A program made the translations under genes and the position numbers. The notes beneath the pieces are model-generated. The model was not told the DNA's origin, made no database searches, and saw only the letters and a list, made by a program, of their open reading frames with translations. Of a stretch of DNA of 64,000 bases, positions 1 through 64,000 are shown in pieces (the stretch's first letter is position 1; every line of letters starts with the position of its first letter). Origin of the DNA: Aporrectodea caliginosa (taxonomy: Eukaryota; Annelida; Clitellata; Crassiclitellata; Lumbricidae); the NCBI GenBank assembly GCA_020284085.1, contig JACEVL010000150.1, positions 481,392-545,391 on the forward strand. The letters are read 5' to 3'.

Positions 1-895
1 AACACAATTAGTAATGAAGAATATTTATTAAAATATTACAGTGAAAGTCCAATGGTCAGACAAACAAGCAAAATAGCATAAGCTGAAAAAGTTTGTTATA
101 TAACGAAACCTTGAACCTACCCCACCCACCATAAACCTATAACGCTAACAAAACAGGAACCCACCCACCTACCCCTTGAGCGTTATATAATATGTGAACG
201 GCCCCTTTTCTCATAAAGTCTAAAGATAGTTAGGGGCCCGTGACTGCTGTGCCTAGGGGCCCGGAATTTCTGTCGTCAGCCCTGTTTCTGACTAGTAGGC
301 TTCAGGAAATAAAAATCTCCTTTTCAGTTTTCAGGTTCTTAATATCACTCTGGACTGATTTGAGATTGTACTTGTAGCTCTAAGAATGACATGTGACTAC
401 TGCGCTAAAAGTAATTCATCACATAGACAAGCTGATAAAACTTTTAGTTGAATCGTAACAAATTCGGTCGCTTTTTTGTTTTAACAGTTTATTTTAAACT
501 AATTCCGTCAAACAATTTATATGAACCTGTAGCTAATCTGATTCGCTGCCACTGTTGGAAAGTCCGGTAAAAACTAGTTTTAGAAAAAAGCCCACGATTG
601 CTATGCAAAACCCCAGATCCCAAGTCGACCCCAAAAATCCCAAGATCTTGGGGAAAATCCCAAGGAGTGGTAGCACTGATGTAGACAAGAGACGCTAACT
701 TCCTGTCCGCCAGAGGCCGCCTCCAGTGAGAGACATGACGTCAAATGAGGACTTTCCTGTCTTGAATAGAATTAGTCTTTGACATGATTGATTAAGTAGA
801 TTAAGGCGACGTATGATGAGCAAATATCTTGATCGTCTTCGGTCTTGGCTTCGTTTCAGGCGGGGGCTTCGAGTCAACTAAGAAGGGTGAAATTC
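1..895. other. intergenic, no gene recognised
   Basis: No open frame with domain features, no tRNA-like boxes and no clear inverted repeat are visible. The stretch is moderately AT-rich with a few C-rich patches (around 120-175 and 230-260). The short minus-strand frame at 695-877 has no recognisable composition and is treated as chance. Confidence 0.5.
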
Positions 896-898
896 AGC

Positions 899-973
<75 letters not shown>
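899..973. repeat. (TGTC)n microsatellite
   Basis: About 18 uninterrupted tetranucleotide units. The repeat DRQT and SVCL peptides predicted here are translations of this tract. Confidence 0.95.
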
Positions 974-975
<2 letters not shown>

Positions 976-1063
976 ATAGCCGCCGGGATGTAGATTTGTT
1001 TAAATCTTTCTGCAGTCAGTTGCAAGCATCGTTTAATTATTTTTCTGTCTGTCTTTCTGTTTA

Positions 1064-1235
1064 TCCATCCATCCATCCATCCATCCATCCATCCATCCAT
1101 CCATCCATCCATCCATCCATCCATCCATCCATCCATCCATCCATCCATCCATCCATCCATCCATCCATCCATCCCATCCATCCATTCACCCATCCATCAT
1201 TCCATCTATTCATCCAATCCATCAATCCAACCATC
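1064..1235. repeat. (CATC)n microsatellite
   Basis: Roughly 30 perfect ATCC units, then a decayed tail with ATTC and AACC variants. The poly-HPSI and poly-GWMD frames over it are artefacts. Confidence 0.95.
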
Positions 1236-1744
1236 CATCTGTCTATGTAACGGCGAAATCGAAAAGTCTGCGATGGAGTGTCTACTGTTCCGCAAGAGAG
1301 CTTTCAATAGTATCTGGCGAGTGGATAACGGGGGTGTGTGGGGGGGGTAGCGTCCTTCGTTTACATGTAGTACACCATTGTTAGGTTCTCTCTACGTCAC
1401 AGCTCTTGGGAACTCATTACCACAATTTGCATCTAGAACAAGAGTTTGTGATTAATCACCCAAATACATGTCCCCATCCAGTTATCTTCTATTGAGACGG
1501 TGAGAGGATGGCCTTGGACGCGTCGCAAATGTCCAGTCGATTGGAAAACGAACAGGAAGCACTGATGAGTAAGAGCGGAAGTGGAGATCTCCCAGATTCA
1601 GGGCCAACCGGAAGCAGATGGTTGGGATAAAGGGAATCGCTTGAACGGTCGTCTGCTCATAAATCGACCTTAGTCTCGGCAGTTGGCGCCACATGCGACG
1701 GAAGTGATTAGACGAGCGAAGGACGTACGGAGCTGAAGGAAGCC
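1236..1744. other. unique intergenic spacer
   Basis: Non-repetitive sequence with a short G run near 1330-1348. Nothing gene-like is recognised. The minus-strand open frames crossing it are run-outs of the satellite frames that start at 4300. Confidence 0.4.
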
Positions 1745-4300
1745 AGAGAAAGAGACAGAGAGACAGAATTGAGAAAGAGACAGGGAGACAGACTGAGAAA
1801 GAGACAGAGAGACAGGCTGAGAAAGAGACAGAGGGACAGACTGAGAAAGAGACAGGGAGACAGACTGAGAAAGAGACAGAGAGACAGGCTGAGAAAGAGA
1901 CAGAGGGACAGACTGAGAAAGAGACAGAGAGACAGACTGAGAAAGAGACAGGGAGACAGACTGAGAAAGAGACAGGGAGACAGACTGAGAAAGAAACAGA
2001 GAGACAGACTGAGAAAGAGACAGGGAGACAGACTGAGAAAGAGACAGAGAGACAGACTGAGAAAGAGACAGGAAGACAGACTGAGAAAGAGACAGGGTGA
2101 CAGACTGAGAAAGAGACAGGGAAACAGACTGAGAAAGAGACAGGGAGACAGACTGAGAAAGAGACAGAGAGACAGACTGAGAAAGAGACAGAGAGACAGA
2201 CTGAGAAAGAGACAGGGAGACAGACTGAGAAAGAGACAGGGAGACAGACTGAGAAAGAGACAGAGAGACAGACTGAGAAAGAGACAGAGAGACAGACTGA
2301 GAAAGAGACAGAGAGACAGACTGAGAAAGAGACAGAGAGACAGACTGAGAAAGAGACAGAGAGACAGACTGAGAAAGAGACAGGGAGACAGACTGAGAAA
2401 GAGACAGGGAGACAGACTGAGAAAGAGACAGAGAGACAGACTGAGAAAGAGACAGAGAGACAGACTGAGAAAGAGACAGAGAGACAGACTGAGAAAGAGA
2501 CAGAGAGACAGACTGAGAAAGAGACAGAGAGACAGACTGAGAAAGAGACAGAGAGACAGACTGAGAAAGAGACAGAAAGACAGACTGAGAAAGAGACAGG
2601 GAGACAGACTGAGAAAGAGACAGGGAGACAGACTGAGAAAGAGACAGAGAGACAGACCGAGAAAGAGACAGAGAGACAGACTGAGAAAGAGACAGAGAGA
2701 CAGACCGAGAAAGAGACAGAGAGACAGACTGAGAAAGAGACAGAGAGACAGACTGAGAAAGAAACAGAGAGACAGACTGAGAAAGAGACAGGGAGACAGA
2801 CTGAGAAAGAGACAGAGACAGACTGAGAAAGAGACAGAGAGACAGACTGAGAGAGAGACAGAGAGACAGACTGAGAAAGAGACAGAGAGACAGACTGAGA
2901 AAGAGACAGAGACAGAGACAGACTGAGAAAGAGACAGAGAGACAGACTGAGAAAGAGACAGAGAGACAGACTGAGAAAGAGACAGAGAGACAGACTGAGA
3001 AAGAGACAGGGAGACAGACTGAGAAAGAGACAGGGAGACAGACTGAGAAAGAGACAGAGAGACAGACCGAGAAAGAGACAGAGAGACAGACTGAGAAAGA
3101 GACAGAGAGACAGACTGAGAAAGAGACAGAGAGACAGACTGAGAAAGAGACAGAGAGACAGACTGAGAAAGAGACAGAGAGACAGACTGAGAAAGAAACA
3201 GAGAGACAGACTGAGAAAGAGACAGAGAGACAGACTGAGAAAGAGACAGAGAGACAGACTGAGAAAGAGACAGAGAGACAGACTGAGAAAGAGACAGGGA
3301 GACAGACTGAGAAAGAGACAGAGAGACAGACTGAGAAAGAGACAGAGAGACAGACTGAGAAAGAGACAGAGAGACAGACTGAGAAAGAGACAGAGAGACA
3401 GACTGAGAAAGAGACAGAGAGACAGACTGAGAAAGAGACAGGGAGACAGACTGAGAAAGAGACAGGGAGACAGACTGAGAAAGAGACAGAGAGACAGACT
3501 GAGAAAGAGACAGAGAGACAGACTGAGAAAGAGACAGAGAGACAGACTGAGAAAGAGACAGAGAGACAGACTGAGAAAGAGACAGAGAGACAGACTGAGA
3601 AAGAGACAGAGAGACAGACTGAGAAAGAGACAGAGAGACAGACTGAGAAAGAGACAGGGAGAGAAGAAAGAGACAGAGACAGACTGAGAAAGAGACAGAG
3701 AGACAGACTGAGAGAGAGACAGAGAGACAGACTGAGAAAGAGACAGAGAGACAGACTGAGAAAGAGACAGAGACAGAGACAGACTGAGAAAGAGACAGAG
3801 AGACAGACTGAGAAAGAGACAGAGAGACAGACTGAGAAAGAGACAGAGAGACAGACTGAGAAAGAGACAGGGAGACAGACTGAGAAAGAGACAGGGAGAC
3901 AGACTGAGAAAGAGACAGAGAGACAGACCGAGAAAGAGACAGAGAGACAGACTGAGAAAGAGACAGAGAGACAGACCGAGAAAGAGACAGAGAGACAGAC
4001 TGAGAAAGAGACAGAGAGACAGACTGAGAAAGAGACAGAGAGACAGACTGAGAAAGAAACAGAGAGACAGACTGAGAAAGAGACAGGGAGACAGACTGAG
4101 AAAGAGACAGAGACAGACTGAGAAAGAGACAGAGAGACAGACTGAGAGAGAGACAGAGAGACAGACTGAGAAAGAGACAGAGAGACAGACTGAGAAAAAG
4201 AGACAGAGACAGAGACAGACTGAGAAAGAGACACAGAGACAGACTGAGAAAGAGACAGAGAGACAGACTGAGAAAGAGACAGAGAGACAGACTATAGACA
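1745..4300. repeat. 24-bp GACAGAGA-type minisatellite array
   Basis: About 105 copies of a 24-bp purine-rich unit built from GAGACAGAGAGACAGACT and GAGAAA. The main variant has GGG in place of GAG, and some units are 6 bp shorter. Because 24 is a multiple of 3 and no frame contains a stop, several frames stay open for up to about 950 codons (RKRQRDRL on plus; SLSLSQSV, CLFLSLSL and SVSFSVCL on minus). A longer composite block with the short units and a GAGAGAGAGA variant recurs near 2813, 3669 and 4105, showing higher-order structure. There is no evidence of translation. Confidence 0.95.
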
Positions 4301-4562
4301 GAGACACAGAAACAGATAGAAGCAGAGATAGACAGCATCACAGACAGCATCACAGACAAAGACATAAACGTATAGACAGAGAATAGACAGGCACATAGAA
4401 AGATAAACAGGGACAGGGAGACAACATACTGAACATAGACAGACAGACAGACAGGCAGGCAAGGGCAACCAGACTGAATCAGGCATATAGTGAGAGAAAG
4501 TGAGACAAATAGAGACACAAACATCGAAAGCCGTTGGAAGACGTCGAGAGAGAGAGAGAGAG
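4301..4562. repeat. degenerate GACA/GATA repeat tail ending in (GA)n
   Basis: Irregular GACA, GATA and ACAGACAG motifs grade out of the minisatellite. A pure GA run closes the tract at 4545-4563. Confidence 0.8.
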
Positions 4563-4796
4563 AGGACTGGCCAACCGCCCTCATAAGCCAAGGCTAAGAA
4601 AATGAAGTCGCTAACACTTCATACCCAAGGCTGCCTCTCAGGCTAGCTTAAGCGACTGCTCTTCTCTTCTTCTAAATCGTTTCTACCTAACTTAAACGTA
4701 CTTGATCTGACCTGATTTCGATATTACATGATCTGACCTAATTTCACCCTGACCTGTCTTCATTATCTGACCTGACCAGACCTGTCTTCGTTTCAG

Positions 4797-5264
4797 AGCG
4801 ACCTCAAGCACCTGGCTTCCTCGTTCCTGTCCAGCATCTGCTGTCGACGGCGAAGACGAGGACCTCCATCGATCGAGACTGGACGAGCCCTTACCCAGCA
4901 GATGACGGACTCTGACCGGAATTCATCCGGAAGGTCATCGAAGGGCACCTGGACCCAGGACGTTGACCCACTCCGTCGGTCCTTGACGATGACAACGGCG
5001 GGGAGTGGCAGCCTGGCCGCCACGAGACCCTCTCGGGGATGGCGTCCAGGCGTAGGTCGCATCCAGTCGAACCACTGCCAGGCTGACATCACCCACCACC
5101 GCCACCACCACCACCATCACCAGCGTGTCCACTCAGACGCCCAGGGTTTCATCTTGACCTTCTTAGATGCCGCCACGCCAGCAGCACTGACGCGAGGCCA
5201 GAGGCTGAGGACAGCGATCGAGGACAATGAGGACAGCATAGAAGAGGCGGAGGACATCGAATAG
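4797..5264 (+). CDS. possible terminal coding exon, unknown protein
   Basis: A GC-rich open frame stands out from the AT-rich surroundings. It is preceded by a pyrimidine tract ending TCTTCGTTTCAG (4785-4796), a good 3' splice acceptor, and read in phase 0 it stays open for 155 codons to a TAG at 5262. The peptide begins SDLKHLASSFLSSICCRRRR, a basic stretch after a Cys pair. It contains a poly-His run (about residues 100-109) and ends in an acidic tail (EDNEDSIEEAEDIE). That would fit a cytoplasmic tail of a membrane protein, but no family is recognised and no upstream exon was found. It could instead be a chance GC-rich frame; composition and the acceptor are the only support. Confidence 0.35.
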   Translation, partial: SDLKHLASSFLSSICCRRRRRGPPSIETGRALTQQMTDSDRNSSGRSSKGTWTQDVDPLRRSLTMTTAGSGSLAATRPSRGWRPGVGRIQSNHCQADITHHRHHHHHHQRVHSDAQGFILTFLDAATPAALTRGQRLRTAIEDNEDSIEEAEDIE

Positions 5265-5289
5265 GGACAACATCGATTCAGAGGACATC

Positions 5290-5565
5290 TGTGGATGAGG
5301 ACACGTGGAGGACAGTATAGAACATGTTGAGGACAACATATGTTGAGGACGACACATGTTGAGGACAACACATGTTGAGGTCAACGCATGTTCAGGACAC
5401 CATGTGTTGAGGACAACATATGTTGAGGACAACACATGTTGAGGACAACACATGTTGAGGTCAACGCATGTTCAGGACACCATGTGTTGAGGACAACATA
5501 TGTTGAGGACAACACATGTTGAGGATGACACATGTTGAGGATGACACATGTTGAGGATGACACCA
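5290..5565. repeat. ACATGTTGAGGACAAC minisatellite
   Basis: Around 16 imperfect 15-18 bp units of ACATGTTGAGGAC with CATATG and CGCATGTTCAGG variants. A longer period of about 75 bp is visible: the block with GCATGTTCAGGACACC occurs near 5384 and again near 5466. A related array lies at 31355-31460. Confidence 0.9.
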
Positions 5566-6389
5566 TTAAGTGTGAAACAATTGCAACATGCTTAAGACTT
5601 CGACTGCTGACTATGCGGATTGTGAAACGGAGGCAGGAGATAGATAGGAAAAGGACGGATAAGAAGATGACCATTCAGAAGATGACAAATCAAAAGATGA
5701 TATTAAAGCAAGAAGATGACAAATCAGAACATGGCAAAAAAGAAGATGAAAAATAGGAGGAGGGTGTCTGTGCGAAAGATCTCACTGCTCCAAAGTCTAT
5801 TTCTCCAAGATAATTAACTAGCAATTAGTTTTATTGGAGAGGCTAAAGCAACAGTCGCTGCATAAAATGTTTTCAAAAACACTTGTACTACTCATGATAC
5901 CAACATAATAGAAATAATAATCGAGATATTTTTTTTATTAAGTGAAGTGGTAATTCATAATTTCATAAATGAGTTGAATGATGCTTCATAATTTCGTAAA
6001 TAAGTTTAATTATATTTCATAATTTAGTAAATAAGTTAAGCGATATCAGCGTTTGGCAGTTAAGTTAACTGGTAGGCAGTTTCTAATTTAGTAAATAAGT
6101 TTAAATGATATTTCTTAGAAAACAACGCAAGAAGCTCAGAACTTTCTTACTTTATAGCCTGCTTAAATTCTTCACAACCATTAATCAACTGAAAATCTAA
6201 GGCAGCCTGTTCCATTGTTATGTAATACGACAATTACAAAGCGCCACGTCAATACCAAGATACTTCGGCATTTAAAATTCTATAAAGTATATTTCCATTC
6301 TGCGCTGTCTCCTGCAAGCATCCACGGACTCTTTTGTACAGACAGTGGAACGCAGCGGTTTTCGTAATAAACCGCGAATTTGATTCTTG
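5566..6389. other. AT-rich spacer and probable 3' UTR of the minus-strand ependymin-related gene
   Basis: No coding frame is recognised. Three imperfect copies of a TTCATAATTT(A/C)GTAAAT motif lie at about 5950-6100. On the minus strand an AATAAA signal is present at 5830-5835, about 550 bases past the stop codon of the ependymin-related gene, so this stretch may be its 3' UTR. That is inference. Confidence 0.35.
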
Positions 6390-12579
<6,190 letters not shown>

Positions 12580-13138
12580 CTTTCGACCGACAAAAGATCT
12601 TATCGCCATTAGACGCGAGAAAAGAAACGAACTGCTAATAGTATACAAACCAACGTTCGGACACCCAACTCTATCCAACTTAACTCAGGTAACCAACTCT
12701 ATTCAAGTGACCAACTCATATAAATAAATCATGTAACCATAAGTCTACAGATGCTTAACAACGTACTACGCCGACGTGGCAGTTCACGATACGACAGCCT
12801 CTCTTAAAACCCGATACGTAGCAACAGGAAATAAAACACGGTCGACGTTTTGTCGATTGCAGAACCTGATAAAGGCTTCTTATCTATACGCGTTGATAAG
12901 GACTTTATCAGCGTGTGCGCTGTGTCCACAGAGGTGAGTTAATTGTCGAGGGAATGACACCAGGTGATTCAAGATGCATTGGTGAGAGAAGGGAACGCCT
13001 GAGTGGAAGAAGATGACGCAAGGGGAACATCGTCATCGTAAGAGCACCTTTGTTTTGATCAGTCAGATACCAGTAGTCCACGTGTGCAGCGCTTTTGCGA
13101 GGTATTTGAAAGGCGCTATATTAAGTGTTTTGATGTCA
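12580..13138. other. upstream region of the ependymin-related gene
   Basis: 5' flank of the minus-strand gene. No confident promoter motif. A SINE-type tail (AAAGGCGCTATATTAAGTG) occurs at 13109-13127. Confidence 0.4.
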
Positions 13139-13435
13139 TGCATACATACATACATACAAGCATAGACTTTGTCGTCAAAATCATAGTCTTCACCATCATC
13201 ATCATCATCATCATCATCATGGATTCATGATTATGTCTTCATCACAGTCCCCTCAACACTATAATCATAATAAAGGAAACAAAGAGTGACATCATCATCA
13301 TCAGCATCAATGTCATTGTAGTCATTGTCATCAACAACATCGTCGTCGTCGTCATCATCATTGTCGTCATCATCGTTGTCATCATCGTCATCAATATCAT
13401 CATCGTCGTCGTCGTTGTTGAAACGTCTGAGAATA
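13139..13435. repeat. CATA, CAT and CGT repeats
   Basis: A (CATA)n run at 13139-13160, a (CAT)n run at 13193-13220, then irregular CAT/CGT triplets. The arrangement is collinear with 31660-31860, including interrupting sequence such as ATAATCATAATAAA-like and CATCAATGTCA motifs, so the two are old duplicates. Confidence 0.8.
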
Positions 13436-13601
13436 TAAAGTGCTTTCAATGTTACAATGTGATAATGCTAATCAACAGCAGAGTCTTTTCAGGGCGAATT
13501 ACAGATCCGCAGTAAATGCCAATGCCTGGAAGAACACAGGACCCCATTTACACATACCGGTGTAACGTCTATGTCCAATGCCGGTAAAGATAGGGCCCGG
13601 C

Positions 13602-13637
<36 letters not shown>
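13602..13637. repeat. (TA)n microsatellite
   Basis: Eighteen TA dinucleotides. Confidence 0.95.
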
Positions 13638-13639
<2 letters not shown>

Positions 13640-13654
13640 CCGTTTATTCATCAG

Positions 13655-13855
13655 TCATCATCATTAGATTCACTAAGCTATACTGTTAGACACGAATCTG
13701 TAGCACAACGATCTGTTTCTGGAAAACGAAACCAGTCTATGCACGGGTCATCTACGTCCTCTGCAATTTCAGAATCCGACAAGCGAATAATTGTTCAGCA
13801 TTTTATTGATGGCATCGGGAGACCAGCGTTGCCTGGATACACAACAACGTTTTGA
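13655..13855 (+). other. weak candidate coding frame
   Basis: Open for 66 codons to TGA at 13853-13855 after a possible acceptor TTTATTCATCAG. The peptide is Ser-rich, with SDKRIIVQHFIDGIGRPALP near the end. No family is recognised and no partner exon is seen, so it may be chance. Confidence 0.15.
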
Positions 13856-13904
13856 CTGGAGGTTTCATGTCCAACAGGGGAATCCCCTATTTCTGCTATC
13901 CAGT

Positions 13905-14071
13905 AAAAGATCTGCTAAATATACCAACCAATGAGATGTTTCGTTTCTGTGTCTGATTAGATTAATTTCCATGTCAAACAATCAATGTTTCTTGGGTTGA
14001 TTTCGCAGAAGAGGGTTTCGTCGGATTTTAGTCGCTCTACGGGTCAAGAAGAGACGCAAGAAGCTGACGTG
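13905..14071 (+). promoter_or_regulatory. promoter and 5' UTR of ISG12-like gene A
   Basis: A CTAAATATACCAACCA block (13914-13929) matches the TATA-like block about 155-185 bases upstream of the ATG in all four paralogues. The 5' UTR segment around 14025-14070 (TTTAGTCGCTCTACGGGTCA) is also shared. This copy lacks the ATTTGCAT octamer seen in B and C. Confidence 0.5.
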
Positions 14072-14150
14072 ATGGACGGACATACCTTTCGTTTGCTGTT
14101 TGTCCTCGGACTCATCTGTACAGCGATGGCCGAGGATGAAAACTGCGAAT
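14072..14150 (+). CDS. gene A exon 1 (signal peptide)
   Basis: 26 codons plus one base. The 30 nt encoding [10 protein letters not shown] are identical to those in B, C and D. Donor GAAT|GTAAGT. Confidence 0.85.
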
Positions 14151-15635
14151 GTAAGTCTCTGCAGAGCATAACAACTTCTCAAGTAATTTCAGTGAGCATA
14201 CTTCGTCTTTTAAGATTCAGAGGCAAACGAAAAGAAAGCCTATTTCGAACACTGGCGATTCTATGAATACATGGTGGGGGTCCGATAGCGCATTGGAAAA
14301 CACACTGGCATAGAGAGCGAGAGGTACCGAGATCGAGTTCCGTAGGCGGACATGCTTTGTAGGCTGCTATTAGCGCCGTGTTTTGCAGGCTGTAGTGGAA
14401 GGATAATTGATAACTAATGATTCTATGTGTAACAGTTAACAATAATTATACAAGTGTTATCTAGATAACATGATGATAGATGTCTAGATAATGTTGCGTT
14501 AGTAGTTAAGATTTATGTCTTCTGTCATTTGTGTTCTTGTTAATTGTTTTAATTGCATAACTGTACACTGTAACCGGATGCGCTTTGTCAACCGGATTGT
14601 TTCAATAAAGAATATTATTACATTAGTCATATTTTCATGGGATTCTTTGATCTTTTCTTCATCTTCGTTTCTTCCTTTCGCTCCCGCACAACGGTCTCTC
14701 TTCCAACCGACTCAGATACATTTCCAAATTTAATTCACTCCTTTCGATAAGTAAGTATATTCTTTATTGAAAAACCAACTGATAACCGCATTTTGGTGTA
14801 CATAGTTAATAGATAAAAAATAAGTTTAAGTATAAAGCGTCTGTGTGACAAATGTTTTACGAGATAGAGAGTTTGCCTCAAATTTGATTCTATTGTGGTT
14901 CTGGGGCGTAGCGAGTATGAAGCAATTTTCATGGGAGGCATTAGCTGATGCAATACATGCTCAGGGTTTTTTCGTTTTTAGGTCATTTCCTAATACTGTC
15001 TAACAGTAGGATATTACTTTTTAACTCTCGATACCCACACTCTCATATACAGGTCTACACATGTTTACGGAAGTAGTGGTGAATTGTATGGGGAAATATG
15101 TCTAGAGGAACAGGTTGTCTGCTTATTCACCAAAGGCTGCAGTGTGTCTCTGTCTTACGGACTGATCTTCTGGATATTGACCTGATTACGGCTTGGTTTT
15201 GGTGCGCCGTCTGTTGATGCCTTATGTATTTAGACACCGACGCAATAGAAGTTACTAAATACAACTTGTAGATTGTCAATCAATATCCAGAAGATCAGTC
15301 CGAAAGTCACAGAGGCAGCCTTTGGTGGATAAGAAGACAACCTATTCTTCTGGACACAAATCTATACATACAATACAATTACATGTCTACACATTGCAGG
15401 TTCTTGGACCGAATTGGCGGTATTCACGGCAGCTGGCATAGCACCCGGCAGCTATGCAGCCTGGCTGATGTCATCTGCAGCAGCTGCCAACGGTGGTGGA
15501 GTGGCCGCTGGTGGCGTCGTAGCCACGATGCAGTCGATCGGGGCAGGTGGTCTTGGTGTTGGAGCCAAGGCTGGAATTGTTTCAGCTACGGCTGCTGCTT
15601 GCAACGCGGTTAAATGTTCGAGGGGAAGAAATTAG
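14072..15635 (+). CDS. ISG12/IFI6-like gene A, first hydrophobic segment missing
   Basis: Two exons, 14072-14150 and 15400-15635, joined in phase 1 across GTAAGT and TTGCAG, encode 104 residues. Residues 1-20 are a signal peptide ([14 protein letters not shown]), followed by EDENCEC. Exon 2 carries the family core: an [20 protein letters not shown] stretch matching the Ifi-6-16 motif of vertebrate IFI6 and IFI27, then an Ala/Gly helix ending [12 protein letters not shown]. Compared with paralogues B and D, about 20 residues of the first hydrophobic segment (AVATVV-type) are gone. Members of this family are small hydrophobic membrane-active proteins, interferon-induced in vertebrates and acting on mitochondria, ER or virus; role here unknown. 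The nearest relative is the decayed copy at 22950. Confidence 0.8.
15400..15635 (+). CDS. gene A exon 2 (hydrophobic core)
   Basis: Follows acceptor CACATTGCAG in phase 1 and ends with TAG at 15633. Contains [20 protein letters not shown] and the Gly-rich family motif. Confidence 0.8.
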
Positions 15636-16009
15636 ACGACCCTCAACCGTCGGTCATCCAAAAGATATCTAACGTTAAGATATCGACTCGAAAGATGACA
15701 TAGTTTAGAAGATATATTTGTATGATTGTTAACTATTAGACATAGATTCTGAATCATTAGGCCTAGTTATCTAATATCTAGACAACATTTGTATAATTGT
15801 TAACTGTTACACTTAGACTCATTAGTTATCAATTGTCCTTCCACTATACGGAAGGAATTCTTGTCATTATAAAGCGACTAAAACCAGGTCAAACAGAAAT
15901 AACAATTCCATCTATCTTGAAAGCATACACGTATGCATATCTTATCCTAGCAGCCTGCGTGGTACCTGCATATGCGTGAACCTATTTGTGTATCTGGTAA
16001 CTAGGACTT
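15636..16009. other. 3' flank of gene A
   Basis: AT-rich; homologous to the flank after the decayed copy (23140-23290), sharing AACGTTAA, GATATTTGTAT and TAATCATTAG-like motifs. This extends the duplication beyond the exon. Confidence 0.5.
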
Positions 16010-16600
16010 TTATATATACTGCCAATGACATTCAGGTTTGTATTGATTTTCGCATGTAGATGGTCTTAAGTAGACGTTGTTGAGGTTTGAAGTTCGTGCA
16101 AGAAGACACGTACTTAAGAAGTCCAATTTCATTTTACTAGTGAACGAACGTAGCCTACTTAAAACGTCCCGAAAGAACTGTTCAGGCGCGGCTAGAGTTT
16201 CCTCACTTGAAGTTCGCTTGTAAACAACTAATGTTCAGTTAAATAAGTTCGGCCCTCTGGACAACCTCTCTTACTTGACGCAGCGCTCGTGACTAAGCTG
16301 CTGTCCTGCGTATTCCTTGTAAGTTGCGGTGACGATTACGAACTGAAATGCGACGACAGTTGGCTCTGGTAGGTCTTTGTTGTTAGTGCAATCTTCAGCT
16401 TCATCGATGAATGCTACGAAGCAGAAGCCGATCTATACGAGTGTCTGTTTACTTTGCTTATTATGATGACACAGTTGCTATTTGGTTAGAACGCAGGTCT
16501 TGTAACGCTAACAGTAGCCTACGGGTTCGAGTCTTCTTCCCTGAGACGGTTACTACTGCGTAGGGACCTTCATCAAATACTTATTTCAGAGACTTATACT
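16010..16600 (+). repeat. duplicated block X with a tRNA-like 3' part
   Basis: About 600 bp closely matching 22250-22865, starting at ACTGCCAA(T/G)GACATTCAGG. It ends in a tRNA-like stretch TTGGTTAGAACGCAGGTCTT followed by the B-box GGGTTCGAGTC. Block X may be a SINE-bearing element or part of a segmental duplication; its order relative to A-type exon 2 differs between the two copies. Confidence 0.6.
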
Positions 16601-16689
16601 ACTAAATCTAAATCAAATTAGGCACGTATACAAATAGGTGAAGTAATGTATAAATATAAAAAAATCTCCCGATAACCTTTACCTCTTTC

Positions 16690-16900
16690 TTTCCCACTAT
16701 TAAACACCTCAAAGTGACTAGAAGTAATTGTACTTACTCCTATCCTCTTGTCAGAACGAATGTTCATAAGTTATCTATTAATTACCAAGGTCCATTCATG
16801 TGGAATAACCTCCCGCACGAAATTAAGACGGCTGCAGGTCTCTCACAATTTAGATGTTTAATTAAAAATCATGCACTATATAACAATAATCTATAATTCT
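16690..16900 (+). mobile_element. LINE reverse-transcriptase C-terminal fragment
   Basis: A 60-codon frame ending at 16896 reads YPLVRTNVHKLSINYQGPF, then MWNNLPHEIKTAAGLSQFRC. The G-P-x-x-W-N-x-L-P-x-x-I pattern is the conserved C-terminal tail of non-LTR retrotransposon ORF2 proteins. The rest of ORF2 is absent (5' truncation). Confidence 0.75.
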
Positions 16901-17339
16901 CCAGTTCTTTTTTGTGCTATACTAAGATACTAAGGTTTTTTATTATTACTTAGCCTTTATCACACTTTCACCGTGTGTGTAGATATATTATACGTTGGAA
17001 GTCGCCGCCACCAGTAATTCAATCTCTCTAAACATCTTACGAACGTATATAATATATTACATCTCTGCAGCTTAAATTCCTCTACAGAAATTCAAGACAA
17101 TTGATTGATTTAGATTTTCTTATCTATAGAGGGTCATCAAACCGAATTTCTTATAATGCTTGCTTAAGCCACTCTGCAGTTAATAAAACATATATATGTA
17201 TAATATATATAAAATATATTTTATATATATCTGCATTCTGCACTCCTGCGCTACCTGAAAGTGTCTTTACACATTTTCCAGAAACCGTTTTCCGATCTGG
17301 AAAATAGTACGCCATCTGATGCGAAACCAACCTGATTGA

Positions 17340-17535
17340 TTACAATACCTGGGATCTAAATATACCGACCAGTAATTTTGGTTGTTGTCTGTGTCTAAGT
17401 GATCGTATCGCTAGTTACGATCATTTGCATATGGAAATAATTATTACCATTAGGTGAATTCAGTTGGCCTTAGACGAGTCTGTTGGATTTGAGTCGCTCA
17501 ACGGGACAAGAAGAGACGTAAGAAGACGACGTATA
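17340..17535 (+). promoter_or_regulatory. promoter and 5' UTR of ISG12-like gene B
   Basis: Shared TATA-like CTAAATATACC at 17356-17366. A perfect octamer ATTTGCAT (reverse of ATGCAAAT, the POU/Oct site) lies at 17423-17430. The 5' UTR GGATTTGAGTCGCTCAACGG is nearly identical in C and D. Start site and factor are inferred. Confidence 0.5.
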
Positions 17536-17668
17536 ATGGATGCCCCTAGCTTACGTTTGCTGTTTGTCCTCGGACTCATCTGTACAGCGCTTGCCAAAGA
17601 CAGAGGATGCCAGTGTAACTCAAAGCAGTGTATTTGTCCAGGGTCAGCCAAAGACGAGGGATGCGAAT
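17536..17668 (+). CDS. gene B exon 1 (signal peptide plus duplicated Cys module)
   Basis: 44 codons plus one base, 54 nt longer than the other first exons. Donor GAAT|GTAAGT at 17669. A degenerate donor-like TGTAACTC inside it (17613-17620) corresponds to the paralogues' true donor. Confidence 0.8.
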
Positions 17669-19531
17669 GTAAGTCTCTTATATGCACCGCGGCTTTTAAT
17701 TAGGCTACTTATTGTAAATTAGTCTCTTAAAGTTCAGTAGAAAATTTATATATTGCTCTCGTTTTGAACAATGTCGCATCCAGAACAGTACATAGCCTAT
17801 AGATCAGACAAAAAGACCTTTCTTTTCCCTAGTCATCATCAAATTTTCCTTCAGTGCACTTTCTTACTTTTTCTTTCTCTTCTTATTCTGCAGTTTTTTC
17901 TTCTAAATTTTAAGAATTAAGATATTTTCAACATGTTTGGAAAGCCCTATTTTGTGTCTAATGATATTTAGATTAGGCCTATCTATTTTTGAGCAAAACA
18001 GCATTTCTGTCTCCAATGAATTATGAAATTGACCCAATAGTCACTCTCGACCTACTCTTGATTTTGTACTTATACGATACTCAGGTCACATATGGCATAG
18101 ATATCTGCATGCGTCAGACCCAGTACTTCATCCTAAAGATCCGTTAATAATATTCTTTTTGCCTTATATTCTGGTTTCTAAATGACAGACCTGTACGCTT
18201 TGATATGTATGCCTATAGAGTATGCTTTCATGGCGTGCATGCATGTATGCCTGTATGTATGCATATGTATATATATGTATACAATATTCGTTTATTGACA
18301 ATCAAGTTTGATACAAACGCAACTTTGTTACATTATGAGGTTGCAAATGGAGAGCTTAGGACTGTAGCTCTGTGCTTTTTATGTATGTATGTATGTATGT
18401 ATGTATGTACGTATGTATGTATGTATGTATGTATGTATGTATGTATGCATGTATGTATGTATTGTATTGTATTGTATTGTATTGTATTTGAACACTTGTT
18501 GTAGCGCCCCAACCAGATTTCCCATTCAGAGGCGCTCCCGACTACTGCGCGAACGCTGAATCGGAGTTTCACGCCGAAGCGCATGAGCAATTGCGAGTGA
18601 AGGACTTGCCCAGGGTCCCTACGCGGCGACTTTGAGGTGGATCCGAACCCGCAACCCTCCAGCTGCAAGGCACCGAACATACCCCTACACCACCGCGCCC
18701 CAGTATATTGTGATGTGTTGTATTGTGTGTTGTATTGTACTCCACGTTTATAATGCGACCGAGCCACCCGCAGTAAAGATCCGAGAAATTAATCTCTGAT
18801 AATCCGACCCGACCGGGAAGCGAACCCGGGGCGCCGGCGCGGCGAGCGGGCACCAACCCACTCGGCCACTGTATGTATGTATTTATCCGCGTCATGGGAC
18901 GCGGTGGTGTAGGGGTATGTTCGGTGCCTTGCAGCAGGAGGGCTGCAGGTTCGAATCCACCTCAAGCCGCCGCGTAGGGACCTTGAGCAAGTCCTTCGCG
19001 CACAATTGCTCTGCAATATAATTGCTTCTGCGCCACTGAGGCGTGTGCACTTCTGAGCTTGGGGCAACCTTTGTAAGAATGGCGATATTAAAGATCAGTT
19101 GTATTGTTTTGTATTAAATGTATGTGCGCTGTCGTATAGCAAAGGGCTTCGCACGATGGAACCTCGAAGTTAAATAGATAGCATTTATTTTAAAAAAATA
19201 ATATCTAACTGTAGGTTCCGCCGCAGAGCTTGCCGCTTTGGGGGCCAGTGGAGCCGTGGCTACCGTTGTTGCAGCCCCTCTCGCCGTCGCAGCGGCTGGT
19301 TTCACATCGGCTGGCGTAGCAGCAGGTAGTCTCGCTTCTTGGCTGATGTCAGCAACGGCTGTTGCCAGCGGAGGAGGCGTGGGAGCTGGAAGTCTTGTAG
19401 CCTTCCTACAGTCGGTCGGTGCCGCGGGGTTTAGTACTGCGGGATTTGCTGGTTTGGCGGCCACTGGTGGAACAGCTTTAGCGGCTGCCTGCAGCAAAAT
19501 TAAGTGCGAATATAAGGCACGATTTGATTAG
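17536..19531 (+). CDS. ISG12/IFI6-like gene B, full length with duplicated Cys module
   Basis: Exons 17536-17668 and 19215-19531 (phase 1 GT-AG intron) encode 149 residues. Signal peptide residues 1-20 ([15 protein letters not shown]) precede a unique Cys-rich insert: GCQCNSKQCICPGS, then a second AKDEGCEC. Exon 2 has three Gly/Ala-rich hydrophobic segments: GASGAVATVVAAPLAVAAAG, then GVAAGSLASWLMSATAVASG, then the family motif GGGVGAGSLVAFLQSVGAAG, and ends ALAAACSKIKCEYKARFD. Paired cysteines at both ends of the hydrophobic core are shared by the family copies here and suggest a disulfide clamp (inference). The insert looks like a duplication of the exon 1 end including the old splice donor: TGTAAC in the first copy replaces TGTAAG. 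The intron carries two SINE types and a TGTA repeat. Confidence 0.85.
18375..18487. repeat. (TGTA)n and (TATTG)n repeats in gene B intron
   Basis: TGTA units at 18379-18460 run into a TATTG pentamer run, which is the reversed (CAATA)n tail of the adjoining SINE. Confidence 0.9.
18463..18702 (-). mobile_element. tRNA-derived SINE, family 1
   Basis: On the minus strand it starts GGGGCGCGGTGGTGTAGGGG (A-box TGGTGTAGGGG), followed by GGTTGCGGGTTCGGATCC (B-box). It ends with TTGGGGCGCTACAACAAGTG and a (CAATA)n tail. Other copies lie at 18893, 25759, 26313 and 62725. This is not a functional tRNA gene: there is no acceptor stem pairing or anticodon arm by eye. Confidence 0.85.
18706..18875 (-). 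mobile_element. tRNA-derived SINE, family 2
   Basis: Minus-strand head AGTGGCCGAGTGGGTTGGTG resembles a Ser/Leu-type tRNA 5' half, with B-box GGGTTCGCTTCCC. The body ends CGGTCGCATTATAAACGTGG and a (TACAA)n tail that runs into the family 1 copy, so the two form a composite. Confidence 0.8.
18893..19115 (+). mobile_element. tRNA-derived SINE, family 1
   Basis: A-box GGTGGTGTAGGGGTATG, B-box GCAGGTTCGAATCC, and the same GACCTTGAGCAAGTCCTTCG body. The 3' end diverges (ACCTTTGTAAGAATGGCG). Confidence 0.8.
19215..19531 (+). CDS. gene B exon 2 (hydrophobic core)
   Basis: Acceptor TAACTGTAG, phase 1 entry, TAG stop at 19529-19531. Adds EYKARFD after the KIKC end, whereas C and D stop at KIKCG. Confidence 0.85.
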
Positions 19532-19968
19532 TTGGAGAGAGGAATAGCATCTATATAGGCCTACTTATTACGACTATCTCCCAGTGGTCTTCTAGTAACC
19601 TGCATTTCTCTCATGCATACAGGTCTATTCTTCCAACCAGTTCAGACTATCTTCCGCTGAAAATTCATTTCCCATTAAACATTTATTTTCTGGTGAATTT
19701 CACCTCTGCCATTGGTCTTTCCTGTCTAATTCCATCATTAATTGCGCCCTCGCGATTAGAATTTTTATTCTGATGATTATTCAAACTATGATCAGATAAA
19801 TGTGTATGGAGGTTGACTTTTCTAAAATTAGTTGTGTTTGGAAAGACAATAGGGAAATTTGGTTTCTTCTTTGTGGAACGTGATCATCAACTGTAATGGA
19901 CTGTGTCCAGGAAAAGAAACACTTTCGAAAATTATTATTAAATTGAGGACGAACTTTTGAATTTCAAA
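19532..19968. other. 3' flank of gene B
   Basis: Homologous to 26907-27406 and 35665-36110. All three share ATTTCCCATTAAACATT, giving a candidate ATTAAA polyadenylation signal at 19674-19679. Confidence 0.55.
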
Positions 19969-19972
19969 TTAA

Positions 19973-21833
19973 CACTAGAAGTACCGAGAAAACAAACTTC
20001 CTAGAAGCACCAAGGGGGTCATTTTGACCCCACATAATTTATAATGTAAAGTCAATTGCAAATTCAATGAAATTGACTATCAACTTTATTAACATAAATT
20101 ACATAAGCATAAACAAGTGTAATAAGTAAGTTGGAATGGAATAATAGGAGATCCTCTCCTCTCACCAGATCTCCTATCCTCTCGCCAGATCTCCTCCGCT
20201 CTCACTAAATCTACTATCCACTCACCAGATCTCCTATCCTCTCACCAGATTTCCTACCCTCTCACCAGATTTATTATCCTCTCACCAGATCTCACCCTAT
20301 CTTCTCGCCAAATCTCCTATCCTCTCACCAGATCTCTCCTCTCACCAGATCCTCTCTCCTCTCACCAGATCTTCTATCTTCTCACCAGATCTCCTCTCCT
20401 TTCACCAGTTCTCCTATCTTATCACCAGATCTCCTCTCTTCTGACCAGATATTCTTTCCTCTCACCAGAGATCTCCTCTCCTCTCACCAAATATCGTCTT
20501 CTCTCACCAGATCTCTCTCCTCTCACCAGGTCTTCTCTCCTCTCACCAGATTTCTCTCCACTCACCATATCTCCTCTCCTCTCACCAGATCTCCTCTGAC
20601 CAAGTCATCCTTCTCGCCAGATCTCCTATCCTCTCACTTGATCTCCTCTCCTCTCACCAGATAGACTACCCTCTCACCTGATCTCCTATCCTCTCACCAG
20701 ATCTCTCCTCTCACCAGATCCTCTCTCCTCTCACCAGATCTTCTATCTTCTCACCAGATCTCCTCTCCTTTCACCAGTTCTCCTATCTTATCACCAGATC
20801 TCCTCTCTTCTGACCAGATATTCTTTCCTCTCACCAGAGATCTCCTCTCCTCTCACCAAATATCGTCTTCTCTCACCAGATCTCTCTCCTCTCACCAGGT
20901 CTTCTCTCCTCTCACCAGATTTCTCTCCACTCACCATATCTCCTCTCCTCTCACCAGATCTCCTCTGACCAAGTCATCCTTCTCGCCAGATCTCCTATCC
21001 TCTCACTTGATCTCCTCTCCTCTCACCAGATAGACTACCCTCTCACCTGATCTCCTATCCTCTCACCAGATCTCTCCTCTCACCAGATCTTTTTCCAACT
21101 AGATATTCTCTTCTCTCACCAGATCTGTTCTTTTCTCACCAGATCTCCTCTCACAAGATCTCCTTTCCTCTAACCAGATCTCCGCTCCTCTCATCAAATC
21201 ATCCATCTCCCCAGATCTCCTATCCTCTCACCAGATCTCCTCTTCTCTCCCCAGATCTTCTTTCCCATCGCCAAATGTCCTCTCCTCTCGCCAGATCTCT
21301 AATTCTCTCGCCAGATCTCCTATCCTCTCACCTGATCTCCTCTACTCTCACCCGATCTCAACTCCTCTCGCCAGATCTCCTATCCTCTCACCAGATCTCC
21401 TATCCTCTCACCTGATCTTCTCTCCTCTGACCAGATCTTCTTTCCTTTCACCAGATCGCCTCTCCTCTCACCAGATCTCCTCTTCTCTCACCAGATCTCC
21501 TCTCCTCTCACCAGGTCTCCTATCTTCTCACATTTGATTACGTAATTAGCTTTGATCTATAATATTATTGAATAGAAAACAAGGAATGTGTAGCCTTACA
21601 TGCAAGTACTAATACAGGGGTCAGATTGACCCCTCGGTGCTTAAAGGTAGAACAGCAAAAATCTCAGAAATTGTGAATACCCCCGAGTTCAAATTTTGGC
21701 AGATGGTATACCCTACGAAGTTAGGAGAAGTCGTGAAATTACAGGACCCGGGCTATATCTGGGGCCGAGGTGCGTTCCGCTGAAAACCAAAAGGGGTCAG
21801 ATAATCAGATTGACCCCTTTGGTGCTTCTAGTG
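19973..21833. mobile_element. piggyBac-like non-autonomous element on a TTAA target site
   Basis: TTAA duplications at 19969-19972 and 21834-21837 flank terminal inverted repeats beginning CACTAGAAG(T/C)ACC. The matching paralogous flank at 27407-27410 has a single TTAA and no insert (TTTCAAATTAAACTACTTAG), which is a precise empty site. Subterminal palindromes of the GGGGTCA-TTGACCCC type occur at about 20010, 21617 and 21793. No transposase frame is present. The interior is a minisatellite. The termini and TTAA preference fit the piggyBac superfamily (CCCTAGAAAG-type ends). Confidence 0.85.
20145..21533. repeat. CTCACCAGATCTCCTCTC minisatellite inside the piggyBac-like element
   Basis: About 75 units of 17-20 bp. 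A 369-bp segment starting at 20331 repeats almost exactly at 20700 and begins again at 21069, so a recent longer tandem duplication sits on top of the short unit. Confidence 0.9.
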
Positions 21834-21837
21834 TTAA

Positions 21838-22249
21838 ATTACTTAGGCCTGCTATTAACATTGAACTCCATTATTTAGCGTACTCTTAATAAATGTGTAG
21901 TTTATGATTACGTCAAATGCATAGGCCTATTACTTAATTGAACTCTAACCCATAGTGTCTTTGGTGAGGAAATTTTTAATTCTAAATATTATTATTAAAT
22001 TATATTTCGTCAAAATAAGAATCATGATACAAACGTTGTCTACAAAATATTTCGGAATAAAGGACGGTCACTGAGAGTTATTGTGTCATGTAATCTTACT
22101 GAATACTGGTCATAATTAATAAACGACAACGACCATCATCATCGTCGTCGTCGTCGTCATCATCGTCATTATTTACATAATCGGATCTTGCAATCGTTAA
22201 CAATAGTGTAATTTTTCTAGGTAACTTCTTCTAGAAACCGTAGGTGGTA
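21838..22249. other. continuation of gene B 3' flank
   Basis: Matches 27411-27700 and 36115-36620 (ACTTAGGCCTGCTATTAAC onward, then TAATCGGATCTTGCAATCGT). Contains a CATCGT triplet run at 22132-22170. Confidence 0.55.
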
Positions 22250-22865
22250 GCTTTATATAGACTGCCAAGGACATTCAGGTTTGTATTGATTTTCGCAAAG
22301 ATACATGTAGATGGTCTTAAGTACATGTAGACGTTGTTGAGGTTTGAAGACCGTGCAAGAAGGCACGTACTTAAGACGTTCCATTTCATTTTACTAATGA
22401 ATGAACGTAGCCTACGTAAGACGTCCCGAAAGAGCTGTCCAGGCGCGGATAGAGTAACCTCACTTGAAGTTCGCTTGTAAACAACTAATGTTCAGTTAAA
22501 TAAGTTCAGCCCTCTGGACAACCCCTCTTACTTGACGCAGCACTCGTGACTAAGCTGGTGTTCTGCGTATCCCTTGTAAGTTGCACTTTACCTTACGGTG
22601 ACGATTACGAACTGTAAAGCGACGACAGTAAATGGCTCTGTTAGGCCTTTGTTCTTAATGAAATCTTGAGCTTGATCGATGAATGCTACAAAGCAGAAGC
22701 TGATCTATACGTCGAGTGTCTGTTTATTGTGCTTATTATGATGACACGGTTGATATTTGGTTAGAGCGCAGGTCTTGTAACGCTGACAGTACGGGCTCGA
22801 GTCTTCTTCTCTGAGACGGTTACTACTGCGTAGGGACCGTCATCAAATTCTCCACTTACAATTGC
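22250..22865 (+). repeat. duplicated block X, second copy
   Basis: Near-copy of 16010-16600, including the tRNA-like TTGGTTAGAGCGCAGGTCTT. Here it lies before the A-type exon 2 remnant rather than after the A gene. Confidence 0.6.
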
Positions 22866-22949
22866 TCAGCGCCATCGATTGAGACTTGATCATTAAATGA
22901 TGAATGCAAAATAAATCGATGCTTGATCATTAGACGGAGGCGCTTGATG

Positions 22950-23140
22950 AATGCAAAATATTGGTTGAGCTGTACAAACTGCGGCTTCTGGCGTCCTTGG
23001 TTTCACGGTAGCAGCTGGCATATCAACCGGCAGCTTTGCAGCCTTGTTGGTGCCAGCTGGACTTGATGCTGCCATGGAGCCAAAGCTGGAATTGGATCCA
23101 CAGCTGGTGCATACAGCGCGATTACATGTTCGTAGAATGA
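22950..23140 (+). pseudogene. decayed ISG12-like exon 2 (A type)
   Basis: Resembles gene A exon 2: CACGGTAGCAGCTGGCATA, CCGGCAGCTTTGCAGCCT, GGAGCCAAAGCTGGAATTGG and ATTACATGTTCGTAGAATGA. The frame is broken, the central Gly-rich part is deleted and no exon 1 lies nearby. The 3' flank also matches that of gene A. It is a remnant of a duplicated A gene. Confidence 0.75.
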
Positions 23141-23299
23141 AAAAATAGGTAATCGGTTATCTTAGAGATTTATAACGTTAAACTGTCGACTTTGAAAAGT
23201 GAAATGTTTAGATGATATTTGTATAATAATGTTGTTAATGATTAAACATATAATCATTAGTTACTCTTTGTTCTTCCATACACAGAGTAGCCTGCTCAC

Positions 23300-24000
23300 G
23301 AAAACAATTTTGAGACGATTAGCTAAAGACAATGTATTTGAGAAAACGAAGGTCATGAAGGTAACCACTTAACGAAGTGGAGACGAATGAGTCATAGTGC
23401 GCAAAATCATTCATTCATTCATTCCGAGAATGCAGGGTGGTTTCTGCATGAGCTGTTATCGAGCCGGAGAGACGCCTGTAGTATAGGCTACTGTATGACT
23501 ATAACCCCGAAGAGGGAAAGTACAACATATTTACCATTACCATTTTCATTTTAATTGTTATATAAGTAATTGCCAACTTCTACAGCGCCTGTGTTTATTG
23601 CACAAGGCTTCAAGCGATGGCGTACAGTGCACCGCGGGTAGATATATTATACGTTGGATGTCGCCGCCACCAAGTAATTCAATCTCTCTAAACTTCTTAC
23701 GAACGTATAAATATATAACATCTCGGCAGCCTTAAACTCCTCATTCAAGATAATTGATTGATTTAGATTTTCTTATCTATAGAGGGTCAAAAACCGACTT
23801 TTTATAATGCTTGCTTAAGCCACTCTGCCGTTAATAAAACACACACACACACACATATATATAATATATATAAAAATATATTATATATATATCTGCATTT
23901 TGCACTCTTGCGCAACCTGAAAGTGTCTTTACACATTTTCCAGAAACCGTTTTCCGATCTGGATAATAGTACGCCATCTGATGCGAAACCAACGTGATTG
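23300..24000. other. duplicated upstream block of gene C
   Basis: Segment 23360-23640 matches 33355-33600 (upstream of D), and 23630-24000 matches 16970-17340 (upstream of B). Contains a short CA run (23839-23855) next to TATA repeats. Confidence 0.55.
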
Positions 24001-24206
24001 ATTACAATCGCTGAGATCTAAATATACCGACCAGTAATTTTGGTTGTTGTCTGTGTCTAAGTGATTGTATCACTGGTTACGATAATTTGCATATGGAAGT
24101 CAATAAGAGCAGATTATTACCATTAGGTGAGTTCAGTTGGCCTTAGACCAGTCTGTTGGATTTGAGTCGCTCAGCGGGATAAGAAGAAACGTAAGAAGAC
24201 GACATT
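24001..24206 (+). promoter_or_regulatory. promoter and 5' UTR of ISG12-like gene C
   Basis: TATA-like TCTAAATATACCGACC near 24017-24032, octamer ATTTGCAT at 24085-24092, and the shared 5' UTR with GAGTCGCTCAGCGG. Conservation with B across this stretch is much higher than in the introns. Confidence 0.5.
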
Positions 24207-24285
24207 ATGGATTCCTGTAACTTCCGTTTCCTGTTTGTCCTCGGACTCATCTGTACAGCGATGGCCAAAGACGAGGAATGCGAAT
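24207..24285 (+). CDS. gene C exon 1 (signal peptide)
   Basis: 79 nt, same length as A and D exon 1. Donor GAAT|GTAAGT at 24286. Confidence 0.85.
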
Positions 24286-25194
24286 GTAAGTCTCTGAAAC
24301 GCGCAACGGCGGTTTAATTAGACCTATTTATTGAAAATTATTTTCTTAAAATTCAGTAGAAAATTTATATATTGCTCTCATTTTGAACAATGTCGCATCC
24401 AGGCATCCAGAACAATACATGTGGATCAGACAAAAAGATCCTTCTTTTCCTTGAGTCATCGTCAAATTTTCCTTCTTTGCTTTTTCTTACTTTCTCTTTC
24501 TCTTCTTATTATGCAGTTTTTCTAAATTTTCAAGAATTAAGCTATTTTTAACATATTTGGTAAGCCCTATTTTGGGTCCAAGGAAAGTTAGATGATCTAT
24601 TTTTGAGCAATACAACATATCTGTCTCCAATGAATTATGAAAATTAACCCAATAGTCACTCTCAACCTACTCTTCATTTCGTGCTTGAATGATACTCAGG
24701 TCACAAATGGCATAGATGTCTATTTGCGCCAGTGCTTCATTCTAAAGGTCCGCTAATAACATTATTTTTGCCTTATATTCTGGTTTCTAAATTACATATC
24801 TGCGCGCTTTGATATGTATGCCTATAGAGTATGCTTTCATTGCGTGCATGCATGTATGCCTGTATGTAAGCATATGTATGTGTGTATGTATGTATGCATG
24901 TATGTATGTATGTATACAATATTCGTTAATTGACAATCAAATTTTATACAAACTCAGCTTTGTTACATTATGTCTTATGAGGCTGTAAATGGAGAGCTTA
25001 GGACTGTACCTTTTTGTGCTTTTTAATGTATGGATGTAAGGAAGTATGTATGTATGTATGCATGCATGTATGTAAGTATAAATCTATGTATGTATGTATT
25101 AAATGTATGTATGTGTGTGTATGTATGCATGTATGCATCTATGATTAATGTCTGTATGTAGGTTTATCTGTATTCATATATGCATGAATGTATG

Positions 25195-25228
<34 letters not shown>

Positions 25229-25552
25229 TGTATGTATGTATGTATGTATGTATGTATGTATGTATGAATGTATGTATGTATGTATGTATGTATGTATGTA
25301 TGTATGTATGTATGTATGTATGTTTGTATGTATGTATGTATGTATGTATGTATGTATGTATGTATGTATGTATGTATGTGTGCATGAATATATGTATGTC
25401 GATATGTACTATTTATGTATGCGCGTATACTATGCATGCATGTGTATATATAAACATTATATGTATACAACTATACATGTGTATCTGTGCATGCTGTGTG
25501 TATGTATGTATGTATGTATGTATGTATGTATGTATGTATGTATGTATGTATG

Positions 25553-25583
<31 letters not shown>

Positions 25584-25612
25584 TTTACATACATAAATAG
25601 TACATATCGACA

Positions 25613-25646
<34 letters not shown>

Positions 25647-26906
25647 CATACATACATACATCCATAAAAATTCCATACATTCTCGGATCTTTACTGCGGG
25701 TGGCTCGGTCGCATTATAAACGTGGAGTACAATACAACACACAACACAACACAATATACTGGGGCGCGGTGGTATAGGGGTATGTTCGGTGCCTTGCAGC
25801 CGTAGGGTTGCGGGTTCGAATCGACCTCAAAGCCGCCGCGTAGGGACCCTGGGCAAGTCCTTCACTCGCAATTGCTCATGCGCTTCGGCGTGAAACTCCG
25901 ATTCAGCGTTCGCGCAGTAGTCGGGAGCGCCTCTGAATGGGAAATCTGGTTGGGGCGCTATAACAAGTGTTCAAATACAATACAATACAATACAATACAA
26001 TGTATAATAGGCATATATGTCTGTGTCTATGTATGTATTTATTCATATATGTGTGTATATACGTGATTATACGTTAATCTATGTATGGCTATGTTTATGC
26101 ATGCATACATGTGTGTATATATGCATGCATATCCTGAGTGGCCGAGTGGGTTGGTAGCCCGCTCGTCACGCCGGCGGCCCGGGTTCGATTCGGTCGGTTT
26201 ATCAGAGATTAATTTCTCGGATCTTTACTGCGGGTGGCTCGGTCGCAATATAAACGTGGAGTACAATACAATACAATACAATACAATACAATACAATACA
26301 ATACAATACAACTGGGGCGCGGTGGTATAAGGGTATGTTCGGCGCCTTGCAGCTGGAGGGTTGCGGGTTCGAATCCACCTCAGAGCCGCCGCGTCGGGAC
26401 CCTGGGCAAGTCCTTAACTCGCAATTGCTCATGCGCTTCGGCGTGAAACTCCGATTCAGCGTCCGCGCAGTAGTCGGGAGCGCCTCTGAATGGGCAATCT
26501 GGTAGGGGCGCTATAACAAGTGTTCAAATATAATACAATACAATATATCTAATCTAATCTGGTGGCTTCGATAGCGATCGAAGCAAAAGCCTTCGCACGA
26601 TGGCACCTTGAAGTTAAATAGATATCAGTACATAAATTATTTTAAAAATAATTTCTAACTGTAGGTTCCGCCGTGGAGATTGCCGCTCTTGGGGCCGGTG
26701 GAGCCGTAGCTACCGTTGTTGGAGCCCCTCTCGCCGTCGCAGCAGCTGGCTTCACATCGGCTGGCATAATGGCAGCTAGTTTAGCTGCCTATCTGATGTC
26801 TGTCCATGCACCCAGAGTTGGTACTGCTGGAAATGCTGGTTTGGCGGCGGCGGCAACTGGAGGGTCAACTCTAGCGGCTGCCTGCAGGAAAATTAAGTGC
26901 GGATAA
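24207..26906 (+). CDS. ISG12/IFI6-like gene C, central segment missing
   Basis: Exons 24207-24285 and 26665-26906 (phase 1 intron) encode 106 residues. The signal peptide contains [13 protein letters not shown]; the mature N-terminus is KDEECEC. Exon 2 keeps the first hydrophobic segment ([20 protein letters not shown]) and the C-terminal Ala/Gly helix ending [11 protein letters not shown]. The central part holding the diagnostic GGGVxxGSLVAxLQSxGAAG motif is replaced by VHAPRVGTAGNAG, a deletion of roughly 20-30 residues that keeps the frame. The intron (2.4 kb) carries TATG repeats, a large inverted repeat and two composite SINEs. Loss of the signature motif could make this a distinct effector or an early step to a pseudogene; the open frame and intact splice sites favour the former. 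Confidence 0.8.
25195..25380. repeat. (TATG)n microsatellite in gene C intron
   Basis: About 45 units with single GAATG and GTTTG variants. Reading frames over it (MYVC, THIH) are artefacts. Confidence 0.95.
25393..25615. repeat. inverted repeat around TATG/CATA tracts
   Basis: Arms at 25393-25420 and 25588-25615 (TGTATGTCGATATGTACTAT and its reverse complement) are perfect over about 28 bp and border a (TGTA)n run (25498-25582) and a (TACA)n run (25612-25665). The transcript could form a long hairpin in the intron. Confidence 0.8.
25682..26001 (+). mobile_element. composite SINE (family 2 3' end joined to family 1)
   Basis: Family 2 tail CTTTACTGCGGGTGGCTCGG ... AACGTGGAGTACAATACAAC, then family 1 head GGGGCGCGGTGGTATAGGGG, B-box GGGTTCGAATCG, ending GGGGCGCTATAACAAGTG and (TACAA)n. 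The junction ACAATATACTGGGGCGC is identical to that of the minus-strand composite at 18463-18875. Confidence 0.8.
26135..26550 (+). mobile_element. composite SINE (family 2 plus family 1)
   Basis: Full family 2 head GAGTGGCCGAGTGGGTTGGT with B-box GGGTTCGATTCGG and a (TACAA)n linker (about 26263-26311), then family 1 with A-box GGTGGTATAAGGGTATG and B-box GGGTTCGAATCC. Confidence 0.8.
26665..26906 (+). CDS. gene C exon 2 (shortened hydrophobic core)
   Basis: Acceptor TAACTGTAG, TAA stop at 26904-26906. Upstream intron sequence (CGATGGCACCTTGAAGTTAA) matches that before B exon 2. Confidence 0.85.
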
Positions 26907-27705
26907 ATAGGGCACGATTTGTTTAATATACGAAAGAGGAATTGGCAGACTCTTTCCCAGTGAAAACATATCTTCTCGTATATCTCACTCATGCATTATA
27001 AAAGTCTTTTTCTTCCAAACACTTAAGACTATTTTCCTCTGAAAATATATTTCCCATTAAACATTCATTTTCTCGTGCATTTCACCTCTGCCATTGGTCT
27101 CTCTCTAGTTCCGCCATAAATCGAGCCCTGTGATTAGGATTTTTATTCCTGATATTAATTCAAACTATGATCGGATAAATATATATGGAAGTTTAGCCTA
27201 CTTTTTAAGTTTAATTGTGTTGTGGAAAGACAATAGGGCCTAAGGCGAGTTTGGTTGTTGGTTTGTCTCAGTTTTCCAAATTTTAGAATATGATACTTTG
27301 GGGATCAATGATCATCAAGTTACTGTCACGGACTGTGTCCAGGAAAAGAAACACTTTTGCAGACTGCAATTACATGTAATTTGAAAAAGTACTTTTGAAT
27401 TTCAAATTAAACTACTTAGGCCTGCTATTAACTTTGAACTGCATCATTTACTATTAATAAATCTGCGGTCCAATTACGATGACATCATTATGTATAGGTC
27501 TATTGCGTAATTTAAAAACTGTAACCCATAGTGGGTTTCGGTGAGAAAGATAGAAGTTTTACTAAATTACATTTCGTCAAAATTACAATCGCAAAAGCTA
27601 TTAAAAAACTTTCCGAGTCGAGGACGGACACTGCGAGTTATTGTATATTTTCCTTATGATCGGATCTTATCAGCGTCAACAATGGTGTAATTTTTTGGAT
27701 ATCGC

Positions 27706-27708
<3 letters not shown>
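26907..27708. other. 3' flank of gene C
   Basis: Parallel to the B and D flanks; ATTAAA candidate near 27055 and AATAAA at 27456. Holds the uninterrupted TTAA (27407-27410) that is the empty site for the piggyBac-like element. Confidence 0.6.
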
Positions 27709-27738
<30 letters not shown>

Positions 27739-28238
27739 TGTATGTATGTATGTATGTATGTATGTATGTATTTATGTATGTATGTATGTATGTATGTATG
27801 TATGTATGTATGTATGTATGTATGTATGTATGTATGTATGTATGTACGTATGTATGTAGGTATGTATGTATGTATGTATGTATGTATGTATGTATGTATG
27901 TATGTATGTATGTATGTATGTATGTATGTATGTATGTAGGTATGTATGTATGTATGTATGTATGTATGTATGTATGTATGTATGTATGTATGTATGTATG
28001 TATGTATGTATGTATGTATGTATGTATGTATGTATGTATGTATGTATGTATGTATGTATGTATGTATGTATGTATGTATCTATGTATGTATGTATGTATG
28101 TATGTATGTATGTATGTATGTATGTATGTATGTATGTATGTATGTATGTATGTATGTACGTATGTATGTATGTATGTATGTATGTATGTATGTATGTATG
28201 TATTATTTATGTATTATGTATGTATGTATGTATTTATT

Positions 28239-28269
<31 letters not shown>

Positions 28270-28348
28270 GTATGTATGTATGTACGTATGTATGTATGTA
28301 TGTATGTATTATTTATGTATTATGTATGTATGTATGTATGTATTTATG

Positions 28349-28379
<31 letters not shown>

Positions 28380-28428
28380 GTATGTATGTATGTACGTATG
28401 TATGTATGTATGTATGTAAGTATGTATG

Positions 28429-28459
<31 letters not shown>

Positions 28460-28476
28460 GTATGTATGTATGTATG

Positions 28477-28519
<43 letters not shown>

Positions 28520-28790
28520 GTATGTATGTATGTACGTATGTATGTACGTATGTATGTATGTATGTATGTATGTATGTATGTATGTATGTATGTATGTATG
28601 TATGTATGTATGTACGTATGTATGTACGTATGTATGTATGTATGTATGTATGTATGTATGTATGTATGTATGTATGTATGTATGTACGTATGTATGTAGG
28701 TATGTATGTATGTATGTATGTATGTATGTATCTATGTATGTATGTATGTATGTATTTAATATGTATGTATGTATGTATGTATGTATGTGG
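27709..28790. repeat. 1.1-kb (TATG)n array
   Basis: Over 250 units, with TACG, TAGG, TAAG and TTATTTATG variants. A longer block with TATTATTTATGTATTATGTATG recurs about 28201 and 28308, so part of the array grew by larger duplications. Confidence 0.95.
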
Positions 28791-28990
28791 GCATTTATAA
28801 AGCGCATTTTAGGAATCCCTCAAAAGAGCTGTGAACATCGGTGAGTAAGTAATCTGTACAGATGTCTCTTAACATAGCTAGAAAAGTAACTTCAGCAGCA
28901 TTTAAATGGACAGTTTGAAAGTCATTGAGAACTGGAGATTGTTCCAAAGGGCAGTGGCGTAAATCACGGAGGGACAGAGGGGGACTGCCC
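28791..28990 (+). mobile_element. unclassified dispersed repeat (TTTATAAAGCGC type)
   Basis: GGGCATTTATAAAGCGCATTTTAGG, then AAAAGAGCTGTGAACATCGG and TTTAAATGGACAGTTTGAAAG. The module resembles 53240-53440 (TTATAAAGCGCC ... TTGAGCTGTGATTTAAATG). Ends near a C run at 28989-28998. Confidence 0.45.
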
Positions 28991-29084
28991 CCCCCCCCTA
29001 AGTTTTGACTCGGGAATAGCTATCACCTACAAAAAAATGCAAAAAATCCGGTCCCAAAATAATCTGTCCCCCAAAGTTATGTAC

Positions 29085-29470
29085 AGGTTTTTGCCTCTGC
29101 AAGGGGATGGACCAACGTAAGATGCATTCTTGTCGATGTTCGGCAGCGAGGGACCAGAAGATCTCCACAGGTGGAAAAACAAATCGACCGTCGATCTCAA
29201 TGAGCGGAAGCCGTTACAAACAGCTCCTCTGTTTATGGTGGAGAGAACCAGCCAACGACGCTCTGACAAGGAAAATTATCTTGAATTTGTCCTCGATAGG
29301 GAGCCAGTGGAGATTTCGATTCAGCTTGGCAGTTAACATGCATAAATGCTGTCTGTTGCCAGACATGCAGTGTAGCCTTATACGATAATCCACTACAAAT
29401 CTGACTGGTTGCATGCCACAGATTAAATGTTTTAATACAAGTCTACATTCATGTGGGTTGTGCATCCTCT
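29085..29470 (-). mobile_element. LINE reverse-transcriptase fragment
   Basis: The minus frame 29465-29214 contains KLNRNLHWLPIEDKFKIIFL, matching the LHWLPIxxRIxFK motif found after the RT domain in non-LTR elements. The frame is broken further downstream. Confidence 0.65.
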
Positions 29471-29679
29471 ACCAAAATATCTCAATGGGCTTATATGGCA
29501 AATTAATTATTTTGATTGCGTACGAACATAGTCAAAAACAATGATAGAATAATTATTAACGTCAAATACATTGCAGAGTACATAAAATTAATATAATGAT
29601 CATCAGTTTTGAACGACCTTACGATGGAAGGATCGCGAATAAGCTCGTGCTCTGCGCTTAGCTTCTAAGTAGCTCAATA

Positions 29680-29800
29680 GTAGATGGGGCGGGAAGATGG
29701 TTGAAAGGAAACATGCTGGCACGAAGATCAGAAGGACGTGGATTCGATACCCGTTAGTCCCATAAGGTTGATTCAACCTTCCACTCCTAGAGCGAATTGA
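29680..29800 (+). mobile_element. tRNA-like SINE head
   Basis: GATTCGATACCC (29751-29762) resembles a B-box, with a degenerate A-box-like GGTTGAAAGG upstream. No tail was identified. Confidence 0.3.
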
Positions 29801-30175
29801 AAATGAGCAGTGGGACAGATGGGCGTCTTGCATGGCTACCACACAGTTAAATTCGACTCTATATAAACTTGTTATCATCTGTTACTACTCTGTCATGTAA
29901 TCTTACTGCGTACTTGTCAGTTTAAATTAATAAACGAATATCATTATTAATATTATTAGATAAATAAACAGCCTAAGTTTAGGGCGCCTTTATAGTATTT
30001 CGAAAAATGCTTTAAGGGTTTCCCAGCGTACGAGAGATCCTGCAAGCCCGTCTTTTGCATGAAGCCAGTTAAGTAGTGCTTTAGACATGTAGCGTTGGTC
30101 AAGCAACACGAAAAGCTGTCTAGAGCAAAAGAAGTTTAGCATAGCCTGTCCTACAATGCGCTGCAGACACGTCAA

Positions 30176-30477
30176 GGCAACTTGCGATCATTTACTTAGT
30201 GGTGGAGGCTGTACTTTCATGACCTGGGCTAACATTGATATGCAAAGCCTTTTCGAATTGAATCACAAAGATAGCGAGGGTCCAGACCTAAGAGCACCCT
30301 GGATGTAAAAAATAGAATTTTAAACCGAATTCGGGCGATGAGAGGAAGCCAATGGTAAGCACAGAGTGTGATTTTGGTTCACCACTCGCCCTAACCTCGA
30401 CTTTGCTTTGAATATCAATGTTAGCCCAGGTCATGAAAGTACTGCCTCCACCACTAAGTAAATGATCGCAAGTTGCC
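30176..30477. mobile_element. fold-back element with 66-bp inverted repeats
   Basis: Arms 30176-30241 and 30412-30477 are reverse complements with one mismatch (GGCAACTTGCGATCATTTAC ... TAACATTGATAT). The loop is 170 bp. No coding content; no clear target-site duplication is visible. Confidence 0.85.
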
Positions 30478-30480
30478 TCT

Positions 30481-30747
30481 GATCGCTTACTCCGCTCCTT
30501 AGACCGGTATGACCTTCTCGTACCTCGGTCGCGGACTGCTACTGCCCAGCATCGCGCTTATGCATCTGTTGGTCCTATGCTTTGGAATGACCTTCACTCT
30601 ACCATTCGATCTGTGATCTTAACTGGGGGTATTTCGGCTTCTTCTCGTTGTCTTAAGACGTTTCTTTTTTCGCAGAGCTCTTCGCACTGGGAGCGCATCT
30701 GATTGGGTATTACTATGAGAAGGGCTTTATAAAATAATTTCTAAATA
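30481..30747 (+). mobile_element. LINE ORF2 C-terminal fragment
   Basis: Open frame to TGA at 30700 reads DRYDLLVPRSRTATAQHRAY, then ASVGPMLWNDLHSTIRS and SRCLKTFLF, the classic end of a CR1/Jockey/L2-like reverse-transcriptase ORF. The tail GGCTTTATAAAATAATT follows. Confidence 0.8.
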
Positions 30748-30749
30748 CA

Positions 30750-31200
30750 ATACCAATCACCACCGTCACCATCTCCCAACACCATCATCCCATGCGTGTC
30801 CATACAGTCCAGCGGGCTTTCATCTTAACCATTGGAGTGACCTCGACCTTCAGTCACTTGTGGCTCTTCAATCTACCGACCGACACACGACGAATGCCCT
30901 TTCCACGTATTCCTTGGTGCTTCGACGAATAGACGGACGTGCGTCATCTTCCACCAGCGAGGGACTGCTCGTCGGCAGCGTTATCGTGTGTGCGAATGCT
31001 GTCACCTGTCGTCGCTCTACTCTATTGACGCAACTTGGCTCAGAGACTCTGAACATCCATGCCATCTGTCAGCTTTCGATGGGAATCCGTTGGTTGGTGC
31101 CACTTGTGTGCGTGTTGTGACACTTCTAGCTTACTGTGCACTGTTTTGCTAACAGTTACTGATGTAATATTTTCGTTCGTAATGACACTTAACATCATAA
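30750..31200. other. diverged duplicate of 5.1-5.2 kb, then unclassified sequence
   Basis: 30750-30840 (GCGTGTCCATACAGTCCAGC, TTTCATCTTAACC) resembles 5100-5160. The open frame 30860-31120 has no recognisable domain. Confidence 0.4.
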
Positions 31201-31296
31201 TAGGCTAGCGCAGAGAGCGCCTCTGAGTAGATATCTATCTTAAGAGGTGCTACATAAATATAAATTCTCAGAATGAATGAATGAATGAATGAACAC
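31200..31296 (+). mobile_element. SINE 3' tail with (GAAT)n
   Basis: AGAGCGCCTCTGAGTAGATA, GGTGCTACATAAATATAAAT, then GAATGAATG units. Confidence 0.5.
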
Positions 31297-31354
31297 ATGT
31301 CAAGGACAGCTCATTATAGAGTAAGGAAACAAGGAGACCGGCCACTACTCATAA

Positions 31355-31460
31355 AACATGCTGAGGACAAGACATGTTGAGAACAAGACATGTTGAGGAC
31401 AAGACATGCTGAGGACAAGACATGTTGAGGACAAGACATGTTGAGGACAAGACATACTGC
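31355..31460. repeat. GACATGTTGAGGACAA minisatellite
   Basis: About seven 15-bp units related to the array at 5290-5565 (ACAAGACATG(T/C)TGAGG). Confidence 0.9.
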
Positions 31461-31659
31461 GGACAACTTATTAGAGTAAGAAGACCGACGTGATGGTCGA
31501 CTAAGCTTATGATATGTTGAGAACTTCGACTGAGAACTATGATGAACGCGTAGAAGAAGGAGAAGAGCTGAGAGGACATGGATTTATTGAGGTTTCCGAC
31601 GACTTAGGAAGAGGGCGTCCAATGGGAGGCAGATGACTCAAGCTCACGATGACTCATCG

Positions 31660-31862
31660 TGTCAGCAAGCACAGTCGTTGTCGTCAATATCATAATCCTC
31701 ACCATCATCATCATCATGATTATATATCATGGTCATCGCAGAATCGTACCCATAATAAAAAAGGCGTCATCATTAGGCGTGGCATCAATGTCACAGTAGT
31801 CATCATCATAATCATCGTCGTTGTCATCGTTGTTGCTGTCGTCGTTGTTCCAGTTGTAAGGT
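31660..31862. repeat. CAT/CGT triplet region duplicated from 13.2-13.4 kb
   Basis: Shares the order of triplet runs and interruptions with 13150-13430. Confidence 0.6.
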
Positions 31863-32160
31863 CTTGTTGTCTACTGCAACAATAGCGATGTTTACGTGAT
31901 GTTGAAGTTCATTAACTAATCGCCATCCAATACTGCAACTGGTAATTAGGGGGTCCTACTTAGTGGGACCAAGGTCCCTTCTGGTCCCCATATTGTAACC
32001 ACTAACCACTCGAAATACTTGTATGAAATATAATCTGTGTAATACCTGTTTGGCTGGTACAATAAAATGATGGTTATGGTTATTAAGAACGAGTTCGTCA
32101 GTAATAGTCATAGGCGTAGCATTGTATTGTGACGGTGGTTTTACGGTCACAACCAGCTTT

Positions 32161-32191
32161 AAAAGTGGTGGTTACAGTCATCACCACTTTT
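32161..32191. repeat. perfect 10-bp hairpin
   Basis: AAAAGTGGTG and CACCACTTTT separated by 11 bases; a GTGGTTTTACGG motif lies just upstream. Probably part of a small decayed inverted-repeat element. Confidence 0.6.
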
Positions 32192-33350
32192 TGACCCGAT
32201 ACTGAAGTATTTTTGTGGCCGTGACAGCGTTACTTTGACCTGAAGTAAGTTCAGACAACAACAATTAACGGCGGTGTATTCTTGCAAACTTATCTATCGC
32301 AGCACTGTTGAACTCTTCAATGTTAGCTTACCCTTCTATGTTGCACATATAGATGACGTCAACCATCTGGTTAGAGTCAGTGAGGGAGAAGGGAAGGGAA
32401 GAGGGAAGGGGCGATGAAGGTAAGAGCGAATGAACAGCTGACACCTCGCGAAGCCACGCGATCCACGGTTACAAGCTGTTCAGCTGTACAATACAATACA
32501 ATGCAATACAACTGTAGTTTTGTTATTGCCGTCCTTACAAACTTCAGTAGTGCACGCACGTTCGTGCGACAGAACATCGTTGGTTCTGGGTGATTGTGTG
32601 CGAAGTACTTGGCGAAAGTTCTTACACATTGATCAACTGAGTGTTCTTGAACTTGTACTCCACGCGTTACCATCTTATAAGCATTCAAGCATTTCTAATC
32701 CTTACGACCTGAATGGTATCTGTATCGGTGTTCACCTTGCTATTTGTACACGTAGTACTCTAGGTTAGCAGGCACTTATTTTTAATACAGAGCCAATGGC
32801 GTTAATATTTACATGTATACTGCTTTTCGCAAACATTTTTCTTCACGCACGCATGCACGCACCTACATGTAATCCACCCATTTTTCTTTATTCGTGAATA
32901 GACGTGCTTGACACCTCCCGAAATTCTTGTCTACGCGTTGTTACTGTTCTTTAAGAACCTGTTCTCCTTTGACAATGCTCGTCTACTGAGTAAAATAACA
33001 AAACAGTGGACAATGGTGGGACACTCACTGTGTGGACTTGCTCGTGAGTGGTAGATAATTATTGTTCTGAAGGCGGCACAAAACGATAGGAGTCTCTGTT
33101 TAATATGCTTATTAATATTATCTCAAGACGTAGGATGTTAGGTCAGATTTGCGAATAAGCTTAAGCTTATTGTGTTTGTACCAAAGCTAAGTTGTTGCTC
33201 AAATATTGCTTTGCCTTTAATTAGCCTCTCGTATGTATCCGCATCTGGGGGCAAACAAATTAAAATAGGATCAAACTGCGGACACGGAGGGCCTTCGCAG
33301 TTTCAAGGCGATTACACGGAGACTTTTTTTATTTTTTTGAGAAAACTAAA
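32192..33350. other. intergenic, no gene recognised
   Basis: AT-rich spacer with a short (ACAAT)n run at 32487-32512 after a GCTGTTCAGCTGT palindrome. Frames here are short and featureless. Confidence 0.4.
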
Positions 33351-33354
33351 GTCA

Positions 33355-34184
33355 AAAGTTTAACCATTTGACGAAGCGGGGACGAATGAGCCACTGAGTG
33401 TAAATATCAGTGTAGGCTAGGGCTGTTATCGCGCCCGAGAGGACGCCTATAGTATATTGTATGAATAACCCCGAAGATGAAGGTACAGCATAATTATGCA
33501 TTATTAGTATCTTCATTTTAATGGTTATATTATTGATTGCAACTTCTGTAGCGCCTGTGTATAATGCACAAGGCTTCAAGCGGTGGCGCACCACCGCGTA
33601 TAAACGTTGTGTGTCGTCGCCACCAGTAATTCAATCTCTCTAAACTTCTTACGGAAGTACAAGTTTTATAATAATATTATAGGGCCCTATAACTCGGCAG
33701 CTGAATCACTGCTACACTGTGCTACAGAATTTCAAGCCAACCGTTTTACATCTCCTTATCTGTAGAGTGTCAAAACCGCCTTTCTAATAAGCTGTCTTAA
33801 TCCACTAGGCTATGCCGCTAATACTATATGTATACATATATATGCGTATATATAATACTTAAAATCTGCTCGCATGGACTTATGTATCCGTATATAATAT
33901 ATCTGCAGTCTTGCGAAACCTGAAAATGTCTTTACACATTTTCAAAAAACTGTTTTCCGATTCTGTACGTCATCTGATGCGAAACCACCCAGCATGATTG
34001 GTCACAATCGCTGAGATCTAAATATACCAACCAATAACGTATCTTGTTGTCTGCGTCTAAGTGATCGTATCACTTGCATAAGGAGATAATTATTACCATT
34101 TGGTAAGTTCAGTTGGCCTTCGAGGAGTCTGTTGGATTTGAGTCGCTCAACAGGACAAGAAGAGACGTAAGAAGACGACGTATA
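33355..34184 (+). promoter_or_regulatory. duplicated upstream region and promoter of ISG12-like gene D
   Basis: Matches 23360-24206 and, from 33590, 16970-17535. TATA-like CTAAATATACCAACC at about 34018-34032. The octamer site is degenerate here (ACTTGCATAAGG, 34073-34084). The 5' UTR TTGAGTCGCTCAACAGG is conserved. Confidence 0.5.
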
Positions 34185-34263
34185 ATGGATTCCCGTTACT
34201 TACGTTTGCTGTTTGTCCTCGGACTCATCTGTACAGCGCTGGCCAAAGGCGAGGGATGCGAAT
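34185..34263 (+). CDS. gene D exon 1 (signal peptide)
   Basis: 79 nt; donor GAAT|GTAAGT. Reading through the donor would add [10 protein letters not shown] and stop, giving a very short Cys-rich peptide. Confidence 0.87.
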
Positions 34264-35664
34264 GTAAGTCTCTGAAATGCACAATGGCTATTTAATTAAA
34301 TCTTTAAATTATTCAGAGGAAAATTAATATAGCTCTCAAATGAACAATGCCGCATCCAGAAAATACATGTATAGATCCGGCAAAAAAGACCCTTTCTTTC
34401 CTTAAGTCATCACGAAATTATCTTTCTTTACATTTTCTTACTTTCTGTTTCTCTTCTTACACTTCAGTAATTTTTCTAGATTTTTAGAATTAAGTTATTT
34501 TCTACATATTTTGTAGCCTAATTCCCATTTGTGTCCAAGGAATTTGGATGATCTATTTTTTAAGCAAAACTCTCTTTCAAACCAATCTGGTGACTAACAG
34601 CATTCACTTTCCAAAACAGTTATGAAAATTGACCCTGTTGTCACTCTCGACCTACTCCTGATTTCGAACTTACACGATATTCAGGTCGCAAATGGCATAG
34701 ATATCTATTTGCGTCAGTACTTCATTCTAAAAATCCGATAATAACATTCTATTTATATTCTGGCTTCTAAATTACATAATCTGCACATATGAATGCATGT
34801 ATGTATGTATGTATGCATGTATGTATGTATGTATGTATGTATGTATGTATGTATGTATGTATGTATGTATGTATGTATGAATAAATGTATATAATTATGT
34901 AAGTATAAATGTATGTGTGTAATCATGTATGTATGTATCTATCTATCTATGATTTATGCCCGTATGTAGGCCTAGTTTTATCTGTATTGCTATATTTATG
35001 AATGCATGTATGTATGTATGTATGTATTCATGCATGAATATATGTATGCAGATATGTATGTACTCATATATGTATGTATGTACCAATGCATGTATGTGTG
35101 TGTGTATGTAGTCATGTATTATTGTGTGTATGCATCCATGTATGTATTCATTATGTGTGGGTGTGTGTATGTGAGCTTGAGTTAATGTATGTAGGCCTAC
35201 TGTATGTGCTTATGTATACATCCATGTTTGTAAGTATGTAAGTATGCACATATCTGATCTATGACTTCGATAACGAAAGTCGTTGTCATAATATTATAGG
35301 AAAAGGCTACGCACGATGACACGTTGAAGTTAATTAGATAGATGTACTTACTTACTTATGTACAGGTTCCGCCGCGGAGATGGCCGCTTTTGGGGCCGGT
35401 GGAGCCGTAGCTACCGTTGTTGGAGCCCCTCTTGCCATCGCAGCGGCTGGCTTCTCATCGGTTGGCATAGTAGCCGGCACTTTCGCTTCCTGGCTGATGT
35501 CTATAACGGCTGCTGCCGGCGGAGGAGGCGTGGGAACCGGAAGTCTTGTAGCCCTACTACAGTCGATCGGTGCTGCCGGGTTTAGTACGGCTGGAAATTC
35601 TGTTTTGGCGGGAGGTGGAGGGTCAGTTCTAGCGGCTGCCTGCAGGAAAATTAAGTGCGGATAA
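34185..35664 (+). CDS. ISG12/IFI6-like gene D, canonical full-length copy
   Basis: Exons 34185-34263 and 35366-35664 (phase 1 GT-AG intron of 1.1 kb) encode 125 residues, close to IFI6 length. Signal peptide residues 1-20 ([16 protein letters not shown]), then KGEGCEC. Exon 2 has [20 protein letters not shown], an [16 protein letters not shown] helix, the signature [20 protein letters not shown] and a C-terminal Gly/Ala segment ending [12 protein letters not shown]. It lacks the Cys insert of B and the deletions of A and C, so it best represents the ancestral form. Like IFI6, and unlike IFI27 as I recall it, it has a cleavable signal with a cysteine soon after it. Expected to enter the secretory route and insert in or act on membranes (family knowledge); target unknown. 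Confidence 0.87.
34797..34880. repeat. (TATG)n microsatellite in gene D intron
   Basis: About 20 units in the same intronic position as TATG runs in B and C, followed by diverged TATG-like sequence to about 35240. Confidence 0.9.
35366..35664 (+). CDS. gene D exon 2 (hydrophobic core)
   Basis: Acceptor CTTATGTACAG, phase 1 entry, TAA stop at 35662-35664. Confidence 0.87.
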
Positions 35665-36382
35665 ATAGGGCACGATTTGTTAGTATACGAAAGAGGAATT
35701 GGCAGACGCTTGCCCAGTGAAAACACGTCTTCTCGTCTTCTCGTATATCTCACTCATGCGTACAGGTCTTTTTCTTCCAAACACTTAAGACTATTTTCCG
35801 CTCAAGATACATTTCCCATTAAACATTTATTTTCTCGTGCATTTCACCTTTGCCTTTGGTCTTTCCTCTCTAGTTCCAACACAAATTGAGTCCTTGCGAT
35901 TAGAATTTGTACTCTTGATATTTATTCAAACTGTGATCGGATAAATATGTATGGTTTACTTTTCTGAAATTAGTTGTGTTTTGGAACGACACTATAAGGC
36001 TATTTGGTTTCTACTTTGTTGAACGAGTTCATCAACTGTTATGGACTATGTCCAGTAAAAGAAACACTTAGGCAAACTGTAATTAAATTGAGGAAGAACT
36101 TTTAAATTTTCAACTAAACTACTTAGGCCTGCTATTAACATTGACCTCCATTATTTAGCCTACTCTTAATAAATGTCTAGTTTATGATTACGTCAAATGC
36201 ATAGGCCTATTACGTAATTTAACTCTAACCCATAGTGTCTTCGGTGAGGAAATGTTTAATTCTAAATTTTATTAAATTGTATTTTGTCAAAATAAGAATC
36301 ATGATACAAACGTTATCTGCAACTGATTTCGGAATAAAGGACGGTCACTGAGCGTTATTGTGTCATGTAACTTTAGAATTAA

Positions 36383-36449
<67 letters not shown>

Positions 36450-36620
36450 ATTATCATCATCATCATCATCATCATCGCCATCGTCATCATCGCCATCATC
36501 ATCATCACCATCGTGATCATCATCGTCGTCGTTGTCGTCGTCATCATCATCATTATTTACATAATCGGATCTTGCAATCGTCAACAATGGTGTAATTTTT
36601 CTGGATAGCTTCTTCTAGAT
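35665..36620. other. 3' flank of gene D with ATT and CAT runs
   Basis: Homologous to the B and C flanks, with ATTAAA near 35817. Contains (ATT)n at 36379-36448 and CAT/CGT triplets at 36451-36555, which expand a shorter triplet run present in the B flank (22132-22170). Confidence 0.6.
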
Positions 36621-36719
36621 ACCGTATGTACATATCATAGAACCCCTAAAATTCCAGGACTTTAGGCGCTCATGCTCGGTACTCGAGTCCATTCTCGATG
36701 TCGGCTTACTCTTTTGATT

Positions 36720-36800
36720 GTAATTGTAATCGAGCATTTATACAGCGCCACCCAGCGATTCAGAGACGCTACCGACCCAAGTCAGTTAAATAAAAATCGA
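36720..36800 (-). mobile_element. SINE-type fragment
   Basis: AATCGAGCATTTATACAGCG and CCACCCAGCGATTCAGAGAC resemble a reversed GCGCTATATAAAT-type tail. Confidence 0.3.
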
Positions 36801-36860
36801 TCTTAATCTAAAGGTCGTGGATACAGTCACGCCCGACGTGATCCTAATACCTGGGACTAG

Positions 36861-37190
36861 AATCACGCCCGCTACGCTATTGGTCAATACACGTCACATG
36901 ATTTTGTGAACGTCAAACGAACCGACCGATAAACATTCCCGATTGCGGTGGAAGAATGTTCACCATGTTTTCTAATGACGACCCTAACCCTAACCCTGAC
37001 CCTAACCGACCCTCACGACGCCTAATCTGGCCCTAACCGACCCTCACGACGATTTATCTGGCCCTAAACGACCCTCACGAATCCTAACCTGATCGTAACC
37101 GACCATTAAGTTGTCCGCCATTTAGAAATTCCAAGGGAAGATAACAAGTTCACGTGACAGGCTTTAGCCAATAACGCGACGGGCGTGAAT
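36861..37190. mobile_element. inverted-repeat element containing telomere-like repeats
   Basis: Imperfect terminal repeats: TCACGCCCGCTACGCTATTGG at the left (36863-36883), its near reverse complement CCAATAACGCGACGGGCGTGA at the right (37168-37188), extending inward through GTCACATG/CACGTGAC. The interior has CCCTAACCCTAACCCTGACC at about 36983 and degenerate GGCCCTAACCGACCCTCACG units. Confidence 0.65.
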
Positions 37191-37379
37191 GTAGTAGGCC
37201 TACTGGGGTTCCGCTAACGCCCGGGGCGTGAACGGATCCACTACGTAATCTAAATGCCAACAGATGGCAAACATAAGCCCTGTGCGCAAACAGACGTGAG
37301 CACAAGGCCCGATTCTTAACCCTACCTTATAACCTGACCTCACCTTGCATTGCCTTACTTAACCCTACCATACCATCAA

Positions 37380-37512
37380 TCGATGGCGCTGAGCAATTGT
37401 GCGTGAATGACCTGCTCACAAGTCCTAGCACAGTGACCGACTGATTGGAGGATCGAACCCGTACCCTTACAACCCGAGCACTCTATCCACGCGGCTATAA
37501 CTGTGCCCAGGG
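37380..37512 (-). mobile_element. tRNA-derived SINE head
   Basis: On the minus strand GGGCACAGTTATAGCCGCGT, GGATAGAGTGCTCGGGTTGT, then B-box GGGTTCGATCCTCC. The downstream GAGCAATTGTGCGTGAA resembles the body of family 1. Confidence 0.65.
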
Positions 37513-37614
37513 TCCGTTGTTTCAGGGCCTTCTTCGGCAAAAGATAAGTCTACCAGAACAACGGTCAAGTATGAGCAACTGAAATAACATAGTATCGTTA
37601 GGCCTAATTAAACA

Positions 37615-40600
37615 ATTACCTTACCCTACGTTATTTTACTTTACCATACCTTACTTTCTTTTACCTAACCTTACTTCCCCTTACCTTATTTTTCTTACCA
37701 TACCATACATTACTTTCTCTTACCTTACCTTATTTTTCTTACCTTACCTTATTTTTCTTACCATACCATACCATACCTTACTTTCTCTTACCTTACCTTA
37801 TTTCTCTTACCTTACCTTATTTTTCTTACCTTACCTTACCTTATCTTACCATACCATACCATACCTTACTTTCTCTTACCTTACCTTATTTTCTCTTACA
37901 TTACCTTATTTTTCTTACCTTACCTTACCTTATCTTACCATACCATACCATACCTTACTTTCTCTTACCTTACCTTATTTCTCTTACCTTACCTTATTTT
38001 TCTTACCTTACCTTACCTTATCTTACCTTACCATACCATACCTTACTTTCTCTTACCTTACCTTATTTCTCTTACCTTACCTTATTTTTCTTACCTTACC
38101 ATACCATACCTTACTTTCTCTTACCTTACCTTATTTCTCTTACCTTACCTTATTTTTCTTACCTTACCTTACCTTTATCTTACCTTACCATACCATACCT
38201 TACTTTCTCTTACCTTACCTTATTTTTCTTACCATACCATACCTTACTTTCTCTTACCTTACCTTATTTCTCTTACCTTACCTTATTTCTCTTACCTTAC
38301 CTTACCTTATCTTACCTTACCATACCATACCTTACTTTCTCTTACCTTACCTTACTTTCTCTTACCTTACCTTATTTCTCTTACCTTACCTTATTTTTCT
38401 TACCATACCATACCATACCTTACTTTCTCTTACCTTACCTTATTTTTTTTCTTACCTTACCTTACCTTTCCTTATCTTACCATACCATACCTTACTTTCT
38501 CTTACCTTACCTTATTTCTCTTACATTACCTTATTTTTCTTACCTTACCATACCATACCTTACTTTCTCTTACCTTACCTTATTTTTCTTACCTTTACCT
38601 TATTTTTCTTACCATACCATACCAAACCTTACTTTCTCTTACCTTACCTTATTTCTCTTACCTTACCTTTATTTTTTCTTACCTTACCATACCATACCTT
38701 ACTTTCTCTTACCTTACCTTATTTCTCTTACATTACCTTATTTTTCTTTCTTACCTTACCTTACCTTTATCTTACCATACCATACCATACCTTACTTTTC
38801 TTCTTACCTTACCTTATTTTTCTTACATTACCTTATTTTTCTTACCTTACTCTTATCTTATCTTACCTTACCATACCATACCTTACTTTCTCTTACCTTA
38901 CCTTATTTTTCTTACCATACCATACCTTACTTTCTCTTACCTTACCTTATTTCTCTTACCTTACCTTATTTCTCTTACCTTACCTTACCTTATCTTACCT
39001 TACCATACCATACCTTACTTTCTCTTACCTTACCTTATTTTTCATCTTACCTTACCTTTTATTTCTCTTACCTTACGTTACCTTATCTTTACCTTACCAT
39101 ACCATACCTTACTTTCTCTTACCTTACCTTATTTCTCTTACCTTACCATACCTTACTTTCTCTTACCTTACCTTATTTCTCTTACCTTACCTTATTTTTC
39201 TTACCTTACCTTACCATATCTTACCATACCATTTTACCCCTACCTTACTTTCTCTTACCTTACCTTACTTTCTCTTACCTTACCTTATTTCTCTTACCTT
39301 ACCTTATTTTTCTTACCGTACCTTATTTCTCTTACCTTACCTTATTTTTCTTACCTTACCTTATTTTACCTTACCTTACCTTATTTACCTTACCATACCA
39401 TACCTTACTTTCTCTTACCTTACCTTATTTCTTACCATTACCTTACCTTACTTTCTCTTACCTTACCTGATCTTATTACCTTATTTTCTTACCTTACCAT
39501 CATTATATTTTTCTTACCTTTACTTTCTCTTTTCATACCTTACCTTATTTCTCTTACCTTACCTTATTTCTCTTACCTTACCTTATTTTTCTTACCTTAC
39601 CTTACCTTACCTTATTTGTCTTACCTTACCTTATTTTTTTCTTACCATACCATACCTTACTCTACTTTCTCTTACCTTACCTTATTTTTCTTACCTTACC
39701 TTTACCTTATCTTACCATACCATACCATACCTTACTTTCTCTTACCTTACCTTTTTCTTATTTCTCTTCTTACCTTATTTCTCTTACCTACCTTATTTCT
39801 CTTATTATTTTTCTTTACCTTACCTTATCTTACCTTACCATACCATACTTTACTTTCATCTTACCTTACCTTATTTCTCTTACCTTATTTTTCTTACCAT
39901 TATCTTACTTTCTCTTATCTTATCTTATTTCTCTTACCTTATCTTATACCTTCTCTTATCTTACCATACCTTATCTTACCTTCTTATTTCATCTTACCTT
40001 ACCTTATTTTTTATCTTACCTTATCTTACCATTACCATCACCTTACTTTCTCTTACCTTACCTTATTTTTTACCTTATCCTTACCTCCATTATCTTATCT
40101 TACCATACCATACCATACCTTACTTTTTCTTACCTTACCTCTTTAATCTTACCATACCCTTACTTTCTCTCTTACCTTATCTTATTTTCTTACTTTACCC
40201 TTATTTCCATACCTTATCTTACCTTACTTACCATACCATACCCATTACCATACCTTTACTCTTACCTTCTTCAAATTACCTTATTTTTCCTACATTACCT
40301 TATTTTTCTTATCTTACCTTATTATTTTTACCTGACCTTTCGCATCTCTTACCATACCATACCATACCTTACTTTCTCTTACCTTACCTTATTTCTCTTA
40401 CCTTAAATCTTACTTCTCTTATTTTTCTGCCTTACCTTACCTTATTTTTCATACCATACTTTTATCTTTATCTCTTTACCTTATTTTTCTTACCTTACCT
40501 TACCTTATCTTTTCTCTTACTTTCTCTTACCTTACCTTATTTTTCTTACCATACCATACCATACCTTAATTTCTCACCTTACCTTACTTTCTTATTTTCT

Positions 40601-42882
40601 TACCTTACCATCTTTTTTCTTACCTTACCTTATTCATCTTACCTTCTTACCATGCCATACCATACCTTACTTTCTCTTACCTTACCTTATTTTTCTTACC
40701 TTACAGATCCTTACCTTACCTTTACTTTCTCTTACCTTACCTTATTTCTCTTATCTTACCTTACTTTCTCTTACCTTACCTTATTACTCCACCTTATCTT
40801 ACCATACCATACCATACCTTACTTTCTCTTACCTTACCTTATTTCTTCTTATCTTACCATACCTTACTTTCTCTTATACCTTACCTTACCTTATTTTTCT
40901 TACCTTACCATACCATACCTTACTTTCTCTTACCTTATCTTATTTTTTTCTTACCTTACTTACCTTACCTTACCATACCATACCATACCTTACTCTCTCT
41001 TACCTTACCTTATTTTTCTTACCTTACCATTACCTTACTTTCTCTTACCTTACCTTATTTCTCTTACCTTACCTTATCTTACCTTACCGTACCTTATCTT
41101 ACCATACCTTACCTTACTTTCTCTTACCTTACCATATTTCTCTTACCTTCTTATTTTTCTTACCTTACCTTAACTTATTTTTCTTACCATACCATTACCT
41201 TACTTTCTCTTACCTTACCTTATTTTTCTTATCCTTACCTTACCTTATCTTACCATTTTATACCCATCTTACTTTCCTTACCTTACCTTATCTTATGACT
41301 ACCACCTTGTCTTTCCTTACCTTACTTTCTCTTACCTTACCTTATTTTTCTTACCTTACCTTACCTTATCTTACCATACCATACCATGCCTTACTTTCTC
41401 TTACCTTACCTTATTTCTCTTACATTACCTTATTTTTCTTACCTTACCTTACCTAATCTTACCATACCATAAAACCTTACCTTACCATATTTCTCTTACC
41501 TTACCTTACTTTCTCTTACCATACCTTATCTTACCTTATTTTACTTACCTTACCTTACCTTATCTTACCATACCATACCATACCTTATTTCTTCTTACCT
41601 TCATACCTTATTTTTACCATACCTTACTACATTCTTATTTACCTTACCTTACCTTACCTTATTTTACCATTACCATACCTTATTTCTCTTACCTTACCTT
41701 ATTTTTCTTACCATACCATACCATACCTTACTTTCTTTTTACCTTACCTTATTTCTCTTACATTACCTTATTTTTCTTACCTTACCTTACCTTATCTTAC
41801 CATACCATACCATACCTTACTTTCCACCTTACCTTATTTACCATTACCTTACTTTCTCTTACCATGCTTTTCATCTTACCCTTACCTTACTTTCTCTTAC
41901 CTTACCTCTTATTACACCTTACCTTACCTTATCTTCATACCATACCTTATACCTTACTTTCTCTTTACCATTACCTTATTTCTCTTACCATCTTTATACC
42001 TTACTTTCTCTTACCTTACCTTATTTCTCTTACCTTACCTTATTTTTCTTACCTTACCTTACCTTATCTTACCATACCATACCATACCTTACTTTTTCTT
42101 ACCTTAACTTATTTTTCTTACATTACCTTACTTTCTCTTACCTTACCTTACTTCTTCTTACCATACCATACCTTATTTTCTCTTACCTTACCTTATTACT
42201 CTTACTTATCTTGCATTACCTTACCTTTCTTTTCTTACCATACCATACCTTACTTTCTCTTATCTTACCTTATTTACTTTCTCTTACCTTACCTTATTTT
42301 TCTTACCTTACCTTACTTTATCTTACCATATCATACCATACCTTATTTCTCTTACCTTACCTTATTTACCTTCTTACCTTATACCATACCTGATCTTACT
42401 TTCTCTTACCTTACCTTATTTTTCTTACCTTACCTTATCTTACCATACCATACCATACCTTACTTTCTCTTACCTTACCTTATTTTTCTTACCTTATTTT
42501 ACCTTATCTTACCTTGCCATACCATACCTTACTTTCTCTTATCTTACCTTATTTCTCTTACCTTACCATACCTTTCTTTTCATATACCTTACCTTTACTT
42601 ACCTTACCTTATTTTTCTTTACCTTACCTTACTTTCTCTTACCTTACCTTATTTCCCTTCTTACCTTACCTTACCTTACCTTATCTTACCATACCATACC
42701 ATACCTTACTTTCTCTTACCTTACCTTATTTCTCTTACCTTACCTTACCTTATCTTTTCTTACCATACCATACCTTACCTTATCTTACCATACCATACCT
42801 TACTTTCTCTTACCTTACCTTATCTTACCATACCTTACCATACCATACCTTACTTTCTTTCTCTTACCTTACCTTATTTTTC
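37615..42882. repeat. 5.3-kb TTACC-type pyrimidine-rich satellite
   Basis: Pentamers TTACC and ATACC alternate with TTTCTC and TTTTTC. A composite unit of about 80-100 bp (ACCATACCATACCTTACTTT, then CTCTTACCTTACCTTATTTC) repeats throughout. G is almost absent on plus. It is regular up to about 39.4 kb and much noisier beyond. Protein frames such as LPYLTLPYHT are artefacts. Confidence 0.95.
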
Positions 42883-43200
42883 CTGACCGCTGATAGCTGG
42901 CTTGTCGTGGTAAGGGGAGCAGATTTTTGGCTGGCACCGGGGCCACGAGACATCAAGTCGTCCAGCGACGCTGGGCGAAGTTGATGGAGCAGAAGAGTTC
43001 CTCTGATCAGTACAGACAGAGAGGTAGAGTGCCAGATGGAGTCGAGAACACGAAATTTTTCGACATTGTAATCAGTTTTAATTGTACTGTAGCCTTTCGT
43101 TTCGAATAAGCAGCTGATCGCTTGTGTTCTTTCACTTGTACCAGATTTTCTTCAATCCGGTGATTAGATAGCTTATTGTATTGCATTTTCACCCTTAGAT
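42883..43200. other. spacer after the satellite
   Basis: Short GC-richer unique stretch (CTGGCACCGGGGCCACGAGA). No gene recognised. Confidence 0.4.
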
Positions 43201-44099
43201 TAACGAAGACGCTTTGCTGGGTCAGCCATGCTGGCTTCGAGCATCTTCTGCTCGGTCACCAAAATTTCGAACTTCTTCATTGCGACGACTTTAGCTTGAG
43301 AACTTCTTCTCAGCTTGTAGTTTCAGAATTTCTTTGAGCTTGAAAGTTGTTACTGTTAGTTAGATCTTTTTAGACCAGTTCTTGCGATTTTCAGACCCTT
43401 TCAGCAGTTGACCAAAGTCGAGGCGCCAACGGCACAATCTTGCCAGACTATTACATTTTTCAAAATTCTTACTGAACCAGTCAGTTCAGATTTTCGAGTT
43501 GGCCATTGTTTGCCGTAACTTGCCTGTGGGTGCGAGTCGAAAGGTTTTAGACAACCGAAGCCGTGTTTTATCTCTGTTTTTTCAAAGTAGTTCAGGACCC
43601 CGATACTTCAACTTTCGCCTAGAATTCTTGGTAGATATACCAGAACTGGCCTCTGTAAGTTAGCCATCTCACGAACGCCTCGTTACTGTCTCGTCGGCTG
43701 TCCTTGTCTTTGTAACTGATCATATTCTGATTATTCCGAAATAAATCTCAAAAATTACCAAGCATACACCCTCTGTAAATATATTTGCCATCAGCTTTTC
43801 AGGAGCTCGCTTTTTTCTAAGTTATTATTCGAAGGTCTCTTGCTTCATCACCACTGCAGCTTAGTTCTACTTTTCTTGCAGGTTGGATCTTTTGTAACTT
43901 TTTGATAGTAACTTTGCTAAAGGCTGAGCCCTGATTGCATGGGCCTGAGTGAAATCTCGTTTTTAGAATCCTTGTACTTTCGACTTGTCCCTTTTTCAAA
44001 GAAGACACCATCATACCAAAACAGAGATATCTAAAAGTCTGAAAGCTAAACGACGCAAAGCTGAAGTTCTGAAATTTTAAATTTACAATCCACAAGGTC
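43201..44099. repeat. diverged, inverted relatives of the 30-bp satellite
   Basis: CGAACTTCTTCATTGCGACG at about 43269 is the reverse complement of satellite text (GTCGCAATGAAGAAGTTC), with further TTCAGAATTTC and AACTTCTTC motifs. Similarity is weak past 43400. Confidence 0.45.
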
Positions 44100-47005
44100 T
44101 GAAATGTAAAGAATGGAAAACCACCTGTTCTAAAATTTTAAAGTTGCAAAAGAGAAGATGGCAAATAATTAAAGTTGCAAAAGAGAAGATCCGAAATTTT
44201 AAAGTTGCAAAAGAGAAGATCCGAAATTTTAAAGTTGCTGTGAAGAAGTTCAGAAATTTTAAATTTGCAAACGAAAAGATCAGAAATTTTAAAGTTGCAG
44301 TGAAGAAGATCCGAAATTTTAAAGTTGTAGTGAAGAAGTTTAGAAGTTGTAATGAAGAAGTTTAGAAATTTTAAAGTCGCAAACGAGAAGATCAGAAATT
44401 TTAAAGAAGCCCTGAAGAAGTTTAGAAAAATAAAATTTGGAAAACCACCAAAATTTGTGAAATTTTAAAAGAAGCAAACCTAACGTTCTGAAATTTTAAA
44501 GTTGAAAACGACACCATCTGAAATCTAAAGGATTGAAAACCACAAGTTCTGAAATTTTAAATTTGCAAACAAGAAGCTCTGAAATTAAAATTTTGAAAAC
44601 CACCAGGTCTGAAATCTAAAAGATGCAAACCAGAGTGTCTGAAATTTTAAAGATGGAAACCACAACTTCAGAAATCTAAAGGATTGAAAACCACGACTTC
44701 TGAAATTTTAAATTAGCAAGCAAGAAGTTCTGAAATTAAAATTTTGAAAACCACCAGGTCTGAAACCTAACAGATGCAAACCAGAATGTGTGAAATTTTA
44801 AAGTTTGAAACCTGAGGTTCGGAAATTTTAACGTTTCGAAACCACAACTTCAGAAATCTAAAGGATTGAAAACCACGACTTCTGAAATTTTAAATTTGCA
44901 AACAAGAAGTTCTGAAATTAAAATTTTGAAAATTACCAGGTCTGAAATCTAAAAGATGCAAACCAGAGTGTCTGAAATTTTAAAGTTGGAAACCACAACT
45001 TCAGAAATCTAAAGGATTGAAAATCACGAGGTCTGAAATTTAAATTAGCAAGAAGAAGTTCTTAAATTAAAATTTTGAAAACCACCAGGTTTGAAATCTA
45101 AAAGATGCAAACCAGAGTGTCTGAAATTTCAACGTTGGAGGAAACCACAACTTCAGAAATCTAAAGGATTGAAAAACCACGACTTCTGAAATTTTAAATT
45201 TACAAACAAGAAGTTCTGAAATTAAAATTTTGAAAATTACCAGGTCTGAAATCTAAAAGATGCAAACCAGAGTGTTTCTGAAATTTTAAAGTTGGAAACC
45301 ACAACTTCAGAAATCTAAAGGATTGAAAACCACGACTTCTGAAATTTTAAATTAGCAAGCAAGAAGTTCTGAAATTTAAAATTTTGAAAATTACCAGGTC
45401 TGAAATCTAAAAGATGCAAACCAGATTGTCTGAAATTTTAAAGTTGGAAACCACAACCATCAGAAATCTAAAGGATTGAAAATCACGACTTCTGAAATTT
45501 TTAAATTAGCAAGCAAGAAGAAATTGAAATTTTGAAAACCACCAGGTCTGAAATCTAAAAGATGCAAACCATGTCTGAAGAAGTGTCTGAAATTTTAACG
45601 TTGGAAACCACAACTTCAGAAATCTAAAAGATTGCAAACCACGACTTCTGAAATTTTAAATTAGCAAGCAAGAAGTTCTGAAATTAAAATGTTGCAAACC
45701 AGAAGGTCTGAAATTAAAAAAGATGCAAACAGAGTAAGTGTTCTGAAATTTTAACGTTGGAGTGAAACTACCACAACTTCAGAAATCTAAAGGATTGAAA
45801 ACCACGACTTCTGAAATTTTAAATTAGCAAGCAAGAAGTTCTGAAATTAAAATTTTGAAAACCACCAGGTCTGGAAATCTAAAAGATGCAAACCAGAAGT
45901 GTCTGAAATTTTAAAGTTGGAGGAAACCACAACTTCAGAAATCTAAAGGATTGAAAACCACGACTTCTGAAATTTTAAATTTGCAAAACAAGAAGTTCTC
46001 AAATTTTAAAGTCGCAATGAAGAAGTTCAGAAATTTTAAATTTGTCGACGAGAAGATCTCAAATTTTAAAGTTGCAATGAAGAAGTTCAGAAATTTTAAA
46101 TTTGCAAATGAGAAGTTCAGAAATTTTTAATTTGCAAAGGAGAAGTTCAGAAATTTTAAAGTTGCAATGAAGAAGTTCAGAAATTTTAAATTTGGAAAAC
46201 CACAACGTCCGAAATATAAAAGATGCAAATCTGATGATTAAAAATTTTGAAAACCACCAGCTCCGAAATTTTTAATGTTGCAAACGAGAAGTTCAGAAAA
46301 TTAAAATTTGGAAAACCACAACGTCTGAAATCTAAAAGATGCAAACCAGAGTGTCTGAAATTTTAAAGTTGGAAACCACAACTTCAGAAATCTAAAGGAT
46401 TGAAAATCACGACTTCTGAAATTTTAAATTAGCAAGCAAGAAGTTCTGAAATTAAAATTTTGAAAACCACCAGGTCTGAAATCTAAAAGATGCAAACCAG
46501 AGTGTCTGAAATTTTACAGTTGGAGGAAACCACAACTTCAGAAATCTAAAGGATTGAAAACCACGACTTCTGAAATTTTAAATTTGCAAACAAGAAGTTC
46601 TCAAATTTTAAAGTCGCAATGAAGAAGTTCAGAAATTTTAAATTTGTCGACGAGAAGATCTCAAATTTTAAAGTTGCAATGAAGAAGTTCAGAAATTTTA
46701 AATTTGCAAATGAGAAGTTCAGAAATTTTTAATTTGCAAAGGAGAAGTTCAGAAATTTTAAAGTTGCAATGAAGAAGTTCAGAAATTTTAAATTTCGAAA
46801 ACCACAACGTCCGAAATATAAAAGATGCAAATCTGATGATTAAAAATTTTGAAAACCACCAGCTCCGAAATTTTTAATGTTGCAAACGAGAAGTTCAGAA
46901 AATTAAAATTTGGAAAACCACAACGTCTGAAATCTAAAAGATGCAAACCTGATGATTAAAAATTTGGAAAACATCAGCTCGGAAATTTTTAAAGATGCAA
47001 ACGAG
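44100..47005. repeat. hierarchical satellite of 30-bp monomers
   Basis: Monomers of about 30 bp (AAGTTGCAATGAAGAAGTTC plus AGAAATTTTA, and GAAAACCACCAGGTCTGAAA types). From about 44.5 to 46.0 kb five monomer types form a repeating unit of about 150 bp. A larger segment starting near 45959 recurs near 46561 (about 600 bp away). The frame at 44144-44365 (KVAKEKIRNF repeated) is a translation of six monomers and is not treated as a gene. Confidence 0.9.
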
Positions 47006-47885
47006 ACGTTCAGAAAACTCAGCTTGCTTTAAAGGCGAAAAGTCAACCGTGTGTCTTGCAAAGTTGAATACCAATAGTTCTCGGCCGTCTTTCAAAATTA
47101 CACGTTGACTCAGCCTCCTCACGTCTAGAGAAAACGCGAGCTCTGCGCCTCTCTGCCTCTCTCTGCCTCTCTCTGCTTCTTAGCCTCGCTGTCACCTTCT
47201 CTACAATGAGAAACGCATAGTCTTCTAAAATGAGAGTCACCTCAGCCTCAGCATCGCCATGGCTAGAAAATATCATTTTTAACGCTCAATTCAATCTCAT
47301 TTCAATTAGAAAACTTCATACCAACCGTGTCAGTTTTGCTGTCAGTATTTTTGGTTGTGAAAAACTTACAGTGGAGTAATTGCACTCCATCTCGTGAGAA
47401 AGAGCACCTTCGAGCTCTCAAAACACACCTCCACATAATGATAATAATCCTAGGTTTGCTATGTATATGCCCATCTTAAATCTACCATATTTCTAGAAAA
47501 TTTAAAAAGTCTGTTCAGAAAACACTCACATACCCTCACATTCTGAAATGCAAAGGATTGTCTGTGGCATGATTGATCTAAAAACGCTGCTGAAACATTG
47601 CTATGTGCATATGTGCGTATGTGTGTGTGCAGTTGAGTTCAATAATCAATGAGAAAAGCTCAGTCTTCCAATAATGAGAGTCAACTTAGGCTAGTTTTAT
47701 GAGCGTGAACGCCAACTCGACTCCTTTCTCTATAATTCGAGGTGGCTATTAGAGCTTGCCGCTGTGTGTGAAGCCTATTTGGACCTAATGAGTGCCTTAT
47801 TCTATAATTCACAGCGTTGCAAGCTCATTGGGCGCATGTAGAAACGTCAAAAAAGCATTGGCTTACACTTTAAACGTCTAACTGG
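47006..47885. other. intergenic, no gene recognised
   Basis: Contains a CTCTGCCT run at about 47138-47175. Short frames only. Confidence 0.4.
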
Positions 47886-47889
47886 GAAT

Positions 47890-48419
47890 TACCCTGCGTA
47901 AATCTAGCATTACCACGGCGTCGTGCAATAGCAGCGTGCGTTGGCGAATTACTTTGTGTGAATACAGCTGTTCCACATTGTTGATCAATAGCGATCTGAT
48001 GCTTGGAATAACCCTGCGTAAATTTAGCATTACCACGGCGTCGTACAATAGCAGCGTGAGTTGGCGAATTAGTTTGTGTAAATACAGCTGTTCCACATTG
48101 TTGGGCAATAGCTGTCTGATGCTGGGAATAACCCTGCGTAAATCTAGCATTACCACTGCGTCGTGCAATAGCAGCGTGAGTTGTCGAATTACTTTGTGTA
48201 AATACAACTGTTCCACATTGTTGGGCAATAGCTGTCTGATGCTGGGAATAACCCTGCGTAAATCTAGCATTACCACTGCGTCGTGCAATAGCAGCGTGAG
48301 TTGTCGAATTACTTTGTGTAAATACAACTGTTCCACATTGTTGGGCAATAGCGGACTGATGCTGGGAATAACCCTGCGTAAATCCAGCATTACCACGTCG
48401 TTGTGCAATAGCACAGCGC
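47890..48419. repeat. 120-bp tandem repeat built of two 60-bp halves
   Basis: ACCCTGCGTAAATC recurs at 47890, 48010, 48130, 48250 and 48370, an exact 120-bp step. Each unit splits into two similar 60-bp halves (CTGCGTAAATCTAGCATTAC and TTGTGTAAATACAGCTGTTC). Frames are open on both strands: plus 47936-48703 (LRKSSITTASCNSSV / LCKYNCSTLLGNS) and minus 48414-47878 (LLPNNVEQLYLHKVIRQL). The cause may simply be the period being a multiple of three. Confidence 0.9.
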
Positions 48420-48703
48420 TACGGTGCCCTTGTGCTAATTATAGACATGACGTCATAGGTCACGTGGTTGGCGTGGACCAATCAGCGTTGACTGATATAG
48501 AACTGTCAGTTGTATCACTACTTATACCATTCTGTGCAGAAATGAATGCTGAATCCAATGCTATATTACAAGTTATGATATGTGAAACCAAACACGAAAT
48601 CCAGGGGGGTGGTAACCACCCCCCCCTTGGTAGTCAGTGTTACAAAAAAAGCTTGGTAGCCCTAGGGTTAACTGTGGATCTTGTCGTTGGAGTGGATAGG
48701 TAA
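48420..48703 (+). other. open frame continuing from the 120-bp repeat
   Basis: The plus frame runs on without stop for about 95 codons of non-repeat sequence (HVVGVDQSALTDIELSVVSL), through a GGGGGGTGGTAACCACCCCCC palindrome region, to a TAG-type stop. No domain recognised. Confidence 0.2.
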
Positions 48704-49960
48704 ATATCATTATGTTGTTCGGATGAACACAGAACAGCCTTGATGGCCACAAGATGTCGTTTAAAAATAAGATGAAATTATTTTAACATGGAGGTAAAAC
48801 ATTTTAGGTCGACATAAATGGAGACAGTTTTAGAAGGCATTCATCCACTCTTAAGACTTACATATTCGACAAACGGCGTTAACTTCCATGAAAGCTATTC
48901 AATTCAATTCAGTTCAATTTTATTGTTCCCAACATAAAGCAACATAACAAACATAAACGATTGGTCACAACTCTAACATGACTAAAAGGCACATCAAATT
49001 TAAGTAGTGGAGGAGGCAAATGATTAAAATAGAATATAACCAATTAGTCAGTAGGTATAGGCCTACATAAATTACAAAAACTAAAAGAAGTAAGACGACA
49101 TGGGAGCAACAGGCACCCCAAAGGGACAAGTCCCGCTAGGAGGGGGCCTAAATAGCACTGAGGAAATATTACAAGATGACGGAGGTTATTGGTAATCAGA
49201 ATAAGGGGAGCACTGTAATATGACAAATAACTTCCGTCGACGTCAATGGCCTTTGTTGCTATAAGATGTTCCCCAAAGTATGAATCCATCCAATTCCATT
49301 ATTGGTTGAACAAAACGAAACTGCTGTTTTTGGTAGAATAGTAGTAGCATTGACGACAAAACCTGTTTCAACAAGTCAACACCTTATTTCATGAAACGAA
49401 AATACTTTAAGAAAAATGGTTATTCCATGGGAAGGTTAGGTTTGGTAACCACATAATTGATTACAATGAAGGCAACACCTTATGGTCAACGTCAATTTAG
49501 ACACCTTTAAACTGGTCCAAACCAAATCAATATTATATGTAGATGTAATGATGCTTTCTAATGCGTTGTCATTTTTTATGTCGTTAAACAATGAACACTA
49601 ATGCCTTTTAAGGTTATGTTTGGACAGTCTTAAAATAATGTTGTCTTTGGACGCTATGAATTCATTTCACTGCACTGTATATGTTTTAAATTGTCGTCAA
49701 CGGCCTTTGATGTCATATGACGACGTTAAACCTTTTTCTAAATAATGCGTTCCAACGTGAGAATATATTTCGTTTGTCGCCTGACAAGCTGAGTGTTGAC
49801 GGTCCCAACGGCCACAAGATGTTGTTAAGCATAAAATACTGTTAATATTTATCACCTTAAGCTTATATGTAACAAGTCAAATTGTAATTCTATGGTAAGG
49901 TCAAGGTCTAGGTCGACGTGGTAGCTACAAGATGGCGTTAAATATCGATACTGTTGCAAA
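48690..49960. repeat. interspersed repeat block P, copy 1
   Basis: Collinear with 56790-57800: CAGCCTTGATGGCCACAAGA, AACATTTTAGGTCGACAT, AAGGCATTCATCCACTCTTA and TTGCTATAAGATGTT are shared. A GATGTCGTTAAA motif recurs inside it at intervals. Further fragments lie at 51110-51180, 56225-56340 and 61215-61400. Confidence 0.75.
48897..49213 (-). mobile_element. retroposon insertion within block P copy 1
   Basis: The unbroken sequence CATGAAAGCTGTAATATGAC in copy 2 (56974-56993) is split here. The insert ends, on minus, with CAATAAAATTGAACTGAATT and an (ATTGA)n tail, and contains CCCTTTGGGGTGCCTGTTGC, which looks like the 3' UTR of a LINE. Confidence 0.75.
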
Positions 49961-49970
49961 TACTACATTT

Positions 49971-50094
49971 TGGGACTAGCACTGCCTGACACTAAGGCAC
50001 GGATATGTGATATCACAGTGTCGTTAAACTGAAACTACAACTACTACTCTCGACCACTGCGTCCGTGCCTTAGTGTCAGGCAGTGCCAGTCCCA
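49971..50094. repeat. 33-bp inverted repeat (hairpin)
   Basis: Arms 49971-50003 and 50062-50094 (TGGGACTAGCACTGCCTGAC ... GGCACGGA) pair with one mismatch around a 58-base loop. Confidence 0.85.
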
Positions 50095-50165
50095 AGCCTG
50101 GATGAAGGAGGAGGGCGACGCTAATGATCTTTGTAATCACAGTGTCGTTAATCTGTAACTAGTCT
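50085..50165 (+). mobile_element. LINE 3' end fragment (GCCAGTCCCAAGCCTGGAT type)
   Basis: CCAGTCCCAAGCCTGGATGA followed by AGGAGGAGGG; a related piece lies at 50847-50885 (GCCAGTCCCTATCCTGGAGA). This resembles the 3' end of RTE-type elements. Confidence 0.45.
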
Positions 50166-50667
50166 GGTCGTTTTAGAATTTTGTACGAAGGTTGAAACGA
50201 ATATCATAGTTATAAGTATATTACGTTTGGGAAGACTTCAGAACTTTGTGCCAAAGTAGTTGTAGTAGATACAGGTTAATCGAGTAGAGGATTCTGTTTG
50301 CTTAATTAGTTCGGTCTATTCGCTTGTTTTCCCAGAATTGACATATTATTGATTCAGACGCAGTATTATAGTGTGGTAATATCAAGTCATAGAGTCCCCC
50401 GCCGCCTATTTATATAATGAACGTAGGAGCTTCGAAGTGGTGTAGATTTTATCCGTGTAGATTTATTCTATCTTTAGGAGAGTTCTGCTTTGTATGTGGG
50501 TAATCTTGCTGTTCCCAGTTGAATATGTCCACAATGCAACAAGGAAGCCTTGTAATTGTCAGCTCCTCATACGGGAACAGGCTGCCATGCAATCTGTGAA
50601 ATGAATTCCTTAGTATGCTCTTAATGCCTCTGACTCCACTTTAACTCCACCACTCCCCTTTTGTATT

Positions 50668-50840
50668 ATATAGCGCCTCTCTCAGAATAACTATTCAGAA
50701 GCGCTCTCAGCACGAAAACCCCGGGGAAAAAGAAACGCCTTTAAAGAACGAGAGACAAAAGAGGAAAAACTAGTCATTAGTTTAGCCCTTAAAGAAGGGG
50801 AAGGTCATTCCAAGTATAAGTCCTCCTCCCTTACTCTTGT
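50668..50840 (-). mobile_element. dispersed SINE family 3
   Basis: Matches 62306-62470: GCCTCTCTCAGAATAACTAT, TCAGAAGCGCTCTCAGCACG, AAGAACGAGAGAC and TAGTCATTAGTTTAG. The reverse orientation gives the GCGCTATATAAAT-type 3' end seen at 11832. Confidence 0.75.
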
Positions 50841-51539
50841 AATGCCAGTCCCTATCCTGGAGAAAGGAGGAGGGGATCCTAGTCATCTTTCAAAAATTAT
50901 AATAAAATTTACTTATTTATTTATTTATAACATAGATTTATAAATCGTTAAATATAATACAAATAAATACAGTACAATCTTTGTTATAACACAGCGTAGT
51001 TCGCCTTATAGGTTAACGTCAAATTAGACACCTTTAAACTGTTTGCATCTGAAATTATATAGATGTGAATATGCGTAAATACCACGATTAGCCTACATAA
51101 CACCGCCTGTTGTAATAGTGTTGATCTAACGAGCTCAGAACGGCCTTAATGGCCACAACAATATTGTCTAACAATAAATACTCTTAAACTCTTAAGCAGC
51201 AACTACGCAATCACTCGTTTTCGTTAGCGGTTGAAGACCATTCTGTTCGATCGCGTGGTCTTGTGCAGATAGATCAGGAGAACCTCCGATGAGTTTTCTT
51301 GAAGATGCTCTATAAAAATTGGCACTTAGAAATTGCAATTTATAAAACTCTTGAAATTTGTTTCTATTGTTTGCGTCTCAATGTCATTTTGAGTAGTTAT
51401 AGCAGAAATTGCTGAACGGCGTTCTTTGTCACCCGAATTCTTACGGTGGGATGATCACTTCACTTCCGCTTTTTAGTTGCCTTTTTCAAACTGGATGCCA
51501 CCATGAACTCTGTCTTAGCGGAGTGGTTTCTAGCCATTG

Positions 51540-52175
51540 ACCTGATTCTTCTCCCCCTTCTTTTTCTGTCCTTCTCCAACGTCTTCTCCTACTTATTCTC
51601 CTCTTCCCCAAATTTCCCCCTTGTTCTTCATCTCATCCTGTTCCCTATTCTCCTCCAGCTTTCCGCTTATTTTCCTCCTCCGTCTTGCCCTTATACTTTT
51701 CCTACTTCTTACCCTCCTCTTTTTAATTCTCCTTCTTCTCCTTTTCCACCTCCATGTTCTTCTTCTCCTTCTTATTCTCCACCTCCTTATTCTTCTCCTT
51801 TTCATTATTCATCTCTTCCTGATTTTCCTTTTGCCATTCCTCCTTATTTTCCTCCACCTCCTTGCATTTATTCTCCTCCTCCTCAAATTAATCCTCATCC
51901 TTTCAATTTTTTCCTTCTCTTTTCTTCCATCATATACTCCTCGTGCTAATTCTCCTCCTCCTTTACATTCTCCTCCTCTGCCCTCTCTCATTTCCTTTCA
52001 TATTCTCCTCCTGCTCTTCCTCCTCCTCCCTATTCTCTTGCTTATTCTGCTCCTTCTCCTCCTTCTCCTCCCAATTCTCTTCTGAATCTTTTTCTGCTCC
52101 TTATTCTTCTCCTCCTTCTCCTAAGTCTCCTCCTCCTACTCTGTCTTATTTTCCTTATTCTTGCTTCTTCTTCTG
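51540..52175. repeat. polypyrimidine TTCTCCTCC-rich tract
   Basis: Low-complexity T/C sequence. The frames over it (for example 51503-51949, Pro/Ser-rich) are compositional artefacts, although the segment before it (MNSVLAEWFLAIDLILLPLL) looks superficially like a signal sequence. Confidence 0.8.
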
Positions 52176-52179
52176 CGTT

Positions 52180-53190
52180 GTATATGTCCGTTGTATCCTA
52201 ATGTATTCTGACCACTTTGCGATTCTTCGATGAGTCGATGACTTCTAATAATCCTCTGCGCCTCTCATATCCTATGCATTGGTTGCGCCTCCTGGGCCTT
52301 AGAATTCGTCCACTGCTGGCTTAAGGGCCAAGTCAAGTGAAGGAAATGACCACATCGAATATGGCATCAATGCTATAAATTAAATGTGTTTCAAGTAGCT
52401 CTTCTCTTCTACTGTTTAACTACATCTTTTGGCTGCCAAGGCCTTTGACGTCACCCTCCTACTTTCTGCAGGCTTGGGAATGGCGCTATCAGAGTAATGG
52501 CAATGGCGGAGTTTGATGTTAAAAATTCCGTCATTAAAAACTTCGATTAATTTCGACAGTTATAATTTCAAACAGTTCTCAGTGTTCCAATGGCATTATG
52601 CGGAATGCCGGTTGTAATAATATCGACCTATTTTGATTAATATGTATATAGAGTCACACAACCGTATTTTAAAGGTGTCCAATGAAGTCTACACGTCAAA
52701 CAATATTTTGTAGCAGTATGCACTCTGCAGCAACATGAGCGTCCCCAAGTTGCATATGGGAGAGGGGAATTTTACCTTATTATATCCAAGTGAAAGCTAT
52801 TTTCTTACTTAATTAAAAATGTGCAGTCATACGTTCAATGACCACATCGCACTCTACTTTCCATCTGCTACAGATTGAGGTCTGAATTACTTTTGACGGT
52901 GGAAATTTAATTAACAATAATACATGATAAATTACAGACGTCTCAATTCGTTTCCAAATCACCCGTCTCTCTCTGCCTTGCAATGGGAGCCTGGAATATG
53001 GAGCAATAGCATTAGGCTTGACGTCATTAGACGCGTTTCTTATTCTTTTCGCTAGAGGGCCCGCCTCAGGCTGTGGTAAATTCTGAATGCAGACGTAATT
53101 CTTTGGTGCACAGAAATATTAATATAATATCAATGTAAACAATAGGCCATAAATAACAGTGCGTCTGTAAGAATACAGGCACACATGAAG
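52180..53190. other. intergenic, no gene recognised
   Basis: No repeats or coding signal stand out. Confidence 0.4.
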
Positions 53191-53199
53191 ATGAGGAAG

Positions 53200-53560
53200 A
53201 GGAAGAGAGAGGGAGGAGGAGAAAAAAAGGAGGAGAAGAAGATTTATAAAGCGCCATTCCCCAGCCGAGGCCGTAGAAAACAGCACTGCGCATGAGTTAA
53301 AAAGAATCAACGACAGTCATATAATACGCTGAAAAGAAAGGTCTTGAGCTGTGATTTAAATGTCTCAGAAATGGAGCATTCTTCACATGGTCTGGAAGAG
53401 TGTTCCGAGCAGTGGGTCCAGAGACAGTCGCCAAGTCTCTCAGATGACATCGAAAAAGACAACGGAAATGTTGAAAAAAGGTCACAAGAGAAACTCCAAA
53501 ATGTCTTAGTTGTCGCGACGGCGACAAGATGCATCGCTAATGAAAAGGAGAAATGAAAAA
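53200..53560 (+). mobile_element. unclassified dispersed repeat (TTTATAAAGCGCC type)
   Basis: GATTTATAAAGCGCCATTCC, GGTCTTGAGCTGTGATTTAA, ATGTCTCAGAAATGGAGCAT and GGAAGAGTGTTCCGAGCAGT. Shared start with 28791. Confidence 0.5.
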
Positions 53561-53674
53561 ACTGCGTAAGAGGAAAAAACACGCAGATAAATCTCGAGCT
53601 CAAAATATACGACTGACCGATTACACAACCACTCGACGCAATACAATGTATAAAATATATAAATATACTATCTG

Positions 53675-53677
<3 letters not shown>

Positions 53678-53755
<78 letters not shown>
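53678..53755. repeat. (TA)n microsatellite
   Basis: About 39 TA units, left border of the element that follows. Confidence 0.95.
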
Positions 53756-53762
<7 letters not shown>

Positions 53763-53763
53763 A

Positions 53764-54540
53764 GTCTTAGTCTGTTTACGATGTCCTTCCGTATGTATGT
53801 ATGTATGTATGTATGTTTGCTTGTCCGGCTAAAGGCTCCGAAACGGAACGGTTTAGCGATTTGAAAAAATTTACAAAACATTATTACGAAACGTCTAATT
53901 CAACGCGACTATTTTCAGTTCGCAATTTTATTTAAACGCCGATATATGGCCATTTTACATTTCCAATTTTTCGACGAGGCTATATCTCAATACCGGTCTC
54001 ATTACACCATGGCCATAGTAAGGCCATTTGTTCCACGTCACGCATGCTAATTAAATATGCAATCTTACGTCACACGTAGCATATAGGTCAACGCTCTGAT
54101 TCGCAACCAATCACGTTGACCGTTGATTTAACATCAGAAGTGGGAACCACGGGAGAATTTATAGGTCATCGGACTTAAAGATTCGCCAATGCAACACTTT
54201 GGCGATACGAAATTTTTAACAAACGTTTTCATTTGAATTTCTATAGATCTCAACCCAACTATATTTCAACTCAAAATTTACTTTAAATTCCGATATTTGG
54301 ACATTTTAAGTTTCGATGTGGTCATAGTTTCAATGCCATTGAATTCTGGCAAATGCATGGGAGTATATATTACATAGAGTTGCAATTAAAAAAATTTCAA
54401 GCCTGCGCGTAAATTCGCCAGAGGGACACACGACAAATTTTCACATCGTTAAATTCAAATTCACGGGCGCTGACGAAGATGTCGCTAAATTCAAATACAC
54501 GGGCGCTGAGGAAAACCCGGGCGAACGCCGGGTAAAACTG

Positions 54541-54543
<3 letters not shown>
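53764..54543 (+). mobile_element. Helitron/Helentron-like non-autonomous element
   Basis: Sits between two (TA)n tracts. Near the left end lies TAGTCTGTTTACGATGTCCTTCCG, then a short GTAT microsatellite and GGCTCCGAAACGGAACGG. The right end has a hairpin CCCGG-GCGAACG-CCGGG (about 54516-54532) followed ten bases on by CTGA|T, fitting the Helitron CTRR end. A related 5' part occurs at 63024. No Rep/helicase frame. Confidence 0.45.
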
Positions 54544-54571
<28 letters not shown>

Positions 54572-54574
<3 letters not shown>

Positions 54575-54667
54575 TCAGGAAGTAAAGCATTAGGCGTACA
54601 GTTCAAGCCATGTTATGTATGATACTTCCTTGATTGATATTTAATGCTTTACTTCTTTGCCTGTATA
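54572..54667. mobile_element. small inverted-repeat insert between (TA)n tracts
   Basis: AAGTAAAGCATTA (54589-54601) and TAATGCTTTACTT are reverse complements about 40 bases apart, with CAGG/CCTG ends outside. TA runs at 54542-54571 and 54678-54715 flank it. Confidence 0.5.
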
Positions 54668-54672
54668 TAATT

Positions 54673-54715
<43 letters not shown>

Positions 54716-54716
<1 letters not shown>

Positions 54717-55988
54717 TGTATAATTAACAGTATATATATTATTTATAGAAGTATACGCCCGTGGATTAAAACGCATCTGTATCATTGTATGCAGGCATTA
54801 ACTTATAGAATTCGATAATTGCACTCAAAAATCACTTAAATTACAATGTTGTAGATGCCATGGAGGTCAATTATTAAGCCATTTCGATTTGCATAAAGTT
54901 ATTGTATTTGTCAGTATAGAGGAGTCAAGTAATGCAATCTTTAAAACTGTGTGAACAAAATCATGGAATCTTCAATAAGTGATATTTAATCAATTTATTT
55001 ATTTATTTATTTTTTATTTTTCAATGCATTTATTACCCTTCGAACATTAGTGAAAGTGATTATAATTTTTCACTTCATACCCTTAATCGATGGATTAAAT
55101 ATCCAACGCGCAAACGATTAGATCCCAATGTCGTACATCATGACATTAGGCAACACTGTAGATCAGCTACAGTTGTATCTGCTGTTACCAGCGACGGTGT
55201 TCAGTTGTGTCTGTCTTCGTAAAGGACACGATGATTTATGTGAGGCTGTGTTGTCATGGCGCCCGTTGATATGGTAACAGATTTACGATCGGCTCCAGCC
55301 GACAATAAATCACGCTTTCTGTCAAAAGAAATTAATTTCACTCGTCATTGTAATTAGCAATTTGTATAGCGCCACTTTAATAAAACAACTAATTATTGAC
55401 GTTCTTTGTACTAGCCTGTGGAATATTAATTGTCATTAAGAAGATAAATGTCATCAGTAAGCAAAACAATGCACAGTAAACTGGAAGAGTCACCAGTGGG
55501 GGGCCCACGCACGCCCGTGGATCCCATCACACAGATAGCTGGCAGACAGCATCATAGCGTCTAGATTGATAGCGATGGCGTCAGCAACACATGATAGCGC
55601 CACGGCCCAGCAATCCCTCTGTGGAGGATGAGTGTTATATGATGCAACGCTCATGGTTATCAGAATAAACTGGAGTTATGATTCTGTTCCAGTCTGACGG
55701 ACATTAAGGTTACTTTCTTTGCAGAAGAACGACATTGCTATTCTTAGCCGAATGACTTATTTTGCTATTATTAGAAGGATGAGGCAATTGTTTTTCTTTT
55801 CCATATTACGTATAATGTCTATTATGTGTTTTGTTATTCTGAGCAAAAAACGTAGGCCTAGTTTGCCATTGATGAAAATTTGAGCTGCATCTTTTCAAAG
55901 ACAACTATTCTACTGCACATCTTTGAAGATCACATTAAGTTGTGCATTTAGGCTTTAAAGATCATAAAATGATTCCGGAAAATACAAA
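54716..55988. other. intergenic, no gene recognised
   Basis: AT-rich. One SINE-like tail fragment (TTGTATAGCGCCACTTTAAT) near 55361. Confidence 0.4.
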
Positions 55989-56192
55989 TGGGGCAAAACG
56001 CCCCTTTTGAAGCATTTCGTTTTAATTATTTTTTAATGTCATCTGTTTTGGAATTTCATCGAACGCAATATTGTATATATATACTTTATCTGGGACATTC
56101 AGCACTAGACCTTACAATATAATTTCATGCTTTAAAATGTTGCTACGTTGTGAATCACCAAAAACCCGTTAAAGGGGCGTTTTGCTCCCCCT
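55989..56192. mobile_element. MITE-like element
   Basis: Ends GGGGCAAAACGCCCCTTT (from 55990) and AAAGGGGCGTTTTGCTCCCC (56171-56190) are inverted repeats of about 18 bp. Each end is itself partly palindromic (GGGGC-AAAAC-GCCCC). About 200 bp, non-coding. Confidence 0.7.
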
Positions 56193-56439
56193 ACCCTACT
56201 TCAACCGTCACTTCATGAAGCGCATTTCTTATGGAGGGTCATTGTAATTATATTGGAAGGCAAGACCTAAGTCAACGACCATGGCAGACATAAAATTTCG
56301 TTAAATATTGATAATGCTGCATCTACTACATTCTTTGACAAACAAGTAATTAAGGCGAAAATAGCACTTTATTGGGTTCCTTCTGGATTCCTATAAAAGC
56401 TTCGAACAGCTATGTCAGTGCGCAGACTCCTGTCTCTTC

Positions 56440-56735
56440 TCGGCCATAATTAACGACCCTGTTATAGTACTACATGGGCTGTTACCCCCAATAAAAGCGG
56501 CTATGTACTCTAAGCGTTCTCGTGATCATAACAGAGTTATACCCGCTGCTGTAAAAGATTTATTATTAGGATGCTTTACTCTTGACCAAAACACTGTAAA
56601 CTTTGAAAAAGAATGGAAATTAAACTTAATATTTGAGATTATAGGCTATTGTGGAATGTAGACCAAAGTGCGGTCAGCAATTGGTGCAAATTGAGGATAT
56701 ACTAACTTATTTACTTACTTGTCAAAGTCTACTTA
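56440..56735 (+). mobile_element. decayed LINE 3' end
   Basis: AGACCAAAGTGCGGTCAGCAATTGG and a CTTA-type tail match the end of a repeat near 11265-11325 (CACCAAAGTGCGATTAGCAG ... CTTACTTACTTA). The frame before it reads PAAVKDLLLGCF and NFEKEWKLNL, weakly like an ORF2 tail. Confidence 0.4.
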
Positions 56736-56789
56736 GACACCTTTAAACTGGTTGTGTAGAAAACTATATATACACAAGAATATTTGCTC

Positions 56790-57800
56790 TGTCATTGGAG
56801 TGGATTATTGTTAGGACGAACACATTACAGCCTTGACGGCCACAAGATGTCGTTTAAATATAAGATGAAATTATTTTAACATAGAAGTAAAACATTTTAG
56901 GTCGACATGAATGGAAACAGTTTAAAAAGGCATTCATCCACTCTTACATATTCGACAAACGGGGTTCAATTCCATGAAAGCTGTAATATGACAAATAATT
57001 TCTGCCGAACTCAATGGCCTTTGTTGCTATAAGATGTTACCCGAAGTTTGAATCCATCAAATTCCATTATTGGTTGAACAAAACGAAAATGCTGTTTTTG
57101 GTAGAATAGTAGTAGCTTTGACGACAAAACCGGTTTCAACGAGTCAACACTTTATAATCATGAAGCGTAAATAGGCCTACTTTAAGACAAATTGTAATTC
57201 CATGGGATGGTAAGGTCTGGTAACCACATAATTAATTGCAATGAAGGCAACACCTTATGTTCAACGTCAATTTCGACACCTTTAAATTTGTCCTAACCGA
57301 ATATATATATATGTAATGATGCGTTCCAACGTTAGAATGGATGTCTTTTGTTCTCTAACGAGCTCAGCGTTAACGGTCCTAACGGCCACAAGATGTCGTT
57401 AAACAATAATATACTCTTCATACTTATCACCTTAGGCCTTTATGTAACAAGTCAAATTGTAATTCTATGGTAAGCTTCGTGAAATGACTTGATTGTACCT
57501 TCGTTTCGAACCACCACACGTGCTCGTCGGGACTTTTCGATTGCGGCGCCACGGATCTGGAATACTCTTCCGACTTCTGTGCGTGCCACTAATGCTGCAT
57601 GTGGTTATATGGTTTTCTCTCGACTCTTAAAGACGCACTTTTTCAGCTGTTTGATGGCCACGTGTTGAGCGCTTCTGTGAGACTCTTAAGTGGCGCTATA
57701 TAAATGTCTTGTTACATTACATTACATTACATTAAGGTCTAGGTCGACGTGGCTGCTACAAGATTCTTTAAATATCGATCGGCTGCAACTATTAAAATTT
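56790..57800. repeat. interspersed repeat block P, copy 2
   Basis: See copy 1 at 48690-49960. This copy lacks the retroposon at the position of 48897-49213 and carries the LINE fragment described next. Confidence 0.75.
57475..57732 (+). mobile_element. LINE ORF2 C-terminal fragment with (TTACA)n tail
   Basis: The frame ending at 57668 reads LIVPSFRTTTRARRDFSIAA, then PRIWNTLPTSVR and SRLLKTHFFS. The 3' end GTGGCGCTATATAAATGTCT is followed by TTACATTACA repeats. The flank TAAG occurs on both sides (57471-57474, 57733-57736), and copy 1 (49895-49910) lacks the insert. Confidence 0.85.
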
Positions 57801-57940
57801 TCGTAGCGCAATTATTTACAATGAAGGAAACACTTTATAATCAAACAAGGCAACAACACCTTATTGTCTCCGTCTATTTGGACACCTTTAAATAGGATCT
57901 CAACCAAACTATATGAGGTAAATACGCGTTTATTCGTAAC

Positions 57941-58573
57941 CAGTGTTGCCACAGCTGGGGTTTTCTCACTAGATCTGGGGTTTTTAGCCTCCGTCTGGGG
58001 TTCTGGGGATTTTTTGGCAAAATATGCATAAATCTGGGGATATTTCTCACAATTGGCATTTTGCATGCATAATACACATATTTATATTGTGATTAAATGT
58101 GAAAGCTTTTATACGCTATAGAATTTTTAGTCCACAACATATATTTTTTTCAATACACGGTGTGTTACTGTAAACACATGTAGCCTATACACACACACAT
58201 CCATTGTTTTATAACATGTAAATGTATGTTTTCGTAATTTCCATAATTTAGTCTGCTCTTAGCTTTCAACAGAAATATTATTTACTTTTAACTTGAAATA
58301 ACTATGTGTAAATGGCAATAGTTTTACATTATATACGAGATAAAAAAGTCTTTATTGGTTAAGTCGATCTTTGAAGGAGCGCGTATATTTACGCTCGAAA
58401 CAGGACGCAGTTATAGCTTGCCACGGCCCTGCTAGTAGCATAGGCCTAATTATTTCTCATTTTCCAGTGTTTATCACTAATATTCGAGTCTATATAGTCT
58501 GGGGTTTTCTGGGGTTTTTTCAGAAGTAAATCTAGGGTTATTTCAAAAATTTAACGCATTGGTGGCAACACTG
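57941..58573. mobile_element. hAT-like non-autonomous element
   Basis: Terminal inverted repeats CAGTGTTGCCAC / GTGGCAACACTG are perfect over at least 11 bp and are of the hAT CAGTG type. Six or more TCTGGGGTTTT-like motifs cluster near both ends, in direct orientation at the two sides, resembling subterminal transposase sites. A clean 8-bp target duplication is not visible (ATTCGTA / ATTTGTA nearby). No transposase frame. Confidence 0.75.
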
Positions 58574-58621
58574 AATTTGTAGCCATCAAGAGGGTACTGC
58601 AGCATCAGCACTTCACAATGA

Positions 58622-59763
58622 ATGTGGAGAATTACCACTTCATTTAAGGCGACATCAAAATTCAATAAAATTTGGAGCTAAAATATTTGGGTATTAAATT
58701 TCACCCTTTTACTAGAGTTATGGAAAACCGCTGGACAAATGTTTTTAGGACATCTGACAATAGGGAACATTCAATCTATACTCGTCGCCTCTGACTTCTT
58801 TTCTTCACTTAGTACATCTTTCATTAGCCCCTCCTTCCCTACTTTTCCTCCTTGGTGCAACAACAAAATAGAAGTTGACTTAACTCTGAAGAAATGTTGT
58901 AAATAAGAAAAACGATCAACCTGAATTTCTAAAACAATATGCTCAAGTATTAATTTCGAAATATGACTCTTATGTACATATCTATACTGATGGGTCAAAA
59001 GTAGATGATCTTGTTGCTGCTGCTTTCACAGTACCTAGTTTAAATGTAGATAAGAAATTTAGATTGTGTAATAATTCCAGTGTTTATGCAGCTGAATTAA
59101 CTGCAATTATTGAAACTGTTTTATGCGATATTAAACAATGAGTGTTACAATTATTGTAAATTTGCGATTTTCTCTGATTCATTGAGTGCTCTTACATCAA
59201 TTAAGAGATCTTACTGTCAATCTAGACCTACTTTATTAAATGATTTACTATATCACATTAGCATGGTTAAATTCTAATCAAATAAGATTTATTCAGGATC
59301 CCAAGTCACATTGATCTGGCAGGCAATGATAGAGCAGATACTTTGGCTAAAGAAGGTCTAACTATTGATCACATAAATTCTACTAATTATCTTGAACTTC
59401 AGGAAATTTTTACTTTAATAAAACTTTACATAGTAAATAAATGGCAACTAGAATATAGTAATGATAATAAAAGGTCATTTTTATAAATCTATTTGTCCAA
59501 TTGTTAGTACAGATATAAAATATTTAGAACCTTATGTACATAAGGAAGTCCAAATTTCTAGATTGCGTTTAGGAGTGGCCAATACTAATCAAAGACTATT
59601 CGTTATGAAAAGGCATTATAACGGTCTATGTGATGCTTGTAAGGTCTATCGGGAGACAATTCATCATTGCTTAATTGAATGTAAAAAAGAAGATATTTCA
59701 GAGGTTTTAAGTAAAAAATGTCAATTATATAAACATGAAATTTCATTATTAAAACCCTTTTGA
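58622..59763 (+). pseudogene. LINE ORF2 remnant: linker, RNase H domain and zinc knuckle
   Basis: GELPLHLRRHQNSIKFGAKI at 58626, then an RNase H domain: IYTDGSK (about 58982), YAAELTAIIETV, FSDSLSALTSIK and PSHIDLAGNDRADTLAKEGL carry the catalytic Asp-Glu-Asp-Asp and His. Next comes LRLGVANTNQRLF with a C-x2-C-x7-H-x4-C knuckle (CDACKVYRETIHHCLIEC), ending in TGA near 59761. Several stops and frameshifts (for example after CDIKQ) make it non-functional. It is typical of I/Jockey-group elements that carry RNase H. Confidence 0.8.
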
Positions 59764-61555
59764 CAGTAAATTTATTTCAGAATGAAGTGTATTTTTCATA
59801 GTTAAGATTATAAAAAGGTAAAATTTTGTAAATGAAGATATTTTAAGGTTTCTTTATGTGAATGGTTTTGTATCTTATCAAATCTGTAAATATTTGATTG
59901 GAATTTTACTAATATCCATTATTATTTTGCCATTATATACTGTGCAAAAATGTAAAACAGTACATCTTAACTCGTATAATACATGTATGCTTATGTTGGT
60001 TAATGTGATATTTTCAAGGTCACGGTTAGATTTATCCACAGATATCGCCAATATGGCCGCCAAGACACACAAATAAATTATATATATCTCATACTTCGTA
60101 GGTAAGATACATTTTAATTATGACCGTTGAGTAAGACAGATGATTATTTTAAAAGAATACCTTCATCAATTATACGGCATTAAATGCTCTTGTTAGCATA
60201 ATGAACAATGTCGATTGAACATAGTAATCATAGAATTTATGAGATGAATTAGTTCATGTTTATCAAAAATATTGCATATTAATTGAAATTGTAAAGTCAA
60301 CATTGAAATACTTTAATGGCGTCCACAAAATGGCCTAAACACCTTTACGCTTGTATTGTAGATTTTCTGCATTAAAGTCAACTGCGTTCAATGTCATAAG
60401 ATAAACATTAAACTGTGGTTGATACAGTATAGTCGAACTTAAAATTTGTCCTCAAAGATTTAAAGATGTCGCTAAAAGATTTAAGAACTAAGTTGTCAAA
60501 TATTCTGAAATCTTAAACACCTTCAGAACGCTTTTACACTCATGTCGTCATAACTTCAAGAAATGCGTTTAATCTCCAGATAGCATCAGATGTCATAATC
60601 ATAATTTATGATATGATATGATGTTTCTTTTGAACTTTGGTCTATAGTTATGCTCGTTTGTAGACTCTTGTTGGATTTGCTATATTATATACATACTGTG
60701 GATATGTTAGAGTCCTGTTCTAACTATTTGCATATATTATGATAATATTGTGTGATTGAAATTATTAAATACTTCCATACAATGTACCAAAAATTACAAA
60801 CTTCATGTCTTACTTGCATGTGTGACAAATATCAATCAAGCTGTATTAAGAACATTAAATGTAATAAATTGAGAATTTCGGGTGAAGTTTCGGTTTATTT
60901 TATTGTCAACGCGGTAGCATAATAAATGATAACGAATTGTCATATTCACTGTTGAATATATTTCTTTAAAAATGCTTGATTTTACTGATTGATGACTTCT
61001 TAAAAATCCAAAAGTAAGAACTTCATGTTAAACTTTCGTGTCATTTAAATTTGTAAAATAAATGTTATTGAAATAGATTAAGAAGTAAATGTGCATTAGT
61101 AATGGTGATCAAGAATTAAATTAATTTTAAGAAACATTTCTTGTATACGACAATTGCTGCTAAATATTGTTGAATTTGCATCAGATACCAAATTGCATGT
61201 ATCAAATTGTATATTTATGAATTGTATTTTTTTAATGTTGTTAAACAATGAACACTAATGACATTTCAAGGTTATGTTTGGACATTCTTACAAAGGTGTC
61301 TTTTGGACGCGTTATGACTTCATTTCACTGCACTATATACTTTAAATTGCAACGACCTTTTTGATGTCATATGACGACGTTAAACCTTTGTTATAAAATA
61401 AAAAATAAATTCTGCCTGAATGTATCTAATCTTACTTCATGATGGCATACGAGTTCAAAGCGAACGAACCCTTGACGATAAACAATGAACATTATTACTA
61501 CTACGGCACTCCTTTTATTATGTAATAAATGCAGCATAAAAGCATGTATGTATAG
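59764..61555. repeat. AT-rich intergenic with block P fragments
   Basis: 61215-61400 matches 49570-49750 (AACAATGAACACTAATG, AAGGTTATGTTTGGACA, GATGTCATATGACGACGTTAAA). Weaker pieces near 60300-60620. No gene recognised. Confidence 0.55.
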
Positions 61556-61645
61556 GCGTATGTATGTATGTATGTATGTATGTATGCGTATGTATGTATG
61601 TATGTATGTATGTATGTATGTATGTATGTATGTATGTATGTACGC
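61556..61645. repeat. (TATG)n microsatellite ending in ACGTACGT
   Basis: About 20 units, then GTACGCACGTACGTACGTAC. Confidence 0.95.
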
Positions 61646-61649
61646 ACGT

Positions 61650-62280
61650 ACGTACGTACAAGCTATGTAGAAAATAATTGTGTGATTATAAAATACGATG
61701 AATTGTCATATGAGATCCACAAAAATCGTTAAGCAATGGATAATTTTATGCTCGTTTTCAACACCTTTTAAACCTCAGCAATCAATGCTATGGAATAAAT
61801 CAATCGGTTGGCGCGGTAATTCTTGTCTGATTGAATTGGATGCGATAAAGATTAAGCAGTTTCCACAAATCCACAAGCAAAAAAATATCAATCCTGAACT
61901 TCTCCGTCTTATCTCCATAAAACACATGAAACATCATCACACATGCACACATAGGTCTATGGTTCTAAGGCTGAAAACTTAGATAAGCAAATACGTCTTG
62001 GCAATAGCACGGACGTAAATGCTGCGAATTAAATGCCATCAAAGAAGTATTTTCCTGGATATCGGAAATGAAAACTCAGAACTTAAAAAATTTTGCTGTT
62101 TTTTTTCTAACTCTTTAAATGTTCTGACTCTCGACATCCTTCCTTTGTCATAAGGTGTCGTTAAACCATTCGAAACCGTACACGTGGTAACCTGATTTGG
62201 ATAAACTTTGGAAGCCTTCGGAGCTTCGTACTACAATGCTTTAGATAAGCATAGTAATGTTGTGAGAACTGTTGAATTAG
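61650..62280. other. intergenic, no gene recognised
   Basis: The frame 61698-61982 has no domain features. Confidence 0.35.
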
Positions 62281-62282
62281 TA

Positions 62283-62470
62283 TTGTATTGTATTGTATCT
62301 AAAGATTTTATAGGGCCTCTCTCAGAATAACTATTCAGAAGCGCTCTCAGCACGGCGAAACCTCGGGGAAAAGAAACGTCTTTAAAGAACGAGAGACCAA
62401 AGAGGAAAACTAGTCATTAGTTTAGTCCCTCAATGAGGGGGGAAGGTCATTCCAAGTAGAGACCAACCAC
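62283..62470 (-). mobile_element. dispersed SINE family 3
   Basis: Second copy of the 50668 module; here the (GTATT)n tail is preserved at 62283-62299. Confidence 0.75.
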
Positions 62471-62724
62471 AGTAATGCCCGGCGTTGAGCCAAGGCAGTC
62501 CTAGTCCTAGAAACATAAAAAGATCTAAGCCAATCAGCAGAGGCGTTAAAGGAACGCCATTAGGGTCGCAGATAACGGCTTTTCGCATATGATCAGTCAG
62601 AAAGAAAAACTTGTTGTATATCGGGTGATTGAGTGGCAAATTCGTTTTGATGAATTTGATTGCCGAATTGGTTTTTCCCGTTGTATTGATGTATGAGTGA
62701 TGCATCATGCACTTGCAACATATT

Positions 62725-62925
62725 TGGTGTAGGAGTATGTTCGGTGCCTTAAAGCCGGAGTGGTTGCGGGTTCGAATTTAACTGCCGCCTACGCGTAGGA
62801 CCCTGGGCAAGTCCTTCACCTGCAATGTTCATGCGTTCTGGCGTGCAGTGTCCAACCTGATTCAGTGTGCGCGCCTAGGAAGCTGCCTCCTCAGTAGAAA
62901 TCCAGCTGGGCGCTATAACAAAAAA
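62725..62925 (+). mobile_element. diverged tRNA-derived SINE family 1
   Basis: TTTGGTGTAGGAGTATGTTC (A-box), TTGCGGGTTCGAATTTAA (B-box), CCCTGGGCAAGTCCTTCACC body and GCTGGGCGCTATAACA end. Confidence 0.75.
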
Positions 62926-63023
62926 GCCTCAGCCCATACATTCATACTATATTACATAGACGCTGGACACCCTCGACGAATTATCTTGTGTGTATCGTAT
63001 TATTGATTACAATCCAATCCGTG

Positions 63024-63205
63024 TTTAAAGTCAAAGTCTGTATACGTTGTCCTTCCGTGTTGTTTGCCATGATCTGCATGTTTGCTGCCATCGTATGTGA
63101 TAATCGTCTATGTGCTGCGAAACGGAACTCCTTTCTTTTAAAGAACCACTCGAAAGCCAAGGGCAGGTGCAACAGCTTATTCACTTCAGCGCTGAATTGT
63201 TGAAC
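63024..63205 (+). mobile_element. fragment of the Helitron-like family
   Basis: AGTCTGTATACGTTGTCCTT and GCTGCGAAACGGAACTCC match the left part of the element at 53764. Confidence 0.4.
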
Positions 63206-63559
63206 TCTGGATCCATTTCAGGTTAACGCAGTTTGTATGGACATTTGTGATCGTTTATTCTCCGTCGATACTCCCCCATGATGTGCCTGTGAAATGATAT
63301 GGCCATTCCTTCAGAATCTTAGCTAGCTTGGTATGGAATATTATAAGTACTGACTTCTGACATATTAGTTGTTGTTGCTCCAATCAGGTACTCTCCATAT
63401 AGTGAACGTGGATGTTTCATCGTGAACCATTACCATCACGTTGAACTGGCTTCCATGCAGTCTGCAGACATGAAATTCTTCTCCTATATATCTCTATTTC
63501 GAAAGCGTTTTTATACACTATCTCAAGATGATCGAAGTTTTATTCATTCATTCATTCAG

Positions 63560-63980
63560 TAATAAGGTTTTATATATGCGCCCTTCCAAGGTTACTACTG
63601 TGAGCGCTCCCGATTCACATACACGGCTGAAAATGACAGTTTTGAGGCTAAGTATAGAAAGATTCAGAGTGGACATTTTGGGATTGCAAGCCCAGCATCA
63701 AAGGAAGCCTGCTCCAGAGGGAGGGGCCAACCACTGAGAAAGCCCGATTCTGCTTAGTAGCTGAGCGGGCAAAAGGGACCATGAGCACGCCCCACTCAGT
63801 AGAGCGGGCTAGTAGCGACGACCCGAGCACCCAAGGTATGGGCAGCAGAGGTCACGTAGATAAGCAAGGGGCTAGGCCCAGCATAGGACCGCCAGACCAA
63901 AGCTATGATCCAGTAGTGGGAGCCAATGAAGCACATCCAGCATAGTATACCTGAGACGGGCCAAATTTAGCAATACGTAA
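63560..63980 (-). mobile_element. LINE ORF2 C-terminal fragment
   Basis: The minus frame contains RSATKQNRAFSVVGPSLWSR and LPLMLG, the xxSxxGPxLWNxLP signature, preceded in another frame by text resembling LHWLP and YLRDLC. Frame-shifted relic. Confidence 0.7.
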
Positions 63981-64000
63981 CTGAACGAAGTAATACCGAG

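Follow-up and report, generated by a model that had tools for sequence, protein, structure and literature searches.

The earthworm Aporrectodea caliginosa carries a tandem array of four two-exon Ifi-6-16 genes and one relic, all on the same strand (positions 14072-35664, +, of the window, the whole 64-kb stretch of DNA analysed here). The array is a new branch of the known IFI6/IFI27 family and not a new system. Membership of this family, a leader exon, cysteines flanking the domain, tandem duplication and partial losses can be read from the sequence. As to function, we lean on balance towards Ifi-6-16 proteins with a predicted signal peptide that would insert into membranes of the secretory pathway and act as effectors induced by stress or viruses, in the manner of vertebrate IFI6 and shrimp IFI6-16.

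Gene models and family membership

In all four predicted genes exon 1 encodes a signal-peptide-like sequence and exon 2 the Ifi-6-16 domain. The two are separated by a GT-AG intron, of 1249, 1546, 2379 and 1102 nt in genes 1 to 4 respectively, which is in phase 1 in every case. The models are as follows.

14072..14150, +: gene 1 exon 1, encoding the leader and Cys-x-Cys (start ATG to phase 1 GT donor)
15400..15635, +: gene 1 exon 2, encoding the Ifi-6-16 domain minus the first hydrophobic stretch, and the terminal C-x4-C (AG acceptor; PF06140 65.7 bits)
17536..17668, +: gene 2 exon 1, encoding the leader and the Cys-rich insert (splice-site gene model)
17593..17646, +: the insert of gene 2 exon 1, 18 codons (a gap in the six other alignment rows)
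19215..19531, +: gene 2 exon 2, complete Ifi-6-16 domain (PF06140 75.6 bits; matches PDB 2loq)
24207..24285, +: gene 3 exon 1, leader and Cys-x-Cys (splice-site gene model)
26665..26906, +: gene 3 exon 2, encoding an Ifi-6-16 domain that has lost its signature core without a shift of frame (PF06140 25.4 bits)
34185..34263, +: gene 4 exon 1, leader and Cys-x-Cys (splice-site gene model)
35366..35664, +: gene 4 exon 2, complete Ifi-6-16 domain (PF06140 66.3 bits)

These models bear out much of an earlier note on this DNA, which had described four same-strand, two-exon genes with phase 1 introns, a signal peptide, and Cys-x-Cys before and Cys-x4-Cys after a hydrophobic core. A putative signal peptide is apparent in the sequence of all four products, each with a hydrophobic leader in which one or two arginines are followed by an unbroken hydrophobic stretch and a terminal A-x-A. 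All four also carry Cys-x-Cys at the exon junction and Cys-x4-Cys near the C-terminus. Counting some 50 nt of 5' flank, the leader exon of gene 1 matches those of the other three genes at 81-84% identity.

The architecture is not identical throughout, as had been claimed. In the alignment gene 1, whose product is 104 aa long, is missing 21 columns from the first hydrophobic stretch; gene 3 has lost the core, so that its product falls 19 codons short of the gene 4 product; and the 18 additional codons of gene 2 open with a second copy of A-K-D-x-G-C-x-C and contribute four extra cysteines. Since gene 1 is without the first hydrophobic stretch and gene 3 without the core, the full-length members of the array are genes 2 and 4 alone.

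The analysis supports three earlier proposals: that the genes belong to this family, that their host is an invertebrate and that they form a tandem multigene array. As to the host, the mitochondrial COI protein of the assembly is 97% identical to that of Eisenia nordenskioldi and, together with the mitochondrial code (AAA as Lys, ATA as Met), indicates a lumbricid earthworm and speaks against an echinoderm. Against the curated cut-off of Pfam PF06140 (Ifi-6-16, FAM14), 29.1 bits, the spliced products of genes 1, 2 and 4 score 65.7, 75.6 and 66.3 bits (E 3e-21 to 4e-18), and no other Pfam family is matched by the products up to E 1. The product of gene 3 falls below the cut-off (25.4 bits, E 1.3e-5). 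All four products thus match the profile at E 1.3e-5 or better, three of them above the cut-off, and the absence of any profile hit, which the earlier note had named as a refutation, did not arise. Gene 2, the only one submitted to a structure search, matches PDB 2loq (IFI27L1), which we take to be a human protein, over residues 36-135 (E 1.6e-13).

The signature said to be common to the whole array, with the core G-G-G-V-x2-G-x2-VA-x2-QS-x-G, is present in genes 2 and 4 and, in a variant form of 21 residues, in gene 1; the GGGV..LQS..G core is absent from gene 3 and from the relic. Across 43 homologues, taken without the genes of the window, two glycines and the glutamine of the core do not vary at all, and conservation is at least 90% at most of its other positions. 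A tree groups gene 3 with genes 2 and 4 and the relative P0006 (support 97/91), and from this position gene 3 would be a derived, core-less Ifi-6-16 paralogue. It is thus placed in the family by homology to its neighbours, and genes 1, 2 and 4 by their profile matches.

Relatives, duplication and decay

A genome-wide profile search gives 30 Ifi-6-16 matches that reach the cut-off. Among these, the cysteine-flanked type is restricted to the array and one dispersed gene on contig C1160, a fifth intact gene of the array type. A search for leader exons upstream of five further loci gave a clear one only at the C1160 gene; L012 has a doubtful candidate and none was found upstream of L009, L013 or L016. 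Three relatives (P0001-P0003), which are 63-67% identical to gene 4 and lie on contigs of 0.9-1.1 kb, include the leader, C-x-C and C-x4-C in one open frame. This joined product as a single uninterrupted frame supports the predicted exon join. By a crude hydropathy rule, a leader and cysteines on both sides of the domain occur in 8 of 109 anchored homologues, which include P0001-P0003; the others are from a mussel, a shark, a ray and a caecilian, with one further protein. The presence of this putatively secretory form in annelid, mussel, cartilaginous fish and amphibian suggests that it is old or has arisen repeatedly.

Duplication extends beyond the coding exons; three further features of the array are as follows.

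16009..16581, +: spacer 3' of gene 1 (copy at 22252-22851, just upstream of the relic, 86.6% identity)
16979..18472, +: 5' half of the gene 2 unit, containing exon 1 but largely non-coding (copy at 23638-25112 in the gene 3 unit, 81.6% identity, blastn)
about 22999..23132, +: remnant of an exon 2 of the gene 1 type, with a frameshift and no signature (local alignment to gene 1 exon 2)

The relic aligns to gene 1 exon 2 with a local score of 62, compared with 22 against genes 2 and 4; the best of 300 dinucleotide-preserving shuffles reached 26. At the protein level its pieces are weak (tblastn, 23011-23058 and 23076-23132, E 0.39 each). The relic reported in the earlier note is therefore homologous to gene 1 and does not retain the signature attributed to it.

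Genes 2 and 4 are full length, genes 1 and 3 have each lost a part of the domain and one copy is a relic, so the array seems to evolve by birth and death. This raises the question of whether it consists mainly of decaying duplicates that do little themselves, the working secreted copy being the C1160 gene, and perhaps gene 2 or gene 4, and genes 1 and 3 truncated by-products. The relic and the losses in genes 1 and 3 would fit such a history, and the C1160 gene is indeed the copy closest to P0001 (73%) and P0003 (78%). Among genes 2-4, exon 2 is 84-87% identical and the first 600 nt of the intron 84-89%, with no excess of conservation in the exons over the introns, and dN/dS between genes 3 and 4 is 1.17; together these values indicate that recent constraint is weak. 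However, all four genes retain intact frames, splice sites and mature cysteines, the losses in genes 1 and 3 are both in frame, dN/dS over the whole coding sequence is only 0.31-0.36 between gene 1 and genes 2-4, and a gene-1-type relative (P0030) is found elsewhere. We consider decay a rather unlikely account of the array, though the strongest of the alternatives.

In each of the six gene pairs exon 1 shows less synonymous change than exon 2 (Fisher p 0.007 to 0.12, uncorrected, the pairs being non-independent). Gene conversion of exon 1 is a lead here; constraint on the nucleotide sequence would give the same pattern.

A complexity filter left 103 stop-free frames in the window, some of them array exons, and 20 of the 103 were scanned against Pfam. 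These 20 include no array exon, and three of them lie in spacers between the array genes. They gave only matches below cut-off (zf-RVT 19.4 bits, RNase_H 13.5, PRANC 15.8, Sec20 13.2), and hence no other host gene is identified among them. Searches of the 64-kb window for tRNAs and Rfam families found nothing.

Proposed function and its alternatives

As membrane proteins of the secretory pathway, the array products would have their leader cleaved in the ER and would be closed by disulphides between Cys-x-Cys and Cys-x4-Cys in the oxidising lumen. Their glycine- and alanine-rich helices would be inserted into secretory-pathway membranes, the proteins would reside in the ER or secretory membranes, and their genes would be induced by infection. 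Two AlphaFold models of the relative P0001, from alignments of 43 and 75 homologues, are all-helical with mean pLDDT values of 60.5 and 60.6, too low for the modelling to establish the helices and disulphides.

IFI6 is reported to be localised in the ER and to act with BiP (PMC8228428). The shrimp LvIFI6-16 has a predicted signal peptide, a transmembrane region and an IFI6-16 domain; WSSV infection increases it 434-fold, and mortality is higher when it is knocked down (PMC9144789). The same paper places the protein in the cytoplasm of transfected cells, acting against virus, and is inconsistent on other stimuli: in its abstract poly(I:C) raises LvIFI6-16, and in its discussion the level in gill fell early after LPS, poly(I:C) and two bacteria (PMC9144789). 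In Penaeus monodon hemocytes an IFI27-like gene is up when the Toll or IMD pathway is suppressed (PMC12707661), so immune induction is not simple.

A more elaborate proposal, to which we attach little credence, is that earthworms have made IFI6/IFI27 into a branched effector set without interferon. The array would be its disulphide-capped, lumen-facing tandem class, in which the helix-dropping paralogues (gene 1 without the first helix, gene 3 without the signature core) would be partners that modulate or block the full-length proteins; the set, of about 30 domain exons, would further comprise one class with a fused SUMO-like domain and another, large class with short exons.

Leaders, small size, cysteines, Gly/Ala richness and tandem duplication are also known from antimicrobial gene families. 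The array shares these traits, with four mature cysteines (eight in gene 2) and a Gly/Ala fraction of 0.41-0.46, and its products could accordingly be seen as secreted antimicrobial or pore-forming proteins. Killing of microbes, as the earlier note had envisaged, is nevertheless unsupported and appears improbable. The mature products contain 4-8 basic and 3-7 acidic residues; with a net charge of -1 to +1 by residue count, the four are not cationic, lacking the net positive charge expected of cationic antimicrobial peptides. In addition, PF06140 is their sole Pfam family, and the shrimp relative, which is antiviral, was observed in the cytoplasm when cells were transfected (PMC9144789).

Equally doubtful is a leader that acts as a mitochondrial or other targeting sequence, with products that promote or restrain apoptosis at mitochondria, as for some IFI6/IFI27 proteins. 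Published work does cite mitochondrial roles of ISG12a and IFI6-16 (the latter in PMC9144789), but the leader has the form of a secretory signal and the flanking cysteines would suit an oxidising lumen. Finally, that the similarity is a chance product of Gly/Ala-rich hydrophobic sequence can be dismissed almost entirely despite the low complexity of the domain, given a single Pfam family and full-length relatives at 63-67% identity; for genes 1, 2 and 4 it is refuted by their Pfam E-values and these relatives.

Comparison with known systems and significance

Vertebrate IFI6 (6-16, G1P3), whose length is given as 130 aa, has the PF06140 domain and a size similar to that of the earthworm products; the latter differ in the C-x-C before the domain and in their two coding exons as modelled. 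The caecilian IFI6 P0017 likewise has a leader-like start, a cysteine before the domain and C-x4-C after it. IFI27L1 (PDB 2loq) shares the Ifi-6-16 domain with gene 2. The IFI27-like protein P0060 of Mytilus edulis also has a leader-like start and cysteines before and after the domain, but these are W-C and C-x6-C, and its identity to gene 4 is 30% over 53% of the latter. LvIFI6-16 resembles the array in being an invertebrate protein with a predicted signal peptide, a transmembrane region and an IFI6-16 domain; it differs in forming its own branch in the paper's tree and in being known from expression and knock-down, whereas the earthworm genes are known from their sequence (PMC9144789). The earlier note implied more novelty than is warranted, since the literature already contains at least one antiviral IFI6 gene from an invertebrate whose product has a predicted signal peptide (PMC9144789). 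Among open-licence publications, judged by title and the start of the abstract, we found no paper on Ifi-6-16 genes of earthworms or other annelids.

The Ifi-6-16 domain of interferon effectors is poorly understood, and the family responds to viruses in both vertebrates and shrimp. If confirmed, the genes described here would place an annelid among the animals in which IFI6-like genes with leaders have expanded, and a compact array of natural deletions, each of a single part of the domain, could show which parts are needed.

Architecture and partial losses of the array

The array is a true and correctly placed tandem array of an already known family, in an earthworm. In a Pfam profile search against Ifi-6-16 (PF06140), the products of genes 1, 2 and 4 scored 65.7, 75.6 and 66.3 bits, above the curated cut-off of 29.1 bits, whereas that of gene 3 reached 25.4 bits (E 1.3e-5) and falls below it. 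The family assignment made in the earlier note is therefore right; the signature which it attributed to all copies is shared by genes 1, 2 and 4 but not by gene 3 or the relic. The gene 2 product, which alone was submitted, is similar to the solved structure 2loq (IFI27L1; E 1.6e-13). The rebuilt gene models reproduce exactly the outer coordinates previously proposed for the array.

Gene models and relic of the array
14072–14150 and 15400–15635, + strand: gene 1, product of 104 aa
17536–17668 and 19215–19531, + strand: gene 2, product of 149 aa
22999–23132: relic, a frame-shifted copy of a gene-1-type exon 2 (nucleotide alignment)
24207–24285 and 26665–26906, + strand: gene 3, product of 106 aa
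34185–34263 and 35366–35664, + strand: gene 4, product of 125 aa

All four introns begin with GTAAGT, end with AG and are in phase 1, and the four products share the same order: leader, Cys-x-Cys at the exon junction, domain and Cys-x4-Cys. The leader of gene 4 reads [20 protein letters not shown]. The array also carries natural partial deletions of the domain. In gene 1 the first hydrophobic stretch is reduced by 21 alignment columns that its closest relative, P0030, retains, and the signature core is missing, in frame, from the aligned gene 3. Exon 1 of gene 2 includes an 18-codon insert opening with a second A-K-D-x-G-C-x-C. The relic aligns with gene 1 with a score of 62, compared to 22 with genes 2 and 4 and a shuffle maximum of 26 (n=300); at the protein level it appears as two pieces, each with just E 0.39.

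Other elements are present in the window. Dispersed repeat copies at 18456–18734, 25728–26006 and 26311–26545 form inverted pairs (94–95% complementary), carry tRNA-like box sequences recognized by eye and are probably a SINE. Very long tandem repeats occupy 1746–4316, 20152–21531, 27709–28788 and 37616–42876, with units of about 24, 20, 4 and 5 bp respectively. Frames at 58890–59760 with weak matches, under the cut-offs, to RNase H (13.5 bits) and zf-RVT (19.4 bits) are probably the remains of a non-LTR retroelement.

The family across the earthworm genome

A search of the assembly (1.098 Gb, 4544 contigs), in which the window is part of contig C149, identified at least 30 Ifi-6-16 matches, all over the cut-off, and 30 were sorted into types by eye from their frames.

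Types of Ifi-6-16 match in the assembly
Cys-flanked type, 4/30: genes 1, 2 and 4 and a gene on contig C1160 (gene 3 is under the cut-off)
Long C-terminal tail type, 5/30: contigs C911 and C142
Short type, 19/30 (L016–L034): ten on contigs C20 and C356; one with a stop, several partial
Single match, 1/30: contig C522
Apparently spurious match, 1/30: contig C1423, with two stops

For the C1160 gene, a separate leader exon ([26 protein letters not shown]) bearing a phase 1 donor lies upstream. When the genome was searched with the relative P0001, 13 matches were obtained: the top four comprise array genes 4, 2 and 1 as well as the C1160 gene, and gene 3 is tenth. Many loci of the short type open near F-R-P-F-G-I-G, and C20 holds six of the nineteen inside a 350-kb stretch; a search upstream of one, L016, found no leader exon.

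In the tailed loci (L009, L010, L011, L012 and L014) Ifi-6-16 is followed, without a break in the open frame, by a C-terminal tail that is similar among the five. The tail is a SUMO-like domain in all three scanned of the five, where both domains pass: PF06140 at 81.7–84.9 bits and Rad60-SLD (PF11976; cut-off 23.8 bits) at 26.8–32.9 bits. The tailed frames finish in ALRI and have no Gly-Gly at their end, so the SUMO-like part resembles a fixed fusion. The pair occurs in none of the 120 homologues listed.

A COX1 search of the assembly returned three matches. One is on C4544; a second, equal in score, is embedded in the large contig C70 (3435453–3436790) and stems either from a recent insertion into nuclear DNA or from a join made in assembly; the third is a weak fragment on C809. 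The COI of C4544 is decoded with AAA as Lys and ATA as Met. Its best named match, at 97%, is Eisenia nordenskioldi, a member of Lumbricidae, followed at 93–94% by the earthworms Amynthas, Polypheretima and Pontoscolex.

Relatives, duplication and selection

A single-sequence protein search retrieved three proteins only (P0001–P0003, 63–67% identity). Each is encoded by one unbroken frame on a short contig (921, 902 and 1129 bases). Because every array gene spans about 1.5 kb or more of genomic DNA, which exceeds these lengths, the three look like spliced transcripts. A profile search retrieved 532 proteins, of which 120 were listed; named matches among these are mostly vertebrate IFI27-like proteins but include mussel, shrimp, crayfish, oyster and sponge members. 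One from Crassostrea gigas (P0069) has precomputed PF13920 and PF14447, RING-type, next to PF06140; another from Cherax (P0100) is named RING-type in its source, yet PF06140 is its sole listed domain.

Domain anchoring worked for 109 of the 120 and not for 11. Among the 109, a crude hydropathy rule found a leader-like N-terminus in 24, eight of which have Cys on either side of the domain. Both C-x-C and C-x4-C are present only in P0001–P0003; C-x4-C by itself also turns up elsewhere, for example in the caecilian IFI6 P0017. The complete cysteine frame has so far been seen only in the array, the C1160 gene and, among the anchored homologues, P0001–P0003.

In a weakly resolved tree of 19 rows, with 3 of its 16 inner branches starred, P0030 is the partner of gene 1 (92/91) and P0006 joins genes 2–4 (97/91); the C1160 gene falls in an unresolved group with P0001–P0004, P0007 and P0017. 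As gene 1 and genes 2–4 are placed apart, the array seems to mix two lineages which predate the species.

Along with the genes, three mostly non-coding segments are duplicated within the window: 16979–18472 at 23638–25112 (81.6% identity), 23452–25270 at 33422–35246 (71%) and 16009–16581 at 22252–22851 (86.6%). Genes 2–4 share 84–87% identity in exon 2, 84–89% in the first 600 nt of the intron and 85–94% in the upstream 500 nt. From small counts, dN/dS is 0.31, 0.36 and 0.34 for gene 1 against genes 2, 3 and 4 (with gene 1 dS about 1 or more, near saturation), and 0.65, 0.66 and 1.17 for pairs 2–3, 2–4 and 3–4. Exon 2 of genes 2–4 is thus no better conserved than their intron and upstream sequences; together with the dN/dS values, this reveals long-term constraint where the old lineages are compared, with no such signal within the recent copies, and counts against all four being fully working effectors. 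In each of the six gene pairs exon 1 shows less synonymous change than exon 2 (Fisher p 0.007–0.12, uncorrected and not independent), which may be due to gene conversion or to constraint acting on the leader exon at the nucleotide level.

Likely mode of action

The array products would enter the ER via the leader, the flanking cysteines would close them by disulphides in the lumen and the glycine/alanine-rich hydrophobic core would insert into membranes; it is these three sequence features that fit such a protein, the confidence of the structure models being too weak to bear on helices or disulphides. The mature products have a net charge near zero, which speaks against antimicrobial-peptide action.

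IFI6 is reported to be ER-localised and, with BiP's help, to block formation of the flavivirus replication organelle (PMC8228428). Shrimp LvIFI6-16, with a predicted signal peptide, TM region and domain, is described as 434-fold up after WSSV and protective in shrimp; the abstract states that poly(I:C) increases its expression, and the discussion describes an early fall in gill after LPS, two bacteria and poly(I:C) (PMC9144789). IFI27-like genes are reported to be up in hemocytes of iridescent-virus-infected shrimp (PMC8427283) and in those of Penaeus monodon under Toll or IMD suppression (PMC12707661). They also figure in a mussel study, in a list of highly expressed genes that is discussed in relation to hemocyte stimulation (PMC4581086).
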